Source: Burkholderia sp. USMB20 (lineage in GTDB: Bacteria; Pseudomonadota; Gammaproteobacteria; Burkholderiales; Burkholderiaceae). From it: a DNA stretch of 64,000 bases. Under the pieces are notes generated by a model. The model ran no database searches and was not told the origin of the DNA. It saw only the letters and a list, made by a program, of their open reading frames with translations. Shown here piece by piece: positions 1 to 64,000 of this stretch. The position numbers and the translations under genes are program-made. Location of the stretch: positions 310,001-374,000 of the forward strand of contig NZ_JTAN02000018.1 of assembly GCF_000949135.2 (NCBI RefSeq). Reading direction: 5' to 3'. Every line of letters starts with the position of its first letter. The first letter of the stretch is position 1.

Positions 1-887
1 AGCAGCTCAAGCTGCTGATCGCGCTCGAAAACCATGGCTCGCTGCACAAGGCCGCCGAAGAAATCGCGATCTCGCAGCCCGGCGCGACCAAGGTGCTGCG
101 CGAGATCGAGGACATCCTCGGCATGCCGCTGTTCGAGCGGCAGCCGAAAGGCCTCGTCGCGAACGACCTCGGCCGCTGCGTCACGCGCTATGCGCGCCTC
201 ATCTACAGCGACCTCGAACACCTGCATACCGAAGTGCTCGCGATCACGCAGGGGCATGGCGGCCATCTGGCCGTCGGCGTGATCATGGGCGCGGTGCCGC
301 TGCTCACGCGCGCGCTGACCGACCTGCGCCGGCGCCAGCCGCACCTGTCGGTCGAGATCGTCGAAGGCACCAGCGCGAGCCTGCTCGCCCTGATCGACGA
401 CGGCCGCATCGATCTCGCGATCTGCCGCAACGGCAACAACCGGCGCCCGGAAGCCTACGACTCTATCCCGCTGCAGTCCGAACCGCTCGCGGTCGTGACC
501 GCGCGCACGCATGCGCTGGCCGAACGCGACGCGCTGACGCTGCGCGATCTCGCCGACGCGGAATGGGTCGCGTATCCGGTCAACACGCCGATGCGGCTCG
601 CGCTCGAACGCGCGCTCGCGGATGCCGGCATCGAGGTGCCGAGTTATCCGATCGAGACGGCGTCGACGTTCGCGACGCTGACGCTGCTGCAGGCGAACCC
701 GGAACTGGTCGCGGTGATTCCACGCGAAGTCGCCGAGTTCGGCGAGCGCTTCGGCCTCGTCGCGTGCCTGCCGGTCGCGATCCCCGCGCTCGACGAGCCG
801 TTCGGCGTGGTGGCCCGCACCTTCGCGCACCTGACACCCGGTGCGCGCATGCTCGTCGAGACGCTACAGCAGCCGCTGCCTACTTGA
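1..887 (+). CDS. LysR-family transcriptional regulator, 5' end outside window
   Basis: The reading frame is already open at base 3, so the gene starts upstream of the window. The visible part begins inside the winged helix-turn-helix (SLHKAAEEIAISQPGATK, then the typical GMPLFERQPKG) and continues through a complete LysR substrate-binding domain to the stop at 885-887. LysR proteins bind DNA as tetramers and respond to a small effector in the C-terminal domain. The domain resembles the GbpR/CbnR type, but the effector cannot be read from sequence. The last 8 bases overlap the end of the convergent NIPSNAP gene, so the two transcripts meet with no terminator space. It may regulate the NIPSNAP / alcohol dehydrogenase / MFS block next to it; that is inference from position only. 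Confidence 0.9.
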   Translation, partial: QLKLLIALENHGSLHKAAEEIAISQPGATKVLREIEDILGMPLFERQPKGLVANDLGRCVTRYARLIYSDLEHLHTEVLAITQGHGGHLAVGVIMGAVPLLTRALTDLRRRQPHLSVEIVEGTSASLLALIDDGRIDLAICRNGNNRRPEAYDSIPLQSEPLAVVTARTHALAERDALTLRDLADAEWVAYPVNTPMRLALERALADAGIEVPSYPIETASTFATLTLLQANPELVAVIPREVAEFGERFGLVACLPVAIPALDEPFGVVARTFAHLTPGARMLVETLQQPLPT

Positions 888-1194
888 TCGGCGAGAACGC
901 GGCCGGACGCAGCAGCTTCGACTCCATTTTTTCCAGCATCGGGAACGCCTTCGGCACGAACTTCTCGAGCCAGTCCGGATCCTCGTACAGCGCGGTGCGC
1001 CGCTTGATGCGGTCATCGAGGCTGTCGTACGCCCAGATGTGGACGACCTGGTTCAGCTCGCCGATTTCCGTGTACCACCAGCCGACCAGCGTCGCATAGC
1101 GGGAAATCACCGGCAGGCCTTCCTTCTCGAAGTGCCGCAGGTATTCGTTCATCTTGCCGATCTGGACCGTGTAGGTCCGCATTTCGTAATACAT
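880..1194 (-). CDS. NIPSNAP family protein (104 aa)
   Basis: A 104-residue single-domain protein starting MYYEMRTYTVQIGKMNEYL, the hallmark opening of the NIPSNAP / dimeric alpha-beta barrel fold. It also has the family's W-x-Y-x-S-L-x-D-R block (HIWAYDSLDDRIKRR) near residue 55. The start at 1194 was chosen because the family begins at this MYYE motif and longer in-frame readings would run back into the dehydrogenase gene. It lies 68 bp downstream of the iron-containing alcohol dehydrogenase on the same strand, so the two are probably co-transcribed. NIPSNAP proteins often accompany catabolic operons, but a catalytic role is rarely proven. No signal peptide is visible, so it is cytoplasmic. 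Confidence 0.85.
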   Translation of the reverse strand: MYYEMRTYTVQIGKMNEYLRHFEKEGLPVISRYATLVGWWYTEIGELNQVVHIWAYDSLDDRIKRRTALYEDPDWLEKFVPKAFPMLEKMESKLLRPAAFSPIK

Positions 1195-1262
1195 GACTGC
1201 TCCTGGTTGAATCGAATCGGGGAATCGGGGAATCGGAGGCGCGCGCATGAAGCGCCGCGCGA

Positions 1263-2426
1263 TCAGATCTCGCCGGCGTATGCGGCGCGGATGATCGCTT
1301 CGACGTCGCGCGCGGTCGTCAGGCGCGGATTGACGAGCACATTGCCGCTGCGCATCGAGTCGGCCACCATCTGCGGCAGGTGCGCGAGATCGACGCCGAG
1401 TTCGCGGATGTTCGACGGAATCGCGAGCGCGCGATTGAGTTCGACGATCTGCTCGACCAGCGCGCGCGCGGCCGTTTCCGCATCGAGGCCGGCCACGTCG
1501 CCGCCGAGCGCTTCCGCGATGTCGCGGAACAGCGCCGGGCACGCCGGGCGGTTGAAGTCGATCACGTACGGCAGCAGCGCCGCGTTCGCGATGCCGTGGG
1601 CAATGTTGAACACGCCGCCCATCGTGTGCGAGATCGCATGCACGTTGCCGAGCTTCGACTGCGAGAACGCGACGCCGGCGAGGAACGAGCCGAGCAGCAT
1701 GTCTTCACGCGCGGCGAGGTCGGAGCCGACGTAGAACGCGGTGCGCAGGCTGCGCCCGATCAGGCGGATCGCGCCGAGCGCGAGCGACTGGCTGACCGGG
1801 TTCGCCTGCTTCGACACGTACGATTCGATCGCGTGGGTCAGCGCGTCCATCCCGGTGGCCGCCGTGATCGGCGCGGGCAACTTCAGCGTGAGTTCCGCAT
1901 CGAGAATCGCGAGCTTCGGGAAAATCTTGTGGCTGACGATCACGGTCTTGAACAGCGTTTCCTGGTTCGTGAACACCGTCGATGCCGTGCACTCGCTGCC
2001 GGTGCCCGACGTGGTCGGGATCGCGAAGATCGGCAGCGGTTCGTCGGGAATCCTGTTGTAGCCCTCGTAATCGAGGATCGTGCCGCCGTTGGTCGCCATC
2101 GCGGCCACGCCCTTCGCGGTATCGATGCTGCTGCCGCCGCCGACGCCGATCACCGCGGTGCAGCGGTGCTCCTTCAGGAACGTCAGCGCGCTGTCGAGCA
2201 CCGCTGTGCTCGGGTTCGCCTCGACACCCGAGAAGATTGCGTACGCAACGTCCGCGTCGCGCAGCGATGCGAGAAATCCTTCGAGCACGCCGCTCTTGAT
2301 CAGGCCTTCGTCGGTCACGACCAGCAGCTTTCCGCTGAACAGCGGCTTCAGCAGTTCGCCGGCCTGGCGCGCGAGGCCGTTGCCGAATTTCAGCGTGGTG
2401 GGAAAGAAGTATTGGAATGGGTTCAT
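1263..2426 (-). CDS. iron-containing (group III) alcohol dehydrogenase
   Basis: 387 residues, normal for group III Fe-dependent alcohol dehydrogenases. The NAD(P)-binding loop GGGSSIDTAKG lies near residue 95. The metal ligands are recognisable as the Asp/His pair in GMDALTHAIESYV and the two histidines of HAISHTMGGVFNIAHG. The start at 2426 has a good ribosome site (GGAGAAAGCACC) just before it; an upstream in-frame ATG at 2462 lacks one. The family interconverts alcohols and aldehydes or reduces maleylacetate. The substrate here is unknown, but the partner genes (NIPSNAP downstream, divergent organic-anion MFS transporter) suggest a small hydroxy-acid or alcohol catabolic unit. Confidence 0.9.
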   Translation of the reverse strand: MNPFQYFFPTTLKFGNGLARQAGELLKPLFSGKLLVVTDEGLIKSGVLEGFLASLRDADVAYAIFSGVEANPSTAVLDSALTFLKEHRCTAVIGVGGGSSIDTAKGVAAMATNGGTILDYEGYNRIPDEPLPIFAIPTTSGTGSECTASTVFTNQETLFKTVIVSHKIFPKLAILDAELTLKLPAPITAATGMDALTHAIESYVSKQANPVSQSLALGAIRLIGRSLRTAFYVGSDLAAREDMLLGSFLAGVAFSQSKLGNVHAISHTMGGVFNIAHGIANAALLPYVIDFNRPACPALFRDIAEALGGDVAGLDAETAARALVEQIVELNRALAIPSNIRELGVDLAHLPQMVADSMRSGNVLVNPRLTTARDVEAIIRAAYAGEI

Positions 2427-2651
2427 GGTGCTTTCTCCGTGTGAAGTCTCCGCACCAGACACTACAAGCGGCCGATCGCCGCCGGTAATGAAAAAACCGG
2501 ATCGCCCGATAACGGCCGCTTATTCCCCCGCACGCCGCGCCGTTTGGTTATCACGCGATCACGAAGCGTCATTAGGCAAGACGCGGCGGCCGCCCTACAG
2601 TCGCTGCACGGAACGCGTCATCGCACCGCAACCATAACGACGGAGACAACC

Positions 2652-3956
2652 ATGCCCCTCTCGCATTCCCCTGCCGCATCGGCGTCGCTCGACGCGGCGG
2701 CCCGGCCGACCAGCGTCCGCTGGCGCATCTTCCTGCTCATGCTGCTGCTCGTCGCGATCAACTACATCGACCGCGCGTCGCTGTCGGTCGCGATGCCGCT
2801 GATCGCGCCGGAATTCAATCTGTCGCCCGCGCTCGAAGGGCTAATGCTCAGCGCGTTCTTCTGGTCGTACGCGCTGATGCAGATCCCGGTCGGCGTGATG
2901 CTCGACCGTTATCACACGCGCGGCATCATCGCGACCGCGACGCTCGCGTGGGGCGCGTTCCAGGCGCTCGGTGCGGCCTCGCACAACTGGTTGCTGCTGA
3001 TGCTCACGCGCATGGGCCTCGGCTTCTCCGAATCACCGGTGTTTCCGGCCGGCGCGAAGCTGATCGGCTCGTGGCTCACGCCGCACGAGCGCGGCCGCGG
3101 CGCCGTGCTGGTCGACGGCGGCGCACCGCTCGGCAGCGCGCTCGGCGCGATCCTGATCTCCGCGCTGATCGCGTGGTTCGGCTCGTGGCGCATCGCATTC
3201 GTGATCGCCGGTATCGGCACGATGCTGGTGGGCGTGCTCGTGTGGCGCTATATCCGCAACCATCCGTCCGAGCATCCGGGCGTCAACGCGGCCGAGCTCG
3301 AGCACATCACGCACGCGAACCCGCCGGCACAGGCCGCGGCCGAACGCGTGCCGCTGCGCGAACTCGTGAAGGACCGTTCGGTGCTCGCGATGTTCGCCGG
3401 CTACAGCTGCATCCTCGCGGTGTTCTACGGGCTGCTCACGTGGATGCCGAGCTACCTGCACAAGACCTACGGCTTCAACATCGCGACGACGGGCGGCGCA
3501 ACGTTCGTCATCTTCATGTCGGGCTTCGTCGGCGAACTGATCGGCGGGACCATCGGCGACCGCTGGAAAGCGTCGGGGGCGTCGCCGAACCTCGTGATGC
3601 GCACGATGTTCAGCGGCTCGTCGCTGATCGCCGCCGCGTGCATCCTGGCCGCCGCGTACATCGCGAACGCCAATGCGGTCGTGCTGCTGCTCAGCATCGC
3701 GATGTTCTTCATCCGCTTCTGCGGGATGTACTGGAGCCTGCCCGCGATCGTCGGCGGCCCCGAGCGCGCGGGCGTGCTCGGCGGCACGATGAACTTCTGC
3801 GGCAGCATGGTCGGCGTGGTGGTGCCGATCCTGATCGGGCTGATCGTCCAGTGGTCGGGCTCGTACTTCCTCGCGCTGCTGTTCTTCGTCGCGATGGCCG
3901 TGCTGATCGCGGTGTTCTCCAGCCTGATCGACTACCGGCCGCGCACGCACGGCTAG
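2652..3956 (+). CDS. MFS transporter, anion:cation symporter type
   Basis: 434 residues with about twelve hydrophobic segments. The first loop reads NYIDRASLSVAMPLIAPEF, followed by GVMLDRYHTRG, which is the signature of the ACS (anion:cation symporter, GudP/hexuronate-like) family of the major facilitator superfamily. The start at 2652 follows CGGAGACAACC, and homology begins just after it. It is transcribed divergently from the Fe-alcohol dehydrogenase across a 225-bp gap that must hold both promoters. Family members import organic acids (tartrate, glucarate, galactonate, phthalate) with protons. The exact substrate cannot be called. It probably supplies the substrate of the neighbouring dehydrogenase. 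Confidence 0.88.
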   Translation: MPLSHSPAASASLDAAARPTSVRWRIFLLMLLLVAINYIDRASLSVAMPLIAPEFNLSPALEGLMLSAFFWSYALMQIPVGVMLDRYHTRGIIATATLAWGAFQALGAASHNWLLLMLTRMGLGFSESPVFPAGAKLIGSWLTPHERGRGAVLVDGGAPLGSALGAILISALIAWFGSWRIAFVIAGIGTMLVGVLVWRYIRNHPSEHPGVNAAELEHITHANPPAQAAAERVPLRELVKDRSVLAMFAGYSCILAVFYGLLTWMPSYLHKTYGFNIATTGGATFVIFMSGFVGELIGGTIGDRWKASGASPNLVMRTMFSGSSLIAAACILAAAYIANANAVVLLLSIAMFFIRFCGMYWSLPAIVGGPERAGVLGGTMNFCGSMVGVVVPILIGLIVQWSGSYFLALLFFVAMAVLIAVFSSLIDYRPRTHG

Positions 3957-4040
3957 GAAGCTCCGACAAAATGAACTGATGCGGCTGCTCACCTGCCGCA
4001 CGCGCCGTTCACCTCTTCGTTGTTTCGCTGACGAGGAGGT

Positions 4041-4350
4041 CATGGCAACACCGATACTCGATGGCGAACTGTGGTCACTGATCCAACCGATGCTGCAACC
4101 ACCGAAACCACGTCGCGCGCGATACCCGGGGTGCTGACCAGCATTCTGTTCGTGCCGCAGTCCGGCATTTCCTGGAAAATGCTTCCGCAGGAAACGGGCT
4201 GCGGCTCGGGCATGAGCTGCTGGCGCAGACTGCGCGACTGGCAACAGCCTGGCTGCACAACTTCGGGCGACTGCGCATCCGGTTCGAACGCCTCGCGGCG
4301 ATCCACGAAGCGTTCATGAAGATCGCCGCTTGCATCATCTGCTGGCGACG
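4041..4350 (+). pseudogene. IS5-family transposase remnant, internally deleted
   Basis: Three pieces of one transposase survive in order. The N-terminus (MATPILDGELWSLIQPML, frame broken near 4130) is followed by the middle of the N-terminal domain (FVPQSGISWKMLPQE, then GCGSGMSCWRRLRDWQ). After a junction near 4246 comes the extreme C-terminus (RLRIRFERLAAIHEAF, then ICWRRL). The whole DDE catalytic core, several hundred bases, is missing between the last two pieces, and the first joint is frameshifted, so the element is dead. It ends within about 10 bp of the 3' end of the convergent LysR gene at 4361. Clear terminal inverted repeats or a target duplication could not be identified. Confidence 0.85.
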
Positions 4351-4360
4351 GCTTCCAAAC

Positions 4361-5260
4361 TCATTGTGTCAGCGCTTCCTGGAGCGTTGCGGCATCGCGC
4401 AACTCGCGAAGGAGAAAGCGCTGCAAGGCCTGTACCGCCGACATGCGATCGCTGCCATCCGCATGGCTGAACAAGCCGAATTCCGCCGATGGCGGGTGCG
4501 GCAATCCGGTGGCAGCCGGATCGAGCACGCGCATCGAATCGCGCCGGACGTTCCATTCGAGCAGGACCGTGACCCCCAGCCCTGCCTCGACTGCGGATTG
4601 AATGGCGGCCAGGCTCGTGCTCGTGCAGATGACTTTCCATGCGACCCGAGCATCGCGCAATGACGCATACAGCCTGTCTTGCCACGGGCACGCACCGCCG
4701 AATGCGACGAACGGCAATGGACCGTGGCGGACATCTCCGTCATACGCAAGGCCAGCCGCCCAGAACAGCGGATGCCGCCACCGCACGAGCGGTTCCGCAT
4801 GGATGAACGTCGGGTCGATGATCGCGAAATCGAGCGAGCCATTCATGAAATCCTGCGACAGCGCCTTGCTCGAATCGACGACGATCTCCACGGCGACATT
4901 CGGGAACGACGCGCCAAAATCACGCAGCGTGTGCGGCAGATGGCCAACAGCGATGTCCTCGAGGAGGCCGAGCCGGACCGTCCCTGAAATCTCACCTGCA
5001 TTCAGCGCAGCGCGCGCCGCGATCCCGATGTCGAGCATGCGCTGCGCGTAAGGCAGCAGCACGCTGCCCGCCGCTGTCGGCTTGATGCCGCGTGGCGAAC
5101 GTTCGAGCAGGCGCTGCCCGACCGATTCTTCCAGCCGGCGCAATGCCATGCTGACGGCGGCCTGCGTGCGATGCAGCGCCTGCGCCGCCTCGCTCACGCT
5201 ACCGGTTTCGACCACGATCAGAAAGGTGCGCAACAAGCCGCTGTCGAGATCCCGAGCCAT
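4361..5260 (-). CDS. LysR-family transcriptional regulator
   Basis: 299 residues. The N-terminal winged helix reads LLRTFLIVVETGSVSEAAQ, then RTQAAVSMALRRLEE and LLERSPRGI, and is followed by a PBP-type effector domain. The start at 5260 (MARDLDSGLL) agrees with family alignments. In-frame ATGs at 5281 and 5311 are possible, but neither has a clear ribosome site. The gene is divergent from the RhtA-like exporter (5352), the usual layout for a LysR regulator and its target, so it probably controls that exporter in response to an amino acid or analogue. Its upstream region is AT-rich compared with the window (AAATATTC, AAAAAATTCG), consistent with promoter sequence. Confidence 0.9.
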   Translation of the reverse strand: MARDLDSGLLRTFLIVVETGSVSEAAQALHRTQAAVSMALRRLEESVGQRLLERSPRGIKPTAAGSVLLPYAQRMLDIGIAARAALNAGEISGTVRLGLLEDIAVGHLPHTLRDFGASFPNVAVEIVVDSSKALSQDFMNGSLDFAIIDPTFIHAEPLVRWRHPLFWAAGLAYDGDVRHGPLPFVAFGGACPWQDRLYASLRDARVAWKVICTSTSLAAIQSAVEAGLGVTVLLEWNVRRDSMRVLDPAATGLPHPPSAEFGLFSHADGSDRMSAVQALQRFLLRELRDAATLQEALTQ

Positions 5261-5351
5261 AAATATTCTTGAAGCGCCCATAAAAAATTCGAGCTTATAC
5301 CAAACGAACATGCGTGGTTAACATCGCCGCATCGCCATCATGGAGCACTGC

Positions 5352-6293
5352 ATGAACGAAGAAACCGGAAGCATCCGGGCCGGCCGGCACACGACCGCTT
5401 CCACACCGGTTGCGCGCGACGCGTTCACGGCGAATGCGGCCTTTGGCGCGTCGCGGACACGACGCTTCCAGGCGGCTCTGGCACCCGGGTTCGCCGTGGT
5501 GTCGATGTGCAGCGTCCAGCTCGGCGCTGCGCTGTCGCGGCCCGCGATGATCGAGTACGGAACGTTCAGCACGACCTGGCTGCGCCTGTGCTTCGCCGCC
5601 TTCGCGCTGGCCGTGATCGTGCGCCCGCCCGTCCGGCGCTATTCCCGGCAGCGCTGGATCGCCGCCATCGCGCTCGGCTGCGCGATGGCCTGCATGACAC
5701 TGTGCTTCTTCGAGGCGGTCAAGCGCGTGCCGCTCGGGCTCGCGGTCGCGATCAATTTTCTGGGGCCGCTGTGCGTCGCGACCATCGGCGTACGCAAGAT
5801 CCGGATGCTCGCGTGGCCCGCGCTCGCCCTGGCAGGAATCGTGCTGCTCGCGCGCCAGGACGACATGTGGATCGTGCCCGTTGCGGCGCTCGTATTCCCG
5901 CTCGGCTCGGCGCTCGGATGGGCCGCCTACATCCTGATGATGAAGCGCGTCGGGTCGCTGTTCGATGGTCTGCAAGGCCTGTCCACGTCGCTGATCGTCG
6001 CGGCGCTCGTGACCGTGCCATTCGGCCTCGCAGAAAGCGGCGGGCATTTTCCGGCCGGGCAATTGATCGACGCTGCCGGTCTCGCCGTGCTCGTCCCGCT
6101 CTTGCCTTATGTTCTGGAGATGATTGCGTTACGGCGCATGACGGCGTCGGCGTTTGGCATCCTGATGAGCGTCGAGCCTGCGATTGCCTCGGCAATCGGA
6201 TTTGCGGTACTCGGGCAGCCCATGACCCTGCTGCAAAGTATCGGCACGTTGTTTGTCATCGGTGCCAGCGCAGGCGCCGTGATGCAGCAGTAG
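5352..6293 (+). CDS. EamA/RhtA-like amino-acid exporter (DMT superfamily)
   Basis: About 313 residues with ten hydrophobic segments after a 45-residue polar N-terminus. It matches E. coli RhtA (threonine/homoserine exporter) through GLAVAINFLGPLCVA, LGWAAYILMMKRVGS, LLPYVLEMIALRRM and SAFGILMSVEPAIAS, which correspond to the EamA repeat signatures in RhtA. The start at 5352 has GGAG six bases upstream; an ATG at 5340 has no ribosome site. It is divergent from the LysR gene at 4361-5260. It likely exports an amino acid or a related toxic metabolite. The substrate within the DMT superfamily is inferred from RhtA resemblance only. Confidence 0.85.
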   Translation: MNEETGSIRAGRHTTASTPVARDAFTANAAFGASRTRRFQAALAPGFAVVSMCSVQLGAALSRPAMIEYGTFSTTWLRLCFAAFALAVIVRPPVRRYSRQRWIAAIALGCAMACMTLCFFEAVKRVPLGLAVAINFLGPLCVATIGVRKIRMLAWPALALAGIVLLARQDDMWIVPVAALVFPLGSALGWAAYILMMKRVGSLFDGLQGLSTSLIVAALVTVPFGLAESGGHFPAGQLIDAAGLAVLVPLLPYVLEMIALRRMTASAFGILMSVEPAIASAIGFAVLGQPMTLLQSIGTLFVIGASAGAVMQQ

Positions 6294-6604
6294 CCGGCTC
6301 CACAGGCTTGGCTGGCATGCGCTTCGTCGCCTCGCCATCGGAGTCGGAGTCGGAATGACAAGACAGGCGCAGGCCGCGATCGACGATTCGAGTGCAGGGT
6401 GATGTTGAGCGACCTGTTTGTCCGCCAAACGCCTGCTCCGGGCAGCTCCAGGGTCTGTTTACATTTGTGCGGGTTGTCGGGTCATCCGGTCCGCTCGGTT
6501 CGGGCGACTATTCGCCGGTGATTGCGTCACATGCTGGTAGGATGAAGTTCGTTTCTGCTTGCATTGATGATCTGACCTGTAACCGCCTCATTCTCGGAGT
6601 AGAC
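6294..6604. other. gap without a recognised gene
   Basis: A 311-bp stretch between the exporter and the DUF6196-like gene. Base composition falls below the window average from about 6400 onward. A short tandem (TCGGAG units, 6340-6356) and the string GGGTCTGTTTACATTT (6451-6466), which could be a decayed insertion-sequence end, are the only marks seen. No coding frame with convincing codon use was found on either strand before 6605. Confidence 0.5.
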
Positions 6605-7051
6605 ATGGTTGATATTTCACGTGAGACCGTCGAACAAACTGAGCGTCGCCTTCGACGAGTCATCACCGAGGCACGCCTACGGATTTACTCCGGCACGTAC
6701 ACGTTCATTGAATTTCCGCTGGATCAATTCCCAAGCGCTGTGCGGGCCGACGCACTTGCCTTGGTGCGAGACGACAACGTGTGGAGTCAGCTTGTGCCGA
6801 GTGACGGCTCACACCAGGAACAGTTCGGCATCTTTCGATTCCACTTCCCGGCAGGGGCAGACAATAGTGGCTTCGTTGGCTGGCTGGCTACCCATCTCAA
6901 GAATCGATTTGGCACCGGCGTATTTGTGACGTGCGGACAGAATCATGCGGATGGCGGTATCTTCGATTACTGGGGCGTACCCGAGACGCTGGCAGACGAG
7001 GTGATCGAGGAAGTCAAGCGGCTTGTTCAGGGGCAGAGCGATCATCGATAA
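6605..7051 (+). CDS. DUF6196-like hypothetical protein (148 aa)
   Basis: 148 residues starting MVDISRETVEQTERRLRRVI. GGAG lies about six bases before the start at 6605, which is why this start is preferred over upstream in-frame codons. Conserved-looking blocks are YTFIEFPLDQFP, ALVRDDNVWSQLVP and GADNSGFVGWLATHLK, plus the C-terminal FVTCGQNHADGGIFDYWG. I recognise the pattern as a small family of unknown function (probably DUF6196) often found beside toxins, immunity genes or mobile DNA. There is no signal peptide or membrane segment. Its GC content is visibly lower than neighbouring genes and it lies between two dead IS5-type fragments, so it was probably acquired by transfer. Confidence 0.7.
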   Translation: MVDISRETVEQTERRLRRVITEARLRIYSGTYTFIEFPLDQFPSAVRADALALVRDDNVWSQLVPSDGSHQEQFGIFRFHFPAGADNSGFVGWLATHLKNRFGTGVFVTCGQNHADGGIFDYWGVPETLADEVIEEVKRLVQGQSDHR

Positions 7052-7202
7052 AGCTCATCCGATACAGCACGCGGCTATAGCGACGCTTGGTTTTTCTGTT
7101 CGAGCGAAGCGGGATGACGGCCTTCGCACGCGGAGAGTGGATACTCGCCACAAAGGCGTTCGAGTCGTAGCCTTTGTCAGCGATGACCGCAACGGCAAGC
7201 AA
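7050..7202 (-). pseudogene. IS5-family (IS427-like) transposase C-terminal fragment
   Basis: The minus strand encodes VIADKGYDSNAFVASI followed by AVIPLRSNRKTKRRYSR and VLYRM. This is the block around the second catalytic Asp of IS5/IS427 transposases (ADKGYDS) and the downstream PPRSNRK motif. No start, first catalytic residue or DDE glutamate region remains. The fragment is unrelated to the remnant at 4041 in its sequence type, so two different IS5-group insertions decayed here. Its 3' end abuts the end of the DUF6196-like gene. Confidence 0.75.
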
Positions 7203-7428
7203 GTGCTAAACCAGTCATTCGCGCACGAAATATCGCAGCGGTTGGATCAGTGACCGCAATGCGCCATCGAGTATCGGTTTTGCCATGGTCTCGTCGTCAG
7301 CGAAACAACGAAGTGGTGAGCAGAGCGTGCGACAGGTTGGCAGCCCAATCCGTCCATTTTGTTAGAGATTCTAATTGAACGACCAAGCGCGCGCCCGAAC
7401 GGCGCGCCGCACCGCACCGTCCCGACGA

Positions 7429-7452
7429 TGCCCGCTTGCGCGGGCATTTTTT
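7429..7452 (+). terminator. rho-independent terminator
   Basis: Perfect 7-bp stem TGCCCGC/GCGGGCA with a 4-base loop (7429-7446), followed on the plus strand by six Ts. No intact plus-strand gene now ends just before it, so it is probably left from a gene replaced by the mobile-element remnants upstream. It also insulates the 3' end of the aldo/keto reductase at 7477. Confidence 0.75.
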
Positions 7453-7476
7453 ATCGACTCGCGTCGACCGGCCCGA

Positions 7477-8496
7477 TCAGCGAGCGATCGGCAGCGGCGC
7501 GTTCGCGGCGACGAGCCCCTGCTCGCGCATCTCGCGCCAGAAGTCGGCGGGAATCGTCGCGTTCAGCGCGTCGACATCTTCCGCGATGCGCGCCGGACGG
7601 CTCGCACCGGGAATCACCGACGCGACCGCGGGATGCGCGAGCACGAACTGCAGCGCGGCCGCCTTGACCGGCACGTCGTAGCGTGCGGCGATCGCCTTGA
7701 TGCGTTCGACCTTCGCGACGATTTCCGGCGAAGCCTTCTGGTATTCGAAGTGCGCGCCGCCGACCAGCACGCCCGAGCTGTACGGGCCGCCGACGACGAT
7801 CCCGACGCCTAGCGCGGCTGCCACCGGCATCACCCGCTGCAGCGCGCGCTCGTGATCGAGCAACGTATAGCGGCCGGCCAGCAGCATGCCGTCCGGCTGC
7901 GGTTCGTCGAGATCGAGCACGAGCTCGATCGGCTCGACGCGGTTCACGCCGAGCCCCCACGCGCCGATCACGCCTTCTTCACGCAGCTTGCCCAGCACGC
8001 GGAACGCGCCCTTGCGCGCAACTTCGAACTGCGCGAGCCATTCGTCGCCGTAGATGTCCTGCGCGATGTCGTGCACCCACACGATGTCGAGCCGATCGGT
8101 ACGCAGGCGCTTCAGGCTGCCCTCGATCGAGCGCAGCGTCGCGTCGGCCGTGTAGTCGCTGACGAGCCGGTTCGCGCGGCCATGCGCGAAGATTCCGGTC
8201 TTCTCGCCGTAGTCGCGCGCGCTCGCGTCTTCCATTTCGTCGAGCACGACGCGGCCGACCTTTGTGCTGATCACGTAGTCGTCGCGCCGATGGCCGGCGA
8301 GCACGTCGCCCAGACGCGACTCGGCCAGCCCCGCGCCGTACGACGGCGCGGTGTCGAAGTAGCGGATCCCGCGCGCCCACGCGGCTTCGACGGTCGCGGC
8401 GGCTTCGTCGTCGGGGATGTCGCGGAACATGTTGCCGAGGGGGGCGGCGCCGAAACCGAGCGTGTTGTCGGCCGGCAGCGTGGCTTTGAGACGCAT
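7477..8496 (-). CDS. aldo/keto reductase, fucose/aldose dehydrogenase type (copy 1)
   Basis: 339 residues with the AKR TIM-barrel pattern. The N-terminal GFGAAPLGNMF is followed by RYFDTAPSYGAGLAE, containing the catalytic Asp and Tyr, then STKVGRVV (Lys) and IVWVHDI (His), and the C-terminal cofactor loop VIPGASRPARI. This is the D-threo-aldose 1-dehydrogenase / L-fucose dehydrogenase / pyridoxal 4-dehydrogenase branch, which oxidises or reduces aldoses or aldehydes with NAD(P). The start at 8496 has GGAGAAATGC before it. It is divergent from the LysR gene at 8598 across about 100 bp that holds a perfect inverted repeat (8548-8564). A close paralogue of the same length lies at 13270-14289. 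Confidence 0.92.
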   Translation of the reverse strand: MRLKATLPADNTLGFGAAPLGNMFRDIPDDEAAATVEAAWARGIRYFDTAPSYGAGLAESRLGDVLAGHRRDDYVISTKVGRVVLDEMEDASARDYGEKTGIFAHGRANRLVSDYTADATLRSIEGSLKRLRTDRLDIVWVHDIAQDIYGDEWLAQFEVARKGAFRVLGKLREEGVIGAWGLGVNRVEPIELVLDLDEPQPDGMLLAGRYTLLDHERALQRVMPVAAALGVGIVVGGPYSSGVLVGGAHFEYQKASPEIVAKVERIKAIAARYDVPVKAAALQFVLAHPAVASVIPGASRPARIAEDVDALNATIPADFWREMREQGLVAANAPLPIAR

Positions 8497-8547
8497 GCAT
8501 TTCTCCACAGGTCACGGAAAAGTGCGTCCAGTCTAGGTTGCATGGTT

Positions 8548-8564
8548 ATGTCTGTCCAAGACAT
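8548..8564. promoter_or_regulatory. probable LysR operator in divergent promoter
   Basis: A perfect inverted repeat ATGTCT-GTCCA-AGACAT sits midway between the aldo/keto reductase and the LysR start. The core GTCTGTCCAAGAC is retained upstream of the second reductase copy (14342-14354), while bases around it have changed. This conservation supports a binding site for the adjacent LysR protein. Confidence 0.65.
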
Positions 8565-8597
8565 AATTCATCAAACTTGAGTCCCACGAGGTCTTAT

Positions 8598-9506
8598 ATG
8601 CTCGACATCCGCCAGCTTCAATATTTCATCGCGGTCGCGGAGGAAGAACACGTCGGCCGCGCCGCCGAACGGCTGCACATTTCGCAGTCGCCGCTCAGCC
8701 GCCAGATCGCGCAGCTCGAGGAAAAGCTCGGGCTGACGCTGTTCGAACGCAGCCAGCAGCGCATTCGTCTGACGCGCGACGGCCGCACGTTCCTCAGCGA
8801 GACGCAGGCATTCCTGCGCCATGCGCACCGGCTGGAATCGCTCGCGCGCAGGCTCGGTCGCGGCGACGAAGGCGGGCTCTGCATCGGCTACCTGGAAACG
8901 GCCACGCACTCGGGCGTGCTGCCGCGCGCGCTGAAGACGTTGCGCGCGGACCGCCCGGCCGTCCACATCGCGCTGTACAACTACACGTCCGCCGCGCAGC
9001 TCGAAGGCCTGCGCGAGCGCAGTCTCGACATCGCGCTCGTGACCGAGCCGCCCGCGCCCGACGATCCGGAACTCGAATCGATGCGCGTGCTGAACGACCC
9101 GATGCTGCTCGCGCTGCCCGAAGGCCATCCGCTCGCGAAGAAGAAGACGCTCGTCGCCGACGACCTCGCGACGCAGCCGTGGATCGGGGTCACGCAGCAG
9201 GAAAGCGCGCCGCGTCACGGCGCGTTCGTCGCCGCGTGCGCGAAGGCCGGTTTCTCGCCGGATATTTCCGTCGAGGCGAGCGAGCCGCTCGCCGCGCTCG
9301 GGCTCGTCGCCGCCGGGCTCGGCGTGACGATGATCCAGCAGAGCCTGCGTCACCAGGTGCCGGAAGGCGTCGTGCTGCGCGAGCTGCCGTGGTTCAGCTA
9401 TCGCACGCCGCTGTGGGCCGCGTGGCACAAGGTCAACTTGCGGCCGCTGGTCGGCGTGTTCCGCGAGATTCTGACCGGCGAGGATGTGGTCGCGACGGTC
9501 AAGTGA
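8598..9506 (+). CDS. LysR-family transcriptional regulator, CbnR/CatR-like
   Basis: 302 residues starting MLDIRQLQYFIAVAEEEHVG. The winged helix contains RLHISQSPLSRQIAQLEEK and LFERSQQRI, typical of the CynR/CbnR/CatR subgroup. The C-terminal effector domain runs from about residue 90 (GGLCIGYLETATHSGVL). The start at 8598 is preceded by CACGAGG. Divergent orientation and the inverted repeat in the 100-bp gap indicate that it controls the reductase at 7477-8496 and probably itself. It could also act in trans on the second reductase copy, whose promoter keeps the same core site. Confidence 0.92.
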   Translation: MLDIRQLQYFIAVAEEEHVGRAAERLHISQSPLSRQIAQLEEKLGLTLFERSQQRIRLTRDGRTFLSETQAFLRHAHRLESLARRLGRGDEGGLCIGYLETATHSGVLPRALKTLRADRPAVHIALYNYTSAAQLEGLRERSLDIALVTEPPAPDDPELESMRVLNDPMLLALPEGHPLAKKKTLVADDLATQPWIGVTQQESAPRHGAFVAACAKAGFSPDISVEASEPLAALGLVAAGLGVTMIQQSLRHQVPEGVVLRELPWFSYRTPLWAAWHKVNLRPLVGVFREILTGEDVVATVK

Positions 9507-9580
9507 CGAGACGGGGCGCGCGTGGTGTGCTCGCGACGCGCGCCGCGCGCGGCGTCGTTGCCCGCACATCGAATGGCGCG

Positions 9581-9610
9581 GCCGTGTCGCCGTGTCGCCG
9601 TGTCGCCGTG
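9581..9610. repeat. short tandem repeat, octamer GCCGTGTC x 3.75
   Basis: The unit GCCGTGTC is repeated three full times and once in part, with no mismatch, in the gap between the LysR gene and the aldehyde dehydrogenase. It is not in a coding region. Such an array is prone to slippage and could vary between strains. Confidence 0.8.
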
Positions 9611-9716
9611 CCTCAACATGAAGACTCGCGATCCGGATCGACGCAATCGCCGGCAAAGACAGGGAATCCGTCATGCCGTCCGCATCCCCCCACACGATTC
9701 CGGCTGAAATCGATCG

Positions 9717-9766
9717 AGCCGGCATCGGTCCGCATGCGATTGCATGCGCGATACCTGATGCCGGCT
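9717..9766. terminator. nested hairpin between convergent genes
   Basis: An outer 10-bp perfect stem AGCCGGCATC/GATGCCGGCT (9717-9726 with 9757-9766) encloses a second stem GCATGC/GCATGC. It lies 16 bp beyond the end of the aldehyde dehydrogenase and between two convergent genes, so termination in both directions is the likely role. There is no U-run. Confidence 0.5.
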
Positions 9767-9782
9767 TCCCCCCGCTCGCGCG

Positions 9783-11366
9783 TCAGTTCGCGAGCGTGAC
9801 CTTCCCGTCCATCAGCCGGTTGATCGCCAGCGGATTCGATGTCTTCAGCGCCTCGGGCAGCAGCGCCTCCGGCATGTCCTGATAGCAGACCGGCCGCAGG
9901 AAACGACGGATCGCGAGACTGCCGACCGACGTCGTACGCCCGTCCGCGGTGGCCGGATACGGGCCGCCGTGCACCATCGCATGCGCGACTTCCACGCCGG
10001 TGCCGAAACCGTTGACGAGCACGCGGCCCGCGCGCCGCTCCAGCGCCGGCAGGAACGTGCGCGCGGCGGCGTAGTCGGCTTCGTCGATATGGAGCGCCGT
10101 CGTCAACTGCCCTTCCAGCGACTCGATCAGATCGCGCATCGTGTCGAGGTCCGGACAGCGGACGATCAGCGACGCCGCGCCGAACATCTCCTCATGCAGC
10201 GCCTTCGACTCGCGGAACGCATCCGCGCTCGTCGAGAACAGTGCGCCCTGCCCCTGATTCGCGCCGGCCGGCGCATGCGCGCGCGCGACGGTGCGCACCT
10301 GCGGATGCTGCGCGAGCGCGGCCACCGAACGCTCGAAGGCCTGGTGAATGCCCGGCGTGAGCATCGTCGCCGCCGCGGCCTGCGCGAGCCGCTCCGCCGC
10401 CGCGGCGGTAAAGCGCTCGAGCGCCGGCCCGTCCACGGCGAGGATCAACCCCGGATTCGTGCAGAACTGCCCGGCGCCGAGCGTCAGCGACTGCACGAAC
10501 TGCTGCGCGATCGCGTCGCCGCGCGCGTCGAGTGCGTTCGGGAACAGCAGCACCGGATTGATGCTGCTCATTTCCGCGTACACGGGGATCGGCTCGGGCC
10601 GCGCGTTCGCAAGTGCGATCAGCGCGGTGCCGGCATGGCGCGAACCGGTGAAGCCGACCGCCTTGATGCGCCGATCGCGCACGAGCCCCTGGCCGATCTC
10701 GAGGCCGGTGTCGAACAGTAGCGAGAACGTGCCTTCCGGCATCCCGCACGTCTTCACCGCCCGCTGCACGGCGATCCCGACCAGTTCCGACGTGCCCGGA
10801 TGCGCCGGGTGCGCTTTCACGATCACCGGGCAGCCGGCCGCGAGCGCGGACGCCGTATCGCCGCCCGCGACCGAGAATGCCAGCGGGAAATTGCTCGCGC
10901 CGAACACCGCGACCGGCCCGAGGCCGATATGACGCAGGCGCAGGTCGGGACGCGGCGCCGGTTGGCGTGCCGGCTGCGCCGGATCGATGCGCGCGTCGAG
11001 GTAGTCGCCCGCGCGCACCACGTCGGCGAACATCCGCAGCTGGCCGACCGTTCGGCCGCGCTCGCCTTCGACGCGGGCGCGCGGCAGGCCCGTTTCCGCG
11101 ACGCAGCGCTCGACCAGTTCGTCGCCGAGCGCGAGGATGTTCGCCGCGATCGTCTCGAGGAACGTCGCGCGCGCGTCGGGTTGCGTTTCGCGATACGTGT
11201 CGAACGCGGCCCAGGCGAGCGCGCATGCTTCATCGAGATCGACGCTGCTCGCGCCGCCGAAGGCCGGCGCCATGCGTTCGCCGCTGGATGCGTTGACCGC
11301 GTATGTGTCGCCGTTCGTGCCGCGCCGTGCGCGCGAGCCGATCAGCAGGTTGCCTGCGAGTGTCAT
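9783..11366 (-). CDS. NADP-type aldehyde dehydrogenase (alpha-ketoglutarate semialdehyde dehydrogenase family)
   Basis: 527 residues of the aldehyde dehydrogenase superfamily in the ketoglutaric-semialdehyde (2,5-dioxovalerate) dehydrogenase branch. [18 protein letters not shown] and [15 protein letters not shown] form the cofactor site, [10 protein letters not shown] the glycine motif, [15 protein letters not shown] holds the general-base Glu, and [12 protein letters not shown] the catalytic Cys. The start at 11366 follows AGAGGAAACGAAC. Members oxidise the semialdehyde at the end of non-phosphorylative pentose or sugar-acid pathways to 2-oxoglutarate. The SDR at 11598 lies upstream on the same strand (231-bp gap) and may act in the same pathway; no dehydratase gene is present. 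Confidence 0.9.
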
Positions 11367-11597
11367 GTTCGTTTCCTCTGTCGATGGATCGGGGGCGAAC
11401 GCCGTGCGATCACGGGCTCGCATAGGTGTTGTGTGTTGTTTGTCGTGCCGGCGCGCCTGTCGCGTCGCCGTGAATGGGCCGGGCTGTTCGAATCCGTGCG
11501 GCGGGGCGCTCGATGCCGGGCTCGCATCACCCGGCCCCGACAACGGTGCATTGCCGTCGAGCCGCATCGTCGGTGCGTCGGTGGGCGCCTCGAACGA

Positions 11598-12386
11598 TCA
11601 GAACGTACCCAGATACGCGCCGCCGTCGAGCAGTACGTTCTGGCCCGTCAGGTAGCCCGCGTGCGCGCTGCACAGGAACGCGCACACCGCGCCGAACTCG
11701 TCGGCCGAGCCGAAGCGCCCGGCCGGCACGGCCTGCCGCTTCGCTTCGCGCATCGCTTCGTAATCCTTGCCTTCCGCCTTCGCCGACGCATCCGTCGCCT
11801 TCTTCAGGCGATCGGTGTCGAACAGCCCCGGCAACAGGTTGTTGATCGTCACGTTGCGCGTCGCGATGCGCTTTTGCCGCGCGATGCCCGCGACGAAGCC
11901 GGTCAGGCCCGTGCGCGCGCCGTTCGACAGGCCGAGCACGTCGATCGGCGCCTTCACCGCGCTCGACGTGATGTTGACGATGCGGCCGAAGCCACGCTCG
12001 GTCATCCCGTCGACGGTCGCCTTGATCAGCTCGATCGCGGTCAGCATGTTCGCGTCGAGCGCGGCGATCCAGTCGTCGCGCGTCCATTCGCGGAAGTCGC
12101 CCGGCGGCGGGCCGCCCGCGTTGTTCACGAGGATGTCGACGTGCGGCGCGGCCGCGAGCGCCGCCGCGCGGCCCGCGCTCGTCGTGATGTCGCCGGCCAC
12201 CGCGATCACCGTGACGGCAGGATTGAGCGCGCGCAGTTCCCGGGCGGTCGCGTCGAGCGCGTCGCTGCCGCGCGCGGTGATCACGACGTTCACGCCCTCG
12301 GCGACGAGCGCCTGCGCGCACCCCTTGCCGAGCCCCTTGCTCGCTGCGCAAACCAGCGCCCAGCGGCCTTCAATGTTCAGGTTCAT
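11598..12386 (-). CDS. SDR-family oxidoreductase lacking the usual YxxxK pair
   Basis: 262 residues with a Rossmann fold: AASKGLGKG cofactor loop near residue 15, NNAGG near 88, and the C-terminal YLTGQNVLLDGGAYLG. It would be called a 3-oxoacyl-ACP-reductase-like short-chain dehydrogenase. At the active site, however, the sequence is ITSSAVKAPIDVLGLSNGAR. The Tyr of YxxxK is replaced by Ser and the Lys by Arg at the correct spacing from the conserved Ser. A branch of bacterial SDRs with this SNxxR pattern exists, and its chemistry is not established. It sits upstream of the semialdehyde dehydrogenase on the same strand. A perfect palindrome lies about 150 bp before the start. Confidence 0.85.
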   Translation of the reverse strand: MNLNIEGRWALVCAASKGLGKGCAQALVAEGVNVVITARGSDALDATARELRALNPAVTVIAVAGDITTSAGRAAALAAAPHVDILVNNAGGPPPGDFREWTRDDWIAALDANMLTAIELIKATVDGMTERGFGRIVNITSSAVKAPIDVLGLSNGARTGLTGFVAGIARQKRIATRNVTINNLLPGLFDTDRLKKATDASAKAEGKDYEAMREAKRQAVPAGRFGSADEFGAVCAFLCSAHAGYLTGQNVLLDGGAYLGTF

Positions 12387-12535
12387 CTGCCTTGTTCCTG
12401 GAATGCCGTGCGCGCGCGCCCGCGCAGCGCGTGCCGGCGGCGCACCGACTGACGCGCACGTCCGAAATGCGCCGGAAAGCCGCGCAATGGGCCAGCATAC
12501 GGAGTCCGCCCCCGCGCGACAATTGACAGGATGTG

Positions 12536-12545
12536 ATACCGGTAT
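12536..12545. promoter_or_regulatory. palindromic operator candidate
   Basis: Perfect 10-base palindrome ATACCGGTAT in the sequence TGATACCGGTATAAC, about 150 bp upstream of the SDR start. Short GC-centred palindromes of this kind are typical of GntR-family operators, but no GntR gene is present in the window, so the regulator is unknown. Confidence 0.4.
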
Positions 12546-12755
12546 AACCGCGCGTTATCGGTCGTTGCCCCGCCACCGCATGCGGGCGGGTTCCGCGTCC
12601 ATCGCATGCCGCCGCGGCGGCCGGACGACGAACGGTGCAACCGCAACGCCGACGACCGCCCGGCACGTTCATACGACGATTGACGATGCACGCGCGGCGG
12701 CGCGGGTGCCGCGCGTCGTCACGGATGAAAACCCGCCACGACGCACGGCGCCGGC

Positions 12756-12778
12756 GGGTGCCGGCACGACCGGCACCC
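12756..12778 (-). terminator. hairpin downstream of SRPBCC gene
   Basis: Perfect 9-bp stem GGGTGCCGG/CCGGCACCC with a 5-base loop, about 60 bp beyond the end of the SRPBCC gene on the minus strand. A T-rich patch (GGGTTTTCAT on the minus strand) follows at some distance. It probably ends the reductase-SRPBCC transcript. Confidence 0.5.
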
Positions 12779-12838
12779 GTTCACCGCGCGCGACATCGTC
12801 ACACCGTCACGCGATCGCGCCGCTAAGCCACGACACCG

Positions 12839-13252
12839 TCACGCCGCGAACCGCTTCGCCAGTTCGGCGAGACCGTCTTCGTAGATGCCGCGGAAGAGGC
12901 GGATCGCTTCGTCGTCGGTCGCGCCGTGCGGCGTGAACGTGCCCGACCACTCGACCGTCGCCGCGTTCGCGCCGTTCTCGCGCACGCGCAGCGTGGAGCG
13001 ATAGTTCACGACCGGGAACGGCGCTTCGAGGATCGCGTACGTGTAGCTGCGTGCCGCGTCGTCGAAGGCGACCAGCCGCTCGACGATCGCATCGCCGTCC
13101 GGGTTCGCGAGGCTGCGCACGCGACCGCCTTCGCTCAGCTCGCTCGCCGGGATGTACGACAGCCAGTCGGGCAGCGACCCGAAGCCGCCGATCAGTGTCC
13201 AGACCGTGTCGGCCGAAGCCGCGATCTCGATGCTTGCATTGGCCTGTGCCAT
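12839..13252 (-). CDS. SRPBCC (START-like) family protein
   Basis: 137 residues starting MAQANASIEIAASADTVWTLIGGF, the standard opening strand of SRPBCC / polyketide-cyclase-like proteins. It is followed by SLPDWLSYI, the middle strand SYTYAILEAPFPVVNYRSTL and the long C-terminal helix (IYEDGLAELAKRF). The start at 13252 has AAAGGTGATG before it. It begins 17 bp after the second aldo/keto reductase and is therefore in its operon. The fold binds hydrophobic ligands; no enzyme function can be assigned. The first reductase copy has no such partner, so this gene marks the difference between the two copies. Confidence 0.85.
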   Translation of the reverse strand: MAQANASIEIAASADTVWTLIGGFGSLPDWLSYIPASELSEGGRVRSLANPDGDAIVERLVAFDDAARSYTYAILEAPFPVVNYRSTLRVRENGANAATVEWSGTFTPHGATDDEAIRLFRGIYEDGLAELAKRFAA

Positions 13253-13269
13253 GTCATCACCTTTCAGGA

Positions 13270-14289
13270 TCAACGATCGGTCGGCAGCGGCGCATTGGCC
13301 GCAATCAGACCTTGTTCACGCATTTCGCGCCAGAAGTCGGCCGGAATCACCACGTTCAGCGCAGCCTGGTCTTCCGCGATCCGCTCCGGACGGCTCGCGC
13401 CCGGAATCACCGCGACGGTGGCCGGATGCGACATCGAGAACTGCAGCGCGGCGGCCTTGATCGGCACGTCGTAGCGCGCGGCGATCGCCTTGATGCGCTC
13501 GACCTTCGCGAGGATTTCCGGCGAAGCCTTCTGGTATTCGAAGTGCGTGCCGCCTGCAAGCACGCCCGAGCTGTACGGGCCGCCGACGACGATCCCGACG
13601 TTCTGCGCGGCAGCCGCCGGCATCACGCGTTGCAGCGCGCGCTCGTGATCGAGCAGCGTGTAGCGGCCGGCGAGCAGCATGCCGTCCGGTTGCGGTTCGG
13701 ACAGGTCGAGCACGAGCTCGATCGGCTCGACGCGGTTCACGCCGAGGCCCCACGCCTTGATCACGCCTTCTTCGCGCAGCTTGCTCAGCACGCGGAATGC
13801 GCCCTTGCGCGCGACTTCGAACTGCGCGAGCCATTCGTCGCCGTAGAAGTCCTGTGCGATGTCGTGCACCCAGACGATGTCGAGGCGGTCGGTGCGCAGA
13901 CGCTTCAGGCTGTCCTCGATCGAACGCAGCGTCGCGTCGGCCGTGTAGTCGTTGACGATGCGGTTCGGCCGGCCGTGTTCGAACAGGCCGCCCTTCTCGC
14001 CGAGATCGCGCGCCGACACGTCTTCGACTTCGTCGAGGATCACGCGGCCGACCTTCGTGCTCAGCACGTATTCGTCACGCGGGTGATTCGCCAGCGCGTC
14101 GCCGAGGCGGATTTCCGCGAGGCCGGCGCCATAGAACGGGGCTGAATCGAAATAGCGGATGCCGTGTTGCCATGCCGCTTCGACGGTGGCCGCGGCTTCC
14201 GTGTCGGGGATGTTGCGGAACATGTTGCCGAGCGGGGCAGTACCGAAACCAAGGATCTTGTTACCGGGCAGCGTGTCTTTGAGACTCAT
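13270..14289 (-). CDS. aldo/keto reductase, fucose/aldose dehydrogenase type (copy 2)
   Basis: 339 residues, aligned end to end without gaps with the copy at 7477-8496 and mostly identical. Catalytic blocks are retained (RYFDSAPFYGAGLAE, STKVGRVI, IVWVHDI, VIPGASRPERI). The start at 14289 is preferred because GGAG then lies six bases upstream; an ATG at 14292 would be too close. It is followed by the SRPBCC gene. The promoter region keeps the operator core of copy 1, but the divergent LysR gene is absent. It is a recent duplication, and both copies look intact and functional. Confidence 0.92.
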   Translation of the reverse strand: MSLKDTLPGNKILGFGTAPLGNMFRNIPDTEAAATVEAAWQHGIRYFDSAPFYGAGLAEIRLGDALANHPRDEYVLSTKVGRVILDEVEDVSARDLGEKGGLFEHGRPNRIVNDYTADATLRSIEDSLKRLRTDRLDIVWVHDIAQDFYGDEWLAQFEVARKGAFRVLSKLREEGVIKAWGLGVNRVEPIELVLDLSEPQPDGMLLAGRYTLLDHERALQRVMPAAAAQNVGIVVGGPYSSGVLAGGTHFEYQKASPEILAKVERIKAIAARYDVPIKAAALQFSMSHPATVAVIPGASRPERIAEDQAALNVVIPADFWREMREQGLIAANAPLPTDR

Positions 14290-14339
14290 CATTTTCTCCA
14301 GGGGTGAGGGAAAGCGAGTTCAGTCTAGGCAGACGGGTT

Positions 14340-14356
14340 AAGTCTGTCCAAGACGG
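14340..14356. promoter_or_regulatory. orphan LysR operator and promoter copy
   Basis: The core GTCTGTCCAAGAC at 14342-14354, the upstream string CAGTCTAGG and the downstream TTGAGTCC and GAGGTCT strings all match the divergent promoter of the first reductase copy (about 8530-8595). The LysR start codon and the rest of the gene are missing here. The duplicated segment ends close to 14390. Confidence 0.65.
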
Positions 14357-14586
14357 AATTCGACAAAGTTGAGTCCCTGGAGGTCTAAAACGTGGTCTGA
14401 AGGGGTGGGCGGATATCGCGTCCGGAGGGTCCGTTCGCGCGGCGGCCCCGCCCGACAAGGCTGGCGACGGAATCGGCCGCCGATTCGTGATTTCAGATCA
14501 AAAGTGATTTCGCCGGTGAGCACGATGGGCAACGGCGCGCGTGCCCCAAATTGCCCCACCGCCTGCAACGCGTCGCGCAAAGGAAT

Positions 14587-14619
14587 CCCCGTTGCGCCTC
14601 TTTCAAAGGCGCAACGGGG
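14587..14619. repeat. strong hairpin, 12-bp perfect stem
   Basis: CCCCGTTGCGCC and GGCGCAACGGGG are exact reverse complements separated by nine bases (TCTTTCAAA). It lies in a 383-bp stretch (14290-14672) with no other gene. There is no clear U-run on either side, so it may be a factor-assisted terminator or a leftover repeat element. Confidence 0.6.
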
Positions 14620-14672
14620 AAAGCCGCCTGGTGATGGAATCTGCGTTCCGTCGCAATGCGCGGCTCATGCCC

Positions 14673-15117
14673 TCAGGCGCGACCGTCCCCTTGCGTATCC
14701 CGGGCATCGCCCAGCATCGTGACGAGGACGAGCGCTGCAATCAGGCCCAGGTGCTCGAAGAAACCGTTGAGCGCCATGAAACGCGCCGCGCCCGTCTGGT
14801 TCCAGAAGTCGTTCGCCACCAGCATCGCGACGAGCGTCAGCATGCCGAGACTGCCGGCGCCGAGCCACGTGAAGCGGCGAAACACACGCACAGCGAACCG
14901 CCGATCTCGACGACAACCGCCAGCGCAAGCCCATAGCGCGGGCGGGTGCAGGCCGAAATGCGCCTGCTCGCGACCGCGCCGTCGAAGTCGAGCGCCTTCG
15001 CGACGCGCCGATCACAAAGGCGGAAACGAGTGCAAGCCGGACCAGCGCGCCGACCCACGGCTGCGCGAGCAGGACACGGATCCACGCGGGGCTGTACCGG
15101 CCGATCGTCGTCGACAT
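14673..15117 (-). pseudogene. DoxX-family membrane protein, frameshifted
   Basis: A DoxX-type protein is spread over three frames. The start at 15117 gives MSTTIGRYSPAWIRVLLAQ followed by WVGALVRLALVSAFVIG. The middle part (LDFDGAV, then LALAVVVEIGGSLCV) is in a second frame. The C-terminal half (VFRRFTWLGAGSLGML, NDFWNQTG, FFEHLGLIAALVLVTM) is in a third. The shifts fall near 15000 and 14890. All expected segments are present, so small indels rather than a large deletion broke it; sequencing error cannot be excluded. DoxX proteins are four-helix membrane proteins linked to quinone or thiosulfate metabolism in some species. Confidence 0.7.
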
Positions 15118-15118
15118 G

Positions 15119-15588
15119 TCAGACCGCCCAGCACGAACAGCCGAACGCGCCCCAGAAGCCCTTCGCGTCCGACGTCGGCAATGCGCTGCCCCACGCACTC
15201 GCGTGCGCATGCTGGTGCACGTTGCATGCATTCGCGCAGCCGCACATCGCGGCGGCCGCCGCGCGTTGCAGCGGTGCGCCGCTGCGCTGCGTCGCGCCCC
15301 AACCGCCGTAGCCGCCATACTCACGCACCGGCGACCAGTCCGGCATCGCGGGCGGAATCGGCGCATCGTGCGACGCGAACGGGCCCGCGCCCCACACGAT
15401 CTTGCCGCCCACCACGGTCAGCAGTGCGGTCGTGCCCGCGATGTCGTCCTCGGCGCACGCGAAGAAATCGCGATCCGGAACGACCACGTCGGCCAGTTGC
15501 CCGACCGCGATGCGCCCTTTCTTGCCGACCTCGTTCGAGAACCACGTCACGTATTCGGTCCACATCCGCAGCGCGGTCTCGCGGTCGG
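15119..15588 (-). pseudogene. amidohydrolase C-terminal fragment
   Basis: Only the end of the protein is present, from about ETALRMWTEYVTWFSNEVG through QLADVVVPDRDFFAC and TTALLTVVGGKIVWGAGPF to the Cys-rich tail (AMCGCANACNV, then ALGCSCW-like WGAFGCSCWAV). This is the closing part of a large YtcJ-type amidohydrolase of the metallo-dependent hydrolase superfamily. The metal-binding barrel is missing. The fragment is joined at about 15588 to the N-terminal piece of ccsB in another frame. It lies 2 bp from the DoxX start; in intact loci the two are probably partners. Confidence 0.75.
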
Positions 15589-15908
15589 ATCGACGCCATC
15601 ATCAGCCGCGCGGGCTTCCAGCGCCAGCCGAGCACGACGAGCGCCGGCACGGTGCCGATCATCACCGCCTTGTCGTAGTCATTCATGTGTTCGTTGTAAT
15701 GCACGAACGCATAGCCCGCGCCGACCACGAGTGCCAGGGCGAACAGCCAGTCGATGACCGACAGGCGTGCGAGGAACGGACGGTCGTCGCCCGGCCCGCA
15801 CGCGCGAACCGCGGCCGGCGCGCGAAGTCGTCGAGGCAGCCGATACAGCGACGCGGCAACGGACATCATGCCGCCGCGGGACGATTGAATGGCTTTCATG
15901 AGCGTCAC
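15589..15908 (-). pseudogene. CcsB/ResC-type cytochrome c biogenesis N-terminal fragment
   Basis: The piece starts at 15908 and carries RLSVIDWLFALALVVGAGY, then DKAVMIGTVPALVVLGWRW and KPARLMM. This is the first part of a CcsB (System II haem export and attachment) protein with its first two membrane helices. It then runs into the amidohydrolase remnant. The haem-handling WWD domain is lost. It may be a second, dispensable copy. It lies just downstream of the terminator-like structure that ends the cytochrome operon, so a haem-maturation gene may once have belonged to that operon. Confidence 0.65.
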
Positions 15909-15930
15909 CAGGATGGAACCATCGGATGCA

Positions 15931-15957
15931 AATAAAAAGAGGCGCCCCGCCCCGGGG
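15931..15957 (-). terminator. terminator candidate after the redox operon
   Basis: On the minus strand a 5-bp GC stem CCCCG/CGGGG (15945-15957) is followed within six bases by TCTTTTTATTT. It lies about 90 bp after the stop of the last cytochrome gene (16050), where the nine-gene operon would end. Confidence 0.45.
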
Positions 15958-16049
15958 GAGACGAGACACCTAAACGATCGCCGCCGGCGCCGCTCGTCTG
16001 CCCGCCCCGCGGCACCTGCCGCATGTGACGCCGGTTCGGCGCCGGCGGC

Positions 16050-16721
16050 TCATTGCTCGACCGACGGGCTCGCCGGTGCGTCGGCTTCCGGCGGAAAGGC
16101 CTCGACATAGGCCGCGACCGCGCGCATGTCCTGTTCGGTCATGTTCGCGCACACGGACTTCATGATCGCGCCGCGTGGCCGCGTGTCGGTTTCCCGGAAA
16201 ACCCTCAGCTGCTTCATCACGTAGTCCGCGTGCTGGCCGGCGAGCCGGGGGAACCCGGTCATGCCCTCGCCATGCTGGCCATGACATCCGACACAGGCCG
16301 ATACACCCTTGTCCGGCAGTCCCGACACGAAGATCGCTTTGCCCATGTCGAGCAGCAAGCGATCGCCGACCTCGCCGAGCACCGCCGGCTGGCTCGAGAA
16401 ATAATCGGCGAGCTGCTCGATCTGCGCATCGGTCAGATGCGTGAAGCCCCACATGTAGCGCTTCGCATTCGGATCGGCGCGCGCGTGATGCTTGAAGTCG
16501 GTCAACTGGTCGACGAGGTATTCCTTGCGTTGCCCGGCGAGCTTCGGAAACATCGGCGATACCGACACGCCGGTCGCGCCATGGCAGTTCGAGCACACCT
16601 GCAACGCAATGGTCTTGCCCGACACGGCCGGATTGTCGACTTCCCGCGACCGCTCCAGGTCGTGACAACCCGATGCCGCCAGCACCAGCGCAAGCCAAGC
16701 GAAATGGGTCACCTTGTTCAT
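16050..16721 (-). CDS. dihaem cytochrome c (c4-like), exported
   Basis: 223 residues with an N-terminal hydrophobic leader (HFAWLALVLAASGC) whose cysteine could be a lipid anchor. Two cytochrome c domains follow, with haem sites CSNCH near residue 44 and CVGCH near 144. Met ligands are likely within MFPKLAGQ and GFPRLAGQ, the repeated motif of cytochrome c4. Cytochrome c4 proteins are periplasmic electron carriers to terminal oxidases. It is the last gene of the operon, 43 bp after the outer-membrane barrel, and is the natural link between the surface proteins and the respiratory chain. That role is inferred from position and family. Confidence 0.88.
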   Translation of the reverse strand: MNKVTHFAWLALVLAASGCHDLERSREVDNPAVSGKTIALQVCSNCHGATGVSVSPMFPKLAGQRKEYLVDQLTDFKHHARADPNAKRYMWGFTHLTDAQIEQLADYFSSQPAVLGEVGDRLLLDMGKAIFVSGLPDKGVSACVGCHGQHGEGMTGFPRLAGQHADYVMKQLRVFRETDTRPRGAIMKSVCANMTEQDMRAVAAYVEAFPPEADAPASPSVEQ

Positions 16722-16764
16722 GTCAGCGCTCTCCCTGCCGCAATGTCCGTCGCCCCGCCGGGTG

Positions 16765-18150
16765 TCAGAATGAAGCCAGCCATAGATAGATGAACAGCGT
16801 GTCGTTGTCCCTTGCATTGCGTCCGTTGCCGTCGTAGTTGGTCGTCGCGCCGAGGAACTTGGTGAAGTGCGTGTACTGGATACCGATTCGCACGTGCTGA
16901 TCAGGTATCCAGAATATTTCCGGCGTCCACCCCTGCGTATTCGGATGGAAGTTCGCGCTTGCCGCATAGGCGGCGCTGTCCGCGGTCCCCGTCGTATTGA
17001 AGAACGACAGGCTGACGCCGTACTTGGCCTGGTAGATGTACGACGCCTTGAGCCGCAACGAATTCAGGTTCGCCGCCGTGTTGTCGCTCACGACGAAGTT
17101 GTTGGGATCGTGAATGTTCTCGCGCACGTAGCGCGCCTGCGCGGTAATCGTGTGCGGCTCCAGCAGGTACTGGTACTGCGTGTCGAAACCGTAGTCGCGA
17201 TAGCGCGTCACGCCCGTGCCGAAGATCGGGAAACTGTTCGGGTCGTTCGGATAGACGTTGACGCTCAGCCCGAACGCGCCGACCATCAGGCTGTGCGGCC
17301 CCCATTCGCGCGTCAGCGCGATGCGCGCATACGGGTTGTAGCCGCGCAGATAGACCTGCGGGTGGTCCGGGTTGCCCGCGTGGTTGCCCTTGCTCAGGAA
17401 CGACCAGATGCCGTCGGCCGTGCTGTAGGCGGTCAGCTCCGCATAGACCGTCTTGTTCCAGTACAGGTACCCGCCCATGCCGACGACCTGCATCGCGAGA
17501 CCGCCCTCGATGATCGGCGTGACCGGAACGCCGGCCACCGGGCTGATCGCGGAGCCGATATACGGATAGCTCCAGGCCGGCGCGGTATTGAATACATCCT
17601 GCACGGTCGGGTTGTTGTGCAGCGTCAGGCCGAGGATCAGATCGTTGGCCGGAGACATGATCCGGTCGACGAAGCGAAAGTCGGTGTTGTCCGATGCCCA
17701 CCAGCCTTTCCATTTTCCGTTGGCATCCTGATGATCGTAGTTCGCATAGGTGAACTGTGCGAAGCCGCCGAGATGGTCGGTGATCTTCCCGGCGAGGAAC
17801 ACGCTCGCGAAGTCGAAGATCGGCAGGCCGTTCTTCGGCGTGACCGGATTGCCGCTGGCGTCGCTGTTGGCTCGCGTCTTGCTCATGTCGGCGACGGCCA
17901 TCGCCGCGAGCGGAATCGTGCGCTCGCCCAACGTATAACCGTTCAGCTTGAACATGCGCCCGTACGGCGTCAGTTCGGGAAACTGGCCGCCGGCGTGACA
18001 TGCGACGCAACTTTGCCCGGTCTGGCGCGCGAAGATCGGCAGCGCCTGCCCGACGGACGCCTGCAGCAGCGCGAGCGCCGCGATCACGACCATCCCGCCG
18101 CGATGCGCCCAGCGATGACGCGTGTCATGCCCGACAAGAAACGTTGTCAT
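16765..18150 (-). CDS. outer-membrane beta-barrel with N-terminal haem c site
   Basis: 461 residues: a signal segment (VVIAALALLQASVGQALP), a single haem motif CVACH near residue 49 in a short cytochrome-like head (QTGQSCVACHAGGQFPELTP), and then about 400 residues of alternating aromatic-rich strands. It ends in LFIYLWLASF, the terminal aromatic typical of outer-membrane barrels. The start at 18150 has GAGGGAAACCGCC before it. Such haem-headed barrels could pass electrons through the outer membrane without a separate multihaem cytochrome. It is not a recognisable MtrB/PioB. It sits between the cytochrome-PBP fusion and the c4-like cytochrome. Confidence 0.8.
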   Translation of the reverse strand: MTTFLVGHDTRHRWAHRGGMVVIAALALLQASVGQALPIFARQTGQSCVACHAGGQFPELTPYGRMFKLNGYTLGERTIPLAAMAVADMSKTRANSDASGNPVTPKNGLPIFDFASVFLAGKITDHLGGFAQFTYANYDHQDANGKWKGWWASDNTDFRFVDRIMSPANDLILGLTLHNNPTVQDVFNTAPAWSYPYIGSAISPVAGVPVTPIIEGGLAMQVVGMGGYLYWNKTVYAELTAYSTADGIWSFLSKGNHAGNPDHPQVYLRGYNPYARIALTREWGPHSLMVGAFGLSVNVYPNDPNSFPIFGTGVTRYRDYGFDTQYQYLLEPHTITAQARYVRENIHDPNNFVVSDNTAANLNSLRLKASYIYQAKYGVSLSFFNTTGTADSAAYAASANFHPNTQGWTPEIFWIPDQHVRIGIQYTHFTKFLGATTNYDGNGRNARDNDTLFIYLWLASF

Positions 18151-18299
18151 GGCGGTTTCCCTCCTCACGCCGTGTGGCCCGCGCTGCGCCGGAACGTCGC
18201 GCGATGCCTTCATTGTGCGAAGCGCCCGCGAGACCCGGCATGGGGAGACTTCCTCCATTCGCGGTCTGATTCCTACTCCATCTCGACGCGCGCGGCCGC

Positions 18300-20027
18300 T
18301 CAGGGAACGATCCAGCCTCCGTCGGCGGCAAGCTTCGCGCGATCCGGCCCGGCGAACCGCACGATATAACCGCCCTTCGACGCGAAGCGCTGCCCGGGCG
18401 CGAGCGTCAGGCGCGGGTAGTAGCCGGTCAGGATGCGACGTTCGAGCATGTCCTCGATGCGCTCGACGAGATACTCGCCCACGAACGCATCGACCATGTG
18501 ACTCAGCGTTTCGGCGAGCAGGCCGCATGCGAGATACGTGTCGGCCTGCACCTGCGGCGCGACCATCGGGATGTGCCGGATCGTGAACCAGCCGAATGCG
18601 TAGTCGACGCGCACGCGCCGCCCCTCGGGCAGGTCGAACGGATAGGCGACGCGCGTCACGCCGCGCCAGCGCGTCGGCAGCGGCGTGCTGTCGAGCCCGC
18701 CGAGCAGCCCCGACATGAACACCGTGTCCGACGCGGGCGGCACATGCTCGAGCGCCGCGAGGTCGGGCGGCCGCAGCCACAGCACGAGCGCATCGTCGCG
18801 CGGCATCCCGTGCAACGCATGTGCGACATCCTCGTGAGGCGCAAGCGCGCGATTCGACACCGCGATGCCGTGCGCCTTCAGCGCGGCGGCCAGCGCCTGG
18901 GCGCCCCGCTCGCCGTTGTCGCCCGCGCGATAGACCTGCCTGACCGTCTTCACCGGCCGCGCCGCGGCTTCATCCAGGATGCGCTTCGCGATCAGGTCCG
19001 ACTCGAGCAGCACGCCGCGCGAGAAGTACACGGAGTAGAAATCGTGATCGGTCTCGACCGGCACCTCGACGTTCGGAAACAGGCACGGCACGGCCTGCTG
19101 TTCGCAGAAGTCGTGAACGGGCGCCCAGTTCCTGCCGCCGAGCCCCGACACGACGGCCAGCACCGGCTGTCGCGCGAAATACTGCCTGAGCTGCTCATGC
19201 CACGTGTCGGGCGGCCCGGTGAGCGACCACACATGAAGCTCCCAGCGCCGATTGACCATGAACATCATTTTTCGCGTCGAGCGCAGCGGCGGCGTCGCGC
19301 CGAACGGAAACGCGTTCTTGTCCGCGAAGTAGTGCTGCAGGACGTCGAGCATGCCCGCCCGCTTCACCGGGTCCGCATCGGGCGTGACGATCGTCGCGAA
19401 ATGCAGCATCGTGTCGGTCACGCCCGGCAGCCTGCGCCGGTCGAGGCGTTTCAGATAGCGGCTCAACGCTGCCATGTCGGCATCGTCGAGCGCGTACTGC
19501 GGCATCAGCCTGCCGAGCGGCCGGCCTTCCGAATCGAGCCCTTCGCGCACGGCCCGCGCGAGCCGGTCTTCCGTGTACGGTTCGCGATCGGTGCGCATGC
19601 CGGGCACGTACGGAATGTCGAGATCCTCGCCGGTTTGCGCGCGAGGATGCGCCAGGTAGCGCCACGTGATCGGCGGGATCGTATTGTTGCCTTCCTTCGA
19701 GCCGAGGCCGCTGCGCCGGTGGCAATTGATACAGGCGGCAGCGGCGCCGCGCAGACGCACGCCGTCCTGATGCACCGCTTCGAGCGGCGCGCCCGAACCG
19801 AGGATGCCGCGCCGGTAGATCGCCTCGCCCGCGTCCGCGTCCGCCGGCTCGGCCGATGCAGATGGTGCAGCGGCCGCGGTCGGCACGGCGGGCGCTGGCT
19901 CTTCGCCAATCGCCTGCCCTGCGCTCGCGCCCAGCGCGGCCAGCAGCATCCACCGCGCCAGCCGCCTGCGCGACGCAGGCCGGCACGCCCCCGCGAGGGC
20001 GCTCAGCCGCCCCCGGATGCCGTTCAT
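18300..20027 (-). CDS. cytochrome c fused to a type-1 periplasmic-binding-protein fold
   Basis: 575 residues. After a leader (WMLLAALGASAGQAIG) and an Ala/Pro-rich linker comes a cytochrome c domain with haem site CINCHRRSGLG near residue 100 and a probable Met ligand in RLMPQYALDDADM. From about residue 230 the chain resembles a LivJ-type binding protein (YFARQPVLAVVSGLGGRNW; the following Cys-containing CEQQAVPCLFP; SDTVFMSGLLGG). The start at 20027 overlaps the previous stop as ATGA, so translation is coupled. The fusion could sense or bind a small ligand and exchange electrons. I know of no characterised homologue. Confidence 0.8.
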   Translation of the reverse strand: MNGIRGRLSALAGACRPASRRRLARWMLLAALGASAGQAIGEEPAPAVPTAAAAPSASAEPADADAGEAIYRRGILGSGAPLEAVHQDGVRLRGAAAACINCHRRSGLGSKEGNNTIPPITWRYLAHPRAQTGEDLDIPYVPGMRTDREPYTEDRLARAVREGLDSEGRPLGRLMPQYALDDADMAALSRYLKRLDRRRLPGVTDTMLHFATIVTPDADPVKRAGMLDVLQHYFADKNAFPFGATPPLRSTRKMMFMVNRRWELHVWSLTGPPDTWHEQLRQYFARQPVLAVVSGLGGRNWAPVHDFCEQQAVPCLFPNVEVPVETDHDFYSVYFSRGVLLESDLIAKRILDEAAARPVKTVRQVYRAGDNGERGAQALAAALKAHGIAVSNRALAPHEDVAHALHGMPRDDALVLWLRPPDLAALEHVPPASDTVFMSGLLGGLDSTPLPTRWRGVTRVAYPFDLPEGRRVRVDYAFGWFTIRHIPMVAPQVQADTYLACGLLAETLSHMVDAFVGEYLVERIEDMLERRILTGYYPRLTLAPGQRFASKGGYIVRFAGPDRAKLAADGGWIVP

Positions 20028-20854
20028 GGCCGTACCGTCGGCCCGCCGACCCCGGGCAGTATCGGCCACGCGTTCGCATCGATCGCCACCGGACGGCGTC
20101 CGCCCGGCGACGCCGGCCGCGCGAAGATCGCGTCGTCGAGCGGCGGATTCAGCGACACCTTGTCGATGAACAGCGTGTCCTTGGTCGCTGCAGCGGCCGT
20201 GCCGCTCTCGATCTTCATCGGAATCTGCAGGCCGTCGACGCGCTTGAAGTTGCTGTAGTTCACTTCCACGGTGATCGGGCCGGCGGGCCCGCGCACCACG
20301 CGGTCGGCCTTCACGTCCAGGAACGTATGGCTGTCGATCCACACGTGGCGCATCGCGCCGGACGGCAGCTTCACCGCGAGGCGGTACGCGTCGTGACCGC
20401 CGAGCGATTCGACGCCGTCCAGCGCCACGCCGATGCCCTTCGCGTCATGGTCGACCAGCGGCCCGTCGATCACCTGCTCGTCGCGCGCGGACGTCAGCTC
20501 GCCCGGCGTATACGGCCGCAGGCTCGCCCCGCTGCTGGCGCCCTGCTTCCAGCCTTCGCGGCCGTCGAACACGCGCACGGCCTTCTGGTTCAGCACGGTG
20601 AGTTCGAAGCGCGTCTTGTTCGGCCGCTTCATCGCGAGGATGAACGGCATGTCGCGCACGGGCGCGTTCGGGCTGTCCACATGGCCCGACCAGACCATCG
20701 TCTGGATCTTGCGCCATGCATCGGGGCCGCCTCGCGCCGCGATGTTCTTCTCGACGACCTGGTCCGCGGTCAGGCCCTGTCCCGGCAATTGCCCGCACGC
20801 GCACAGGGCCGCCATCGCGCAGCCGGCGAGCACCCACGATCCGATTCGTCCCAT
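20024..20854 (-). CDS. LolA-like outer-membrane lipoprotein-sorting protein, lipoprotein (copy 2)
   Basis: 276 residues with a lipoprotein leader (VLAGCAMAALCACGQ). The rest is a LolA/LppX-type half-barrel: NIAARGGPDAWRKIQTMVW, MKRPNKTRFELTVLNQKAV, VFDGREGW, DAYRLAVKLPSGAMRHVWI and VNYSNFKRVDGLQIPMKI. Start 20854 is preferred because AGGTGA lies six bases before it; a GTG at 20863 is the alternative. It follows its paralogue directly. LolA-like folds carry lipid or lipoproteins through the periplasm. Two copies in one operon suggest a dedicated delivery path for one of the surface proteins encoded upstream, which is inference. Confidence 0.82.
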   Translation of the reverse strand: MGRIGSWVLAGCAMAALCACGQLPGQGLTADQVVEKNIAARGGPDAWRKIQTMVWSGHVDSPNAPVRDMPFILAMKRPNKTRFELTVLNQKAVRVFDGREGWKQGASSGASLRPYTPGELTSARDEQVIDGPLVDHDAKGIGVALDGVESLGGHDAYRLAVKLPSGAMRHVWIDSHTFLDVKADRVVRGPAGPITVEVNYSNFKRVDGLQIPMKIESGTAAAATKDTLFIDKVSLNPPLDDAIFARPASPGGRRPVAIDANAWPILPGVGGPTVRP

Positions 20855-20859
20855 GGCCG

Positions 20860-21699
20860 TCACCTCGTCGGGCTGTCCGTCGGGTGGCTCGCCACCCGGG
20901 CGACGGTGAGCGGCGGCTTGCCGAACAGCGCGTCGTCGGCCGTCTCGTTGAGCGCGACGTGCTCGATCGTGATCCGGTGCGTCTGCCTGACGCCGCTCAC
21001 GACGGTCTCGAGCGTGTGCGGCATGACGAGCCCGTTCTCCTTGCGGTAATCGCGATAGAGGATGGCGACGCTATGCGTCTTGCCGTCCAGTACACGCGGT
21101 TCGCCGTCGATCTTCAGTTCGAGGAAGCTCGACGCGTCGACCCACAGGCGCCGCGTCGCGCCGTCCTTCATCGTCAGCTTCAACACGTACGCGCGGTGCC
21201 CTTCCACCTGCTCGGTGCCAAGCGTCTCGATCGTGGTGCCCTTGTTCGCGTAGTCGATCAGCGGGCCGTCGAGCTCGGCGGACGACGCGGCCGACTTGAG
21301 CTGCGCCGGCGTATACGGCTCGACGTCGTTGCGGCCCAGGTACGGCCGCACGAGCCAGCCCTGCGAACCGTCGTACACCTGCAGCGCGGTCTGCTGCTCG
21401 AACTGGATCTCGAGCCGGCTCTTGCGCGGACGCTTCAGCGTCAGCGTGAACGGCAGCTTCACGTTCTTCTTGCCGCCCGCATCGAGCTGGCCGGTCATCC
21501 TGAGCGTCGACACCGCCCGCCACGCCTGCAACCCGCCGCGCGCCGCGGCATTGCGCGCGGCGATCTGCGCCGCGTCCATGTGCGCGGCCGATGCCGCCTG
21601 TGCATTCCCCGCCGCCGAGGCCGCGAAGGCGGCCTGACCGAAAGTCAGAAAGACGGCGGCGCACGCCGCCGAAATCGACTTGAAAAGAAACCGGTTCAT
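20860..21699 (-). CDS. LolA-like outer-membrane lipoprotein-sorting protein, soluble (copy 1)
   Basis: 279 residues with a cleavable signal peptide (AACAAVFLTFGQAAFA) and no lipobox. It shares with the next gene the blocks NAAARGGLQAWRAVSTL, LKRPRKSRLEIQFEQQTAL, VYDGSQGW, HRAYVLKLTMKDG and YRDYRKENGLVMPHTLE, so the two arose by duplication. One is soluble in the periplasm and the other membrane-anchored, which parallels the LolA/LolB pair, where a soluble carrier hands lipoprotein to an anchored receptor. Direct evidence for that function is absent. It lies between the small periplasmic protein gene and copy 2. Confidence 0.82.
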   Translation of the reverse strand: MNRFLFKSISAACAAVFLTFGQAAFAASAAGNAQAASAAHMDAAQIAARNAAARGGLQAWRAVSTLRMTGQLDAGGKKNVKLPFTLTLKRPRKSRLEIQFEQQTALQVYDGSQGWLVRPYLGRNDVEPYTPAQLKSAASSAELDGPLIDYANKGTTIETLGTEQVEGHRAYVLKLTMKDGATRRLWVDASSFLELKIDGEPRVLDGKTHSVAILYRDYRKENGLVMPHTLETVVSGVRQTHRITIEHVALNETADDALFGKPPLTVARVASHPTDSPTR

Positions 21700-21760
21700 G
21701 ACTGCTCTCCCCGCATGCAGGCCGCCCGTTGCCGATGCGCGACGGCACGCGTTTATGTGA

Positions 21761-22264
21761 TTACTCGACCACCAGCCCGTCGATATGCAGCGAATCGATC
21801 AGGACGCTGACCCGTTCGCCGCGCTTGATCGGCCCTCCCTTGTTGGAAAACACCATCCAGTACTCCTGACCGGCTATCAGCTGGCCGGTCTGCCGCAGCG
21901 CGCCGATCTGGTCCATGACCGGAATCACGAGCATCGCGTGGCTCGTTTCTCCGTACAGGTAGACGGTCGACTTCGTGTCGGCGAGCAGGCGCGCCTTGTC
22001 CGGATCGACCACGCGGTAGCTGAAGCGGATCAGGTTGCCCGACGCGGTGCTGCGCACGTGCAGGTCGTCGATGCCCTTCCCCATCTGGTAATAGGCCTTC
22101 GCCTCGCGCGGCAGGCTCACCGGCACGTACGGCGAGCGCCGGTGCGCGGCCTCGGCCGGCGCGTCCTGCCCGGCCGCGGCCGGCCGAGGCAGGACCACCA
22201 CGGCAACGCACGCGCCGCCCGCGAGCAGCAGCGCCGCTGCCGTGCGCCACGCGGCCCGTTTCAC
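21761..22264 (-). CDS. uncharacterised periplasmic or membrane-anchored protein (167 aa)
   Basis: 167 residues with an N-terminal hydrophobic anchor or signal (TAAALLLAGGACVAVVVLP) and a compact domain containing FSYRVVDPDKARLLADT, TVYLYGETSHAMLVIPVMD and EYWMVFSNKGGPIKRG. I do not recognise the family. It starts with GTG at 22264, overlapping the TGA of the giant gene as GTGA. This implies translational coupling and fixes where the giant gene must end. Position between the giant surface protein and the LolA pair suggests an assembly or stabilising role. Confidence 0.75.
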   Translation of the reverse strand: MKRAAWRTAAALLLAGGACVAVVVLPRPAAAGQDAPAEAAHRRSPYVPVSLPREAKAYYQMGKGIDDLHVRSTASGNLIRFSYRVVDPDKARLLADTKSTVYLYGETSHAMLVIPVMDQIGALRQTGQLIAGQEYWMVFSNKGGPIKRGERVSVLIDSLHIDGLVVE

Positions 22265-25200
22265 CGCAGCGCCCGGTGAGCGTGGCGGGGTGCCGCCTGC
22301 GCCGGAATCGGCGCCGGCGGGCGCGGTGCGGTACCCGGTTGGGTACGGGTCTGCGTCTGCGTGCGATTGCGCGGCGGCGTCTGGGTCGGGCCTGCAGCAG
22401 CACGTTCGACGGCGGCCGCGCGAGCGCCGGAGACTGCGTCAGCGCACCGGCCGGCCGCGGCCGCGCCGCCGGTGCGAGCCGCGGCGCGCCTGCCAGCGGC
22501 CGCCGCAACGCCGGCGCCTGGATCTGCGTCAGCGGCTGGAGGCCGTTGAGCAGGCCCTGGATCCCACCGGCGCCCGGCAGCCCGGCGAGCAAACCCGCCA
22601 CGCCGGCCGGCTGGTTCCCGCCCAACGCCAGCGGATCGGTCGGCCCGCCGCCGAGCAGGCCGCCCAGCAGGCCCGGCGTCACGTACTCGACCGCGCCGAT
22701 GTCGTAGCCGTTGCCTTGCGGCCGCGGCGTGCCGAAGATGTCGTGATTCGGTGCGCCGCGCCCGGTGGCCGCCCCGATCGCCGGCGATGTGCCCTTGATC
22801 GAGTAGTTGCCCATCATCACGTTGTAACCCGCACTGCCCGGCGTGAGCGCCTCGTTGAACAGCGACAGCGGCCCATACGACATGTTGATCCACTGGTTGC
22901 CTTCATCGGGCGTGGCCGTCGGCATCAACCCGAACAGCGGATTCGGCAGCACCGCGTCGGCGATCCCGGGCGGCACGGCGAAGCCGTTCCCGCCGGCTTC
23001 CGGCGGTACCCGCGACCCGTTGCAGTACTGGCCCACCGTCTGCGGATCCGCCGCGATGTTGGTCGTGGCGTAGCCCGCCGTGCTGGTCATGATCGAATGC
23101 TGCGGATTCATCGTCAGCCCGGATTGATGATTGGCAGGCCCGGTGTCGCCCCACGCGCCGATGTCCCAATAGAACGGCGGGGTCGTGCCGCCCGTCACGC
23201 AGAAGCCTGTCGACTTCCCCTGCTGGTTCAGGACCGGGTTCAACGTGACCGCGTTCTGCACGCCGGGGATGTTCGGGTTCGGCTGCGAACTCACCGAGAT
23301 GTAGAACGAGCGGTTTTGCCAGAACAGGTTGTTGGTCAGCACCGGGTTCGAGAACTTCGTGCAGTTCGGCTCATCCGCGGGACACCTGACGTTCCCCCTG
23401 AAATTCGCGGGCGGCACGAACGCTGCCAGCAGGTTCTGCGTATGGGATGTCGTCTCCAGCCCGGCCGGCTGCTGCGTCGAGGCCTCGATGAAGCTCGTGC
23501 ACGTCGAGTCCGCGCTGTTCGGGCTGCTCGTGCATCCCGGCGGCGGCACGTTCGACTGCGACGCGGCCGGCGTATTGAACAGCACGCCCGCCGACGCCGT
23601 CGCATCGTTCGCGATCACCGTGTTGTTGATGAAGTCCACGCGCACCGCATCCTGCAGCGACACGCCACCGCCCGACCAGCCGGCCACGTTGTCCGCGATG
23701 ATGTTGTTGATCACGCGCACCTTGTACCACTTGTTCGGGTTGCCGAGGTTGCGCTGCACGTCCGTGCCGTTGACGCTCTGCAGCCGCAGGCCACCGCCCT
23801 TGCCGCTCTCCGCGGTATTGCCCATGATCAGGTTGCCGTCGATCACCAGATCCGGGCCGATGCCGTCGGACAGCTGCGGCGCGCAGTCGACGTCGACGAG
23901 GCTGTTCTCGCAGAACGTGCCGTCGGGCGGCACGCCCTGCGCGATGATGCCACCGCCGTACGTCGGCAACGTCGGGTTGTTGCTCTGGTTGAACAGCACC
24001 ACGTTGTGCGACAGGTCGCCGTTGTAGCTGAACCCGAAGTGCGCGACGCCGCCGCCGTCACCGCTGCTGATGTTGCCGCATACCCAGTTGTAGTTGAACT
24101 TGTAGTAGTCGGCGCCCGAGCAGAGCGTCACGCCACCTGCCGACGACGGCGTGGTCGAGTTGATCTCGTCGCCGTACGACGCGTTCCCCGTCACCGCGTT
24201 GTGATGAACGTTGACGAACGTGTTGTACATGAACGGCAGCTGCGTCACGCCGTCCGCGGCGATGTTGCCGTCGGGCACTTCCACCTGGCCGACCGTGATG
24301 CCGCCCGACAGCGTGCCGGCATTGCCGGTCACCCGGTTGTTCGAGACCTCCGTGTAATGGTTCCAGCCGTGCAGGAAGATCCCGCCGCCCCCCTGCGAGC
24401 TGTTGGTGACCGTGATCCCGTCGATGCGCGACGGGTTGCACAGGAAGTTGCTGTAGTTCGGGTTGTTCGGATCCGTCGTGCAGTCGTGCCGCGTCAGCAG
24501 CGTGCAGACACCGTTCGCGGTGCAGTTTGCGCTCGGCTTCACGCCCTTGCCCAGCACCGTGATGCCCGCGCCTTCATACGCGCCCAGCAGCGACGGCTCC
24601 ATCAGCAGCTCGCCCAGGTTGCCGTTCAGCGTACCGTCCCAGCCGACCGTCGGCTCGAACGGAATCGGATCCGCGTGCCCCTGCATCTGCGTCGAGCACT
24701 GATAGCTGCCTGACGGATCGTACGGGTTGTTGGTCGGCGAGATCGGCTTCGTCGGGTCGTACGCGGCCGAAATCATCCCGCCGTCCAGCGACGTACCGAA
24801 CAGGCACGAGATCAGCCTGCGCCACGGATCGAGCTTGCCGGACGGATGCGTGTTCGCGTTGACCGTCACCGACCCGGCGCCGACGCCTTGCAGCCGCACC
24901 GGCTTCCACATCACCAGCATCTCGTTGTACGTGCCCGGGCCGACGACGATCATGTCGCCCGCGCTCGCATTGTCGATCGCGGTCTGCAGCGCGTTGCTCG
25001 CGCCGTTCTCGCCGCCGACGTAGGTCGGCGTCTTGCCGCCGACCGTCACCGTGATCGCGTCGATCGAGCGCTTGCCGTTTCCGGCCGTGACCACGAGCTC
25101 ACCGCACTGCGTCGCCGGCGCGCCCATCTGCTGGATCGTGCAGGTCGACGGCGCCGTCAGCCCCGGCAGCGTCGGAATGCTCAGGTCGGGCACGGTGACG

Positions 25201-28200
25201 ACGATCTGCGTGTCGCTCCACGACACGACCGGTGCCTTGACGCCCGCGATCGTGACCGTACCGGTGCCCTGCGTGCCGCCGAAGCCGTAGTGGCGCGTGA
25301 TGAACTTCTGGTTGAACGGCGCCGCGCTCTGGCTCGGCCCCGTGTACGCGTGGTTCGGCACCTGCTGGTCGCCCAGCGCCTTGATCGTCAGCGTCTTGCC
25401 GGGCGCACTGACCCACGGGCCCGCGCCCGCGCCGATCGCATCGCCGGTCACGCTCGAGATTGCCGGCGTCGCATCCGGATACGCGCAGTCGGGCTGGTTG
25501 TATCCGTCGGCGAACGCCTGCACCGGCACCACCGGCGTATCCATGTACTGCGTCTGTCCGGGCATGAACGGAATCTCGTAACAGAACTGGCTGTAGGCCG
25601 GGTTGTACAGCGGATCGGTCATCATCTTGCCCGGATGATTCGGATCGGGGATCGGGCCCGGGTCGTTCATGCACGTGACCATCATCGTCGGCGCATAACC
25701 GGTCGGGTTCGGCGGGTTCACTTCCCAGGTCGAGAAGGTCAGCCCGTTGTAGATGCCCCACTGGTCCGAATAAGTGCGCGAGGTTTCGTTGCCGGAGAAA
25801 TCCTTGAACGAGACCGGCACGTTCGGCACCGCGAACTTCTCGCCGAACTGCGGCGAATACGGGTCGAACTCCGACGAGAAGTCGTCGAGCATGAAGCCCG
25901 TGTAGTGCGCCGCAACGTGCGTCGAGCTGAAGATCCAGAACTTCGCCAGCACCGATTCCTCGTCGGTCAGCATCACCTCCTTGCGATCGCACAGATGCCG
26001 CGATGCACCCGCGAACGGCGCGACTTCCTTCGATCCCGGGAACAGGCTGATGTAGTCCGGCACGATGCGCAGTTCGCCGACGCACGGCCAGAACCGCTCG
26101 ACGCTGCCGGTGTCGCCTTCGCCGTGCGGCGTCGAACCGAGGTCGGTGGTCATGTTCTGTGCGTTGTTCCTGTTGTACGTCGAGTTCACCGCGGCCTGGT
26201 CGGGCAGGATGAAGATCGCGCCGATCCCGCCGAACTGCTGCGTCACCGGTGCGATGAAGTTGTCGCCGATCAGGATGTTCTTGTCCTCCTCCTTCACCAG
26301 TTCGTAGCCCGGCGGCACGATGATCTCGACCACGTACTTGCCGGCCGGCAGCATCGGCGTGCCGTCGACGGGGTTCTTGCCGACGCAGATCGTGCAGTTC
26401 GACGCGACCGGCTTGCCGCTCGCGTCCGTCGCCGTCACGCTCGGGAACTTGTACATCCCGTCATACGGCGCCGGCTGGATCTGGTTGAACACGTGCATGC
26501 CGTCGTAGCACTTGAACTGCGCGTTCGCCGGCAATTGCCGATGTAGCGGATCGAGCCAGTTGGTGCTGTTCTTCAGCGTGAAGTAGAACGGGTCGTTCGG
26601 ATCCTGGCCCGGGCAGTTCATGTTCGGCGTCACGCCGTCCGCGCGGAAGCCCTGCGCCCAGTCGTCCCAGCTCGCCGTCTTGGTCGTGTCCACCAGCGTC
26701 AGGTTGGTCGTGCCGTCCGTGGCCGTGCCCTCCTGATACAGGTTCACCGTGACGTTCGGCACGTTGGGCGTCCACTTCGTGTGGATCAGCAGCGTCGGAT
26801 CGTCGAACGGCCGCGTCGACGCATAGATCACCTCGCCGCGAATCCCGCCGTTCTCGCCCTTCGCGAACGGCGTCTTGCCGAACTCGATGAACGAGTTCTG
26901 CCCGGAGAAACCCTGCCATGCCTCCGAGTTCACCCACGGTGGATCGACCCGGCCCGTCGAGCCGCTGCCGGTCGACGTGCAATCCGCGTCCGCGCAGTAG
27001 CGCGCGCCCGGCACCCGCAGGTTCGGCGGCACGGGCAAGGTTTCGACCGTGTTCGCGAAATTCCCGGCGATCGTCGAGTTGCCGCTGCCGGGCACGCCGG
27101 TGCTGTCGACCGGACCGCCCGCGTCGTACACGACGTGCGTGCCGCTCGACTTGTAGCGCGTCTGGTCGTCGTCCACCACGTACCAGTTGAACAACGGGAA
27201 CACTTCGTTGAACGGCGCGTAGCCATTGCCGTCCGTGTTGTTGAAGCTCGAGAAGCTGCCGTCGCGGAACCGCAGGTTGGTCGACGCCAGCGCGATGCCG
27301 GGATCGTCCGGGTGCGAGATGCCGTCGCCGTGCAGGTCGATGAAGGTCCGCGTATAGAGGTTCGTCTGCCACTGCAGCACGGCGAGATCGCCGACGTCGA
27401 CCGTCGTGCTCCCGTTGGCCGCAGGCAGCTGGACGGCCTTCGCCAGCCCGTCGACGATCTGGTCGTTCCACTGATCGAAGACCGTGATGCGCGTCGTGCC
27501 GCTCGGCAACCCGCTGATCGTGAAGCGGCCCTGGCTGTCGCACTTCGTGAAGCCGTAATCCTCGCCGTCCGGATCGCCGACGCTCACGTAGCATTGCGAG
27601 AACGCCAGCGAATCGTGCGACCCGCTGCTGTACAGATTCTCGTTCGGCGGACGGCCGTAGTGCAGGTTCGTCACGCGGCCCGTGAGCGTGTTCGGGCACG
27701 CGCCGGTGTCGCACAGCCCCGTCTTGGCCGCGTTGGTGCGCCGCGCGTTGATCGTCTTCGGATTCGCGAAGCCGATCGACACGTGATAGCCGGCCGGCCC
27801 GAACTCCTGGAAGTACGCGGGCCCGCCGACCTTGATGAACGCGTCATGCGCCTTCTGGCCGTCGAGCGTGTTGGTCTGCAGCCATTCCTCGCCGCGACCG
27901 ATCCGGTCGGCCGCCGGCGTCGCGATCACGCCGTAGCGGCCCGGCATCAGGTTGGCGATGACCGCCTGGCCGACCAGCGGCGACAGCGTCTTGCCGTCCG
28001 ATTCGAATTTCGGGCAGGTCGGGATCATGCCGACCAGGCCGTCGGTCGCCGTCGTGATCGGGCACGCATTGAGTCCGGTGAGCGGGTCGATGGTGCCCTG
28101 CAGCGAATTCGACAGCGGCATGTTGAACATGTCGTAGGTCATCTGCCCGGTCGGGTCGCCGGTGCCGCCGGCGTCGTCCCAGAGCTTGATCTCGAAGCCG

Positions 28201-30914
28201 CCGAGGCCCGGCTCGCGCGCGGTGCCGAAACCGTCGGTCCCGCCGCTGACATCCACTTCGCCGTTCAGCGGCGCATCGTCCTCGAACACGAACACCGACA
28301 GCTTCGCAGTCTGGTACGGGGTTTCCGTCAGCAGCACGTTGAGCTGTCCGGCTTGGCCCACCGCGGTCTGCCCGGCCTTCGCGGCCGCGATCTGCGCAGG
28401 CGAAATCGGCGCACCGCCCATGCTGTGGCCGCACTTGCCGGTGCCCGGCGCGAAATCCGCGCCGCTCGGGCCCGACGGGCAGTCGAGCGCGATGCTGAAT
28501 TGCCGCGTGGTGTTGGCGGGCGGCACGCCGCCGCCATTCACGAACGTGTTGCCCGCGTCGCCCGGCAGGATCGAGATGTAGTAATGCTTGGTCGGATCGA
28601 GCGCCACGTATTTCGGATCGACCGGCGTCTGCTGCGAAACGTTGGTGCCGGTGCGGCACGCGCCGTTGCCGACGTCGCACACGGTCGGCAGGTGCGTGTT
28701 GGAGACCGGGTCGTACACGGTCTGCCCGGATTCGCACGCGACGGTGCCGACACAGCCGGCCGCCACCACCGGCATGTAGCTCGTATGGAAGTTCGTGCCG
28801 AGACTCGGCACCGGCAGCGGCGGGCAGTTCGCCGGCCGCGACGTCGCCGAGTTCACCTGGCAGGCCGGATCGATCTGCATCGTGCGGTCTTCCTCGATGA
28901 TCCAGCGATAGTCGGTGAGCTTGACCATCTTGTTCGGCGCGACCGCATCCGGCGCCATGCTCGGCGCATCCATCACGTTCACGACGAGCCCGCTGCCGGG
29001 ATTGAAGGTCACGGTCACGGTCCCCGCGTTCGCGCTGGTCTGGTTCTGCGTATTGGTGACCTTGTACTGGAACGACATCGTCTGCGCGGATGCGCCGGCC
29101 ATCGGCGGCGTCGTCGGCATCGCGGTAAACGAGCCGTCCGGGTTCAGCGTCACGGTGCCGTTCTTCGCGCTCGACGCGACGATCTGCGCGGTGAGCGGCA
29201 GCCCGGCCGGATCGCTCGCGCTGGCGAGCACGCCGGGCGCGCCGATCTGAACCTGCGACGCGATGTTGCTCGAGAAGCTCGCATTGCCCGCCGTGGGAAT
29301 CGACAGGCACTTGTTGCTCGTGGTGCAGGCGGTCAACGTCACCTTCGCCGTCACCGGCGGCGTGCCGTTCGTCGACTGATAGACGAAGCTGTCGTTCGTC
29401 GCGCTGCTCGACAGGTACGTGAAGGTACCGTCCGTGTTCAGCTTCAGCGTGCCGCTGGCAGGCGGCGTCTGGACCTTCACGCCGTAGACGCCGGAGTCGT
29501 TCGCGATCACGCCCTTGGCCGGATCCGACACGGCGAGTGTCGTGCCCGGCACGAAGTAGTAGTTCGCGCCCGTGGCGGTCGGCGTTTCGCCGATACCGGC
29601 GGTCGCGGACGGCTGCGCGTTGTTGACCGCAATGTAGGCCTGCATCCCGCCGTCGCGCAGATTGTTGGTCGACAGGCTCAGCTCGCGGTCGTACACGGGC
29701 ATCGCTCCGGCGGCCGGCGCGTTCACCATCACGTCGTAGGTCTTGCCTGCAGCCATGAACACCGAGTTCTGGATGCGCTGCGTGCCGGGCAGCACGTTGC
29801 CGTCCTCGGCGACCAGCGCGAACCCGGGTACCGACGGATTGCCGGTTTGCGCGCCGACCACGGCCGGAACGTGCATGCGCAGGCCGGCGTTCACCAGGCG
29901 CACCAGCACCTGCCCGGTCGACGGCGGCACGTTCACGCTCGGCCGGAACGCCGACGCGTTCGGGTTGGTGCGATCGAAGGCCACGCCGTTGATCAGGTAA
30001 TAGCGCGGATCGTAGTTCACCACCGGCGGATAGCAGGTGCCGAACGTGATCGACTTCGAGTCGCCGCACCCGCCGGGCTGACCCGACCACGCGGCAGTTT
30101 CGCTGAAGCCCTTGGTCGCGACGGCCGCGGCGACCGCCGCGTTCTGCACCGGATCGATCTCGCTCATCACGAGCGGCACGTCGGCGTCATAGCAGGACGC
30201 CGAATTCGGATACGCCAGCTTCGTCGATGCGCACGTCGAGCTGGCAACGGCCGGGCTCTTCACGACCAGCACGCCGTACAGGCCCATCGGCCCCTGGATC
30301 GACGGATGCGTGCCCGACTCCAGCAGATAGGTGCCGGGCTTCAGGTTCGGCCAGGTGAGCGTGGTGTGCGATTTCGGATCGGTCGACGCCGGCACCTCGG
30401 TCCCGAACGACTCGACGCGCGGTCCTTGCGCGGGCGGCACGAACGACGCCATCGGCGCGGTCGAAGTCGCGGTGACGATCGGCCAGGTCGTGGCGGTCTG
30501 CGTCGGATGGACCGGACTTGGCATGGTCGTCGGCTTGTCGCCGAGACCGCCGCCCAACTGCCCGACGATTACGAGCGAGGTCGGCACGGGCGCCGGCAGG
30601 TTGTTCGTCAGGTTGATCTGCAGTTGCCCCGCCGGCACGGTGATCACCACCGGCGACCAGTTCGCGCCGGCGGTCGTGTTCGCGGCCGCGCAGGTGGCAT
30701 TCACGGCTGGCGCCGCCGCGACGCCGGCCGGCGTGCAGCTGTAGCCCCACATCGGCACGGACTGTCCGTCCGGCATCAACGCCGTGGACGCCTTCGCCGT
30801 GAGATTGACGACCGCTTGCGCGAAACATGCCTCGCCTGCCGTCAGCAAGATGGATGCCGCGACCCCCGCCTTGAACAGATCAAGGAACGTCGCCGTGAGC
30901 TTGGTGGATCTCAT
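22261..30914 (-). CDS. giant secreted protein: MCO-like head, Ig/SdrD modules, parallel beta-helix (frameshift near C-terminus)
   Basis: About 2,884 residues with signal peptide. Residues 1-460 share the opening of the next-upstream oxidase (NLTA, PDG, WGYSC; GTYLLESGTHPSIQGPMGLYG) but lack HxHG and HCH copper motifs. Residues 470-640 are two Ig/VCBS-like repeats (TDGTFTY, NPDGSFTA). About 880-1600 hold SdrD/CNA-B-like modules (GLGGFEIKLWDDAGG, GRFTISGLPSGTTRI, RTFIDLHGDGISHPDD). An IPT-like domain lies near 1820-1920. About 1960-2740 form a right-handed parallel beta-helix (DNASAGDMIVVGPGTY, SGGITVG, GGGVAHFG). A Gly/Leu-rich and then Pro/Thr-rich tail ends the chain. The frame shifts by one base near 22390 in a C-run; without correction it would read on into the next gene. 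GGGGAGAAAGGCG precedes the start. Probably a cell-surface scaffold. Confidence 0.85.
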
Positions 30915-30931
30915 CGCCTTTCTCCCCACCC

Positions 30932-32581
30932 CTAATTGGATTCGTCGATCGGAAATACCGGAGGATCAACGAGCATCATCATCATCATTCCGCCGGGGAA
31001 GATGTTGTTCGTCGTGATCTCGCGCTCGTTATGCGAGTGCCACATGAACGCGAAGCCTGCTTCCGTCGCCGGCGGGTTCAAGATCGTGTTGCTCGGCGGC
31101 GAGGTGCCTGTCGGCGCCGTCGCACGCACGGTCGCGTCCGGCCCGAGATACGGACTGCCGCCATACCAGAAGCCGTTCGTCAGGATGTTCGAGTCCGGCA
31201 ACGTGACCGGCCCGCCGCTGCCGACCTTGCCGAACGGCGCCTTCTCGAGCGCCTTGCCGTGGTCCTGGCACCACTCGTAGTAATTCGGCGCGTCGCGGGG
31301 GGCCGGCGGATTCGACGCCGTCGTGTAGTAGCCGTTCGCGTCCGGCACGCAGACTGAGCCGTCGCCCGCGTAGTGCGCGTAGACGTCCCAGTTCAGGCCC
31401 TTGCCGGTCCAGTAGAAAATCCCGTCGATCGTGGCGCCGGGCGTCGTGGTGGTCGTGAACAGCAGCGGGCCGGCCGGCAGCCGCGGATTCGCCGGGTGGT
31501 TCGGGTCGGCCGGGCTCAGCAACAGGTTGCCGTCGCGCGCCAGCACGCGCACGTGATTGCCATGCTCGTGGAACGGATGCTGCCAGCGGCCGGTACCGAT
31601 GATCCGCAGCAGCACCAGTTCGCCCGGATGCATGTGCGGGTTGCCGTTATACGGCTGGTGCGGGTACTGCGGCGCGTAGTTCGGATCCATGTCGTCCGGC
31701 ATCGAGCGGCCGTTGACCATGAAATACGCCGGGTGATAAGGCTCGGTCTCGACGGTCATGCAGCCGGTCGGCTTGGTGCACGACGTATTCGCGGCGACCT
31801 GCTGCTCCGCCTGCTGATGGATGCGCGGATCCATTTCGGAGAACTGAAAAAGATACTCACGATCGTAGCAGGCGGCGCTGTTGTCGTATGCCGCCACAGC
31901 GTTGCGGAAATCGTGCTGGCCGAACGGCCTGCCCGAATCCGGCAGCGCCATGCAGCCCGCCGTGTTGACCGCCGTATTCGGCAGCACGATGATCGCGCCG
32001 TACAGCCCCATCTCGATCTGCAGGTCGCCCTGCGTGCCGCTGTAGTACGTATGCGTGCCCGGCGTCGCCGCGACGAACGAGTAGGTGACCGTCGCGCCGT
32101 GCTGCGCTTCCTGCGCCAGCAGCCCGGCAACGCCGGAGGTGCCGCTGCAGGTCTTGCCGTCCGGGCTCAAGGTGCCCGTGCACACGACGAAGCCGGGAAA
32201 CAGCATCGACGTGTTGCCGGCCGCCGCCGGCAGGTTGTTGGTGAGCGTCACGGTGATGATGTCGCCCTGCCTGACGATCAGCGTCGGACCGGGAATCTGC
32301 ATCGTCGGACAGGTCGCGCCGGTAATCGTCGACGGCGAGAAGACGAGCGGCGTCGCGCTGGTCGCTGCGCAGCCGTAGCCCCATGAATAAACGCTCGTGC
32401 CATCGGGCTGGGTGATGCGCGCCTCCTGGGCAGTGAGGTTGAATACCTTGCCGGTGATGCCCGGCGCCGCGGCTTGCGCGTGCATCGACAGCAACGCGGC
32501 GAGCGTCGCGACGCCGACGCGCGCGAGCCGTCCGAGACGGGCGAGCGTCGCGGTCCACGCATGATGAGTGATGTGTCCCAC
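30932..32581 (-). CDS. multicopper-oxidase-like protein with poly-Met C-terminus
   Basis: 549 residues with a signal peptide (ATLAALLSMHAQAAAP). Cupredoxin domain 1 includes LIVRQGDIITVTLTNNLP and GTHTYYSGTQGDLQIEMGLYG. Later copper motifs are HMHPGE and HPFHEHGNH near residue 337 and WHSHNERE near 514, followed by GGMMMMMLVDPP. The start is GTG at 32581 because AGGAG lies seven bases upstream; no good ATG exists. The WHSH motif replaces the usual HCH, so the type 1 copper Cys is missing in this chain. Together with the upstream oxidase it may supply a divided set of copper ligands. It is the second gene of the operon; 17 bp separate it from the giant gene. Confidence 0.85.
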   Translation of the reverse strand: MGHITHHAWTATLARLGRLARVGVATLAALLSMHAQAAAPGITGKVFNLTAQEARITQPDGTSVYSWGYGCAATSATPLVFSPSTITGATCPTMQIPGPTLIVRQGDIITVTLTNNLPAAAGNTSMLFPGFVVCTGTLSPDGKTCSGTSGVAGLLAQEAQHGATVTYSFVAATPGTHTYYSGTQGDLQIEMGLYGAIIVLPNTAVNTAGCMALPDSGRPFGQHDFRNAVAAYDNSAACYDREYLFQFSEMDPRIHQQAEQQVAANTSCTKPTGCMTVETEPYHPAYFMVNGRSMPDDMDPNYAPQYPHQPYNGNPHMHPGELVLLRIIGTGRWQHPFHEHGNHVRVLARDGNLLLSPADPNHPANPRLPAGPLLFTTTTTPGATIDGIFYWTGKGLNWDVYAHYAGDGSVCVPDANGYYTTASNPPAPRDAPNYYEWCQDHGKALEKAPFGKVGSGGPVTLPDSNILTNGFWYGGSPYLGPDATVRATAPTGTSPPSNTILNPPATEAGFAFMWHSHNEREITTNNIFPGGMMMMMLVDPPVFPIDESN

Positions 32582-32646
32582 GGCTTTTCTCCTAGGGCAG
32601 GACTTCCCGGCCGGGCCCGCCCGATGACACGGGCAGGCCCCGGTCT

Positions 32647-34230
32647 TCAAAGAGTGCAATGCTTCGTGACCGGATCCACCGTGCGGCAGATGTGGACCTC
32701 GGTCATCAGGCCGCCGAAGTTTTCCTGATCGTTCGACAGGTGATCGAGGTTCGGCGTGTACAGATAGAAAATCTGGCCCGAGTGGTATTTCGTCTTGTCG
32801 CTGGCGTCGAGAATCAGGTCGAGCGACTCGCCGCCGCCGAGCGTGATCGAGTTCGTGTCGTAGGCCAGGTTGTTGCCGGCCATGTCGCGCAGCAGGCGGG
32901 CATTGATCGCGACCACGTGCATCGGGATGCCGAGCGATGCCAGCGTCTGGTATTCGGTGACATCGAGATCCGAGATCCGCAACAGCGCCCGGCCGCCGGC
33001 CGGAATGTTGATCAGCGTCGACAGCGGTTGCGACGGATGCATCGTGCTGTCCGACGCGGGTGTCGACATCGCCCCTTCGGTCACCGTGTCCGGATAGCTG
33101 CGGCCGTTCAGCAGGAAGAACTTGTCCTTCATGTCGGTGAACGGCTCCGGATTGAACGTCATGCCGACGAAGTGGAAGTTCGGATCGAAGCCGTGGATCT
33201 GGATCGGATACTCGACGTCGTACGCGGTCGAGCCGTCGCCGTCGTTGTACGCGTAGAGCGACAGCGTTTCCGGCGTGGTCGCCGGAATGTTGGCGTTGGC
33301 CGCGCGCACGAGGCCGTTGTTCTGCTTCGGCAGCGGCGTCGAGCACAGAATGTCGTTGCCGCAGCGCGTGCGCAGGTCCGACTGCTGCGTGACCAGCGCC
33401 TGGTACAGGGACAGGCCTTTCGGCACCCGGTCCTGGCGCGGCCGCACGTAGATCTGGCCGACCATGCCCATCTGCAAGTGCTCCGGCGGCGTGATGTGGC
33501 AGTGCCAGAAATAGGTGCCCGCATCCGGCGCGAGATAGTAGTACGTGAAGCTCGCGCCGATGTTGATCGCGACCGACGCGTCCGGTACGCCGTCATAGAA
33601 CGACGACGCGTTCGGATAACCGTGGAAGTGCACCGTGTGCCGCTCGAACAGGTCCGGGCGCATGATCATCCCGACGTTCGTGAGCGTGAGGAAGAACTCG
33701 TCGTCCTCGTCGATCGCCATCATCGGCGCCGGCTGGTTGCCGTTCATCACGCCGATGTCCATGATCGGCCGCGGATCGACGTGGCCGGTCAGTGCGCCGC
33801 CGGCATCCGGATCGGGCGCGAGGCCGACCGCGCCGTTGTAGGTCGGGTCCGTCCTGGGGTCGCCGACGGTGTTGAACACCGACGCGAGCTCCGTGCCGGG
33901 CAGCCCGGCCTTGATGTCCGCGAGCCCGGACAGCGGGCCGAACGCGAACAGGTAGGTCTGCACGCCATTGGCCATCGTGGCGTAGCCGTCCCCACCCGAA
34001 ATCTGCTGGCACTTGATCGCGCCGTTCACGGCGCCGGTCGACGTGGAATTCTGGCCGGTATAGGTCGGCTTCGTGTAGGCGGGTTCGCCGACCCCGGGCG
34101 CCAGCGCGGTCGGGTGGGACGGCGTGGTCGACGGGCACTGGACGCGAAACGACTGGGCAAACGATGGAATAGCGCACATCAGGAGCAACAGTGCCGCCAC
34201 ACTGCTGCAACACGCGCGGGTACTGAACAT
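32647..34230 (-). CDS. multicopper oxidase with HFHG and WHCH motifs, secreted
   Basis: 527 residues with a signal peptide (VAALLLLMCAIPSFAQ). Copper ligands appear as HTVHFHGYP near residue 200 and YFWHCHITPPEHLQMGM near 243. The second is a variant of the HCHxxxHxxxGM block that holds the type 1 and type 3 copper ligands, here with two extra residues. Unlike CotA or CueO, both blocks lie close together in the first half, and the C-terminal cupredoxin domain keeps few histidines (GIPMHVVAINA). The start at 34230 has TGGAGG just upstream. It is the first gene of the nine-gene operon. Secreted MCOs of large surface systems (MnxG, MofA, MoxA) oxidise Mn(II); the substrate here is unproven. Confidence 0.85.
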   Translation of the reverse strand: MFSTRACCSSVAALLLLMCAIPSFAQSFRVQCPSTTPSHPTALAPGVGEPAYTKPTYTGQNSTSTGAVNGAIKCQQISGGDGYATMANGVQTYLFAFGPLSGLADIKAGLPGTELASVFNTVGDPRTDPTYNGAVGLAPDPDAGGALTGHVDPRPIMDIGVMNGNQPAPMMAIDEDDEFFLTLTNVGMIMRPDLFERHTVHFHGYPNASSFYDGVPDASVAINIGASFTYYYLAPDAGTYFWHCHITPPEHLQMGMVGQIYVRPRQDRVPKGLSLYQALVTQQSDLRTRCGNDILCSTPLPKQNNGLVRAANANIPATTPETLSLYAYNDGDGSTAYDVEYPIQIHGFDPNFHFVGMTFNPEPFTDMKDKFFLLNGRSYPDTVTEGAMSTPASDSTMHPSQPLSTLINIPAGGRALLRISDLDVTEYQTLASLGIPMHVVAINARLLRDMAGNNLAYDTNSITLGGGESLDLILDASDKTKYHSGQIFYLYTPNLDHLSNDQENFGGLMTEVHICRTVDPVTKHCTL

Positions 34231-34612
34231 ATGACCTCCATCCAAGGGGTCCGCCAGCGACACGCGCTGGACGTCATGCTCTGCTGCAGACGCGGGCCGC
34301 GAAGCTTTCACGGCCCGTACCGGCATTCTGCGGACGCGCGCGCAAGGCCGGGATGGGTCACCCTCCTACTTTTGCATAGGGGGTCCCCGGCGAACGGGGG
34401 CATCGTTTGCCGCACGATCGGCGCACACCGCGCGGGCATGCCGGCGGCGCGGCCAGCCGATGATCGAAATGACGGAAACGAGGGTCCGGCGCCGAACGAC
34501 GCGGCGATTCGGGGGAGGATGGCTGGCGACGCGGTAGACTTCGCTGTGGCGCAACCGCGGCGTTCGGGCCCTGGTGGCGGGCTTGCCGGCCTGCGACAGG
34601 AAAACGACGGGC

Positions 34613-34739
34613 AAAAAAAAGCGCCACGGAGACCGTGGCGCTAAAAAAGTTCTAGCCATTCCGAGGGCCGTGCTAGAACCTGAGAGACTGCGCGAAACAC
34701 CGTTGCCGGTTAAACTCCTGAAACGATGTTTCGAAAACG
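34613..34739 (-). ncRNA. predicted small RNA or structured leader upstream of the redox operon
   Basis: On the minus strand a transcript beginning near 34739 would be about 127 nt long. It contains a small hairpin GAAAC-ATC-GTTTC and a second hairpin with 8-bp stem GTTCTAGC/GCTAGAAC. It ends in a 10-bp perfect terminator stem AGCGCCACGG/CCGTGGCGCT with a 3-base loop (34620-34642) and eight Us (34613-34620). This is the classical architecture of an Hfq-binding small RNA. An alternative is a premature terminator in a long leader of the oxidase operon. I saw no match to known riboswitch consensus, including the manganese-sensing yybP-ykoY motif. Confidence 0.5.
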
Positions 34740-34745
34740 TGAGAC

Positions 34746-34774
34746 ATTCTTTCCGTTTCCGCCCGACAAGTCAA
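34746..34774 (-). promoter_or_regulatory. sigma-70-like promoter for the small RNA
   Basis: On the minus strand TTGACT (34774-34769) and AAGAAT (34751-34746) are separated by exactly 17 bases. This places a transcription start near 34739, just before the structured segment. Confidence 0.45.
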
Positions 34775-34959
34775 GCGGTATTTGCACCGGTTTGTTCACT
34801 TTCCGGCAACGCTCATTTGAGCACTTTCCTAATAAACCAAGGGTGAACCCGTAAAATCTCATCCGATGAACGATTCACCCATGGAACATGCATCTTTTGA
34901 CAATCATCCTACAATACCAACAAAATGAAATCGAGTTTCGGAAATAGAGAGAATCCCTC

Positions 34960-35790
34960 GTGTCGACATCTGTAACGCCTTCCGCGCCCCGAGACCGCGA
35001 ATCGTCGCCGGACGAGATCACCGCGCTCGCGCGCGGCCTCGCCGTGCTGCGCCGCATCGCGGCCGCCGACGCCCCGGTCAGCAACCGCGAGCTGACCGAA
35101 TTGACGGGCATCCCGAAGCCGACCGTGTCGCGCATCACGGCGACGCTCGTCAGCGCCGGCTTCCTGTTCCAGCTGCCCGACAGCGAGCGCTTCGTGCTGA
35201 CCGCGTCGGTGCTGGAGCTGAGCCACGGCTTCCTGCGCAACTTCGACATCCGCGCGCGCTCGCGGCCGTTCATGATCGAACTCGCCGAGCGCACGTCGCT
35301 GTCGGTGCACCTCGCGGTGCGCGACCGGCTCGACATGGTCGCGATCGACGTGATCCGGCCGCGCTCGGCCGTGCTCGTCACGCGCCTCGAGATCGGCTCG
35401 CGGATGGACATCGCGCGCACCGCGACCGCGGTCGGCCGCGCGTATCTCGCGGCGCTGGAGGACGACGAGCGCCGCACGCTGCTCGACGCGCTGCGCGCGA
35501 CGGCCGGCGACGACTGGCCGCACGTATCGGCGCGCCTAACCCCCGGCCTCGAGGACGCGATGCGCGCCGGCCACGCGATCGCGATCGGCGAATGGCGCGA
35601 AGGGCTGAATGCGGTCGCGGCCGGGTTCGTCGGCCCGTCGGGCCAGCGCTATTCGGTGAACTGCGGCGGCGCATCCAGTCAGTGCCCGCCCGAATGGCTG
35701 CAGGAACACGTGGTGCCCGCGCTGCACGAGTGCATCGCGAAAATCACCCGCGAGATCGGCGGCGCGCCGGCCCGGCGCAGCGCCGTGTAA
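34960..35790 (+). CDS. IclR-family transcriptional regulator
   Basis: 276 residues. The helix-turn-helix (ALARGLAVLRRIAAADAPVS, RELTELTGIPKPTVSRI) starts near residue 22 and the IclR effector domain follows (LAERTSLSVHLAVRDRLDM, TAVGRAYLAALEDDER, LNAVAAGFVGPSGQRYSVNC). The start is GTG at 34960 after AGAGAGAATCCC; no ATG fits better. It is divergent from the multicopper oxidase operon and co-directional with mdtABC, so either could be its target. IclR proteins usually sense small organic acids or aromatics. If it controls the oxidases, a carbon-source signal rather than a metal signal would be implied. Confidence 0.9.
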   Translation: MSTSVTPSAPRDRESSPDEITALARGLAVLRRIAAADAPVSNRELTELTGIPKPTVSRITATLVSAGFLFQLPDSERFVLTASVLELSHGFLRNFDIRARSRPFMIELAERTSLSVHLAVRDRLDMVAIDVIRPRSAVLVTRLEIGSRMDIARTATAVGRAYLAALEDDERRTLLDALRATAGDDWPHVSARLTPGLEDAMRAGHAIAIGEWREGLNAVAAGFVGPSGQRYSVNCGGASSQCPPEWLQEHVVPALHECIAKITREIGGAPARRSAV

Positions 35791-35996
35791 TCGATCCGTC
35801 ATCGCCCCGTCGCGTTCTGTAACGACCGTAACCCGTTGAAAGATAGACGACTGGACTGTAACGGGGACGGGACGTAGGATCATGCCCATCGTCGCGCCGC
35901 ATTCGCGGCGCGCACCGCTCTTTTCTTTTTCCGCGCAGACCGGAAGGGCCCGGACCGAGCCGGCCTTCCGGCACCGCATGCCCCTGCGCCGCCCAG

Positions 35997-36030
35997 GCCC
36001 GGTTTCGAGCCCGGTTTCGAGCCCGTTTCC
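35997..36030. repeat. 12-bp tandem repeat GCCCGGTTTCGA x 2.75
   Basis: Two exact copies and a partial third copy lie in the 273-bp leader between the IclR gene and mdtA, ending about 34 bp before the mdtA start. The spacing to the ribosome site would change if the array expands or contracts. The direct repeat CTGTAACG (35818 and 35856) in the same leader may be a regulator site. Confidence 0.7.
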
Positions 36031-36063
36031 CGGCCTGCCGAGCCGTCTTCCTGACAGAACCCG

Positions 36064-37426
36064 ATGGACAATCAACAAAAGCCCACGCCCCCTTCGAAGG
36101 ATCCCGCCTCCCCCGCCGCGCGCCGCCCGCGCCGCCCGCTGGTGATCGGGACGCTCGCGGTCGTCGTCATCGGCGGCCTGCTGTGGTGGCACCCGTGGAA
36201 CCGCACGCAGGCCGACGCGCAGGCGGCGGCCAGCGCGGCCTCCGGCGCGAGCGCAGGCGGCGGCCATCGCGGCCGCGGCGGCCCCGCCGCGATGGCGAAC
36301 GTTCCGCAACCGGTATCGGTCGCGACCGCGACGCAGGGCGAGATGCCGATCGTGCTGTCCGCGCTCGGCACCGTGACGCCGCTCGCGAGCGTGACGGTCA
36401 AGACGCAGCTGTCGGGCTACCTGCAGTCGGTCGCGTTCCAGGAAGGCCAGATCGTCAGGAAGGGCGACCTGCTCGCGCAGATCGACCCGCGCCCGTACCA
36501 GGTCGCGCTCGAGAACGCCGAAGGCACGCACGCGCGCGACTCGGCACTGCTCGCGACGGCCCGCCTCGACCTGAAGCGCTACCAGACGCTGCTGTCGCAG
36601 GATTCGATCGCGTCGCAGACGGTCGACACCCAAGCATCGCTCGTCAAGCAATATGAAGGAACGGTGAAGACCGACCAGGCGGCGATCGATTCCGCGAAGC
36701 TGAACCTCGCGTACGCGCGCATCACGGCGCCGGTGTCGGGCCGCGTCGGCCTGCGCCAGGTCGACCCCGGCAACTACGTGACGCCGGGCGACACGAACGG
36801 GATCGTCGTGATCACGCAGCTGCAGCCGATGAGCGTGATCTTCACGACCTCGGAAGACAACCTGCCGCAGATCGTCAAGCAGGTGAACGCGGGCCGGAAA
36901 CTGTCGGTCACCGCGTACAACCGCAACAACACGGTGCCGCTCGAGACGGGTTCGCTCGCCACGCTCGACAACCAGATCGACACCAGCACCGGCACGGTCA
37001 AGCTGCGCGCGACCTTCGATAACAAGGAAGGGCTGCTGTTCCCGAATCAGTTCGTGAACGCGCGGCTGCTGGTCGACGTGATGCGCGATGCGACGATCGT
37101 GCCGACGGCCGCCGTGCTGACGGGCTCGATCGGCCAGTTCGTGTACATCGTGAAGCCCGACAACACGGTGACGGTGCGCAAGGTCACGATCGGCCCGGTC
37201 GACGGCGAGCGCACGAGCATCGTCAGCGGCGTCGCGCTCGGCGAGCGCGTGTCACCGACGGCTCCGACCGCTGCGCGAAGGCGCGAAGATCACGATCCCG
37301 GCCGACAAGCCGAAAGGCGCGTCGGGCGCGCACGGCGCCGGCGCGGCGTCCGGCGCATCGGGCGCGGCCCCGCCGCGGCGGACACAAGCACGGCGCGTCG
37401 CAGGCAGCGGCCCCCGCGCCCAGTAA
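36064..37426 (+). CDS. mdtA: RND efflux membrane-fusion protein MdtA, C-terminus frameshifted
   Basis: Intact through about residue 396. It has one membrane anchor ([18 protein letters not shown]), a lipoyl/hairpin region ([24 protein letters not shown] within residues 110-145), a coiled hairpin, and beta-barrel blocks ([20 protein letters not shown]). This is the periplasmic adaptor linking an RND pump to an outer-membrane channel. At 37249-37251 the frame fails: GTG-TCA should be GTG-GTC-ACC, and a second base is missing near 37271 (CGCTG for CGCCTG). The natural C-terminus then runs to about 37426. Both events shorten short base runs, which is also how long-read errors look. The uncorrected frame gives an Arg-rich tail and stops at 37491. 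Confidence 0.85.
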
Positions 37427-37440
37427 CGGCGGGCCGCTCG

Positions 37441-40400
37441 ATGAATCCATCCGCCTCTTCATTCTCCGGCCGGTCGGCACCGCCCTCCTGATGGCGGCGA
37501 TCATGCTGGCCGGTCTCGTCGCGCTGCGCTTCCTGCCGCTCGCCGCCCTGCCCGAGGTCGACTACCCGACGATCCAGGTCCAGACCTTCTATCCGGGCGC
37601 GAGCCCGGAGGTGATGACGTCGGCGGTCACCGCGCCGCTGGAGCGGCAGTTCGGCCAGATGCCGTCGCTGAACCAGATGTCGTCGCAAAGCTCGGCCGGC
37701 GCGTCGGTGATCACGCTGCAGTTCTCGCTCGACCTGCCGCTCGACATCGCCGAACAGGAAGTGCAGGCCGCGATCAACGCGGCCGGCAACCTGCTGCCGT
37801 CCGACCTCCCGGCCCCGCCGATCTATGCGAAGGTCAACCCGGCCGACGCGCCGGTGCTGACCCTCGCGATCACGTCGAAGACCCTGCCGCTCACCCAGGT
37901 GCAGGACCTGACCGACACGCGTCTCGCGATGAAGATCTCGCAGATCGCGGGCGTCGGCCTCGTCAGCCTGTCGGGCGGCAACCGGCCGGCCGTGCGGATC
38001 CAGGCGAACCCGACCGCGCTCGCGCAGTACGGGATGAACCTCGACGACCTGCGCACGACGATCTCGAACCTGAACGTGAACACGCCGAAGGGCAACTTCG
38101 ACGGCCCGACGCGCGCGTACACGATCAACGCGAACGACCAGCTCACCAGCGCCGATCAATACAACGACGCGGTCGTCGCCTACAAGAGCGGCCGCCCGGT
38201 GATGCTGACCGACGTCGCGAAGATCGTCGCCGGCTCCGAGAACACCAAGCTCGGCGCGTGGGTCAATGCGGAGCCCGCGATCATCCTGAACGTGCAGCGC
38301 CAGCCGGGCGCGAACGTGATCGCGACCGTCGACGCGATCAAGGCGCAGCTGCCGAAGCTGCAGGAGACGCTGCCCGCCGCGCTCGACGTGCAGATCGTCA
38401 CCGACCGCACGACGATGATCCGCGCCGCCGTGCGCGACGTGCAGTTCGAGCTGCTGCTCGCGGTCGCGCTGGTCGTGCTGGTGATGTACCTGTTCCTCGC
38501 GAACGTCTACGCGACCATCATCCCGAGCCTGTCGGTGCCGCTGTCGCTGATCGGCACGCTCGCGGTGATGTACATGGCCGGCTTCTCGCTGAACAACCTG
38601 TCGCTGATGGCGCTCACCATCGCGACCGGCTTCGTCGTCGACGACGCGATCGTGATGATCGAGAACATCGCGCGCTACGTCGAGGAAGGCGACACGGGCC
38701 TCGAGGCCGCGCTGAAGGGCTCGAGACAGATCGGCTTCACGATCATCTCGCTGACGGTGTCGCTGATCGCGGTGCTGATCCCGCTGCTGTTCATGGGCGA
38801 CGTGGTCGGCCGCCTGTTCCACGAGTTCGCGATCACGCTCGCGGTGACGATCGTGATCTCGGCGATCGTGTCGCTCACGCTCGTGCCGATGATGTGCGCG
38901 AAGCTGCTGCGCCATTCGCCGCCGCCGGAGAGCCATCGCTTCGAGGCGCGCGTGCACCGCGCGATCGACTGGGTGATCGCACGCTACGGGGTCGCGCTCG
39001 AATGGGTGCTGAACCGCCAGCGCTCGACGCTCGTCGTCGCGGTGCTGACGCTCGTGCTGACCGGCCTGCTCTACGTGTTCATACCGAAGGGCTTCTTCCC
39101 CGCGCAGGATACCGGCGTGATCCAGGCGATCACGCAGGCGCCGCAGTCGATCTCGTACGGCGCGATGGCCGAACGCCAGCAGGCGCTCGCGGCCGAGATC
39201 CTGAAGGATCCGAACGTCGCGAGCCTCACGTCGTTCATCGGCGTCGACGGCAGCAACATCACGCTGAACAGCGGCCGGATGCTGATCAACCTGAAGGCGC
39301 GCGACGCCCGCTCCGAATCGTCCGCGCAGATCATCCGCGACCTGCAGCAGCGCGTCGCGAACGTGACCGGCATCTCGCTGTTCATGCAGTCGGTGCAGGA
39401 CCTGACGATCGACTCGACCGTGAGCCCGACGCAGTACCAGTTCATGCTGACGAGCCCGAACCCGGACGAGTTCGCGACCTGGGTGCCGAAGCTCGTCACG
39501 CGGCTGCAGAAGGAGCCGTCGCTCGCCGACGTCGCGACCGACCTGCAGAGCAACGGCCAGTCGGTCTACATCGAGATCGACCGCGCGAGCGCCGCGCGCT
39601 TCGGCATCACGCCGGCGACCGTCGACAACGCGCTGTACGACGCGTTCGGCCAGCGCATCGTGTCGACCATCTTCACGCAGTCGAACCAGTACCGCGTGAT
39701 TCTCGAGTCGGAACCGAAGGAGCAGCATTACGCCGAATCGCTGAGCGACATCTACCTGCCGTCCGCGGGCGGCGGCCAGGTGCCGCTGTCGTCGATCGCG
39801 TCGTTCCACGAGCGGCCGTCGCCGCTGCTCGTCGCGCACCTGTCGCAGTTCCCGTCGACGACGATCTCGTTCAACCTCGCGCCGGGCGCGTCGCTCGGCG
39901 AGGCCGTGAAGGCGATCGGCGCCGCCGAGCAGGACATCGGCCTGCCCGGCTCGTTCCAGACGCGCTTCCAGGGCGCCGCGCTCGCGTTCCAGGCGTCGCT
40001 GTCGAACCAGCTGTTCCTGATCCTCGCGGCGGTCGTCACGATGTACATCGTGCTCGGCGTGCTGTACGAGAGCTACATCCACCCGATCACGATCCTGTCG
40101 ACGCTGCCGTCGGCCGGCGTCGGCGCGCTGCTTGCGCTGATGATCACCGGGCACGACCTCGACATCATCGGGATCATCGGGATCGTGCTGCTGATCGGCA
40201 TCGTGAAGAAGAACGCGATCATGATGATCGACTTCGCGCTCGAAGCCGAGCGGGTCGAAGGCAAGCCGCCGCGCGAGGCGATCTACCAGGCGTGCCTGCT
40301 GCGCTTCCGGCCGATCCTGATGACGACGCTCGCCGCGCTGCTCGGCGCGGTGCCGTTGATCGTCGGCGCGGGTGCGGGCTCCGAGCTGCGCCAGCCGCTC

Positions 40401-40559
40401 GGGATCGCGATCGCGGGCGGCCTGATCGTGTCGCAGGTGCTGACGCTGTTCACGACGCCGGTGATCTACCTCGGCTTCGACAGCCTCGCGCGCCGCGTGC
40501 GCGGCTGGTTCGAGCGGCACGGCCCCGGCGCCGATGCCGGCAAGCACACGGGTGCGTAA
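37441..40559 (+). CDS. mdtB: RND efflux pump subunit MdtB, one-base break after the start codon
   Basis: About 1,039 residues after correction, close to E. coli MdtB, with twelve membrane helices and RND signatures ([33 protein letters not shown], the proton-relay Asp pair inside it, and the C-terminal [16 protein letters not shown]). The natural start is ATG 37441 (MNPS), but one C is missing at 37452 (TCCGC for TCCCGC). The correct frame ([16 protein letters not shown]) then has no start codon until ATG 37491, which would truncate the first helix. MdtB works as a heterotrimer with MdtC, exporting bile salts, novobiocin and metal chelates in enterobacteria. Confidence 0.88.
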
Positions 40560-40567
40560 ATGAACCG

Positions 40568-40611
40568 CCCCCCACGCTCACTTCGTTCGCGTGGGGGGGC
40601 GCAGCCCCCCC
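40568..40611 (+). promoter_or_regulatory. two mutually exclusive hairpins between mdtB and mdtC
   Basis: CCCCCCACGC (40568-40577) pairs with GCGTGGGGGG (40589-40598). The same G-run (40593-40599) can instead pair with CCCCCC at 40605-40611 around a GCA loop. The element begins nine bases after the mdtB stop and ends 53 bp before the mdtC start. Each hairpin could act as a 3'-end stabiliser or partial terminator that sets the MdtB:MdtC ratio. Similar G/C-run hairpins recur in Burkholderia intergenic DNA, so it may simply be a repeat element. Confidence 0.6.
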
Positions 40612-40663
40612 ATCTCCCGAAAACGCATCCGTCGGAACACGCGGCCGCCCAGCGAGTGCCAAC

Positions 40664-43600
40664 ATGAACCTGTCGCGCCCCTTCATCACCCGCCCCGTCG
40701 CGACGACGCTGCTCGCGCTCGGCGTCGCGCTCGCGGGCCTGTTCGCATTCATCAGGCTGCCGGTGTCGCCGCTGCCGCAGGTCGACTTCCCGACCATCTC
40801 GGTGCAGGCGTCGCTGCCCGGCGCGAGCCCCGAGACGGTCGCGACCAGCGTGACGAGCCCGCTCGAGCGGCACCTCGGCTCAATCGCCGACGTCAGCGAA
40901 ATGACGTCGACCAGCACCGTCGGCAACGCGCGGATCATCCTGCAATTCGGGCTGAACCGCGACATCGACGGCGCCGCGCGCGACGTGCAGGCCGCGATCA
41001 ACGCGGCGCGCGCCGACCTGCCCGCGTCGCTCAGGAGCAACCCGACGTATCGCAAGGTCAACCCGGCCGACTCGCCGATCATGATCGTGTCGCTCACGTC
41101 GGAAACGTCGTCGCCCGCGAAACTGTACGACGCCGCATCGACGGTGCTGCAGCAGTCGCTGTCGCAGATCGACGGGATCGGCCAGGTGTCGGTGAGCGGC
41201 TCCGCGAACCCGGCCGTGCGCGTCGAGCTCGAGCCGCATGCGCTGTTCCACTACGGGATCGGTCTCGAGGACGTGCGGGCCGCGCTCGCGTCCGCGAACG
41301 CGAACAGCCCGAAGGGCGCGATCGAGTTCGGCCCGAAGCACTACCAGCTCTATACGAACGACCAGGCGTCGCAGGCGTCGCAGTACAGCGACCTCGTCGT
41401 CGCTTACCGCAAAGGCGCGGCCGTGCGGCTGTCCGACCTGTCCGAGGTCGTGGACGGCGTCGAGGACCTGCGCAACCTCGGTTTGTCGAACGGCAAGCGC
41501 GCGGTGCTCGTGATCCTCTACCGCTCGCCCGGCGCGAACATCATCGAGACGATCGACCGCGTGCGCGCGGCGCTGCCGCAGCTCACCGCGTCGCTGCCGG
41601 CCGACATCACGGTCACGCCGGTGCTCGACCGTTCGACGACGATCCGTGCGTCGCTGAAGGACACCGAGCACACGCTGCTGATCGCGGTCAGCCTGGTCGT
41701 GATGGTCGTGTTCCTGTTCCTGCGCAACTGGCGCGCGACGCTGATCCCGAGCGTCGCGGTGCCGATCTCGATCGTCGGCACGTTCGGCGCGATGTACCTG
41801 CTCGGCTTCTCGATCGACAACCTGTCGCTGATGGCGCTGATCGTCGCGACCGGCTTCGTCGTCGACGATGCGATCGTCGTGCTCGAGAACATCACGCGCC
41901 ACATCGAGAACGGCAAGCCGAGGTTGCAGGCCGCGTTCGACGGCGCGCGCGAGGTCGGCTTCACCGTGCTGTCGATGAGCATCTCGCTCGTCGCGGTGTT
42001 CCTGCCGATCCTGCTGATGGGCGGCATCGTCGGGCGGCTGTTCCGCGAGTTCGCACTGACGCTGTCGCTCGCGATCGGCGTGTCGCTCGCGGTGTCGCTC
42101 ACCGTCACGCCGATGATGTGCGCGCGGCTGCTGCGCGAAGCGCACGACGTGCAGGAGGAAGGCCGCCTCGGCCGCTTCCTCGAGCGCTTCTTCACGCGGA
42201 TGCAGCGCGGCTACGAGCGCTCGCTGTCGTGGGCGCTGCGCCGCCCGCTGCTGGTGCTGCTGATCCTGTTCGCGACGATCGGGCTGAACGTCTACCTGTA
42301 CATCATCGTGCCGAAGGGCTTCTTCCCGCAGCAGGACACCGGGCTGATGATCGGCGGCATCCAGGCCGACCAGTCGACCTCGTTCCAGGCGATGAAGCTG
42401 AAGTTCGCCGAGATGATGCGGATCGTGCAGGCCAACCCGAACGTGAAGAGCGTCGCGGGCTTCACCGGCGGCACGCAGACCAACTCGGGCTTCATGTTCG
42501 TCACGCTGAAGGACCGCACCGAGCGCAAGCTGTCGGCCGACCAGGTGATCCAGCAGTTGCGCAGGCCGCTGTCGGACGTCGCGGGCGCGCGCACGTTCCT
42601 GCAGGCCGCGCAGGACATCCGCGTCGGCGGCCGGCAAAGCAGCGCGCAGTACCAGTTCACGCTGCTCGGCGATTCGAGCGCCGAGCTGTACAAGTGGGCG
42701 CCGCTCCTGACCGAGGCGCTGCAAAAGCGCGCCGAGCTGACCGACGTGAACTCCGACCAGCAGCAAGGCGGCCTCGAGGCGATGGTGACGATCGACCGCG
42801 CGAGCGCCGCGCGGCTCGGCATCAAGCCCGCGCAGATCGACAACACGCTGTACGACGCGTTCGGCCAGCGCCAGGTCTCGACGATCTACAACCCGCTGAA
42901 CCAGTACCACGTCGTGATGGAGGTCGCGCCGAAATACTGGCAGAGCCCGGAGATGCTGAACCAGGTGTGGATCAGCACGTCGGGCGGCAGCGCGAACGGC
43001 TCGCAGACCACCAACGCGGCGGCCGGCACCTTCGTCGCGACCTCGGCCGGCACGTCGAGCGCCGGCACGGCCGCGACGAGCGCCGCGGCGATCGCGTCCG
43101 ATTCCGCGCGCAACCAGGCGCTGAACTCGATCGCGTCGAGCGGCAAGTCGAGCGCGTCGTCGGGCGCGGCGGTGTCGACGTCGAAGTCGACGATGATTCC
43201 GCTGTCCGCGATCGCGACCTTCGGCCCGAGCACGACGCCGCTGTCGGTCAACCACCAGGGGCTGTTCGTCGCGACGACGATCTCGTTCAACCTGCCGCCG
43301 GGCGTGTCGCTGTCGCAGGCGACCCAGGTGATCTACCAGACGATGGCGCAGATCGGCGTGCCGCCGACGATCGTCGGCAGCTTCCAGGGCACCGCGCAGG
43401 CGTTCCAGCAGTCGCTCAGCAACCAGCCGATCCTGATTCTCGCGGCGCTGCTGGCCGTCTACATCGTGCTCGGGATCCTGTACGAAAGCTACATCCACCC
43501 GATCACGATCCTGTCGACGCTGCCGTCGGCCGGCGTCGGCGCCCTGCTCGCGCTGCTGCTGTTCAAGACCGAGTTCAGCATCATCGCGCTGATCGGCGTG

Positions 43601-43972
43601 ATCCTGCTGATCGGTATCGTGAAGAAGAACGCGATCATGATGGTCGACTTCGCGATCGACCAGACGCGCAACGGCAACAAATCGTCGTTCGATGCGATCC
43701 ACGAGGCGTGCCTGCTGCGCTTCCGGCCGATCATGATGACCACGATGGCGGCACTCCTCGGCGCGCTGCCGCTCGCGTTCGGCCACGGCGACGGCGCCGA
43801 GCTGCGCGCGCCGCTCGGGATCGCGATCGCCGGCGGCCTGATCATGTCGCAGGTGCTGACGCTCTATACGACGCCGGTCGTCTATCTGTACATGGACCGG
43901 TTCCGCGTGTGGGGCGAAAAGCGCCGCAACCGCCGCGGCGATTCGGGCGGACCGGCGGTGGCCGGGGATTAA
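40664..43972 (+). CDS. mdtC: RND efflux pump subunit MdtC with a low-complexity insertion
   Basis: 1,102 residues, about 75 longer than E. coli MdtC. The RND fold is complete ([50 protein letters not shown]-type loop at [24 protein letters not shown]). The extra length is an Ala/Ser/Thr/Gly-rich stretch at about residues 780-845 ([16 protein letters not shown] to [11 protein letters not shown]) inside the second periplasmic docking/porter region. It is in frame, so it is probably a tolerated flexible loop. The start at 40664 matches the family N-terminus ([18 protein letters not shown]), although its ribosome site is weak. It forms the pump with MdtB and MdtA. Confidence 0.93.
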
Positions 43973-43984
43973 GCGGACCACGAG

Positions 43985-44011
43985 CAGGCGGCCGCGCCAC
44001 GCGGCCGCCTG
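43985..44011. terminator. hairpin after mdtC
   Basis: 12-bp perfect stem CAGGCGGCCGCG/CGCGGCCGCCTG with a 3-base loop, 12 bp after the mdtC stop. No U-run follows, so it may be an inefficient or Rho-assisted terminator or a 3'-end stabiliser. Confidence 0.55.
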
Positions 44012-44086
44012 ACAGGCTTGCACGCAAGCGGCGATCGGCTATCGTGTGTCCATGCCCACCCTCGCGCCCCGTCCCTGGGACCCGCC

Positions 44087-44470
44087 ATGAACGTCCAGCT
44101 GAACCATACGATCGTCTGGTGCCGCGACAAGCACGCATCGAGCCGCTTCCTGACCGAACTTCTGGAACTGCCGCCGCCGACGCCGTTCGGCGCGATGCTG
44201 GTCGTCCAGCTCGACAACGGCGTGTCGCTCGACTTTTACGAAAAAGAGGGGGAGATCACGGCCCAGCACTACGCGTTCCTGACCGACGAGGCCGGCTTCG
44301 ATCGCGTGTTCGCGCGCATTCGCGCGCGCGGCCTGCCGCACTGGGCGGATCCGGCGAAGCGGCAGCCCGGTGAGATCTACCGCCATGACGGCGGTCGTGG
44401 TGTGTATTTCGACGATCCGGACGGTCACTTCCTCGAGGTGATGACGCGGCCGTACGTGCTGAACGGATAA
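44087..44470 (+). CDS. VOC-superfamily (glyoxalase/dioxygenase-like) protein
   Basis: 127 residues forming two beta-alpha-beta-beta-beta modules. The N-terminal half is QLNHTIVWCRDKHASSRFLT and the C-terminal half is HYAFLTDEAGFDRVFARI, followed by GRGVYFDDPDGHFLEVMTRP, the last containing the usual metal-ligand Glu. Likely metal ligands are His 5 (in LNHT), His 63 region (AQHYAF) and the Glu of FLEVMT. The start at 44087 gives the family N-terminus; the in-frame ATG 69 bases upstream has no ribosome site and no homology. Function within the superfamily (glyoxalase, fosfomycin resistance, dioxygenase) is not determinable. Confidence 0.85.
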   Translation: MNVQLNHTIVWCRDKHASSRFLTELLELPPPTPFGAMLVVQLDNGVSLDFYEKEGEITAQHYAFLTDEAGFDRVFARIRARGLPHWADPAKRQPGEIYRHDGGRGVYFDDPDGHFLEVMTRPYVLNG

Positions 44471-44476
44471 CGAAGC

Positions 44477-44505
44477 GCGTCGGCCGGTGTTGCACCGGCC
44501 GACGC
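44477..44505. terminator. bidirectional hairpin between convergent genes
   Basis: 13-bp perfect stem GCGTCGGCCGGTG/CACCGGCCGACGC with loop TTG, six bases after the VOC stop and before the convergent NYN gene end. Very stable and well placed for termination in both directions, although there is no U-run. Confidence 0.65.
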
Positions 44506-44574
44506 GGCGGCGCGGGCAGCGCCCTCGGTCGGACGCCGTCCCGCCCGGACGCCCTCTGACGCCCGCTGACTCCG

Positions 44575-46090
44575 TTACTCGGCGGCGGCAGCCGTCTTGC
44601 GCGGACGGCGCGCGCGGGTCGCCGTCTTGCGGGCCGGCTTCTTCGGCTTGGCGCCGGCTGCTGCGTCGGCGGCCGCTTCAACGGTCGATTCGGCGGCCGG
44701 TGCGGCTTCGTGCGACGGCTGCGCGGCAGCCGCCGACGCACCGTACTCGCCGGCCGTCGGCGCCGCGTGCTGCGCCGCGACGTGCCGGTCCTCACCGTGG
44801 TCCGCGTCGCGATGCGTCGCTACTGCCTGCTTGCCTTCGGTGTGCTTGCCGTCCGTGTGCTTGTCGCCACCGTGCTTCGCACCGCCGTGCGCGGCCTCGT
44901 CCGGATTCGCCGCCGTGTGACGGCCGGCCCCCTTCGCATCGCCGGCCTGCTTCACGCCGGCCTTCTTCGCCCCTGCCTTCTTCGCCGCGGTCTTGCGCGC
45001 GCGCTTGCGGCCGTCCTTCGCGTCACCGTGCGTGTCGGTAGCTTCATTCGCGTCGGCCGTCGCGGCCGGCACGAGCGCCGCTTCGTTCACGACGTCGACG
45101 ACGTCCGCCTCGTCGGCGTCGGGCCGCACGCTTTCGTCGACAGCCACGTCCGCCCGCTGCCCGGCGCCGCGGCTCGCGCTCGGCCGTTGGGCTTCCCCGT
45201 GGCCCGCCGTGACCGTGCTGCGCGCCGCCCGTATCGCGCGCCGCCGCCACCGGCTCGGCCGCCGCCGCGGACTGGCGCGGCCGCGACACGAACGCGCCCG
45301 ACTTGTCGTCGCGACCCACCTCGAGCAGGCCGCGCGCCTGCGCTTCGTCGAGCAGGTTGCCGAACGCGCGGAAACCGTAATACGACTCGTTGAAGTCCGG
45401 CTTGCGGCGCTTGATCGCGCTCTTGAGCACCGACGCCCAGATCTTGCCGACGTCGTCGCGCTCCGACGCCAGCGCATCGAACGTCTCGACCGCGAGCGCG
45501 ATCGCCTCGCTGCGGCGCACTTCCAGTTCCGGCTTGCGCGACGGCTCGTCGGCGCGCTTCGCGCCGCCGTTGCCGGTGCGCTGCTGTTCGCGCTTCGCCA
45601 GCGCGCGCTGCTGCTCGCGCACCAGGTCGTCGTAGAAAATGAATTCGTCGCAGTTCGCGACCAGCAGGTCCGACGTCGACTTCTTCACGCCGACCCCGAT
45701 CACCTTCTTCGCGTTCTCGCGCAGCTTCGACACGAGCGGCGAGAAATCCGAGTCGCCGCTGATGATCACGAACGTATCGACGTGCGACTTCGTGTAGCAG
45801 AGATCGAGCGCGTCCACGACGAGCCGGATGTCGGCCGAATTCTTGCCCGACTGGCGCACGTGCGGAATCTCGATCAGCTCGAAGCTCGCCTCGTGCATCG
45901 AGGCCTTGAAGCCCTTGTAGCGCTCCCAGTCGCAATACGCCTTCTTCACGACGATGCTGCCCTTCAGCAGCAGCCGCTCCAGCACGGGCTTGATGTCGAA
46001 TTTCTCGTACTTCGCGTCGCGCACGCCGAGCGCGACGTTCTCGAAGTCGCAGAACACGGCCATGCTGACGTTGTCCAGGGGTAATGCCAT
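44575..46090 (-). CDS. NYN-domain / LOTUS (OST-HTH) protein with Lys- and His-rich tail (frameshifted)
   Basis: Residues 1-165 form a NYN/PIN-like nuclease domain with acidic residues in VFCDFENVALGVRD, NSADIRLVVDALDL and VIISGDSDFSPLV. Residues about 200-270 form an OST-HTH/LOTUS RNA-binding domain (VGKIWASVLKSAIKRRKPDF, ESYYGFRAFGNLLDEAQARG). A tail of about 200 residues follows, first acidic, then histone-H1-like (KKAGAKKAGVKQAG), then His-rich (HGGAKHGGDKHTDGKHTEGK). The start at 46090 follows TTGGAGTACAC. One extra base near 45215-45225, in a GGGG run, throws the frame before the tail; the corrected reading continues to 44575. It likely processes or binds RNA. Confidence 0.82.
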
Positions 46091-46342
46091 GTGTACTCCA
46101 ACCGGTTGGTCGCCGCGTTGTATTGCCTGGCGGCGAAAAATGCATCGCGCACATGATAGCCGGTCGGCGGGGCGATTCCGCGATCCGTGCGCGCGAGCGC
46201 GCGTAGACGGGGCGCCGCGCCGGCCGTTTCGGTGCGGTACAGCCCCAGTTACCCGAGCGCCGCCGCCCCGATCGACATACACTTGAGTATCGGTCGTCCG
46301 TCCCTATCTGGAAGGACGACGCATCGAGCAAGGAGCGGTTTC

Positions 46343-46972
46343 ATGACGACGAAGGTATTGCTGATTGGCGCGACCGGCCGCACCGGCCGGGCCTGCGCGG
46401 ATCTGCTGCTGGAGCAGCCGGAATTCGAGGTGACTGCGCTGGTGCGCCGGCACGGCTATGCGCTGCCGGGCGCGAAGGTCGTCGAGGCCGATCTGGCGGG
46501 CGATTTCTCGCACGCGTTCCAGGGCATCACGCACGTGATCTACGCGGCCGGCTCGGCGGAATCGGAAGGCGCCGCCGAAGAGGAGCAGATCGACCGCGAC
46601 GCGGTCGCGCGCGCGGCCGAGCATGCGCTCGCCTACAACGTGCAGAAGCTGGTCGTGATCAGTTCGCTGACCGCGTACTGGCCGGAGCGCAGCGGCGACG
46701 CGCTGCGCCACTACTCGCAGATGAAGCGCGAAGGCGACGACCGCGTGATCGCGTCGGGCATCGACTACGTGATCCTGCGCCCCGGCCCGCTCGCGGACGG
46801 CCCGGGCGTCGGCAAGATCGCGCTGACCGAGGAGCCGCTCGACGCAGCGCCGCCGGTGTCGCGCCAGGATGTCGCGTGGGCCGCGATCGAGGCGATCAAG
46901 CTGGGCATTTCGCGCAAGGTCATCGGCTTCGTCGGCGGCAGCGTGCCGATCGAACAGGCGTTGCGCGCCTGA
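46343..46972 (+). CDS. NAD(P)-binding atypical SDR (NmrA/YhfK-like)
   Basis: 209 residues. GATGRTGRACADLLLEQ near residue 8 is the NAD(P)-binding GxxGxxG variant of atypical SDRs. VIYAAGSAES near 72 and the LVVISSLTAYWPE region near 112 fit the same family. The segment SQMKREGDDRVIASGIDYVI places a Lys where the usual YxxxK would be. AGGAGCGG precedes the start at 46343. Members include flavin-reductase-like and regulatory NmrA-type proteins; no substrate is predictable. It stands alone, divergent from the NYN gene and convergent with the peroxiredoxin. Confidence 0.85.
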   Translation: MTTKVLLIGATGRTGRACADLLLEQPEFEVTALVRRHGYALPGAKVVEADLAGDFSHAFQGITHVIYAAGSAESEGAAEEEQIDRDAVARAAEHALAYNVQKLVVISSLTAYWPERSGDALRHYSQMKREGDDRVIASGIDYVILRPGPLADGPGVGKIALTEEPLDAAPPVSRQDVAWAAIEAIKLGISRKVIGFVGGSVPIEQALRA

Positions 46973-46980
46973 CGCTTGCC

Positions 46981-47046
46981 CGGCCGGCCCGCGCCGCCAC
47001 GGGCCGGCCGCGTGTCATCGCGCCTGCGGCCCGCGAAGCGGGCCGC
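46981..47046. terminator. two tandem hairpins between convergent genes
   Basis: First stem CGGCCGGCCCG/CGGGCCGGCCG (46981-46991 with 47000-47010) and second stem GCGGCCCGC/GCGGGCCGC with loop GAA (47026-47046). Both are perfect. They fill the 107-bp space between the convergent NAD(P)-binding and peroxiredoxin genes and probably end both transcripts. Confidence 0.6.
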
Positions 47047-47079
47047 TTGACGGCGGGCTGACCGCCTGCTCGTGGCTGC

Positions 47080-47631
47080 TTACGGCTTCGGATGCGCGTC
47101 GGCCCATGCCTTCACCGCGCCGAGCGTGTTCTGGACATGCTTGTCGGGCGACAGGCTCGTATATTCGTACAACACCTTCCCTTCCGGCGAAATCACGTAG
47201 GACACGCGGTTCGCGCGATCGAGCGCGGGCAGCTTCGCGTCGTATTCGCGGATGATCTTCGCGTCCGGATCGGCCGCGACCGGGAACTTGCTGCGGCACT
47301 CGCTCACCGAGAACTTCGTCAGCGTGTCGATGTTGTCCGCGGATACGCCGATCACCGTCGCGCCGTAAGCCTTGTAACGATCGACCGCGTCCGCGAACGC
47401 ATGCGCCTCGATGGTGCAGCCCTTCGTGAACGCGGCCGGGTAGAAGTACAGCACGACCGGTCCGTGCTTCAGCGCATCGGCCAGCGAGTACGTGTAAGTC
47501 TTGCCGCCCAGCGACGCCTGCGTCGTGAAGTCGGGCGCCGCGGCGCCCGGCTTCAATTCCGCCTGCGCGACCCGCGCATGGCCGGCCACCAGCAGCGCCG
47601 CCGCGGCGCCCACCCATAGTTTTCGCTTCAT
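47080..47631 (-). CDS. exported peroxiredoxin, BCP/AhpC type
   Basis: 183 residues with a cleavable signal peptide (KLWVGAAAALLVAGHARVAQA). The thioredoxin-fold peroxidase follows: PGAAAPDFTTQASLGG, then YFYPAAFTKGCTIEAHAF with the peroxidatic Cys in the PxxxTxxC motif. A second Cys in VSECRSKFPVAADP may resolve the sulfenic acid. The start at 47631 is preferred for its upstream GAGGA; an ATG four codons earlier is possible. It reduces hydrogen or organic peroxides in the periplasm, an uncommon location for this subfamily, and would pair with a periplasmic thiol reductant not encoded here. Confidence 0.88.
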   Translation of the reverse strand: MKRKLWVGAAAALLVAGHARVAQAELKPGAAAPDFTTQASLGGKTYTYSLADALKHGPVVLYFYPAAFTKGCTIEAHAFADAVDRYKAYGATVIGVSADNIDTLTKFSVSECRSKFPVAADPDAKIIREYDAKLPALDRANRVSYVISPEGKVLYEYTSLSPDKHVQNTLGAVKAWADAHPKP

Positions 47632-47817
47632 CTGCGTCCTCATTTCTTATAAAGTCAGCCTCGATGTAGGCCGCATCGGCGTTCGCCTGTCGAACGCCGA
47701 TGTGCGCGACCCGGTCCAGCGGCCGTGCCAGCCGCGGCCGGCCGGTTAAAGATTTCGCGCAGCCTGCCGTTATTTCTTCCGGACAACCAGTTCCAGCCCT
47801 TCACGTCAGCGAGACAC

Positions 47818-49650
47818 ATGGAAGCCAACAGGAAACAGACGCCACGCAAGGGCTCCTGGCGCAATGCCTTGCATACGCTGCGCCGCTTCGCCTGGTCGGG
47901 CGGCGCGCTGATGCCTGCGCGCGCCGGCGCGCCGCGCCGCGACGACACCGTGCGCAACTGGCTGGAACAGACGGTCGGCACGGTGGACTTCCTCGCCCAT
48001 GTCGACCGCGAGCTGCGTTTCCTGTACGTGTCCGATGCGAGCCTGCGCTTCATCGGCTATCACCGCGACTACCTGCACACGCTGACGCTGCGCGACCTGA
48101 TCGCGGAACAGGATACCGCGACGCTCGAAGGCCTGCTTGCACGCGCCGCGCGCTCCGGCCAGGTCGAGAAGGCGACGATGTGCATCGTCAAGTCGCTCAC
48201 CTATCCGCTCGACGTCGAGGTCCGCGCGTTCAAGAGCCGCCACCACGGCGTCGACGGCTTCGCGATCGCGGCGTTCGACGTGTCGGCCTGGCGTGCGCTC
48301 GAGGCCCGCCTGACGTACGAGATGCACCACGACCCGATGACGGGGCTCGGCAACCTGTCCGCACTCGTGCCGGCGCTGATGCGCGCGCAGCAGGCCGCCG
48401 ACGAAAGCGGCACCTGTGCCGCCCTGCTGCTGCTCGACCTCGACGACTACCAGCGCATCAACCGTGCGCTCGGCTACGACGCCGGCGACACGCTGTTGCG
48501 CGACACCGCGCAGCGGCTGCAGGCGCTCGTCGCGCCCGGCGAGCAGCTCGCGCGTGTCGCGAGCGACAAGTTCGCGGTCGTGCTCACCGCACCGGACCGC
48601 GCGCACGCGAGCAATGCCGCGGACGCGCTCGCGCGCCGGCTGCAGGCCGCGGTGCGCGAACCTTACGCGTACCAGGGGCAGACCGTCCACCTGTCCGCGA
48701 GCATCGGCATCGCCGTGTACCCGGACGAACGGGCTGCGCCCCATCGCGCGCAGCATCACAGCCCGCTGCTGCGCCGCGCCGACCACGCACTCGCGCAGGC
48801 GAAGGCATCGGGCGGCAACGCGCTCGCGTTTCACGCGCCGGTCGACGATCCGGCCGACGCCGAGCGGCTCAAGCTCGAAGCCGACCTGTACGACGGCGTG
48901 CGCAACGGCGAGTTCTCGCTCCACTTCCAGCCGATCACGCGCAGCCAGTCGGGGGCGGTGGACGGCGTCGAGGCGCTGATCCGCTGGCGTCATCCGGTGC
49001 ACGGCCTCGTGCCGCCGGCGACCTTCATTCCGCTCGCCGAATCGATCGGCCTGATCAACTATCTCGGCAACTGGGTGCTCAAGGCCGCGTGCATGCAGCT
49101 CGTCGCCTGGGATCGCCAGGGGCTCGCGCTGCAGTACGTGGCGGTCAACGTGTCGCCGCAGCAGTTCCGCGACCCGCGCTTCACGCAGAGCGTGCGCGAG
49201 GCGATCGCGCTGACGGGCATCGACCCGCGCCGCATCGTGCTGGAAATCACCGAAAGCCTGCTGATGCACGACCCCGTGCAGGCAAAGGGGCTGCTCGAGG
49301 AGCTGACCGAGCTCGGCATCCGCTTCGCGATCGACGATTTCGGCACCGGCTATTCGAGCCTCGCCTACCTGCAGCGCTTCCCGCTCGCGAAGCTGAAGAT
49401 CGATCGCAGCTTCGTCGAGAACCTGCTGACGTCGCGCAACGACCGCGCGATCGTGTCGGCGGTGGTCGGCCTCGCGCAGACGCTCGATCTCGAGCTCGTC
49501 GCGGAAGGCGTCGAGACCGAGGCGCAGCGCGAACTGCTGACCGAGATGGGCTGCAACCACATCCAGGGCTGGCTCGTGTGCCAGGCGCTGCCGTCCGAGG
49601 AACTCGCACGGCGCTTCGAGGCGCAACAGCTGCGCCTGCACGCCGCCTGA
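47818..49650 (+). CDS. PAS-GGDEF(degenerate)-EAL c-di-GMP phosphodiesterase
   Basis: 610 residues. A PAS domain occupies about residues 50-165 (DRELRFLYVSDASLRFIGYH). A GGDEF-like domain follows (DPMTGLGNLSALV), but its signature is replaced by ASDKF near residue 249, so it cannot make c-di-GMP and may bind GTP as a regulator. The EAL domain begins near 387 (EALIRWRHP) and keeps NVSPQQF, ITESLL, DDFGTGYSSLAYLQ, KIDRSFV and AEGVETEAQ, the metal and catalytic set, so phosphodiesterase activity is expected. The start at 47818 fits the domain layout. The HDOD gene begins 27 bp after it, so the two form an operon. Confidence 0.92.
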   Translation: MEANRKQTPRKGSWRNALHTLRRFAWSGGALMPARAGAPRRDDTVRNWLEQTVGTVDFLAHVDRELRFLYVSDASLRFIGYHRDYLHTLTLRDLIAEQDTATLEGLLARAARSGQVEKATMCIVKSLTYPLDVEVRAFKSRHHGVDGFAIAAFDVSAWRALEARLTYEMHHDPMTGLGNLSALVPALMRAQQAADESGTCAALLLLDLDDYQRINRALGYDAGDTLLRDTAQRLQALVAPGEQLARVASDKFAVVLTAPDRAHASNAADALARRLQAAVREPYAYQGQTVHLSASIGIAVYPDERAAPHRAQHHSPLLRRADHALAQAKASGGNALAFHAPVDDPADAERLKLEADLYDGVRNGEFSLHFQPITRSQSGAVDGVEALIRWRHPVHGLVPPATFIPLAESIGLINYLGNWVLKAACMQLVAWDRQGLALQYVAVNVSPQQFRDPRFTQSVREAIALTGIDPRRIVLEITESLLMHDPVQAKGLLEELTELGIRFAIDDFGTGYSSLAYLQRFPLAKLKIDRSFVENLLTSRNDRAIVSAVVGLAQTLDLELVAEGVETEAQRELLTEMGCNHIQGWLVCQALPSEELARRFEAQQLRLHAA

Positions 49651-49677
49651 CACGCGCGGCGAACCGGATAGATCCGT

Positions 49678-51189
49678 ATGTCAATCACCGCACACCTGCC
49701 CCGCACGGCGCTGCTCGACAAGCTGTGGGCCCGGATGAACGAACGGGGCGACTTCCCGCTGCTGTCGGAGTCGCTGCGCGCGACGATGGCCGCGATGAAG
49801 AACGACGACCTCGACTTCACCGCGCTCGTGCGCGTCGTGCTGTCGGATTTCGCGCTCACGCAGAAAGTCCTGCGGCTCGCCAATTCCGCGATGTACATGG
49901 CGTTCGGCGGCAACATCACGACCGTCACGCGGGCGCTGATGGTGCTCGGCATGGACACGGTCGGCCATCTGGTCGTCGGGCTGAAGCTCGTCGATCACTT
50001 CCACCACAGCACGCCGCGCCGCATCGACGCGAAGCTCGAGCTGAACCGCGCGCTGCTGTCCGGCTGCGTCGCCCGCAAGCTCACCGAGCACGCGGAGCTG
50101 CGCGGCGGCGAGGAAGCCGTCGTCTGCACGCTGATGCGCCAGGTCGGCAAGCTGCTGGTGGTCTGCTATCTCGACAGCGAATGGGACCGGATCCGCCGTC
50201 GCGCCGCCGAGCTGGACGGCGACGATGCGGCCGCGTGCATCGACGTGCTCGGCGTCGGCTTCGACGAGATCGGCCTGGAAGCCGCCGCGAGCTGGCGGCT
50301 GCCCGACGTGATCCGCGCCGGGATGGCCGACGACGACGGCCGTACCGCGCATGCCGCGAGCCTCGACGAGGACGATGACGACGCCGACCGCCAGCGCTCC
50401 CGCGACGCGTGCGCCGACGACAGCCCCGGCCGCGTACGCTGGCTGCGCGCGGTGAGCCGCTGCTCGACCGATGTCGCCGGTGCGCTCGCGATGCCCGCGG
50501 GGCCGCAGCGCGACGCGCACATCGCGGTGCTCGCGCAGCACTACAGCCAGGAGCTGGACATCGACGCCGACGCGCTGGTGGCGATCGCCGACCGGCTCGC
50601 ATCCGAGGAAGCGAGCGACACCGTGATGCGCGAGATCGTCGAGCTGCGCGCGAACGCCGACGCGATCGCGCGGGCGCAGCCCGATCCCGAGGCATGCCTC
50701 GAGGCCGGTCTCGCGGACCTGCGCGCGCTGCCGTCCGAGCACGTGCTGACGCCTGTGCTCGCGCTCGCGTCGGAAAGCCTGCTCGCGGGCCTCGCGTTCA
50801 CGCGCACCGTGATGTTCGTGCGCCGGGAAGACGGCGCGTTCGCCGCGCGTCTCGGCTTCGGCCCGGGCGTCGATGCGGCGCTCGACCGGCTGTGCTTCGA
50901 CGAGCGCTTCGAGCCGGACGTGTTCCATCTCGCGATCACGAACTCGGTCGGCATCTTCATCGAGCAGGCGCAGGACCCGAAGATGGTGAAGCGCCTGCCC
51001 GCGTGGTATCTCGACGCGCTTCCGGACACGCGCGCGTTCGTGCTGCTGCCGGTGCGCGTCGGCGCGAAAACGGTCGGCCTGCTGTACGGCGACTGGGCCG
51101 GCGCGCAGCCGGCGCGCAAGATCACGCAGCAGGAGATGAGCGTGCTCAACGAACTCGCGCGCGAACTGGGGCGGTTCTTTCCCGCGTAA
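49678..51189 (+). CDS. HDOD-domain signalling protein with GAF-like C-terminus
   Basis: 503 residues. The HDOD domain (about 20-230) shows FPLLSESLRATMAAMKND, SDFALTQKVLRLANSAMY, ITTVTRALMVLGMDTV and a variant HD-like region (CTLMRQVGKLLVVCY) lacking the metal-binding HD pair. HDOD domains are non-catalytic signalling modules. A linker with acidic repeats follows (EDDDDADRQRSRD). From about residue 330 a GAF-like domain is seen (SLLAGLAFTRTVMFVRRED, FVLLPVRVGAKTVGLLYGD). The start at 49678 is 27 bp after the phosphodiesterase stop. It is probably a partner in the same c-di-GMP output pathway. Confidence 0.88.
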   Translation: MSITAHLPRTALLDKLWARMNERGDFPLLSESLRATMAAMKNDDLDFTALVRVVLSDFALTQKVLRLANSAMYMAFGGNITTVTRALMVLGMDTVGHLVVGLKLVDHFHHSTPRRIDAKLELNRALLSGCVARKLTEHAELRGGEEAVVCTLMRQVGKLLVVCYLDSEWDRIRRRAAELDGDDAAACIDVLGVGFDEIGLEAAASWRLPDVIRAGMADDDGRTAHAASLDEDDDDADRQRSRDACADDSPGRVRWLRAVSRCSTDVAGALAMPAGPQRDAHIAVLAQHYSQELDIDADALVAIADRLASEEASDTVMREIVELRANADAIARAQPDPEACLEAGLADLRALPSEHVLTPVLALASESLLAGLAFTRTVMFVRREDGAFAARLGFGPGVDAALDRLCFDERFEPDVFHLAITNSVGIFIEQAQDPKMVKRLPAWYLDALPDTRAFVLLPVRVGAKTVGLLYGDWAGAQPARKITQQEMSVLNELARELGRFFPA

Positions 51190-51213
51190 TCGGCGTGATG
51201 CGGGCGGCGCCCC

Positions 51214-51242
51214 AAAAGCAAACCGGCCGCAAAAGCGGCCGG
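51214..51242 (-). terminator. terminator of the amino-acid binding protein gene
   Basis: 8-bp stem CCGGCCGC/GCGGCCGG with loop AAAA (51223-51242), followed on the minus strand by TTTGCTTTTGGGG. It begins 26 bp after the end of the binding-protein gene at 51268. Confidence 0.75.
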
Positions 51243-51267
51243 CTGCAGGTACGACGGATCGAAATGC

Positions 51268-52062
51268 TTACTTGAGCGTGACCGGCACGCTGAAGTACTT
51301 CTTCGCGAGGTTGTCGATCGTGCCGTCGGCCTTCAGTTCCTTCAGCGCCTGATCGAGCGCGGTCTTCAGCGCCGCGTCGTTCTTGCGCAGGCCGAAGCCG
51401 ACGCCCGAACCGAGGATCTCGGCATCGCTGACCGTGCCGCCGGCGAAGCCGAAGCCCTGGCCTTGCGGCTTCGACAGGAAGCCCTTCGAGCCCGCCTCCG
51501 AATCCTGGAACGCCGCGTCGAGACGGCCCGACTTCAGGTCGGCGTAGGCCAGGTCCTGCGTCTGGTACGGCACGACTTCGACGCCGGCCGGCGCCCACTT
51601 CTTCTTCGCGTACGCTTCCTGGATCGTGCCCTGCAGCACGCCGACGCGCTTGCCCTTCAGTGCTTGCGGGGTCGGCTGCAGGCCGCTGCCCTGCTTCGCG
51701 ATCAGCTGGTTCGGGATCGTGTAGATCGGATCGGTGAACGCAATCGCGTGCTTGCGCTGGTCGGTGATCGTCATGTCCGAGTTGATCGCGTCGAACTTGC
51801 GCGCCTGCAGCGCGGGGATCAGGCCGTCGAAGTCGTTCTCGACCCACACGCACTTCGTCTTCAGCTTCGCGCACACCGCGTTGCCGATGTCGATGTCGAA
51901 GCCGGTCAGCTTGCCGTCGGGCGTCTTGTATTCGAACGGCGCGTACGAGGCCTCGACGCCGAACCGGATCTCCTTCAGATCCGCTGCCATCGCGCTGCCT
52001 GCCGCCACGGCCGATGCCGCCACTACCGCGTGCGCGGCCACTTTACGCCAATCCAACTTCAT
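51268..52062 (-). CDS. periplasmic lysine/arginine/ornithine/histidine-type binding protein
   Basis: 264 residues with signal peptide (AVVAASAVAAGSAMA). The type 2 periplasmic-binding fold of HisJ/ArgT/AotJ follows: IRFGVEASYAPFEYKTPDGK, GFDIDIGNAVCAKLKTKCVW with the paired cysteines of HisJ, DGLIPALQARKFDAINSDMT and LDAAFQDSEAG. GAGGAGAACACCTG precedes the start at 52062. It lies 357 bp after astE on the same strand and has its own terminator, so it may have its own promoter. It is the likely receptor for the HisQ/HisM/HisP transporter about 10 kb upstream in the same block. Confidence 0.9.
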   Translation of the reverse strand: MKLDWRKVAAHAVVAASAVAAGSAMAADLKEIRFGVEASYAPFEYKTPDGKLTGFDIDIGNAVCAKLKTKCVWVENDFDGLIPALQARKFDAINSDMTITDQRKHAIAFTDPIYTIPNQLIAKQGSGLQPTPQALKGKRVGVLQGTIQEAYAKKKWAPAGVEVVPYQTQDLAYADLKSGRLDAAFQDSEAGSKGFLSKPQGQGFGFAGGTVSDAEILGSGVGFGLRKNDAALKTALDQALKELKADGTIDNLAKKYFSVPVTLK

Positions 52063-52418
52063 CAGGTGTTCTCCTCGATACTCGAATGTTCCGGAACTAC
52101 GGGCGCATGCATCATCGCAGGGTCGGATGACGACGCCAATGCCGATGCCGCGCCTTGATGCGGCGCAACAGCCGCAAGGCCGCGATTGTACCAATCCGCG
52201 CGGCCCGGCATGGCAAAGCGGCCGCCGGCCCGCGATGCTGCGCTGCGTGCACGATGACGGCAGGGTGCGCCGTCGAACTTGCAAGACGATGTCGCAAATA
52301 CGCAAGCGCGACGCACGGGCCGTCTGCGCGGCATGCGGGCGTCGATCGCAAAAAAGGGAAATGCGGCCGGACGATGCGGGGGCCGCGGCCCCCGCAGCCA
52401 CGCGCCACCAGCCTTGGA
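52063..52418. other. 356-bp gap between astE and the binding-protein gene
   Basis: No gene is recognised. A 20-base perfect palindrome GCGGGGGCCGCGGCCCCCGC at 52376-52395, about 24 bp past the astE stop, with CCCTTTTTTGC downstream on the minus strand, could terminate the ast transcript. The remaining roughly 250 bp has room for a promoter of the binding-protein gene; no clear -10/-35 pair was identified. Confidence 0.55.
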
Positions 52419-53453
52419 TCAGACGAGTGCGGCCAGCGTCTCGCGCGTCGTATCGACCACGAGCAGGCCCGCGCGCAGGCCCGGCTTGACAGCCGGATTC
52501 GGAAACACGATGCGCTCCTCGTCGTGCTGCACCGTGTAGCGGTAGTCGCCGTCCTGCGCGAGCACGGTACCGCGCGCGAACGCGGTGAAATTCGCGACGT
52601 CGGCCGCGACGAACAGCTCGAGCGCATCGCTCTGCTTCGTGATCTGGTCGATCACGGTGAACACGCGCGGCAACGCGGCGTCGACGTCGCGCGGCGCACC
52701 GGACACGAGCCTGCGCACCGCACGGTCCGCCGGCGCGAAGCGCGACAGGTCGTTCTGGCCGAACGGCCGCACCTTGCCGAGTTCGAGCGTGCACGCGAGC
52801 GCGCCGCAGTGCTCGGCCGTGTAATGCGAATACGTGTTGCCCTTCGCGGTATGCAGCAGCACGGCCGCGATGCGCGCATCGCCGAGCCATTCGACCATCT
52901 TGCGCGTCGGCGGCGTGCCCGTGTGGGGCAGCAGCGCGAACTGTTCGAACACCGATGCGCGGATCGCCGTGTGCATGTCGACGTGCCAGCGCGCGCTGCC
53001 TGCCGGCGCGGCCGCGAAGAACGCGGCGGCAGCCGCTTCGAGCTGCACCGCGCGCGGCGCTTCGCGGCTCGCGGGCACTTGCGCGTGACGGCCGCTGAAC
53101 AGGCGGTTCAGGTCGTCGTCGAGATAGCGTGCGCCCGCGCGCATCGCCGGCACGTTGCCGAGCACGACGAGCAGCCGGCACGCGAGCGGCAGCGTGCCCG
53201 CCGCGAGATCGCGCACGAGCATCGACAGCAGCTCGATCGGCGCGGTCTCGTCGCCATGCACGCCGGCCGACACGAGCACGCTCGCACGCGCCGCAGCGCC
53301 CGCTTCGTCCGCTGCCGGCTCGAGCGCGAGCAGCCCGTCGCCGAGCCAATGCCAGCGCACCGCGCCGTTCGCGCACACGCCGCCGTCGGAGGCCGGCGCG
53401 CCGCCCGCGAGCGTGAACGCGAGGAAGTCGTCGAGCAGCACGGCGGCCGGCAT
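52419..53453 (-). CDS. astE: succinylglutamate desuccinylase
   Basis: 344 residues. Zinc-carboxypeptidase-like fold with ligands in [18 protein letters not shown] (His and Glu) and VDMHTAIR (His) and a catalytic Glu in [12 protein letters not shown] near residue 225. It hydrolyses N-succinylglutamate to glutamate and succinate, the last step of the arginine succinyltransferase pathway. It begins seven bases after the astB stop, so it is in the same transcript. Confidence 0.95.
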
Positions 53454-53460
53454 GCGGGAC

Positions 53461-54801
53461 TCAGCGCTGGAAGTCATACAGCGACCCGACGCGCAGGATC
53501 TGCGTGAGCTCGTCGAGCGCCGTGCGCGATTCGTCGAGCAGCGTCGGATCGGCGAGGTCTTCCGGTGCGAGACGGTCGCGGTAGTGCTTTTCGATCCACG
53601 CGTCGAGCGACGCGAACAGCGTGTCGTTGATCCACACGTTCGACGTGACGGCCGCACGCTCGGCGTCGTTCAGCACGACGCGCAGGCGCAGGCAAGCCGG
53701 GCCGCCGCCGTTCTTCATGCTTTCGCGCAGGTCGAACACGAGCACGTCGCGGATCGGGCCGTTGCCGGCCGCGAGCTGGTCGAGATAGGCGGCAACGTTC
53801 GCGTTCTCGCGGCATTCCTGCGGCACGACGAGCACTTGCGAGCCGTCCGCGCGCGACAGCAGCTGGCTGTTGAACAGGTACGACGTGACCGCATCGTTCA
53901 CGCTCACGGCCGCATCGGGCACCTCGATCACGTTCAGCCGCGCACCGCGCGCGTCGAGCGTGGCCGTCAGCGTGTCGTAGATCGCCTGCTTGTTGACGAA
54001 CGCGCGCTCGTGCGTGAACAGCGTGTCGCGGTTGCCGACCGAGATCACGTCGTTGTGGAACACGCCTGCATCGATCACGTCCGGATCCTGCTGCGCATAG
54101 ACCGTCGCCGTTTCGGCGAGACCGTGGCGATGCGCGACCGCGCGGCTCGCCTCGAAGGTCTGGCGCGCCGGGAAGCGCTTCGGCTCCACGCCGCGTCGGT
54201 ATTCCGCGCGGCCGTACACGAAGAACTCGACGCCCGGCAGGCCGTATTCGGCGCAAAAGCGCGTGTGGTTGGCCGCGCCCTCGTCGCCGAGCGCCGGCGT
54301 GCCCGTCAGCGCCTCGTGCACCGCGAAGTGCGCGGGGTCGGCGAACAGCGTCGACAGCGTGCGGCGCGTCGCTTCGTGCTCGATCGCGCGATGCAGCTTG
54401 CTGCACAGGTTGGCCGGCGTGAAGTGCACGCGGCCGTCGCTCGTGTCGGCCGACGGGCTGACGGTCGCCGCGTTCGCGGTCCACATCGCCGACGCCGAGC
54501 TCGCCGCGGCGAGCAGCTCGGGCGCCTGCTTCGCGGCCTTCGCGATCACGTCCGCGTCCTTGCCGGAGAAGCCGAGCTCGCGCAGCAGGCGCAGCGACGG
54601 GCGCTCCTGCGGCGGCAGCACGCCTTGCGCGAAGCCGAGATCCGCGAGCTGCTTCATCTTGCGCAGCCCCTGCTTCGCGGCGGCCTTCGGATTCGCGGCC
54701 GACTTCTCGTTGTTGAGCGACGCCACGTTGCCGAACGACAGCCCGGCGTAGTTGTGGGTCGGGCCGACGAGTCCGTCGAAATTGGCTTCTTGTGCGTTCA
54801 T
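53461..54801 (-). CDS. astB: N-succinylarginine dihydrolase
   Basis: 446 residues, the usual AstB length. Starts [20 protein letters not shown], continues through [12 protein letters not shown] with the catalytic His, and has the catalytic Cys in [15 protein letters not shown] near residue 368. The pentein fold hydrolyses succinylarginine to succinylornithine, two ammonia and CO2. It is 14 bp downstream of astD. Confidence 0.95.
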
Positions 54802-54815
54802 CGTCGTTCCCTCGA

Positions 54816-57314
<2,499 letters not shown>

Positions 57315-57318
<4 letters not shown>

Positions 57319-58367
57319 GCTGCGTCTCCCTTCATGTCTTCATCGTCGCGGCGGTGCAGCGGCACGCAGCGCACGACATCACCATCCTTCACATCGAGCG
57401 CCGCGCGCACGTCGCCGGCGAGCGGCGCGTCGGCCGTATCGCCCGGCAGGTCGGCCAGCACGCAGCGGAACGATTCGCCGCTGCCGGTCGACACCATGTA
57501 TGCGACGTCGCCCTGCTGATGCGCGGCTTCGCGCACCGTGCGCTCCGCGCCGTGCTTCACGCATGCGGTGCGGTCGACCTGCGCGGTCAGCACGGGGCCC
57601 GCGTCGAAGATGTCGACGAAGCGGTCCGGCTCGAAGCCTTCCTCGAGATGGATGTCGTACGCGAGCAGCGCCGTTTCGTTCGGCTCGCCGAGCACGCGCT
57701 GCGCGGCTTCCGGCAGCAGCGGCACGTAGAGCGGATACGCCGGCATCACTTCCGCGATGAACGTGCGGCTGCGGCCGCCCGACGCGATGTCGACGTCGGT
57801 GAAGTTGCGGCCGAAGAACTTGCGGCCCACCGCTTCCCAGAACGGCGATGCGCCCGTGCTGTCGCTCACGCCGAGCAGCAGCGTGAACACTTCCGGCGTG
57901 AAGCGGCGGCGGTTCGCGGCGATGTACATCATCCGCGCACGCGAGATCAGGTGCGCGGCCGCGTCGCCGCGCAGCGACGGATCGACGTAGAAGCCCGCCA
58001 GCCGGCTCTTGCCGGTCAGCTCGTGCGACATCGTGAGCGCATGGATCTTGCGGTTCACGTGCAGCTCGCGCGACGCGTGGATCAGTGCATCGTTGCGGAA
58101 TGCGTAGAACGGTTCCGAGTAGCCGGCCGCGGCCACGATGCTCGCCGTGCCGAGCAGCTTGCCCGTCGACGAATCCTCGAGCACGAAGAGATAGAACTCC
58201 TCGCCGGCGAAGTCGACGTCCGCGCGAAACGAATCCTCGGAGAGCGCCACGCGCGCTTCGAGCGCCGCGCGATCGTGCGGCAGCGAGTGCAGGACCGGCT
58301 GCGCGGTGCGCGCCATGTGCGCGAGCGCATCGAGATCCGTGAGTTTGCCGGGGCGAACAAATAGCAT
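57315..58367 (-). CDS. aruF: arginine/ornithine N-succinyltransferase, alpha-type subunit
   Basis: 350 residues, a second AstA-family protein paralogous to the next gene. MLFVRPGKLTDLDALAHMAR, LIHASRELHVNRKIHALTMS, YVDPSLRGDAAAHLISRARM and SDSTGASPFWEAVGRKFFG mark it. A His-containing C-terminus (LHRRDDEDMKGD) replaces that of the partner. It is 30 bp after astC. Which paralogue is called alpha or beta follows gene order in Pseudomonas. Confidence 0.93.
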
Positions 58368-58397
58368 CGTCGTTCCTGTCTGCGATGGGCGCGCCGA

Positions 58398-59630
58398 TCA
58401 GCGCGCGGTGGCTTCCTGGGCCGCGAGCACCTGCTCGACTGCCTTCTCGAAGCGCTTCACGCCTTCGTCGAGCAGGTCGAACGGGATCACGAGCGACGGC
58501 ACGAAGCGCAGCACGTTCGGGCCCGCGATCAGCATGATCAGGCCGTTCTCGGCGGCGGCGGTGACGAAGTCCTTCGCGCGGCCGTCGAATGCGGCGGTGA
58601 GTTCCGCGCCGACCAGCAGGCCCTTGCCGCGGATGTCCTTGAAGATGCCGAAGCGTGCGTTGATGCGTTCCAGCGCGCCCTTCAGGCGCACGCTGCGTTC
58701 GCGCACGCCTTCGAGCAGCGCCGGGTCGCCGATCAGCTCGACGACCTTGTCCGCGATCGCCGACGCGAGCGGGTTGCCGCCGTACGTCGTGCCGTGCACG
58801 CCGACCTTGAAGTGGGCGGCCAGTTCGTTCGTCGTCAGCATCGCGCCGATCGGGAAACCGTTGCCGAGTGCCTTCGCGGTCGTGAGGATGTCCGGCGTGA
58901 CGCCCGTGTCCATGTATGCGTAGAACTGGCCCGTGCGGCCGACGCCCGTCTGCACTTCGTCGAAGATCAGCACTGCGTCGTTGGCGTCGCACGCTTCGCG
59001 CAGTGCCTTCAGGAAGGCCGGATCGGCCGGGATCACGCCGCCTTCGCCCTGCACCGGCTCGACGATCACCGCGCAGGTTTGCGGGCCGATCGCGGCCTTG
59101 GCCGCTTCGATGTCGTTGAACGGCAGGTGCTTGATGCCTTCCGGCACCGGGCCGAAGCCTTCCGAGTATTTCGGCTGGCCGCCGACGCTGACCGTGAAGA
59201 ACGTGCGGCCGTGGAACGACTGGACGAACGACACGATTTCGTATTTGTCGGCGCCGTGGCGGTCGAATGCGACGCGGCGCGCGAGTTTGAGGGCGGCTTC
59301 GTTCGCTTCCGCGCCCGAGTTCGCGAAGAATGCACGGTCGGCGAAGGTCAGCGCTTCGAGGCGCTTCGCGAGGCGCAGCACCGGCTCGTTCGTGTAGCCG
59401 TTGCCGATGTGCCAGAGCTTGCGGCCTTGTTCGTCCAGGACCTTCAGCAGTTCCGGGTGGCCGTGGCCGAGCGACGTGACGGCGATGCCGCAGGCGAAAT
59501 CCACGTATTCGCGGCCGGCCGTGTCCCACACGCGCGAGCCCTCTGCACGGTCCGGCACGAACGGCGCGGGGGAGAATACCGGCACCATCACTTCGTCGAA
59601 TGTCTGGCGGGTCACGGTCGAGGTCGTCAT
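58398..59630 (-). CDS. astC: succinylornithine / acetylornithine aminotransferase
   Basis: 410 residues, class III PLP aminotransferase. [15 protein letters not shown] binds phosphate, [12 protein letters not shown] and [13 protein letters not shown] are class signatures, and the PLP lysine is in [15 protein letters not shown] near residue 252. Converts succinylornithine and 2-oxoglutarate to succinylglutamate semialdehyde and glutamate. The start at 59630 follows AAAGGAACGACC; a longer reading from 59693 has no ribosome site. It is the first gene of the ast transcript; the promoter must lie between 59631 and the inverted repeat at 59824. Confidence 0.93.
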
Positions 59631-59823
59631 GGTCGTTCCTTTCGGTTTCGTAAGAGGGTTCAACAGGATCAAGTTTAGGTAAGGGTGACGCAAGCGTCTT
59701 GCGGAATTGCGACGGGTTCTATCGGAAGCGGATAGGGCGCTTTATTTTGCCTCTCCCCGGTGGGGGTGGTGGCGTTTTGTGCTCGGTTGCTGTTTTCGCG
59801 GTTTTTTGGCGGTGCGCTCGCCG

Positions 59824-60552
59824 TTTGTCGTGAAGCACCTGTGATCGTGTCGGTCTATTAGCGTCGCCCTGCGCGGGGCGGCGGTTACTTTTCTTTGTCT
59901 TGCAAAGAAAAGTAACCAAAAGAAAGGCGCCCGGATAACGCATGACTTCCCGGTGCCGTAGTCCACCAAGTGGCCCTCGCCTAAGTGTCCGCGCCAGTCA
60001 GGAACCCGGAGTGGTTCGAGCAATGGTTCTGACACCACTCACCACCCCGCGGAGTGGTATACCGCCCGCTAGCTCCGCCCTCGCTTCGCTCGGTCGACAG
60101 GTCCACACGCTCCGCTTTGAAAGCTGTCGGTTGATTGGCTTCCACAATTGCGGCGGGTGGCGCATGAATTCAATAAATTGAACTCGTCGTTGCGGTGCAG
60201 CGGCACCCCACTGATTTGGGGAACTGATCAGTGGGTGTCCATGTGTGGCGCGAGCGGATGAATTGCGGCCGAAGAACCTTGCAGCCGAGCATAGCGAGGA
60301 TGGAGCTAGCGGGCGGTATACCGCTCCGTTGCGTAGGGAGTGGTGTCAGAACCATTGCTCGAACCACTCCGGGTTCCCGACTGGCGCGGACACTTAGGCG
60401 AGGGCCACTCCGGTGCCATGGCACCGGGAAGTCATGCGTTATCCCGGGCCTTTCTTTTGGTTACTTTTCTTTGGCAAGACAAAAAAAGTAACCGCCGCCC
60501 CGCGCAGGGCGACGCTAATAGACCGACACGATCGCAGGTGCTTCACGACAAA
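59824..60552. repeat. 270-bp imperfect inverted repeat between regulator and astC
   Basis: The left arm 59824-60093 and right arm 60285-60552 are reverse complements over almost their whole length with few mismatches. Weaker similarity extends outward on both sides. The spacer is about 190 bp. Shared strings include TCGTGTCGGTCTATTAGCG, CCTCGCCTAAGTGTCCGCGC and GTTCGAGCAATGGTTCTGAC. No transposase frame, terminal repeat or target duplication was found. It lies between the AraC-type regulator (ends 60578) and the start of astC (59630), so the regulator transcript would pass through it. Confidence 0.9.
59883..59917. repeat. 15-bp hairpin inside each arm of the inverted repeat
   Basis: GGTTACTTTTCTTTG and CAAAGAAAAGTAACC are exact reverse complements around TCTTG. 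The right arm has the equivalent hairpin at 60459-60493 with one mismatch. This short motif looks like the repetitive stem-loop common between genes in Burkholderia. Each could work as a terminator or mRNA stabiliser. Confidence 0.75.
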
Positions 60553-60577
60553 TGCAAGCGCACCACAAAAAACAGAA

Positions 60578-61621
60578 TCAATCCTTGCCACCCCGCTCAA
60601 CAAGCGCGCCCCCGCGAGGCTCCCCCCCACCGCCGGTCTGCTTCTCGAGCCAGGCTCTCCGATCCTCCCGAGGCGTGACCCCAAACCTCTCGCGATACGC
60701 ATTGGAAAAGTGCGCAGCAGAAGAAAACCCACAGGCGAGGCTCACCTGAACGACCGACTTGCTGGTCCGCTGCAACTGCGTGCGAGCCTTGAGCAACCGA
60801 AGATTGAGGTAATACTTGGAGGGCATCGCCCCGAGATACTGTCGAAAGAGCCGCTCGAGCTGCCGCCGCGACACGCCGACGAGCCCGGCGATCTCATCGG
60901 TCGTCAAAGGATCCTCGACATTGGCTTCCATCAAAAGCAACGCATCGTTCAGCCGAGGATGCCGCTCACCGGGCGCGGTCACAAAAGGAATCCGCTGGCG
61001 CTCCTCGCCGCTGCGCAGCGTGCCGGCCCCGAGCGCATCGGCAATGCGCTCACCCAGATCCGCCCCGTGTTCCCGGCCGATCATGGCCAGCATGAAATCG
61101 ACGGTCGCCTGCCCGCCCGCACAGGTCGCCCGATCGCGATCGATCTCGAAGATCTGCTGCGTGACGATCGACCGCTCGAACTGTTCGGCGAACTGCTGAT
61201 ACGTCTCCCAGTTCACGCTCACGCGATATCCGGAAAGCTGCCCGGCCATCGCGAGCCACCACACGCCGTGGTGAATCCCCGTGACGACCGGCGTGCGCTG
61301 CCCCACCCGCGCGAGACTCGCGAGAAACAACCGATAGTCGGCAAACTGCTGAAATCGCTCCGACACGACGATCAGCCAGTCGCACGCGATCGCATCGTTG
61401 AACGCCGCATCGGCATGCCACTGCGCGCCGCCGGCGAGCGGCACCGGCCGCCCGTCCCACGAACACACCTGCCAGCGATACAGCAAGCGCCCGTCGATCT
61501 CGTTCGCGAGATGCAACGCATCGACGATCGGACCCACACCCGACATCGACACGGGCGGCAATGCAACGATCGCCACCTGCGTCGTGCGGGTGGCGCCTGC
61601 GGGACGAGACACCGGTACCAC
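60578..61621 (-). CDS. AraC/GlxA-family regulator, probable arginine-responsive ArgR-type
   Basis: 347 residues. An N-terminal GATase1-like (DJ-1/PfpI) domain of the GlxA family (VAIVALPPVSMSGVGPIVDA; the CAGGQATVDFMLAMI block) is followed by a C-terminal AraC helix-turn-helix pair (TTDEIAGLVGVSRRQLERLF, VVQVSLACGFSSAAHFSNAY). The start is GTG at 61621, about ten bases after AAGGG; a second GTG is three codons later. It begins 19 bp after the transporter ATPase gene, so it is in that operon, exactly as the AraC-type ArgR follows aotJQMOP in Pseudomonas aeruginosa. By that analogy it should activate this transporter and the ast genes with arginine. Unrelated to E. coli ArgR. Confidence 0.85.
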   Translation of the reverse strand: MVPVSRPAGATRTTQVAIVALPPVSMSGVGPIVDALHLANEIDGRLLYRWQVCSWDGRPVPLAGGAQWHADAAFNDAIACDWLIVVSERFQQFADYRLFLASLARVGQRTPVVTGIHHGVWWLAMAGQLSGYRVSVNWETYQQFAEQFERSIVTQQIFEIDRDRATCAGGQATVDFMLAMIGREHGADLGERIADALGAGTLRSGEERQRIPFVTAPGERHPRLNDALLLMEANVEDPLTTDEIAGLVGVSRRQLERLFRQYLGAMPSKYYLNLRLLKARTQLQRTSKSVVQVSLACGFSSAAHFSNAYRERFGVTPREDRRAWLEKQTGGGGEPRGGALVERGGKD

Positions 61622-61640
61622 GTATGAAACGCCCTTTGCG

Positions 61641-62441
61641 TTACTTGAGGCTACCCGACAGGAACTGCTTCAGACGCTCGCTCTGCGGACGCACCAGCAC
61701 CTCCTTCGGATCACCCTCTTCCTCGGTCCGCCCCTGATGCAGGAACATCACGTGATTCGACACGTTGCGCGCGAAACCCATCTCGTGCGTGACGACGATC
61801 ATCGTGCGGCCTTCCTCGGCCAGCTTCTGCATCACCTTCAGCACCTCACCGACGAGCTCCGGATCGAGCGCCGACGTCGGCTCGTCGAACAGCATCACGT
61901 CCGGATGCATCGCCAGCGCCCGCGCGATCGCGACACGCTGCTGCTGGCCACCCGACAGATGCGACGGATACTGCTTCTCGACGCGCGGCGGCAAACCGAC
62001 CTTCTCCAGGTACTCGCGCGCACGCTCCTCGGCTTCCTTCTTCGCAATGCCGAGCACGTGCACCGGCGCTTCCATCACGTTCTCGAGCACGTTCATGTGC
62101 GCCCACAGATTGAAGTGCTGGAACACCATCGCGAGCTTGGTGCGGATGCGCTGCAGCTGCTTGTGATCGGCCACCTCGAGCGCACCGGCGCGGTCGGTCT
62201 TCGTGCGCACGGCCTCGCCGTCGACGACGATCTGCCCCGCATTCGGCCGCTCGAGAAAATTGATGCAGCGCAGGAACGTGCTCTTGCCGGAACCGCTGGC
62301 GCCGATGATGCTGATGACGTCGCCGGCCTTCGCGTTCAGCGACACGCCCTTGAGCACCTCGTTGTCGCCATAGCGCTTGTGAATGTCGACCGCGGCAAGC
62401 TTGGTGGAAGCGGACGCGCTCGTTTGAGTGATCTCGGCCAT
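61641..62441 (-). CDS. hisP: amino-acid ABC transporter ATPase (HisP/AotP type)
   Basis: 266 residues. Walker [11 protein letters not shown]-loop in [10 protein letters not shown], signature [15 protein letters not shown], Walker B and D-loop [14 protein letters not shown], and H-loop [12 protein letters not shown] are all present. It drives uptake of basic amino acids with HisQ/HisM. The start at 62441 follows GAGGAGAGCCAG; an upstream ATG at 62465 lacks such a site. Confidence 0.94.
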
Positions 62442-62461
62442 CTGGCTCTCCTCGAATGAAA

Positions 62462-63175
62462 TCAATGACGGCCGGCCGCGAGATACGCGAGCCAGTGGCG
62501 CTCCGCCCGGCGAAATGCCGCGACGAGTGCGAACGATACCGCAAGATAGATCAGTGCGGCGATCCCGAACGACTGGAACGCCATGTAGGTCGCCGAATTG
62601 GCGTCACGCGCGACCTTCAGGATGTCGGGCACGGTCGCCGTGAATGCAACGGTGGTCGCGTGCAGCATCAGGATCACCTCGTTGCTGTACAGCGGCAACG
62701 CACGGCGCAGCGCCGACGGCAGGATCACCCGGCGATACATCGTGAACGGCGACATCCCGTACGCACGCGCCGCCTCGACCTCGCCGTGCGGAATCGCACG
62801 AATCGCACCCGCGAAGATCTCGGTCGTGTACGCGCAGGTGTTCAGCGCGAACGCGAGGATCGCGCAGTTGAAGCCGCTGCGGAAGAACGCGTCGAGCAGC
62901 GAGTGCGAGCGCACGAACTCGAGGCTGTACATGCCCGTGTACAGCAACAGCAGCTGCACGTAGAGCGGCGTGCCGCGGAACACGTACGTGTAGAACCGCA
63001 CCGGCATCGACAGCCACTTCTTCTTCGACACGCGTGCGACCGCGAGCGGCACCGCGCACACGAAGCCGAGCGAAATCGACGCGACGAGCAGCCACAGCGT
63101 CACCGCAAGGCCGGAGAGGCGCTGGCCGTCCCAGTAAAGGAACGCCTGGCCGAATTCCTGGAGGATCTCGATCAT
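62462..63175 (-). CDS. hisM: amino-acid ABC transporter permease (HisM/AotM type)
   Basis: 237 residues with five hydrophobic segments. Contains the histidine/polar amino-acid permease pattern [19 protein letters not shown] and the EAA loop [23 protein letters not shown], split here as [14 protein letters not shown]. It overlaps the hisQ stop as ATGA and is followed after 20 bp by hisP, so translation is coupled. Confidence 0.94.
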
Positions 63176-63861
63176 AGTTCTGCGTGGCGCACGCCCGTGG
63201 AATAACGTTTCTCGAGCTGGATCAGCACGAGGTTGGAAACGGTCGTGATCGCGAGGTAGATCAGCGCCGCAACGAGGATGAAGAAGAACATGTTGAACGT
63301 GCTCTTGCCCGCGTCCTGCGCCGCCTTCACGACGTCGGCGAGGCCGATGATCGACACCAGCGCGGTCGCCTTCACGAGCACCTGCCAGTTGTTGCCGATG
63401 CCCGGCAGCGCGAAGCGCATCATCTGCGGAAACATGATCCGCACGAACACGCGCAGCCCGCTCATCCCGTACGCCGAGCCGGCCTCGAGCTGGCCGCGCG
63501 GCACCGACAGGAACGCACCGCGGAACGTCTCGGTGAAGTACGCGCCGTAAATGAAGCCGAGCGTCAGCACGCCGGCGACGAACGGGTCGATGTCGATCTG
63601 GTCCCAGCCGACGAGGTCGGTGAACTGGTTCAGCCAGATCTGGATGCTGTAGAACAACAGCAGCATCAGGACGAGATCGGGCACCGAGCGGATCAGCGTC
63701 GTATAACCGGTCGCGACCGCTCGCAGCACCCGGTTGTGCGACAGCTTCGCCACCGCGCCGATCAGCCCCAGCGCCACCGCAGCGGCGAGCGACAGCACCG
63801 ACAGCTCGATGGTCTGCACGGTGCCGGCCCAGAGGACAGGACCAAAGCCGTAAAGGAACAC
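63172..63861 (-). CDS. hisQ: amino-acid ABC transporter permease (HisQ/AotQ type)
   Basis: 229 residues with five hydrophobic segments, IRSVPDLVLMLLLFYSIQI and an EAA loop (LEAGSAYGMSGLRVF). The start is GTG at 63861 because GGAG lies six bases upstream and the family N-terminus (FLYGFGPVLWAGTVQTIEL) begins there. A GTG at 63888 is possible but has no ribosome site. No binding-protein gene is seen in the remaining 139 bp; the likely receptor is at 51268-52062. Confidence 0.92.
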   Translation of the reverse strand: MFLYGFGPVLWAGTVQTIELSVLSLAAAVALGLIGAVAKLSHNRVLRAVATGYTTLIRSVPDLVLMLLLFYSIQIWLNQFTDLVGWDQIDIDPFVAGVLTLGFIYGAYFTETFRGAFLSVPRGQLEAGSAYGMSGLRVFVRIMFPQMMRFALPGIGNNWQVLVKATALVSIIGLADVVKAAQDAGKSTFNMFFFILVAALIYLAITTVSNLVLIQLEKRYSTGVRHAEL

Positions 63862-64000
63862 GCGCGTCTCCAGTGTTGATGTGAACACCGGCGCGCATCA
63901 CTGTCCGGCGCCGGGCTGACGCGGATAGTCGCAAGCGAAATTGATTGCCTCAAATCACCGTGCGCGCGATTGCTGCGTCGCAGCAATTCATCCCACCATT

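Follow-up and report, generated by a model that had tools for sequence, protein, structure and literature searches.

A Burkholderia locus that may encode a surface copper oxidase with an active site assembled from separate products, joined to a Cyc2-type cytochrome-porin

Among the enzymes in which a large copper oxidase acts on metal is the Mn(II) oxidase Mnx (MnxG). The mnxG operon of P. putida, as given in PMC8218464, differs in gene content from the cluster discussed here, and closer counterparts are found in Sideroxydans lithotrophicus ES-1, for which PMC5566968 describes three tandem multicopper oxidase (MCO) genes together with a mofC-like gene and SCO1. According to the same paper, the tandem ES-1 proteins are not homologous to the suggested metal oxidoreductases. 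In 2025, the Slit_1812-1818 cluster of ES-1 was reported to be more abundant on magnetite, and similar clusters were noted in Paraburkholderia, Ralstonia, Anaeromyxobacter and Steroidobacteraceae (PMC12016527). Since these two papers describe the ES-1 cluster, the original prediction, that no described system has the combination of genes seen in our locus, was too strong. Genes 1-4 and 7 fit Slit_1812-1818, matched by description only: both sets have three tandem cupredoxins, the largest of which is without MCO motifs and bears adhesin- or lyase-like domains, together with a mofC-like cytochrome and small proteins, as well as SCO1, which for our cluster is found only in relatives. A locus from a Sideroxydans MAG carries genes 1-5, SCO1 and part of a secretion operon. 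Our locus differs from Slit_1812-1818, however, in that a Cyc2 and its dihaem partner are joined to the cluster; moreover, PMC12016527 assigns typical MCO motifs to Slit_1817 and Slit_1818, whereas the proteins studied here bear half a site each, and the text of that paper does not contain the words "type II secretion" (count 0). The MofABC and OmpB systems are also similar, as they are described in PMC5566968 to combine an extracellular MCO with the cytochrome-periplasmic-binding (PBP) protein MofC and sometimes a copper chaperone, and OmpB was reported to leave the cell through an atypical type II system (Mehta 2006, cited in PMC5566968). No mofB-like gene was noticed in the locus considered here. 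By published description, MofA of Leptothrix and OmpB of Geobacter are single-chain proteins, unlike the split oxidase considered here.

In the 64-kb window, as we call the whole stretch of Burkholderia DNA that was analyzed, all nine of the reading frames originally proposed were found, on the minus strand, to which all features given below also belong. Consecutive genes are separated by 65, 17, -4, 61, -4, -4, 149 and 43 bp, and the close spacing that had been claimed (less than 70 bp or overlapping) thus holds for seven of the eight gaps (65 bp or less) but not for the one of 149 bp. The ATGA (20024-20027) and GTGA (22261-22264) overlaps are both present, along with a third 4-base overlap at 20860-20863. 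As judged by eye, all nine products have a hydrophobic N-terminal stretch, in agreement with the export leaders attributed to them, and a lipobox-like Cys is seen in genes 6 and 9. Failure of the genes to co-occur had been named as a finding that would speak against an operon; they do co-occur, and the nine-gene order is kept in every one of the 16 Burkholderia genomes in which the cluster was found. With dN/dS values of 0.08-0.52 across all nine genes (each compared to two or three relatives, and gene 3 over residues 1-2745 only), the genes are, on sequence comparison, under purifying selection, and this, together with the kept order, argues for more than a chance arrangement. Upstream of gene 1, alignment of the window with seven relatives revealed a candidate regulator site (34362..34383), an imperfect CCCCCTA-N8-TAGGAGG dyad. 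The exact dyad occurs in 16 of 145 loci, and 20 of 96 gene-1 upstream regions have a looser version; in the window it deviates by one mismatch, hence no exact match.

Gene 1 (32647..34230) encodes a predicted exported cupredoxin protein, A, of 527 aa with HTVHFHG and HCH-x5-H-x4-M motifs, and gene 2 (30932..32581, GTG start) encodes a second one, B, of 549 aa with HPFHEHG and HSH motifs; both match Cu-oxidase domains in Pfam/NCBIfam. Domain 1 of gene 1 holds the type-1 Cu ligands and half of the trinuclear ligands, and no ligand motif was found in its domain 2. In gene 2, domain 1 is without ligands and domain 2 holds the other half of the trinuclear set, with the Cys replaced by Ser. Of 101 gene 1 frames, 98 have the full set of motifs and the remaining three are cut by contig or stretch ends. 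For gene 2, HP[FL]H[ET]H[GA] and WHSHN are present in 99 of 100 frames and likewise in the one left, which has a stop near its start; six rows of these counts are duplicates. The head of gene 3 had neither HxHG nor HCH in any of 99 homologues. Every homologue whose sequence is complete shows this division of ligands, across phyla, and neither of the two polypeptides carries all four copper motifs, as gene 1 has only HFHG and HCH and gene 2 only HPFHEH and HSH. Together, genes 1 and 2 supply the type-1 Cys/His/Met and eight trinuclear His, and because they are complementary in all complete homologues, one composite active site is suggested. The two MCO-like proteins of the original prediction do both have copper-oxidase domains, but given their split ligands they would rather be two halves of one oxidase.

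Genes 1 and 2 and the head of gene 3 seem to be related proteins of two cupredoxin domains each, whose copper ligands complement one another, a pattern that is new as far as literature searching reaches. In profile comparisons, gene 2 was aligned in register, over most of both domains, by gene 1 (98.0%) and by the gene 3 head (99.4%), and gene 1 and the gene 3 head showed no direct match to each other (2.2%). Among solved structures, the two-domain oxidases 3g5w and 2zwn come closest to genes 1 and 2 (E 5.6e-14 and 8.1e-13). For gene 1 the match is strong only over the type-1-bearing domain 1, whose ligands fall on those of both structures; for gene 2 it is strong over domain 1 and weak over domain 2 (i-E 0.04 to 2zwn and 0.009 to 3g5w), where the stretch aligning HSH with the HDH of 2zwn is insignificant by itself (-1.4 bits). 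The gene 3 head gave only weak PDB matches (best E 0.15). If domain 1 of gene 1 and domain 2 of gene 2 are combined, the order of ligand motifs is that of 3g5w and 2zwn; those, however, are single-gene enzymes, trimeric according to PMC13151041, whereas in the window the ligands are spread over two products and the third has none.

Gene 3 (22261..30914) encodes a giant, predicted exported protein in which the head (approximately residues 1-440), the third cupredoxin-like pair and one that lacks Cu ligand motifs, is followed by a body with Ig/cadherin-like, weak SdrD-like and beta-helix-type matches in Pfam/NCBIfam. Its frame spans 2,698-2,975 aa in relatives, and in one genome head and body are separate genes. 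In the window the frame stays open to 21753 and the proline-rich tail, in a G+C-rich stretch near 22.26-22.42 kb (22261..22420), lies in a different frame with respect to relatives, where intact copies exist, so that the giant of about 2,880 residues that had been proposed cannot be read here as one frame. The gene 3 stop is overlapped by gene 4 (21761..22264), which is kept behind gene 3 in many loci and encodes a small exported protein with a predicted, mainly beta fold (model pLDDT 81.3), for which there was no PDB match at E <= 0.001 and no Pfam/NCBIfam match above cut-off. Gene 5 (20860..21699) and its paralogue gene 6 (20024..20863; 35% identity) encode a LolA-like exported protein and a LolA-like probable lipoprotein, respectively, both with LolA-like matches below the gathering score. 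Gene 7 (18300..20027) encodes a MofC-like monohaem cytochrome c with one CxxCH, and its domain make-up may fit that of MofC-like proteins as described in PMC5566968. Of the cytochrome-PBP fusion predicted for it, the cytochrome part is above cut-off (Cytochrom_C, 25.6 vs 21.3 bits), but the periplasmic-binding part is only a weak match (Peripla_BP_6, 14.5 vs 31.7 bits); a P. largidicola homologue is annotated as an ABC transporter substrate-binding protein.

The nine genes had been taken for a complete set, but in relatives the locus extends further, to ccsB, regulators, SCO1 and an operon resembling type II secretion. This operon adjoins the cluster in Cupriavidus, Pandoraea, Trinickia, Paraburkholderia, Comamonadaceae, Sideroxydans and other genomes. 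In relatives, GspG, GspF, GspE, secretin and pseudopilins, which we took jointly to define a type II system, occur together, and in one Burkholderia relative Pfam T2SSG, T2SSF, T2SSE and Secretin all score above cut-off. With NCBIfam, GspG is above cut-off and GspD, GspE and GspF are below, which points to a divergent branch of type II secretion. As far as literature searching reaches, the presence of such an operon and of SCO1 beside the cluster is new. Both are absent from the 64-kb window, which is why the original prediction included neither a secretion system nor a copper chaperone. Compared to all six relatives with sequence past gene 9, homology ends exactly at 15588, inside ccsB, where a 5' remnant of this gene (15588..15899) is joined to the 3' part of an amidohydrolase gene that sits elsewhere in relatives; CcsB is intact in the latter. 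Because the secretion arm is absent and the frame of the gene 3 tail is broken, the window copy may not work as we propose below. It is possible, if doubtful, that in this strain the locus is a decaying remnant whose secretion arm was deleted or moved and whose giant gene has a broken tail, as the 15588 junction, the truncated and fused ccsB and the gene 3 frame break would indicate, and this would be compatible with any of the functional readings. However, dN/dS is well below 1 for all nine genes, the secretion arm may sit elsewhere in the same genome, and misassembly or sequencing error is possible.

Gene 8 (16765..18150; 461 aa, ALPIFARQTGQSCVACHAGGQFPEL) encodes a predicted fused cytochrome-porin. 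The motif AxPxFAR[Q/K][T/Y] is called unique to Cyc2 in PMC8406198, and gene 8 carries it as ALPIFARQTGQSCVACH just before CxxCH; by this published motif gene 8 is a Cyc2, in support of the haem-headed outer-membrane barrel that had been predicted. Residues A36, P38, F40, R42, Q43 and T44 and the haem Cys/His are invariant in 15 aligned homologues. One of the 15 has FNR instead of FAR. Gene 8 also resembles Cyc2 as described in PMC8406198 in its single CxxCH, its length (the Cyc2 criterion being at least 365 aa) and the PxL after the haem (FPEL after CVACH), with five residues between, where that paper places it 4 amino acids downstream. A Cyc2 would have a 16-strand outer-membrane barrel, and the low-confidence model of gene 8 has 16 strands of at least 9 residues and one of 3 at a mean pLDDT of 55.5; Foldseek matches it best to OmpC/OmpF-type porins and AlgE (TMq ~0.4), and no Pfam/NCBIfam match was above cut-off. 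Gene 8 differs from the Cyc2 of PMC8406198 in sharing one operon-like unit with copper proteins, and its activity here is predicted; the same paper considers Cyc2 function most uncertain in Cluster 3 and calls for more tests outside Cluster 1. The partner of gene 8, gene 9 (16050..16721), encodes a dihaem c-type protein, probably a lipoprotein, with two cytochrome c domains. On plasmids of Ideonella and Caballeronia its homologues (52% and 45%) immediately follow those of gene 8, and in the stretches examined the pair occurs there without copper genes.

The extent to which these parts travel together differs. Gene 1, gene 2 and the gene 3 head are adjacent in all 80 loci kept out of 357 relatives. 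Among 30 Burkholderia compared, the same 16 have both a Cyc2 orthologue (82-94%) and a GspE orthologue (83-85%), whereas the 14 that are cluster-negative have neither, and in all 16 carriers Cyc2 adjoins the cluster. Across the 35 genomes or records searched, 19 have the copper genes without a strong Cyc2 match; 16 genomes have one, and in 9 of these it lies, in several arrangements, on the same contig as gene 7 at ~30 kb or less. Cupriavidus metallidurans CH34 has genes 1-7 and the secretion operon, and in one replicon each of C. metallidurans and P. largidicola genes 1-7 were found and Cyc2 was not. Among 15 acidobacterial genomes with copper genes, 13 gave no strong Cyc2 match, two did and one has gene 7, and no acidobacterial locus has two or more secretion genes within the flanks examined; given this scarcity, gene 7, Cyc2 and the secretion genes are not universal partners. 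With copper genes in acidobacteria that mostly have no strong Cyc2 match, the originally proposed path from surface oxidase through the barrel to a carrier is not established. Nor would Cyc2 need the copper proteins, because it is itself the iron oxidase in the published tested cases.

Such independence could also mean that the copper proteins form a laccase-like oxidase of phenolic, humic or lignin-derived compounds or of matrix polymer, with the Cyc2 pair doing a separate job. We consider this rather unlikely. The 19 genomes or records without a strong Cyc2 match and the plasmid pairs fit it, as do the many hosts that, from their names, are soil- or plant-associated heterotrophs, and a two-domain multicopper oxidase is described to act on lignin (PMC13151041); however, ES-1 proteins of the same description are reported to respond to solid Fe(II) (PMC12016527), and the proximity of Cyc2 to gene 7 in 9 of 16 genomes and its adjacency in every Burkholderia carrier argue against it. 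The lack of ligand motifs in the gene 3 head would suit cupredoxin heads that are mainly structural or serve reductive extracellular electron transfer, with the large beta-helix protein a secreted adhesin, but this is improbable, as many hosts of the cluster are aerobes and all complete homologues of genes 1 and 2, in different phyla, retain their copper ligands, something that would be unnecessary if the role were purely structural. In Geobacter, OmpB, a surface multicopper protein that adjoins a distant mofC homologue, is described as required for Fe(III) oxide reduction (PMC5566968), and this precedent, for which such a reductive role has been proposed, speaks for the reductive alternative.

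The reading we prefer, with a probability of about 55%, is that separate gene products jointly build the one active site of a surface copper oxidase, which is accompanied by a Cyc2-type route for iron oxidation. The steps that follow, from assembly and export of the complex and the loading of copper and haem to substrate and electron flow, are inferred. Genes 1 and 2 and the gene 3 head would descend from a two-cupredoxin-domain oxidase of the trimer-forming kind and their products would assemble into a heteromer. The type-1 copper and one half of the trinuclear cluster would come from gene 1 and the other half from gene 2, and gene 3 would be an inactive third unit anchoring the enzyme to a large beta-helix/adhesin body. 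At intact loci, SCO1 would load copper, CcsB would attach haem, and the adjoining type-II-secretion-like machine would bring the complex to the surface, where it may oxidise a metal or mineral donor, most likely Fe(II) and possibly Mn(II), with O2 as acceptor. Cyc2 (gene 8) would take up electrons from dissolved Fe(II) and hand them to the dihaem lipoprotein of gene 9, from which they would reach the respiratory chain, and the gene 7 cytochrome may link the two routes. We give even odds to the fuller version, in which a former homotrimer of two-domain oxidases has become three different proteins with a single composite copper site at one of its interfaces, the third of them having turned into the anchor of a giant beta-helix surface protein. 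In many proteobacterial carriers a dedicated type II machine would export this enzyme, and its coupling to Cyc2 would let soil bacteria of more than one phylum oxidise minerals or metals.

To our knowledge, Burkholderia are not established lithotrophic iron oxidisers, and the soil bacteria with this cluster are usually not counted among iron oxidisers. If our reading is correct, it would provide the reason why a widespread cluster keeps three cupredoxin genes together, it would predict the export route of a surface oxidase, and it would imply that such enzymes could escape scans that require every copper motif in a single chain. It would also make the role of the magnetite-induced ES-1 cupredoxins addressable in Cupriavidus metallidurans CH34, a strain tractable in the laboratory, and give Burkholderia, Paraburkholderia, Cupriavidus and Acidobacteria a candidate machine for surface metal or mineral oxidation.

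The locus is real and conserved. Its nine genes occupy the minus strand of the window (67% G+C) from 34230, where gene 1 starts, down to 16050, where gene 9 ends, with successive gaps of 65, 17, -4, 61, -4, -4, 149 and 43 bp, and the proposal in the original prediction that the same gene order be sought in other genomes led to a clear result, as the nine genes were found in identical order in all 16 Burkholderia genomes with the cluster. The window most likely derives from a Burkholderia, with 33% of its sampled 31-mers found in the nearest genome compared. Gene 2, which encodes the second of two exported cupredoxin proteins, is 97% identical to its counterpart in B. catarinensis and 91% identical to that of B. 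ubonensis, and was present in 17 of the 101 genomes around the nearest relative, namely 16 of the same genus and G095, a genome from another family of the same order. Purifying selection acts on all nine genes, with dN/dS values of 0.08–0.52 when each was compared with two or three relatives (residues 1–2745 only for gene 3). A broader scan, with one genome per species, returned 357 relatives of gene 2; among the best 80 of these 357, gene 1 lay upstream and the head of gene 3 downstream, each within 1.5 kb, in 80 cases out of 80, and the hosts, by record title, included Burkholderiaceae, Acidobacteria, Gammaproteobacteria and a Sideroxydans MAG, among others. A dyad, CCCCCTA-N8-TAGGGGG, lies 5' of gene 1 (34362–34383; the window copy carries one mismatch). 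It is kept in Burkholderia and some Paraburkholderia, a looser form being found in 20 of 96 upstream regions, and may be where the locus's LuxR-type regulators bind.

Pfam and NCBIfam searches identified multicopper-oxidase domains in genes 1 and 2, bacterial Ig/cadherin, weak SdrD-like and beta-helix-type matches in the giant gene 3, a cytochrome c domain with a weak periplasmic-binding match in the MofC-like gene 7, and two cytochrome c domains in gene 9. Genes 5 and 6 appeared LolA-like under the curated cut-off, and we assigned no family name from these databases to genes 4, 5, 6 and 8 because none had a match over that cut-off. A fold name for gene 4, a small exported protein, was likewise abandoned, as its model reached a mean pLDDT of 81.3 and yet matched no PDB entry at E <= 0.001.

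The products of genes 1 and 2 and the head of gene 3 each resemble two cupredoxin domains. Profile comparison paired gene 2 with gene 1 at 98.0% and with the gene 3 head at 99.4%, in register in both cases. Compared directly, gene 1 and the gene 3 head did not match (2.2%), and their kinship is drawn from the match of both to gene 2. Among solved structures, genes 1 and 2 are closest to two oxidases of the two-domain kind, 3g5w and 2zwn, and the matches of the gene 3 head are only weak (best E 0.15). Domain 1 of gene 1, which aligned with the domain of 3g5w that bears the type-1 site, retains HTVHFHG and HCHITPPEHLQMGM, motifs predicted to provide the type-1 copper set and four trinuclear histidines. 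Domain 1 of gene 2 is devoid of motifs of this type, and its domain 2 retains HPFHEH and HSH. Domain 2 aligns weakly with the solved oxidases (i-E 0.04 for 2zwn and 0.009 for 3g5w); on 2zwn, HPFHEHG falls over HAMHSHG and HSH over HDH, the latter stretch not being significant on its own (-1.4 bits). The gene 1 motifs were complete in 98 of 101 frames, the remaining three being cut by ends, and HP[FL]H[ET]H[GA] plus WHSHN of gene 2 were found in 99 of 100 frames, and the one remaining gene, interrupted by a stop near its start, has them too (six rows in each of the two sets are duplicate sequences). Neither HxHG nor HCH was seen in the gene 3 head in any of 99 homologues. We set aside the view that genes 1 and 2 encode two independent oxidases, since each is missing half of the ligand motifs in all homologues of complete sequence. 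The simplest reading of these motifs is that one composite copper site would form at the interface between the gene 1 and gene 2 products. In two-domain oxidases, the trinuclear sites lie between neighbouring subunits. These enzymes are described as trimeric in the relevant portion of PMC13151041, and the set formed by gene 1, gene 2 and the gene 3 head would thus be a heteromer descended from such a trimer.

The giant protein of about 2,880 residues that had been predicted for gene 3 needs a correction: the giant gene cannot be read here as a single uninterrupted frame of that length, and its main frame continues to 21753. In the proline-rich tail, near 22.26–22.42 kb, the frame differs from that of the relatives, whose intact copies of 2,698–2,975 aa end where gene 4 begins or close to that point. 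Two genes make up the giant in G095 (contig C59): a 1,678-aa beta-helix body devoid of the cupredoxin head precedes gene 1, and the head, in a 654-codon frame of its own, comes after gene 2. Behind this split-off head lie genes for a subtilisin-like protein that carries Ig repeats, for SCO1 and for the MofC-like protein. On a gammaproteobacterial MAG contig (L105:1-21545), a gene 1-2-3 set is preceded upstream by another giant body together with genes 4 and 5 and SCO1, so that the cluster is partly doubled.

In P. largidicola, an operon encoding GspG, GspF, GspE, further type II secretion proteins and response regulators adjoins the cluster. A tblastn search with the P. largidicola proteins located complete or partial copies of this operon next to the cluster in C. 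metallidurans, two C. basilensis, Pandoraea terrae, two Trinickia, P. aspalathi, P. dinghuensis, Burkholderia sp. OK233, G095, six Burkholderia relatives, a Comamonadaceae MAG, a Sideroxydans MAG and three other proteobacterial MAGs, upstream of the cluster in some and downstream in others. Among 30 Burkholderia (all 16 with the cluster and 14 picked from those without), the GspE of the operon was present at 83–85% in 16 of 16 cluster-bearing genomes and in 0 of 14 cluster-negative ones, which had only paralogues at 33–52%; in 10 of the 16 it was located on the same contig, about 10 kb past gene 8. In one relative, the secretion parts were confirmed by Pfam and the NCBIfam cut-offs for GspD, GspE and GspF were not reached, which marks the operon as a divergent type II system. 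In the relatives, ccsB (CcsB, above cut-off), regulators and SCO1 stand between gene 9 and this operon. The operon was not found anywhere in the window, where the cluster stands apart from its secretion arm. In comparison with all six relatives whose retrieved sequence extends past gene 9, homology stops exactly at 15588, inside ccsB, and the upstream flank of the cluster is syntenic with several relatives. At this junction (15119–15899) the cut ccsB runs into the 3' portion of a gene for an amidohydrolase. The best matches of the latter are elsewhere in the relatives, where ccsB and the amidohydrolase are at unrelated places, and the junction represents either a rearrangement or a misassembly.

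Gene 8 contains ALPIFARQTGQSCVACHAGGQFPEL. The Cyc2 consensus, as given in the pertinent section of PMC8406198, is AxPxFAR[Q/K][T/Y] before CxxCH and PxL after it, the first motif being called unique to Cyc2, and an alignment of 15 gene 8 homologues keeps the motif, with FNR in place of FAR in one. The gene 8 model has 16 long strands, and its best PDB matches were OmpC/OmpF-type porins and AlgE (TM-scores of about 0.4); due to its low confidence (mean pLDDT 55.5), we used it for the strand count only and dropped a firm barrel model. A gene 8 orthologue (82–94% identity) is present in exactly the 16 cluster-bearing Burkholderia, and three other Burkholderia have only a distant copy (46–47%). 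Our further survey of genes 7 and 8 covered 40 loci, made up of 38 of the 80 kept loci plus one replicon each of C. metallidurans and P. largidicola; with L042 left out, the other 39 correspond to 35 genomes or records. Gene 7 was found in 21 of the 35; gene 8 had a strong match in 16, short weak matches only in 4 and none in 15. In nine of the 16 with a strong match, gene 8 shared a contig with gene 7 and lay about 30 kb or less from it, in several orientations. In C. metallidurans and P. largidicola, the replicons searched carry genes 1–7, and gene 8 was not found there. Cyc2 is therefore a recurrent, not an obligatory, neighbour of the cluster, and, with a strong match in only 16 of 35, we discarded the idea that gene 8 invariably accompanies genes 1–7. 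A single obligatory machine is argued against by the Acidobacteria, as 15 genomes searched yielded gene 7 in one and a strong gene 8 match in two, and in the flanks examined, of 10 kb at most, none of the acidobacterial loci showed more than one secretion gene.

Genes 8 and 9 are also found as an adjacent pair, with no copper genes in the plasmid stretches shown, in Ideonella and Caballeronia. On the plasmid of Caballeronia sp. SBC1 (L033:7942-10959), HiPIP, Cyc2-type and c-type cytochrome genes lie in a row with transposase genes close by, as if the Cyc2 pair were travelling as a small module. Plasmid pOLGA1 of Paraburkholderia phytofirmans OLGA172 has a Cyc2-type gene of 75% identity and, close to it, another gene for a c-type cytochrome, and the copper-protein cluster is absent from the stretch shown (L031:6591-11088).

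The core of the locus is a published but uncharacterised cluster; we equate the window cluster, by description, with Slit_1812-1818 of Sideroxydans lithotrophicus ES-1. According to the sections of PMC12016527 devoted to that cluster, its proteins reach higher levels on magnetite than on Fe(II)-citrate, two of them are said to possess typical MCO motifs, a third, larger one has adhesin- and lyase-like domains and no MCO motifs, and similar clusters are named in Paraburkholderia, Ralstonia, Anaeromyxobacter and Steroidobacteraceae. Those sections do not state for the ES-1 proteins the idea, proposed here for genes 1 and 2, of two halves of one site, and the term "type II secretion" is absent from the text of PMC12016527. 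Among open-licence PubMed Central papers, only PMC5566968 matched type II secretion, multicopper oxidase and Cyc2 together, and within this literature the division of the copper site between two proteins appears to be new, as does the dedicated secretion operon. The Burkholderia version of the locus is the core cluster plus Cyc2 and its dihaem partner, and we infer that the locus likely functions in metal oxidation.
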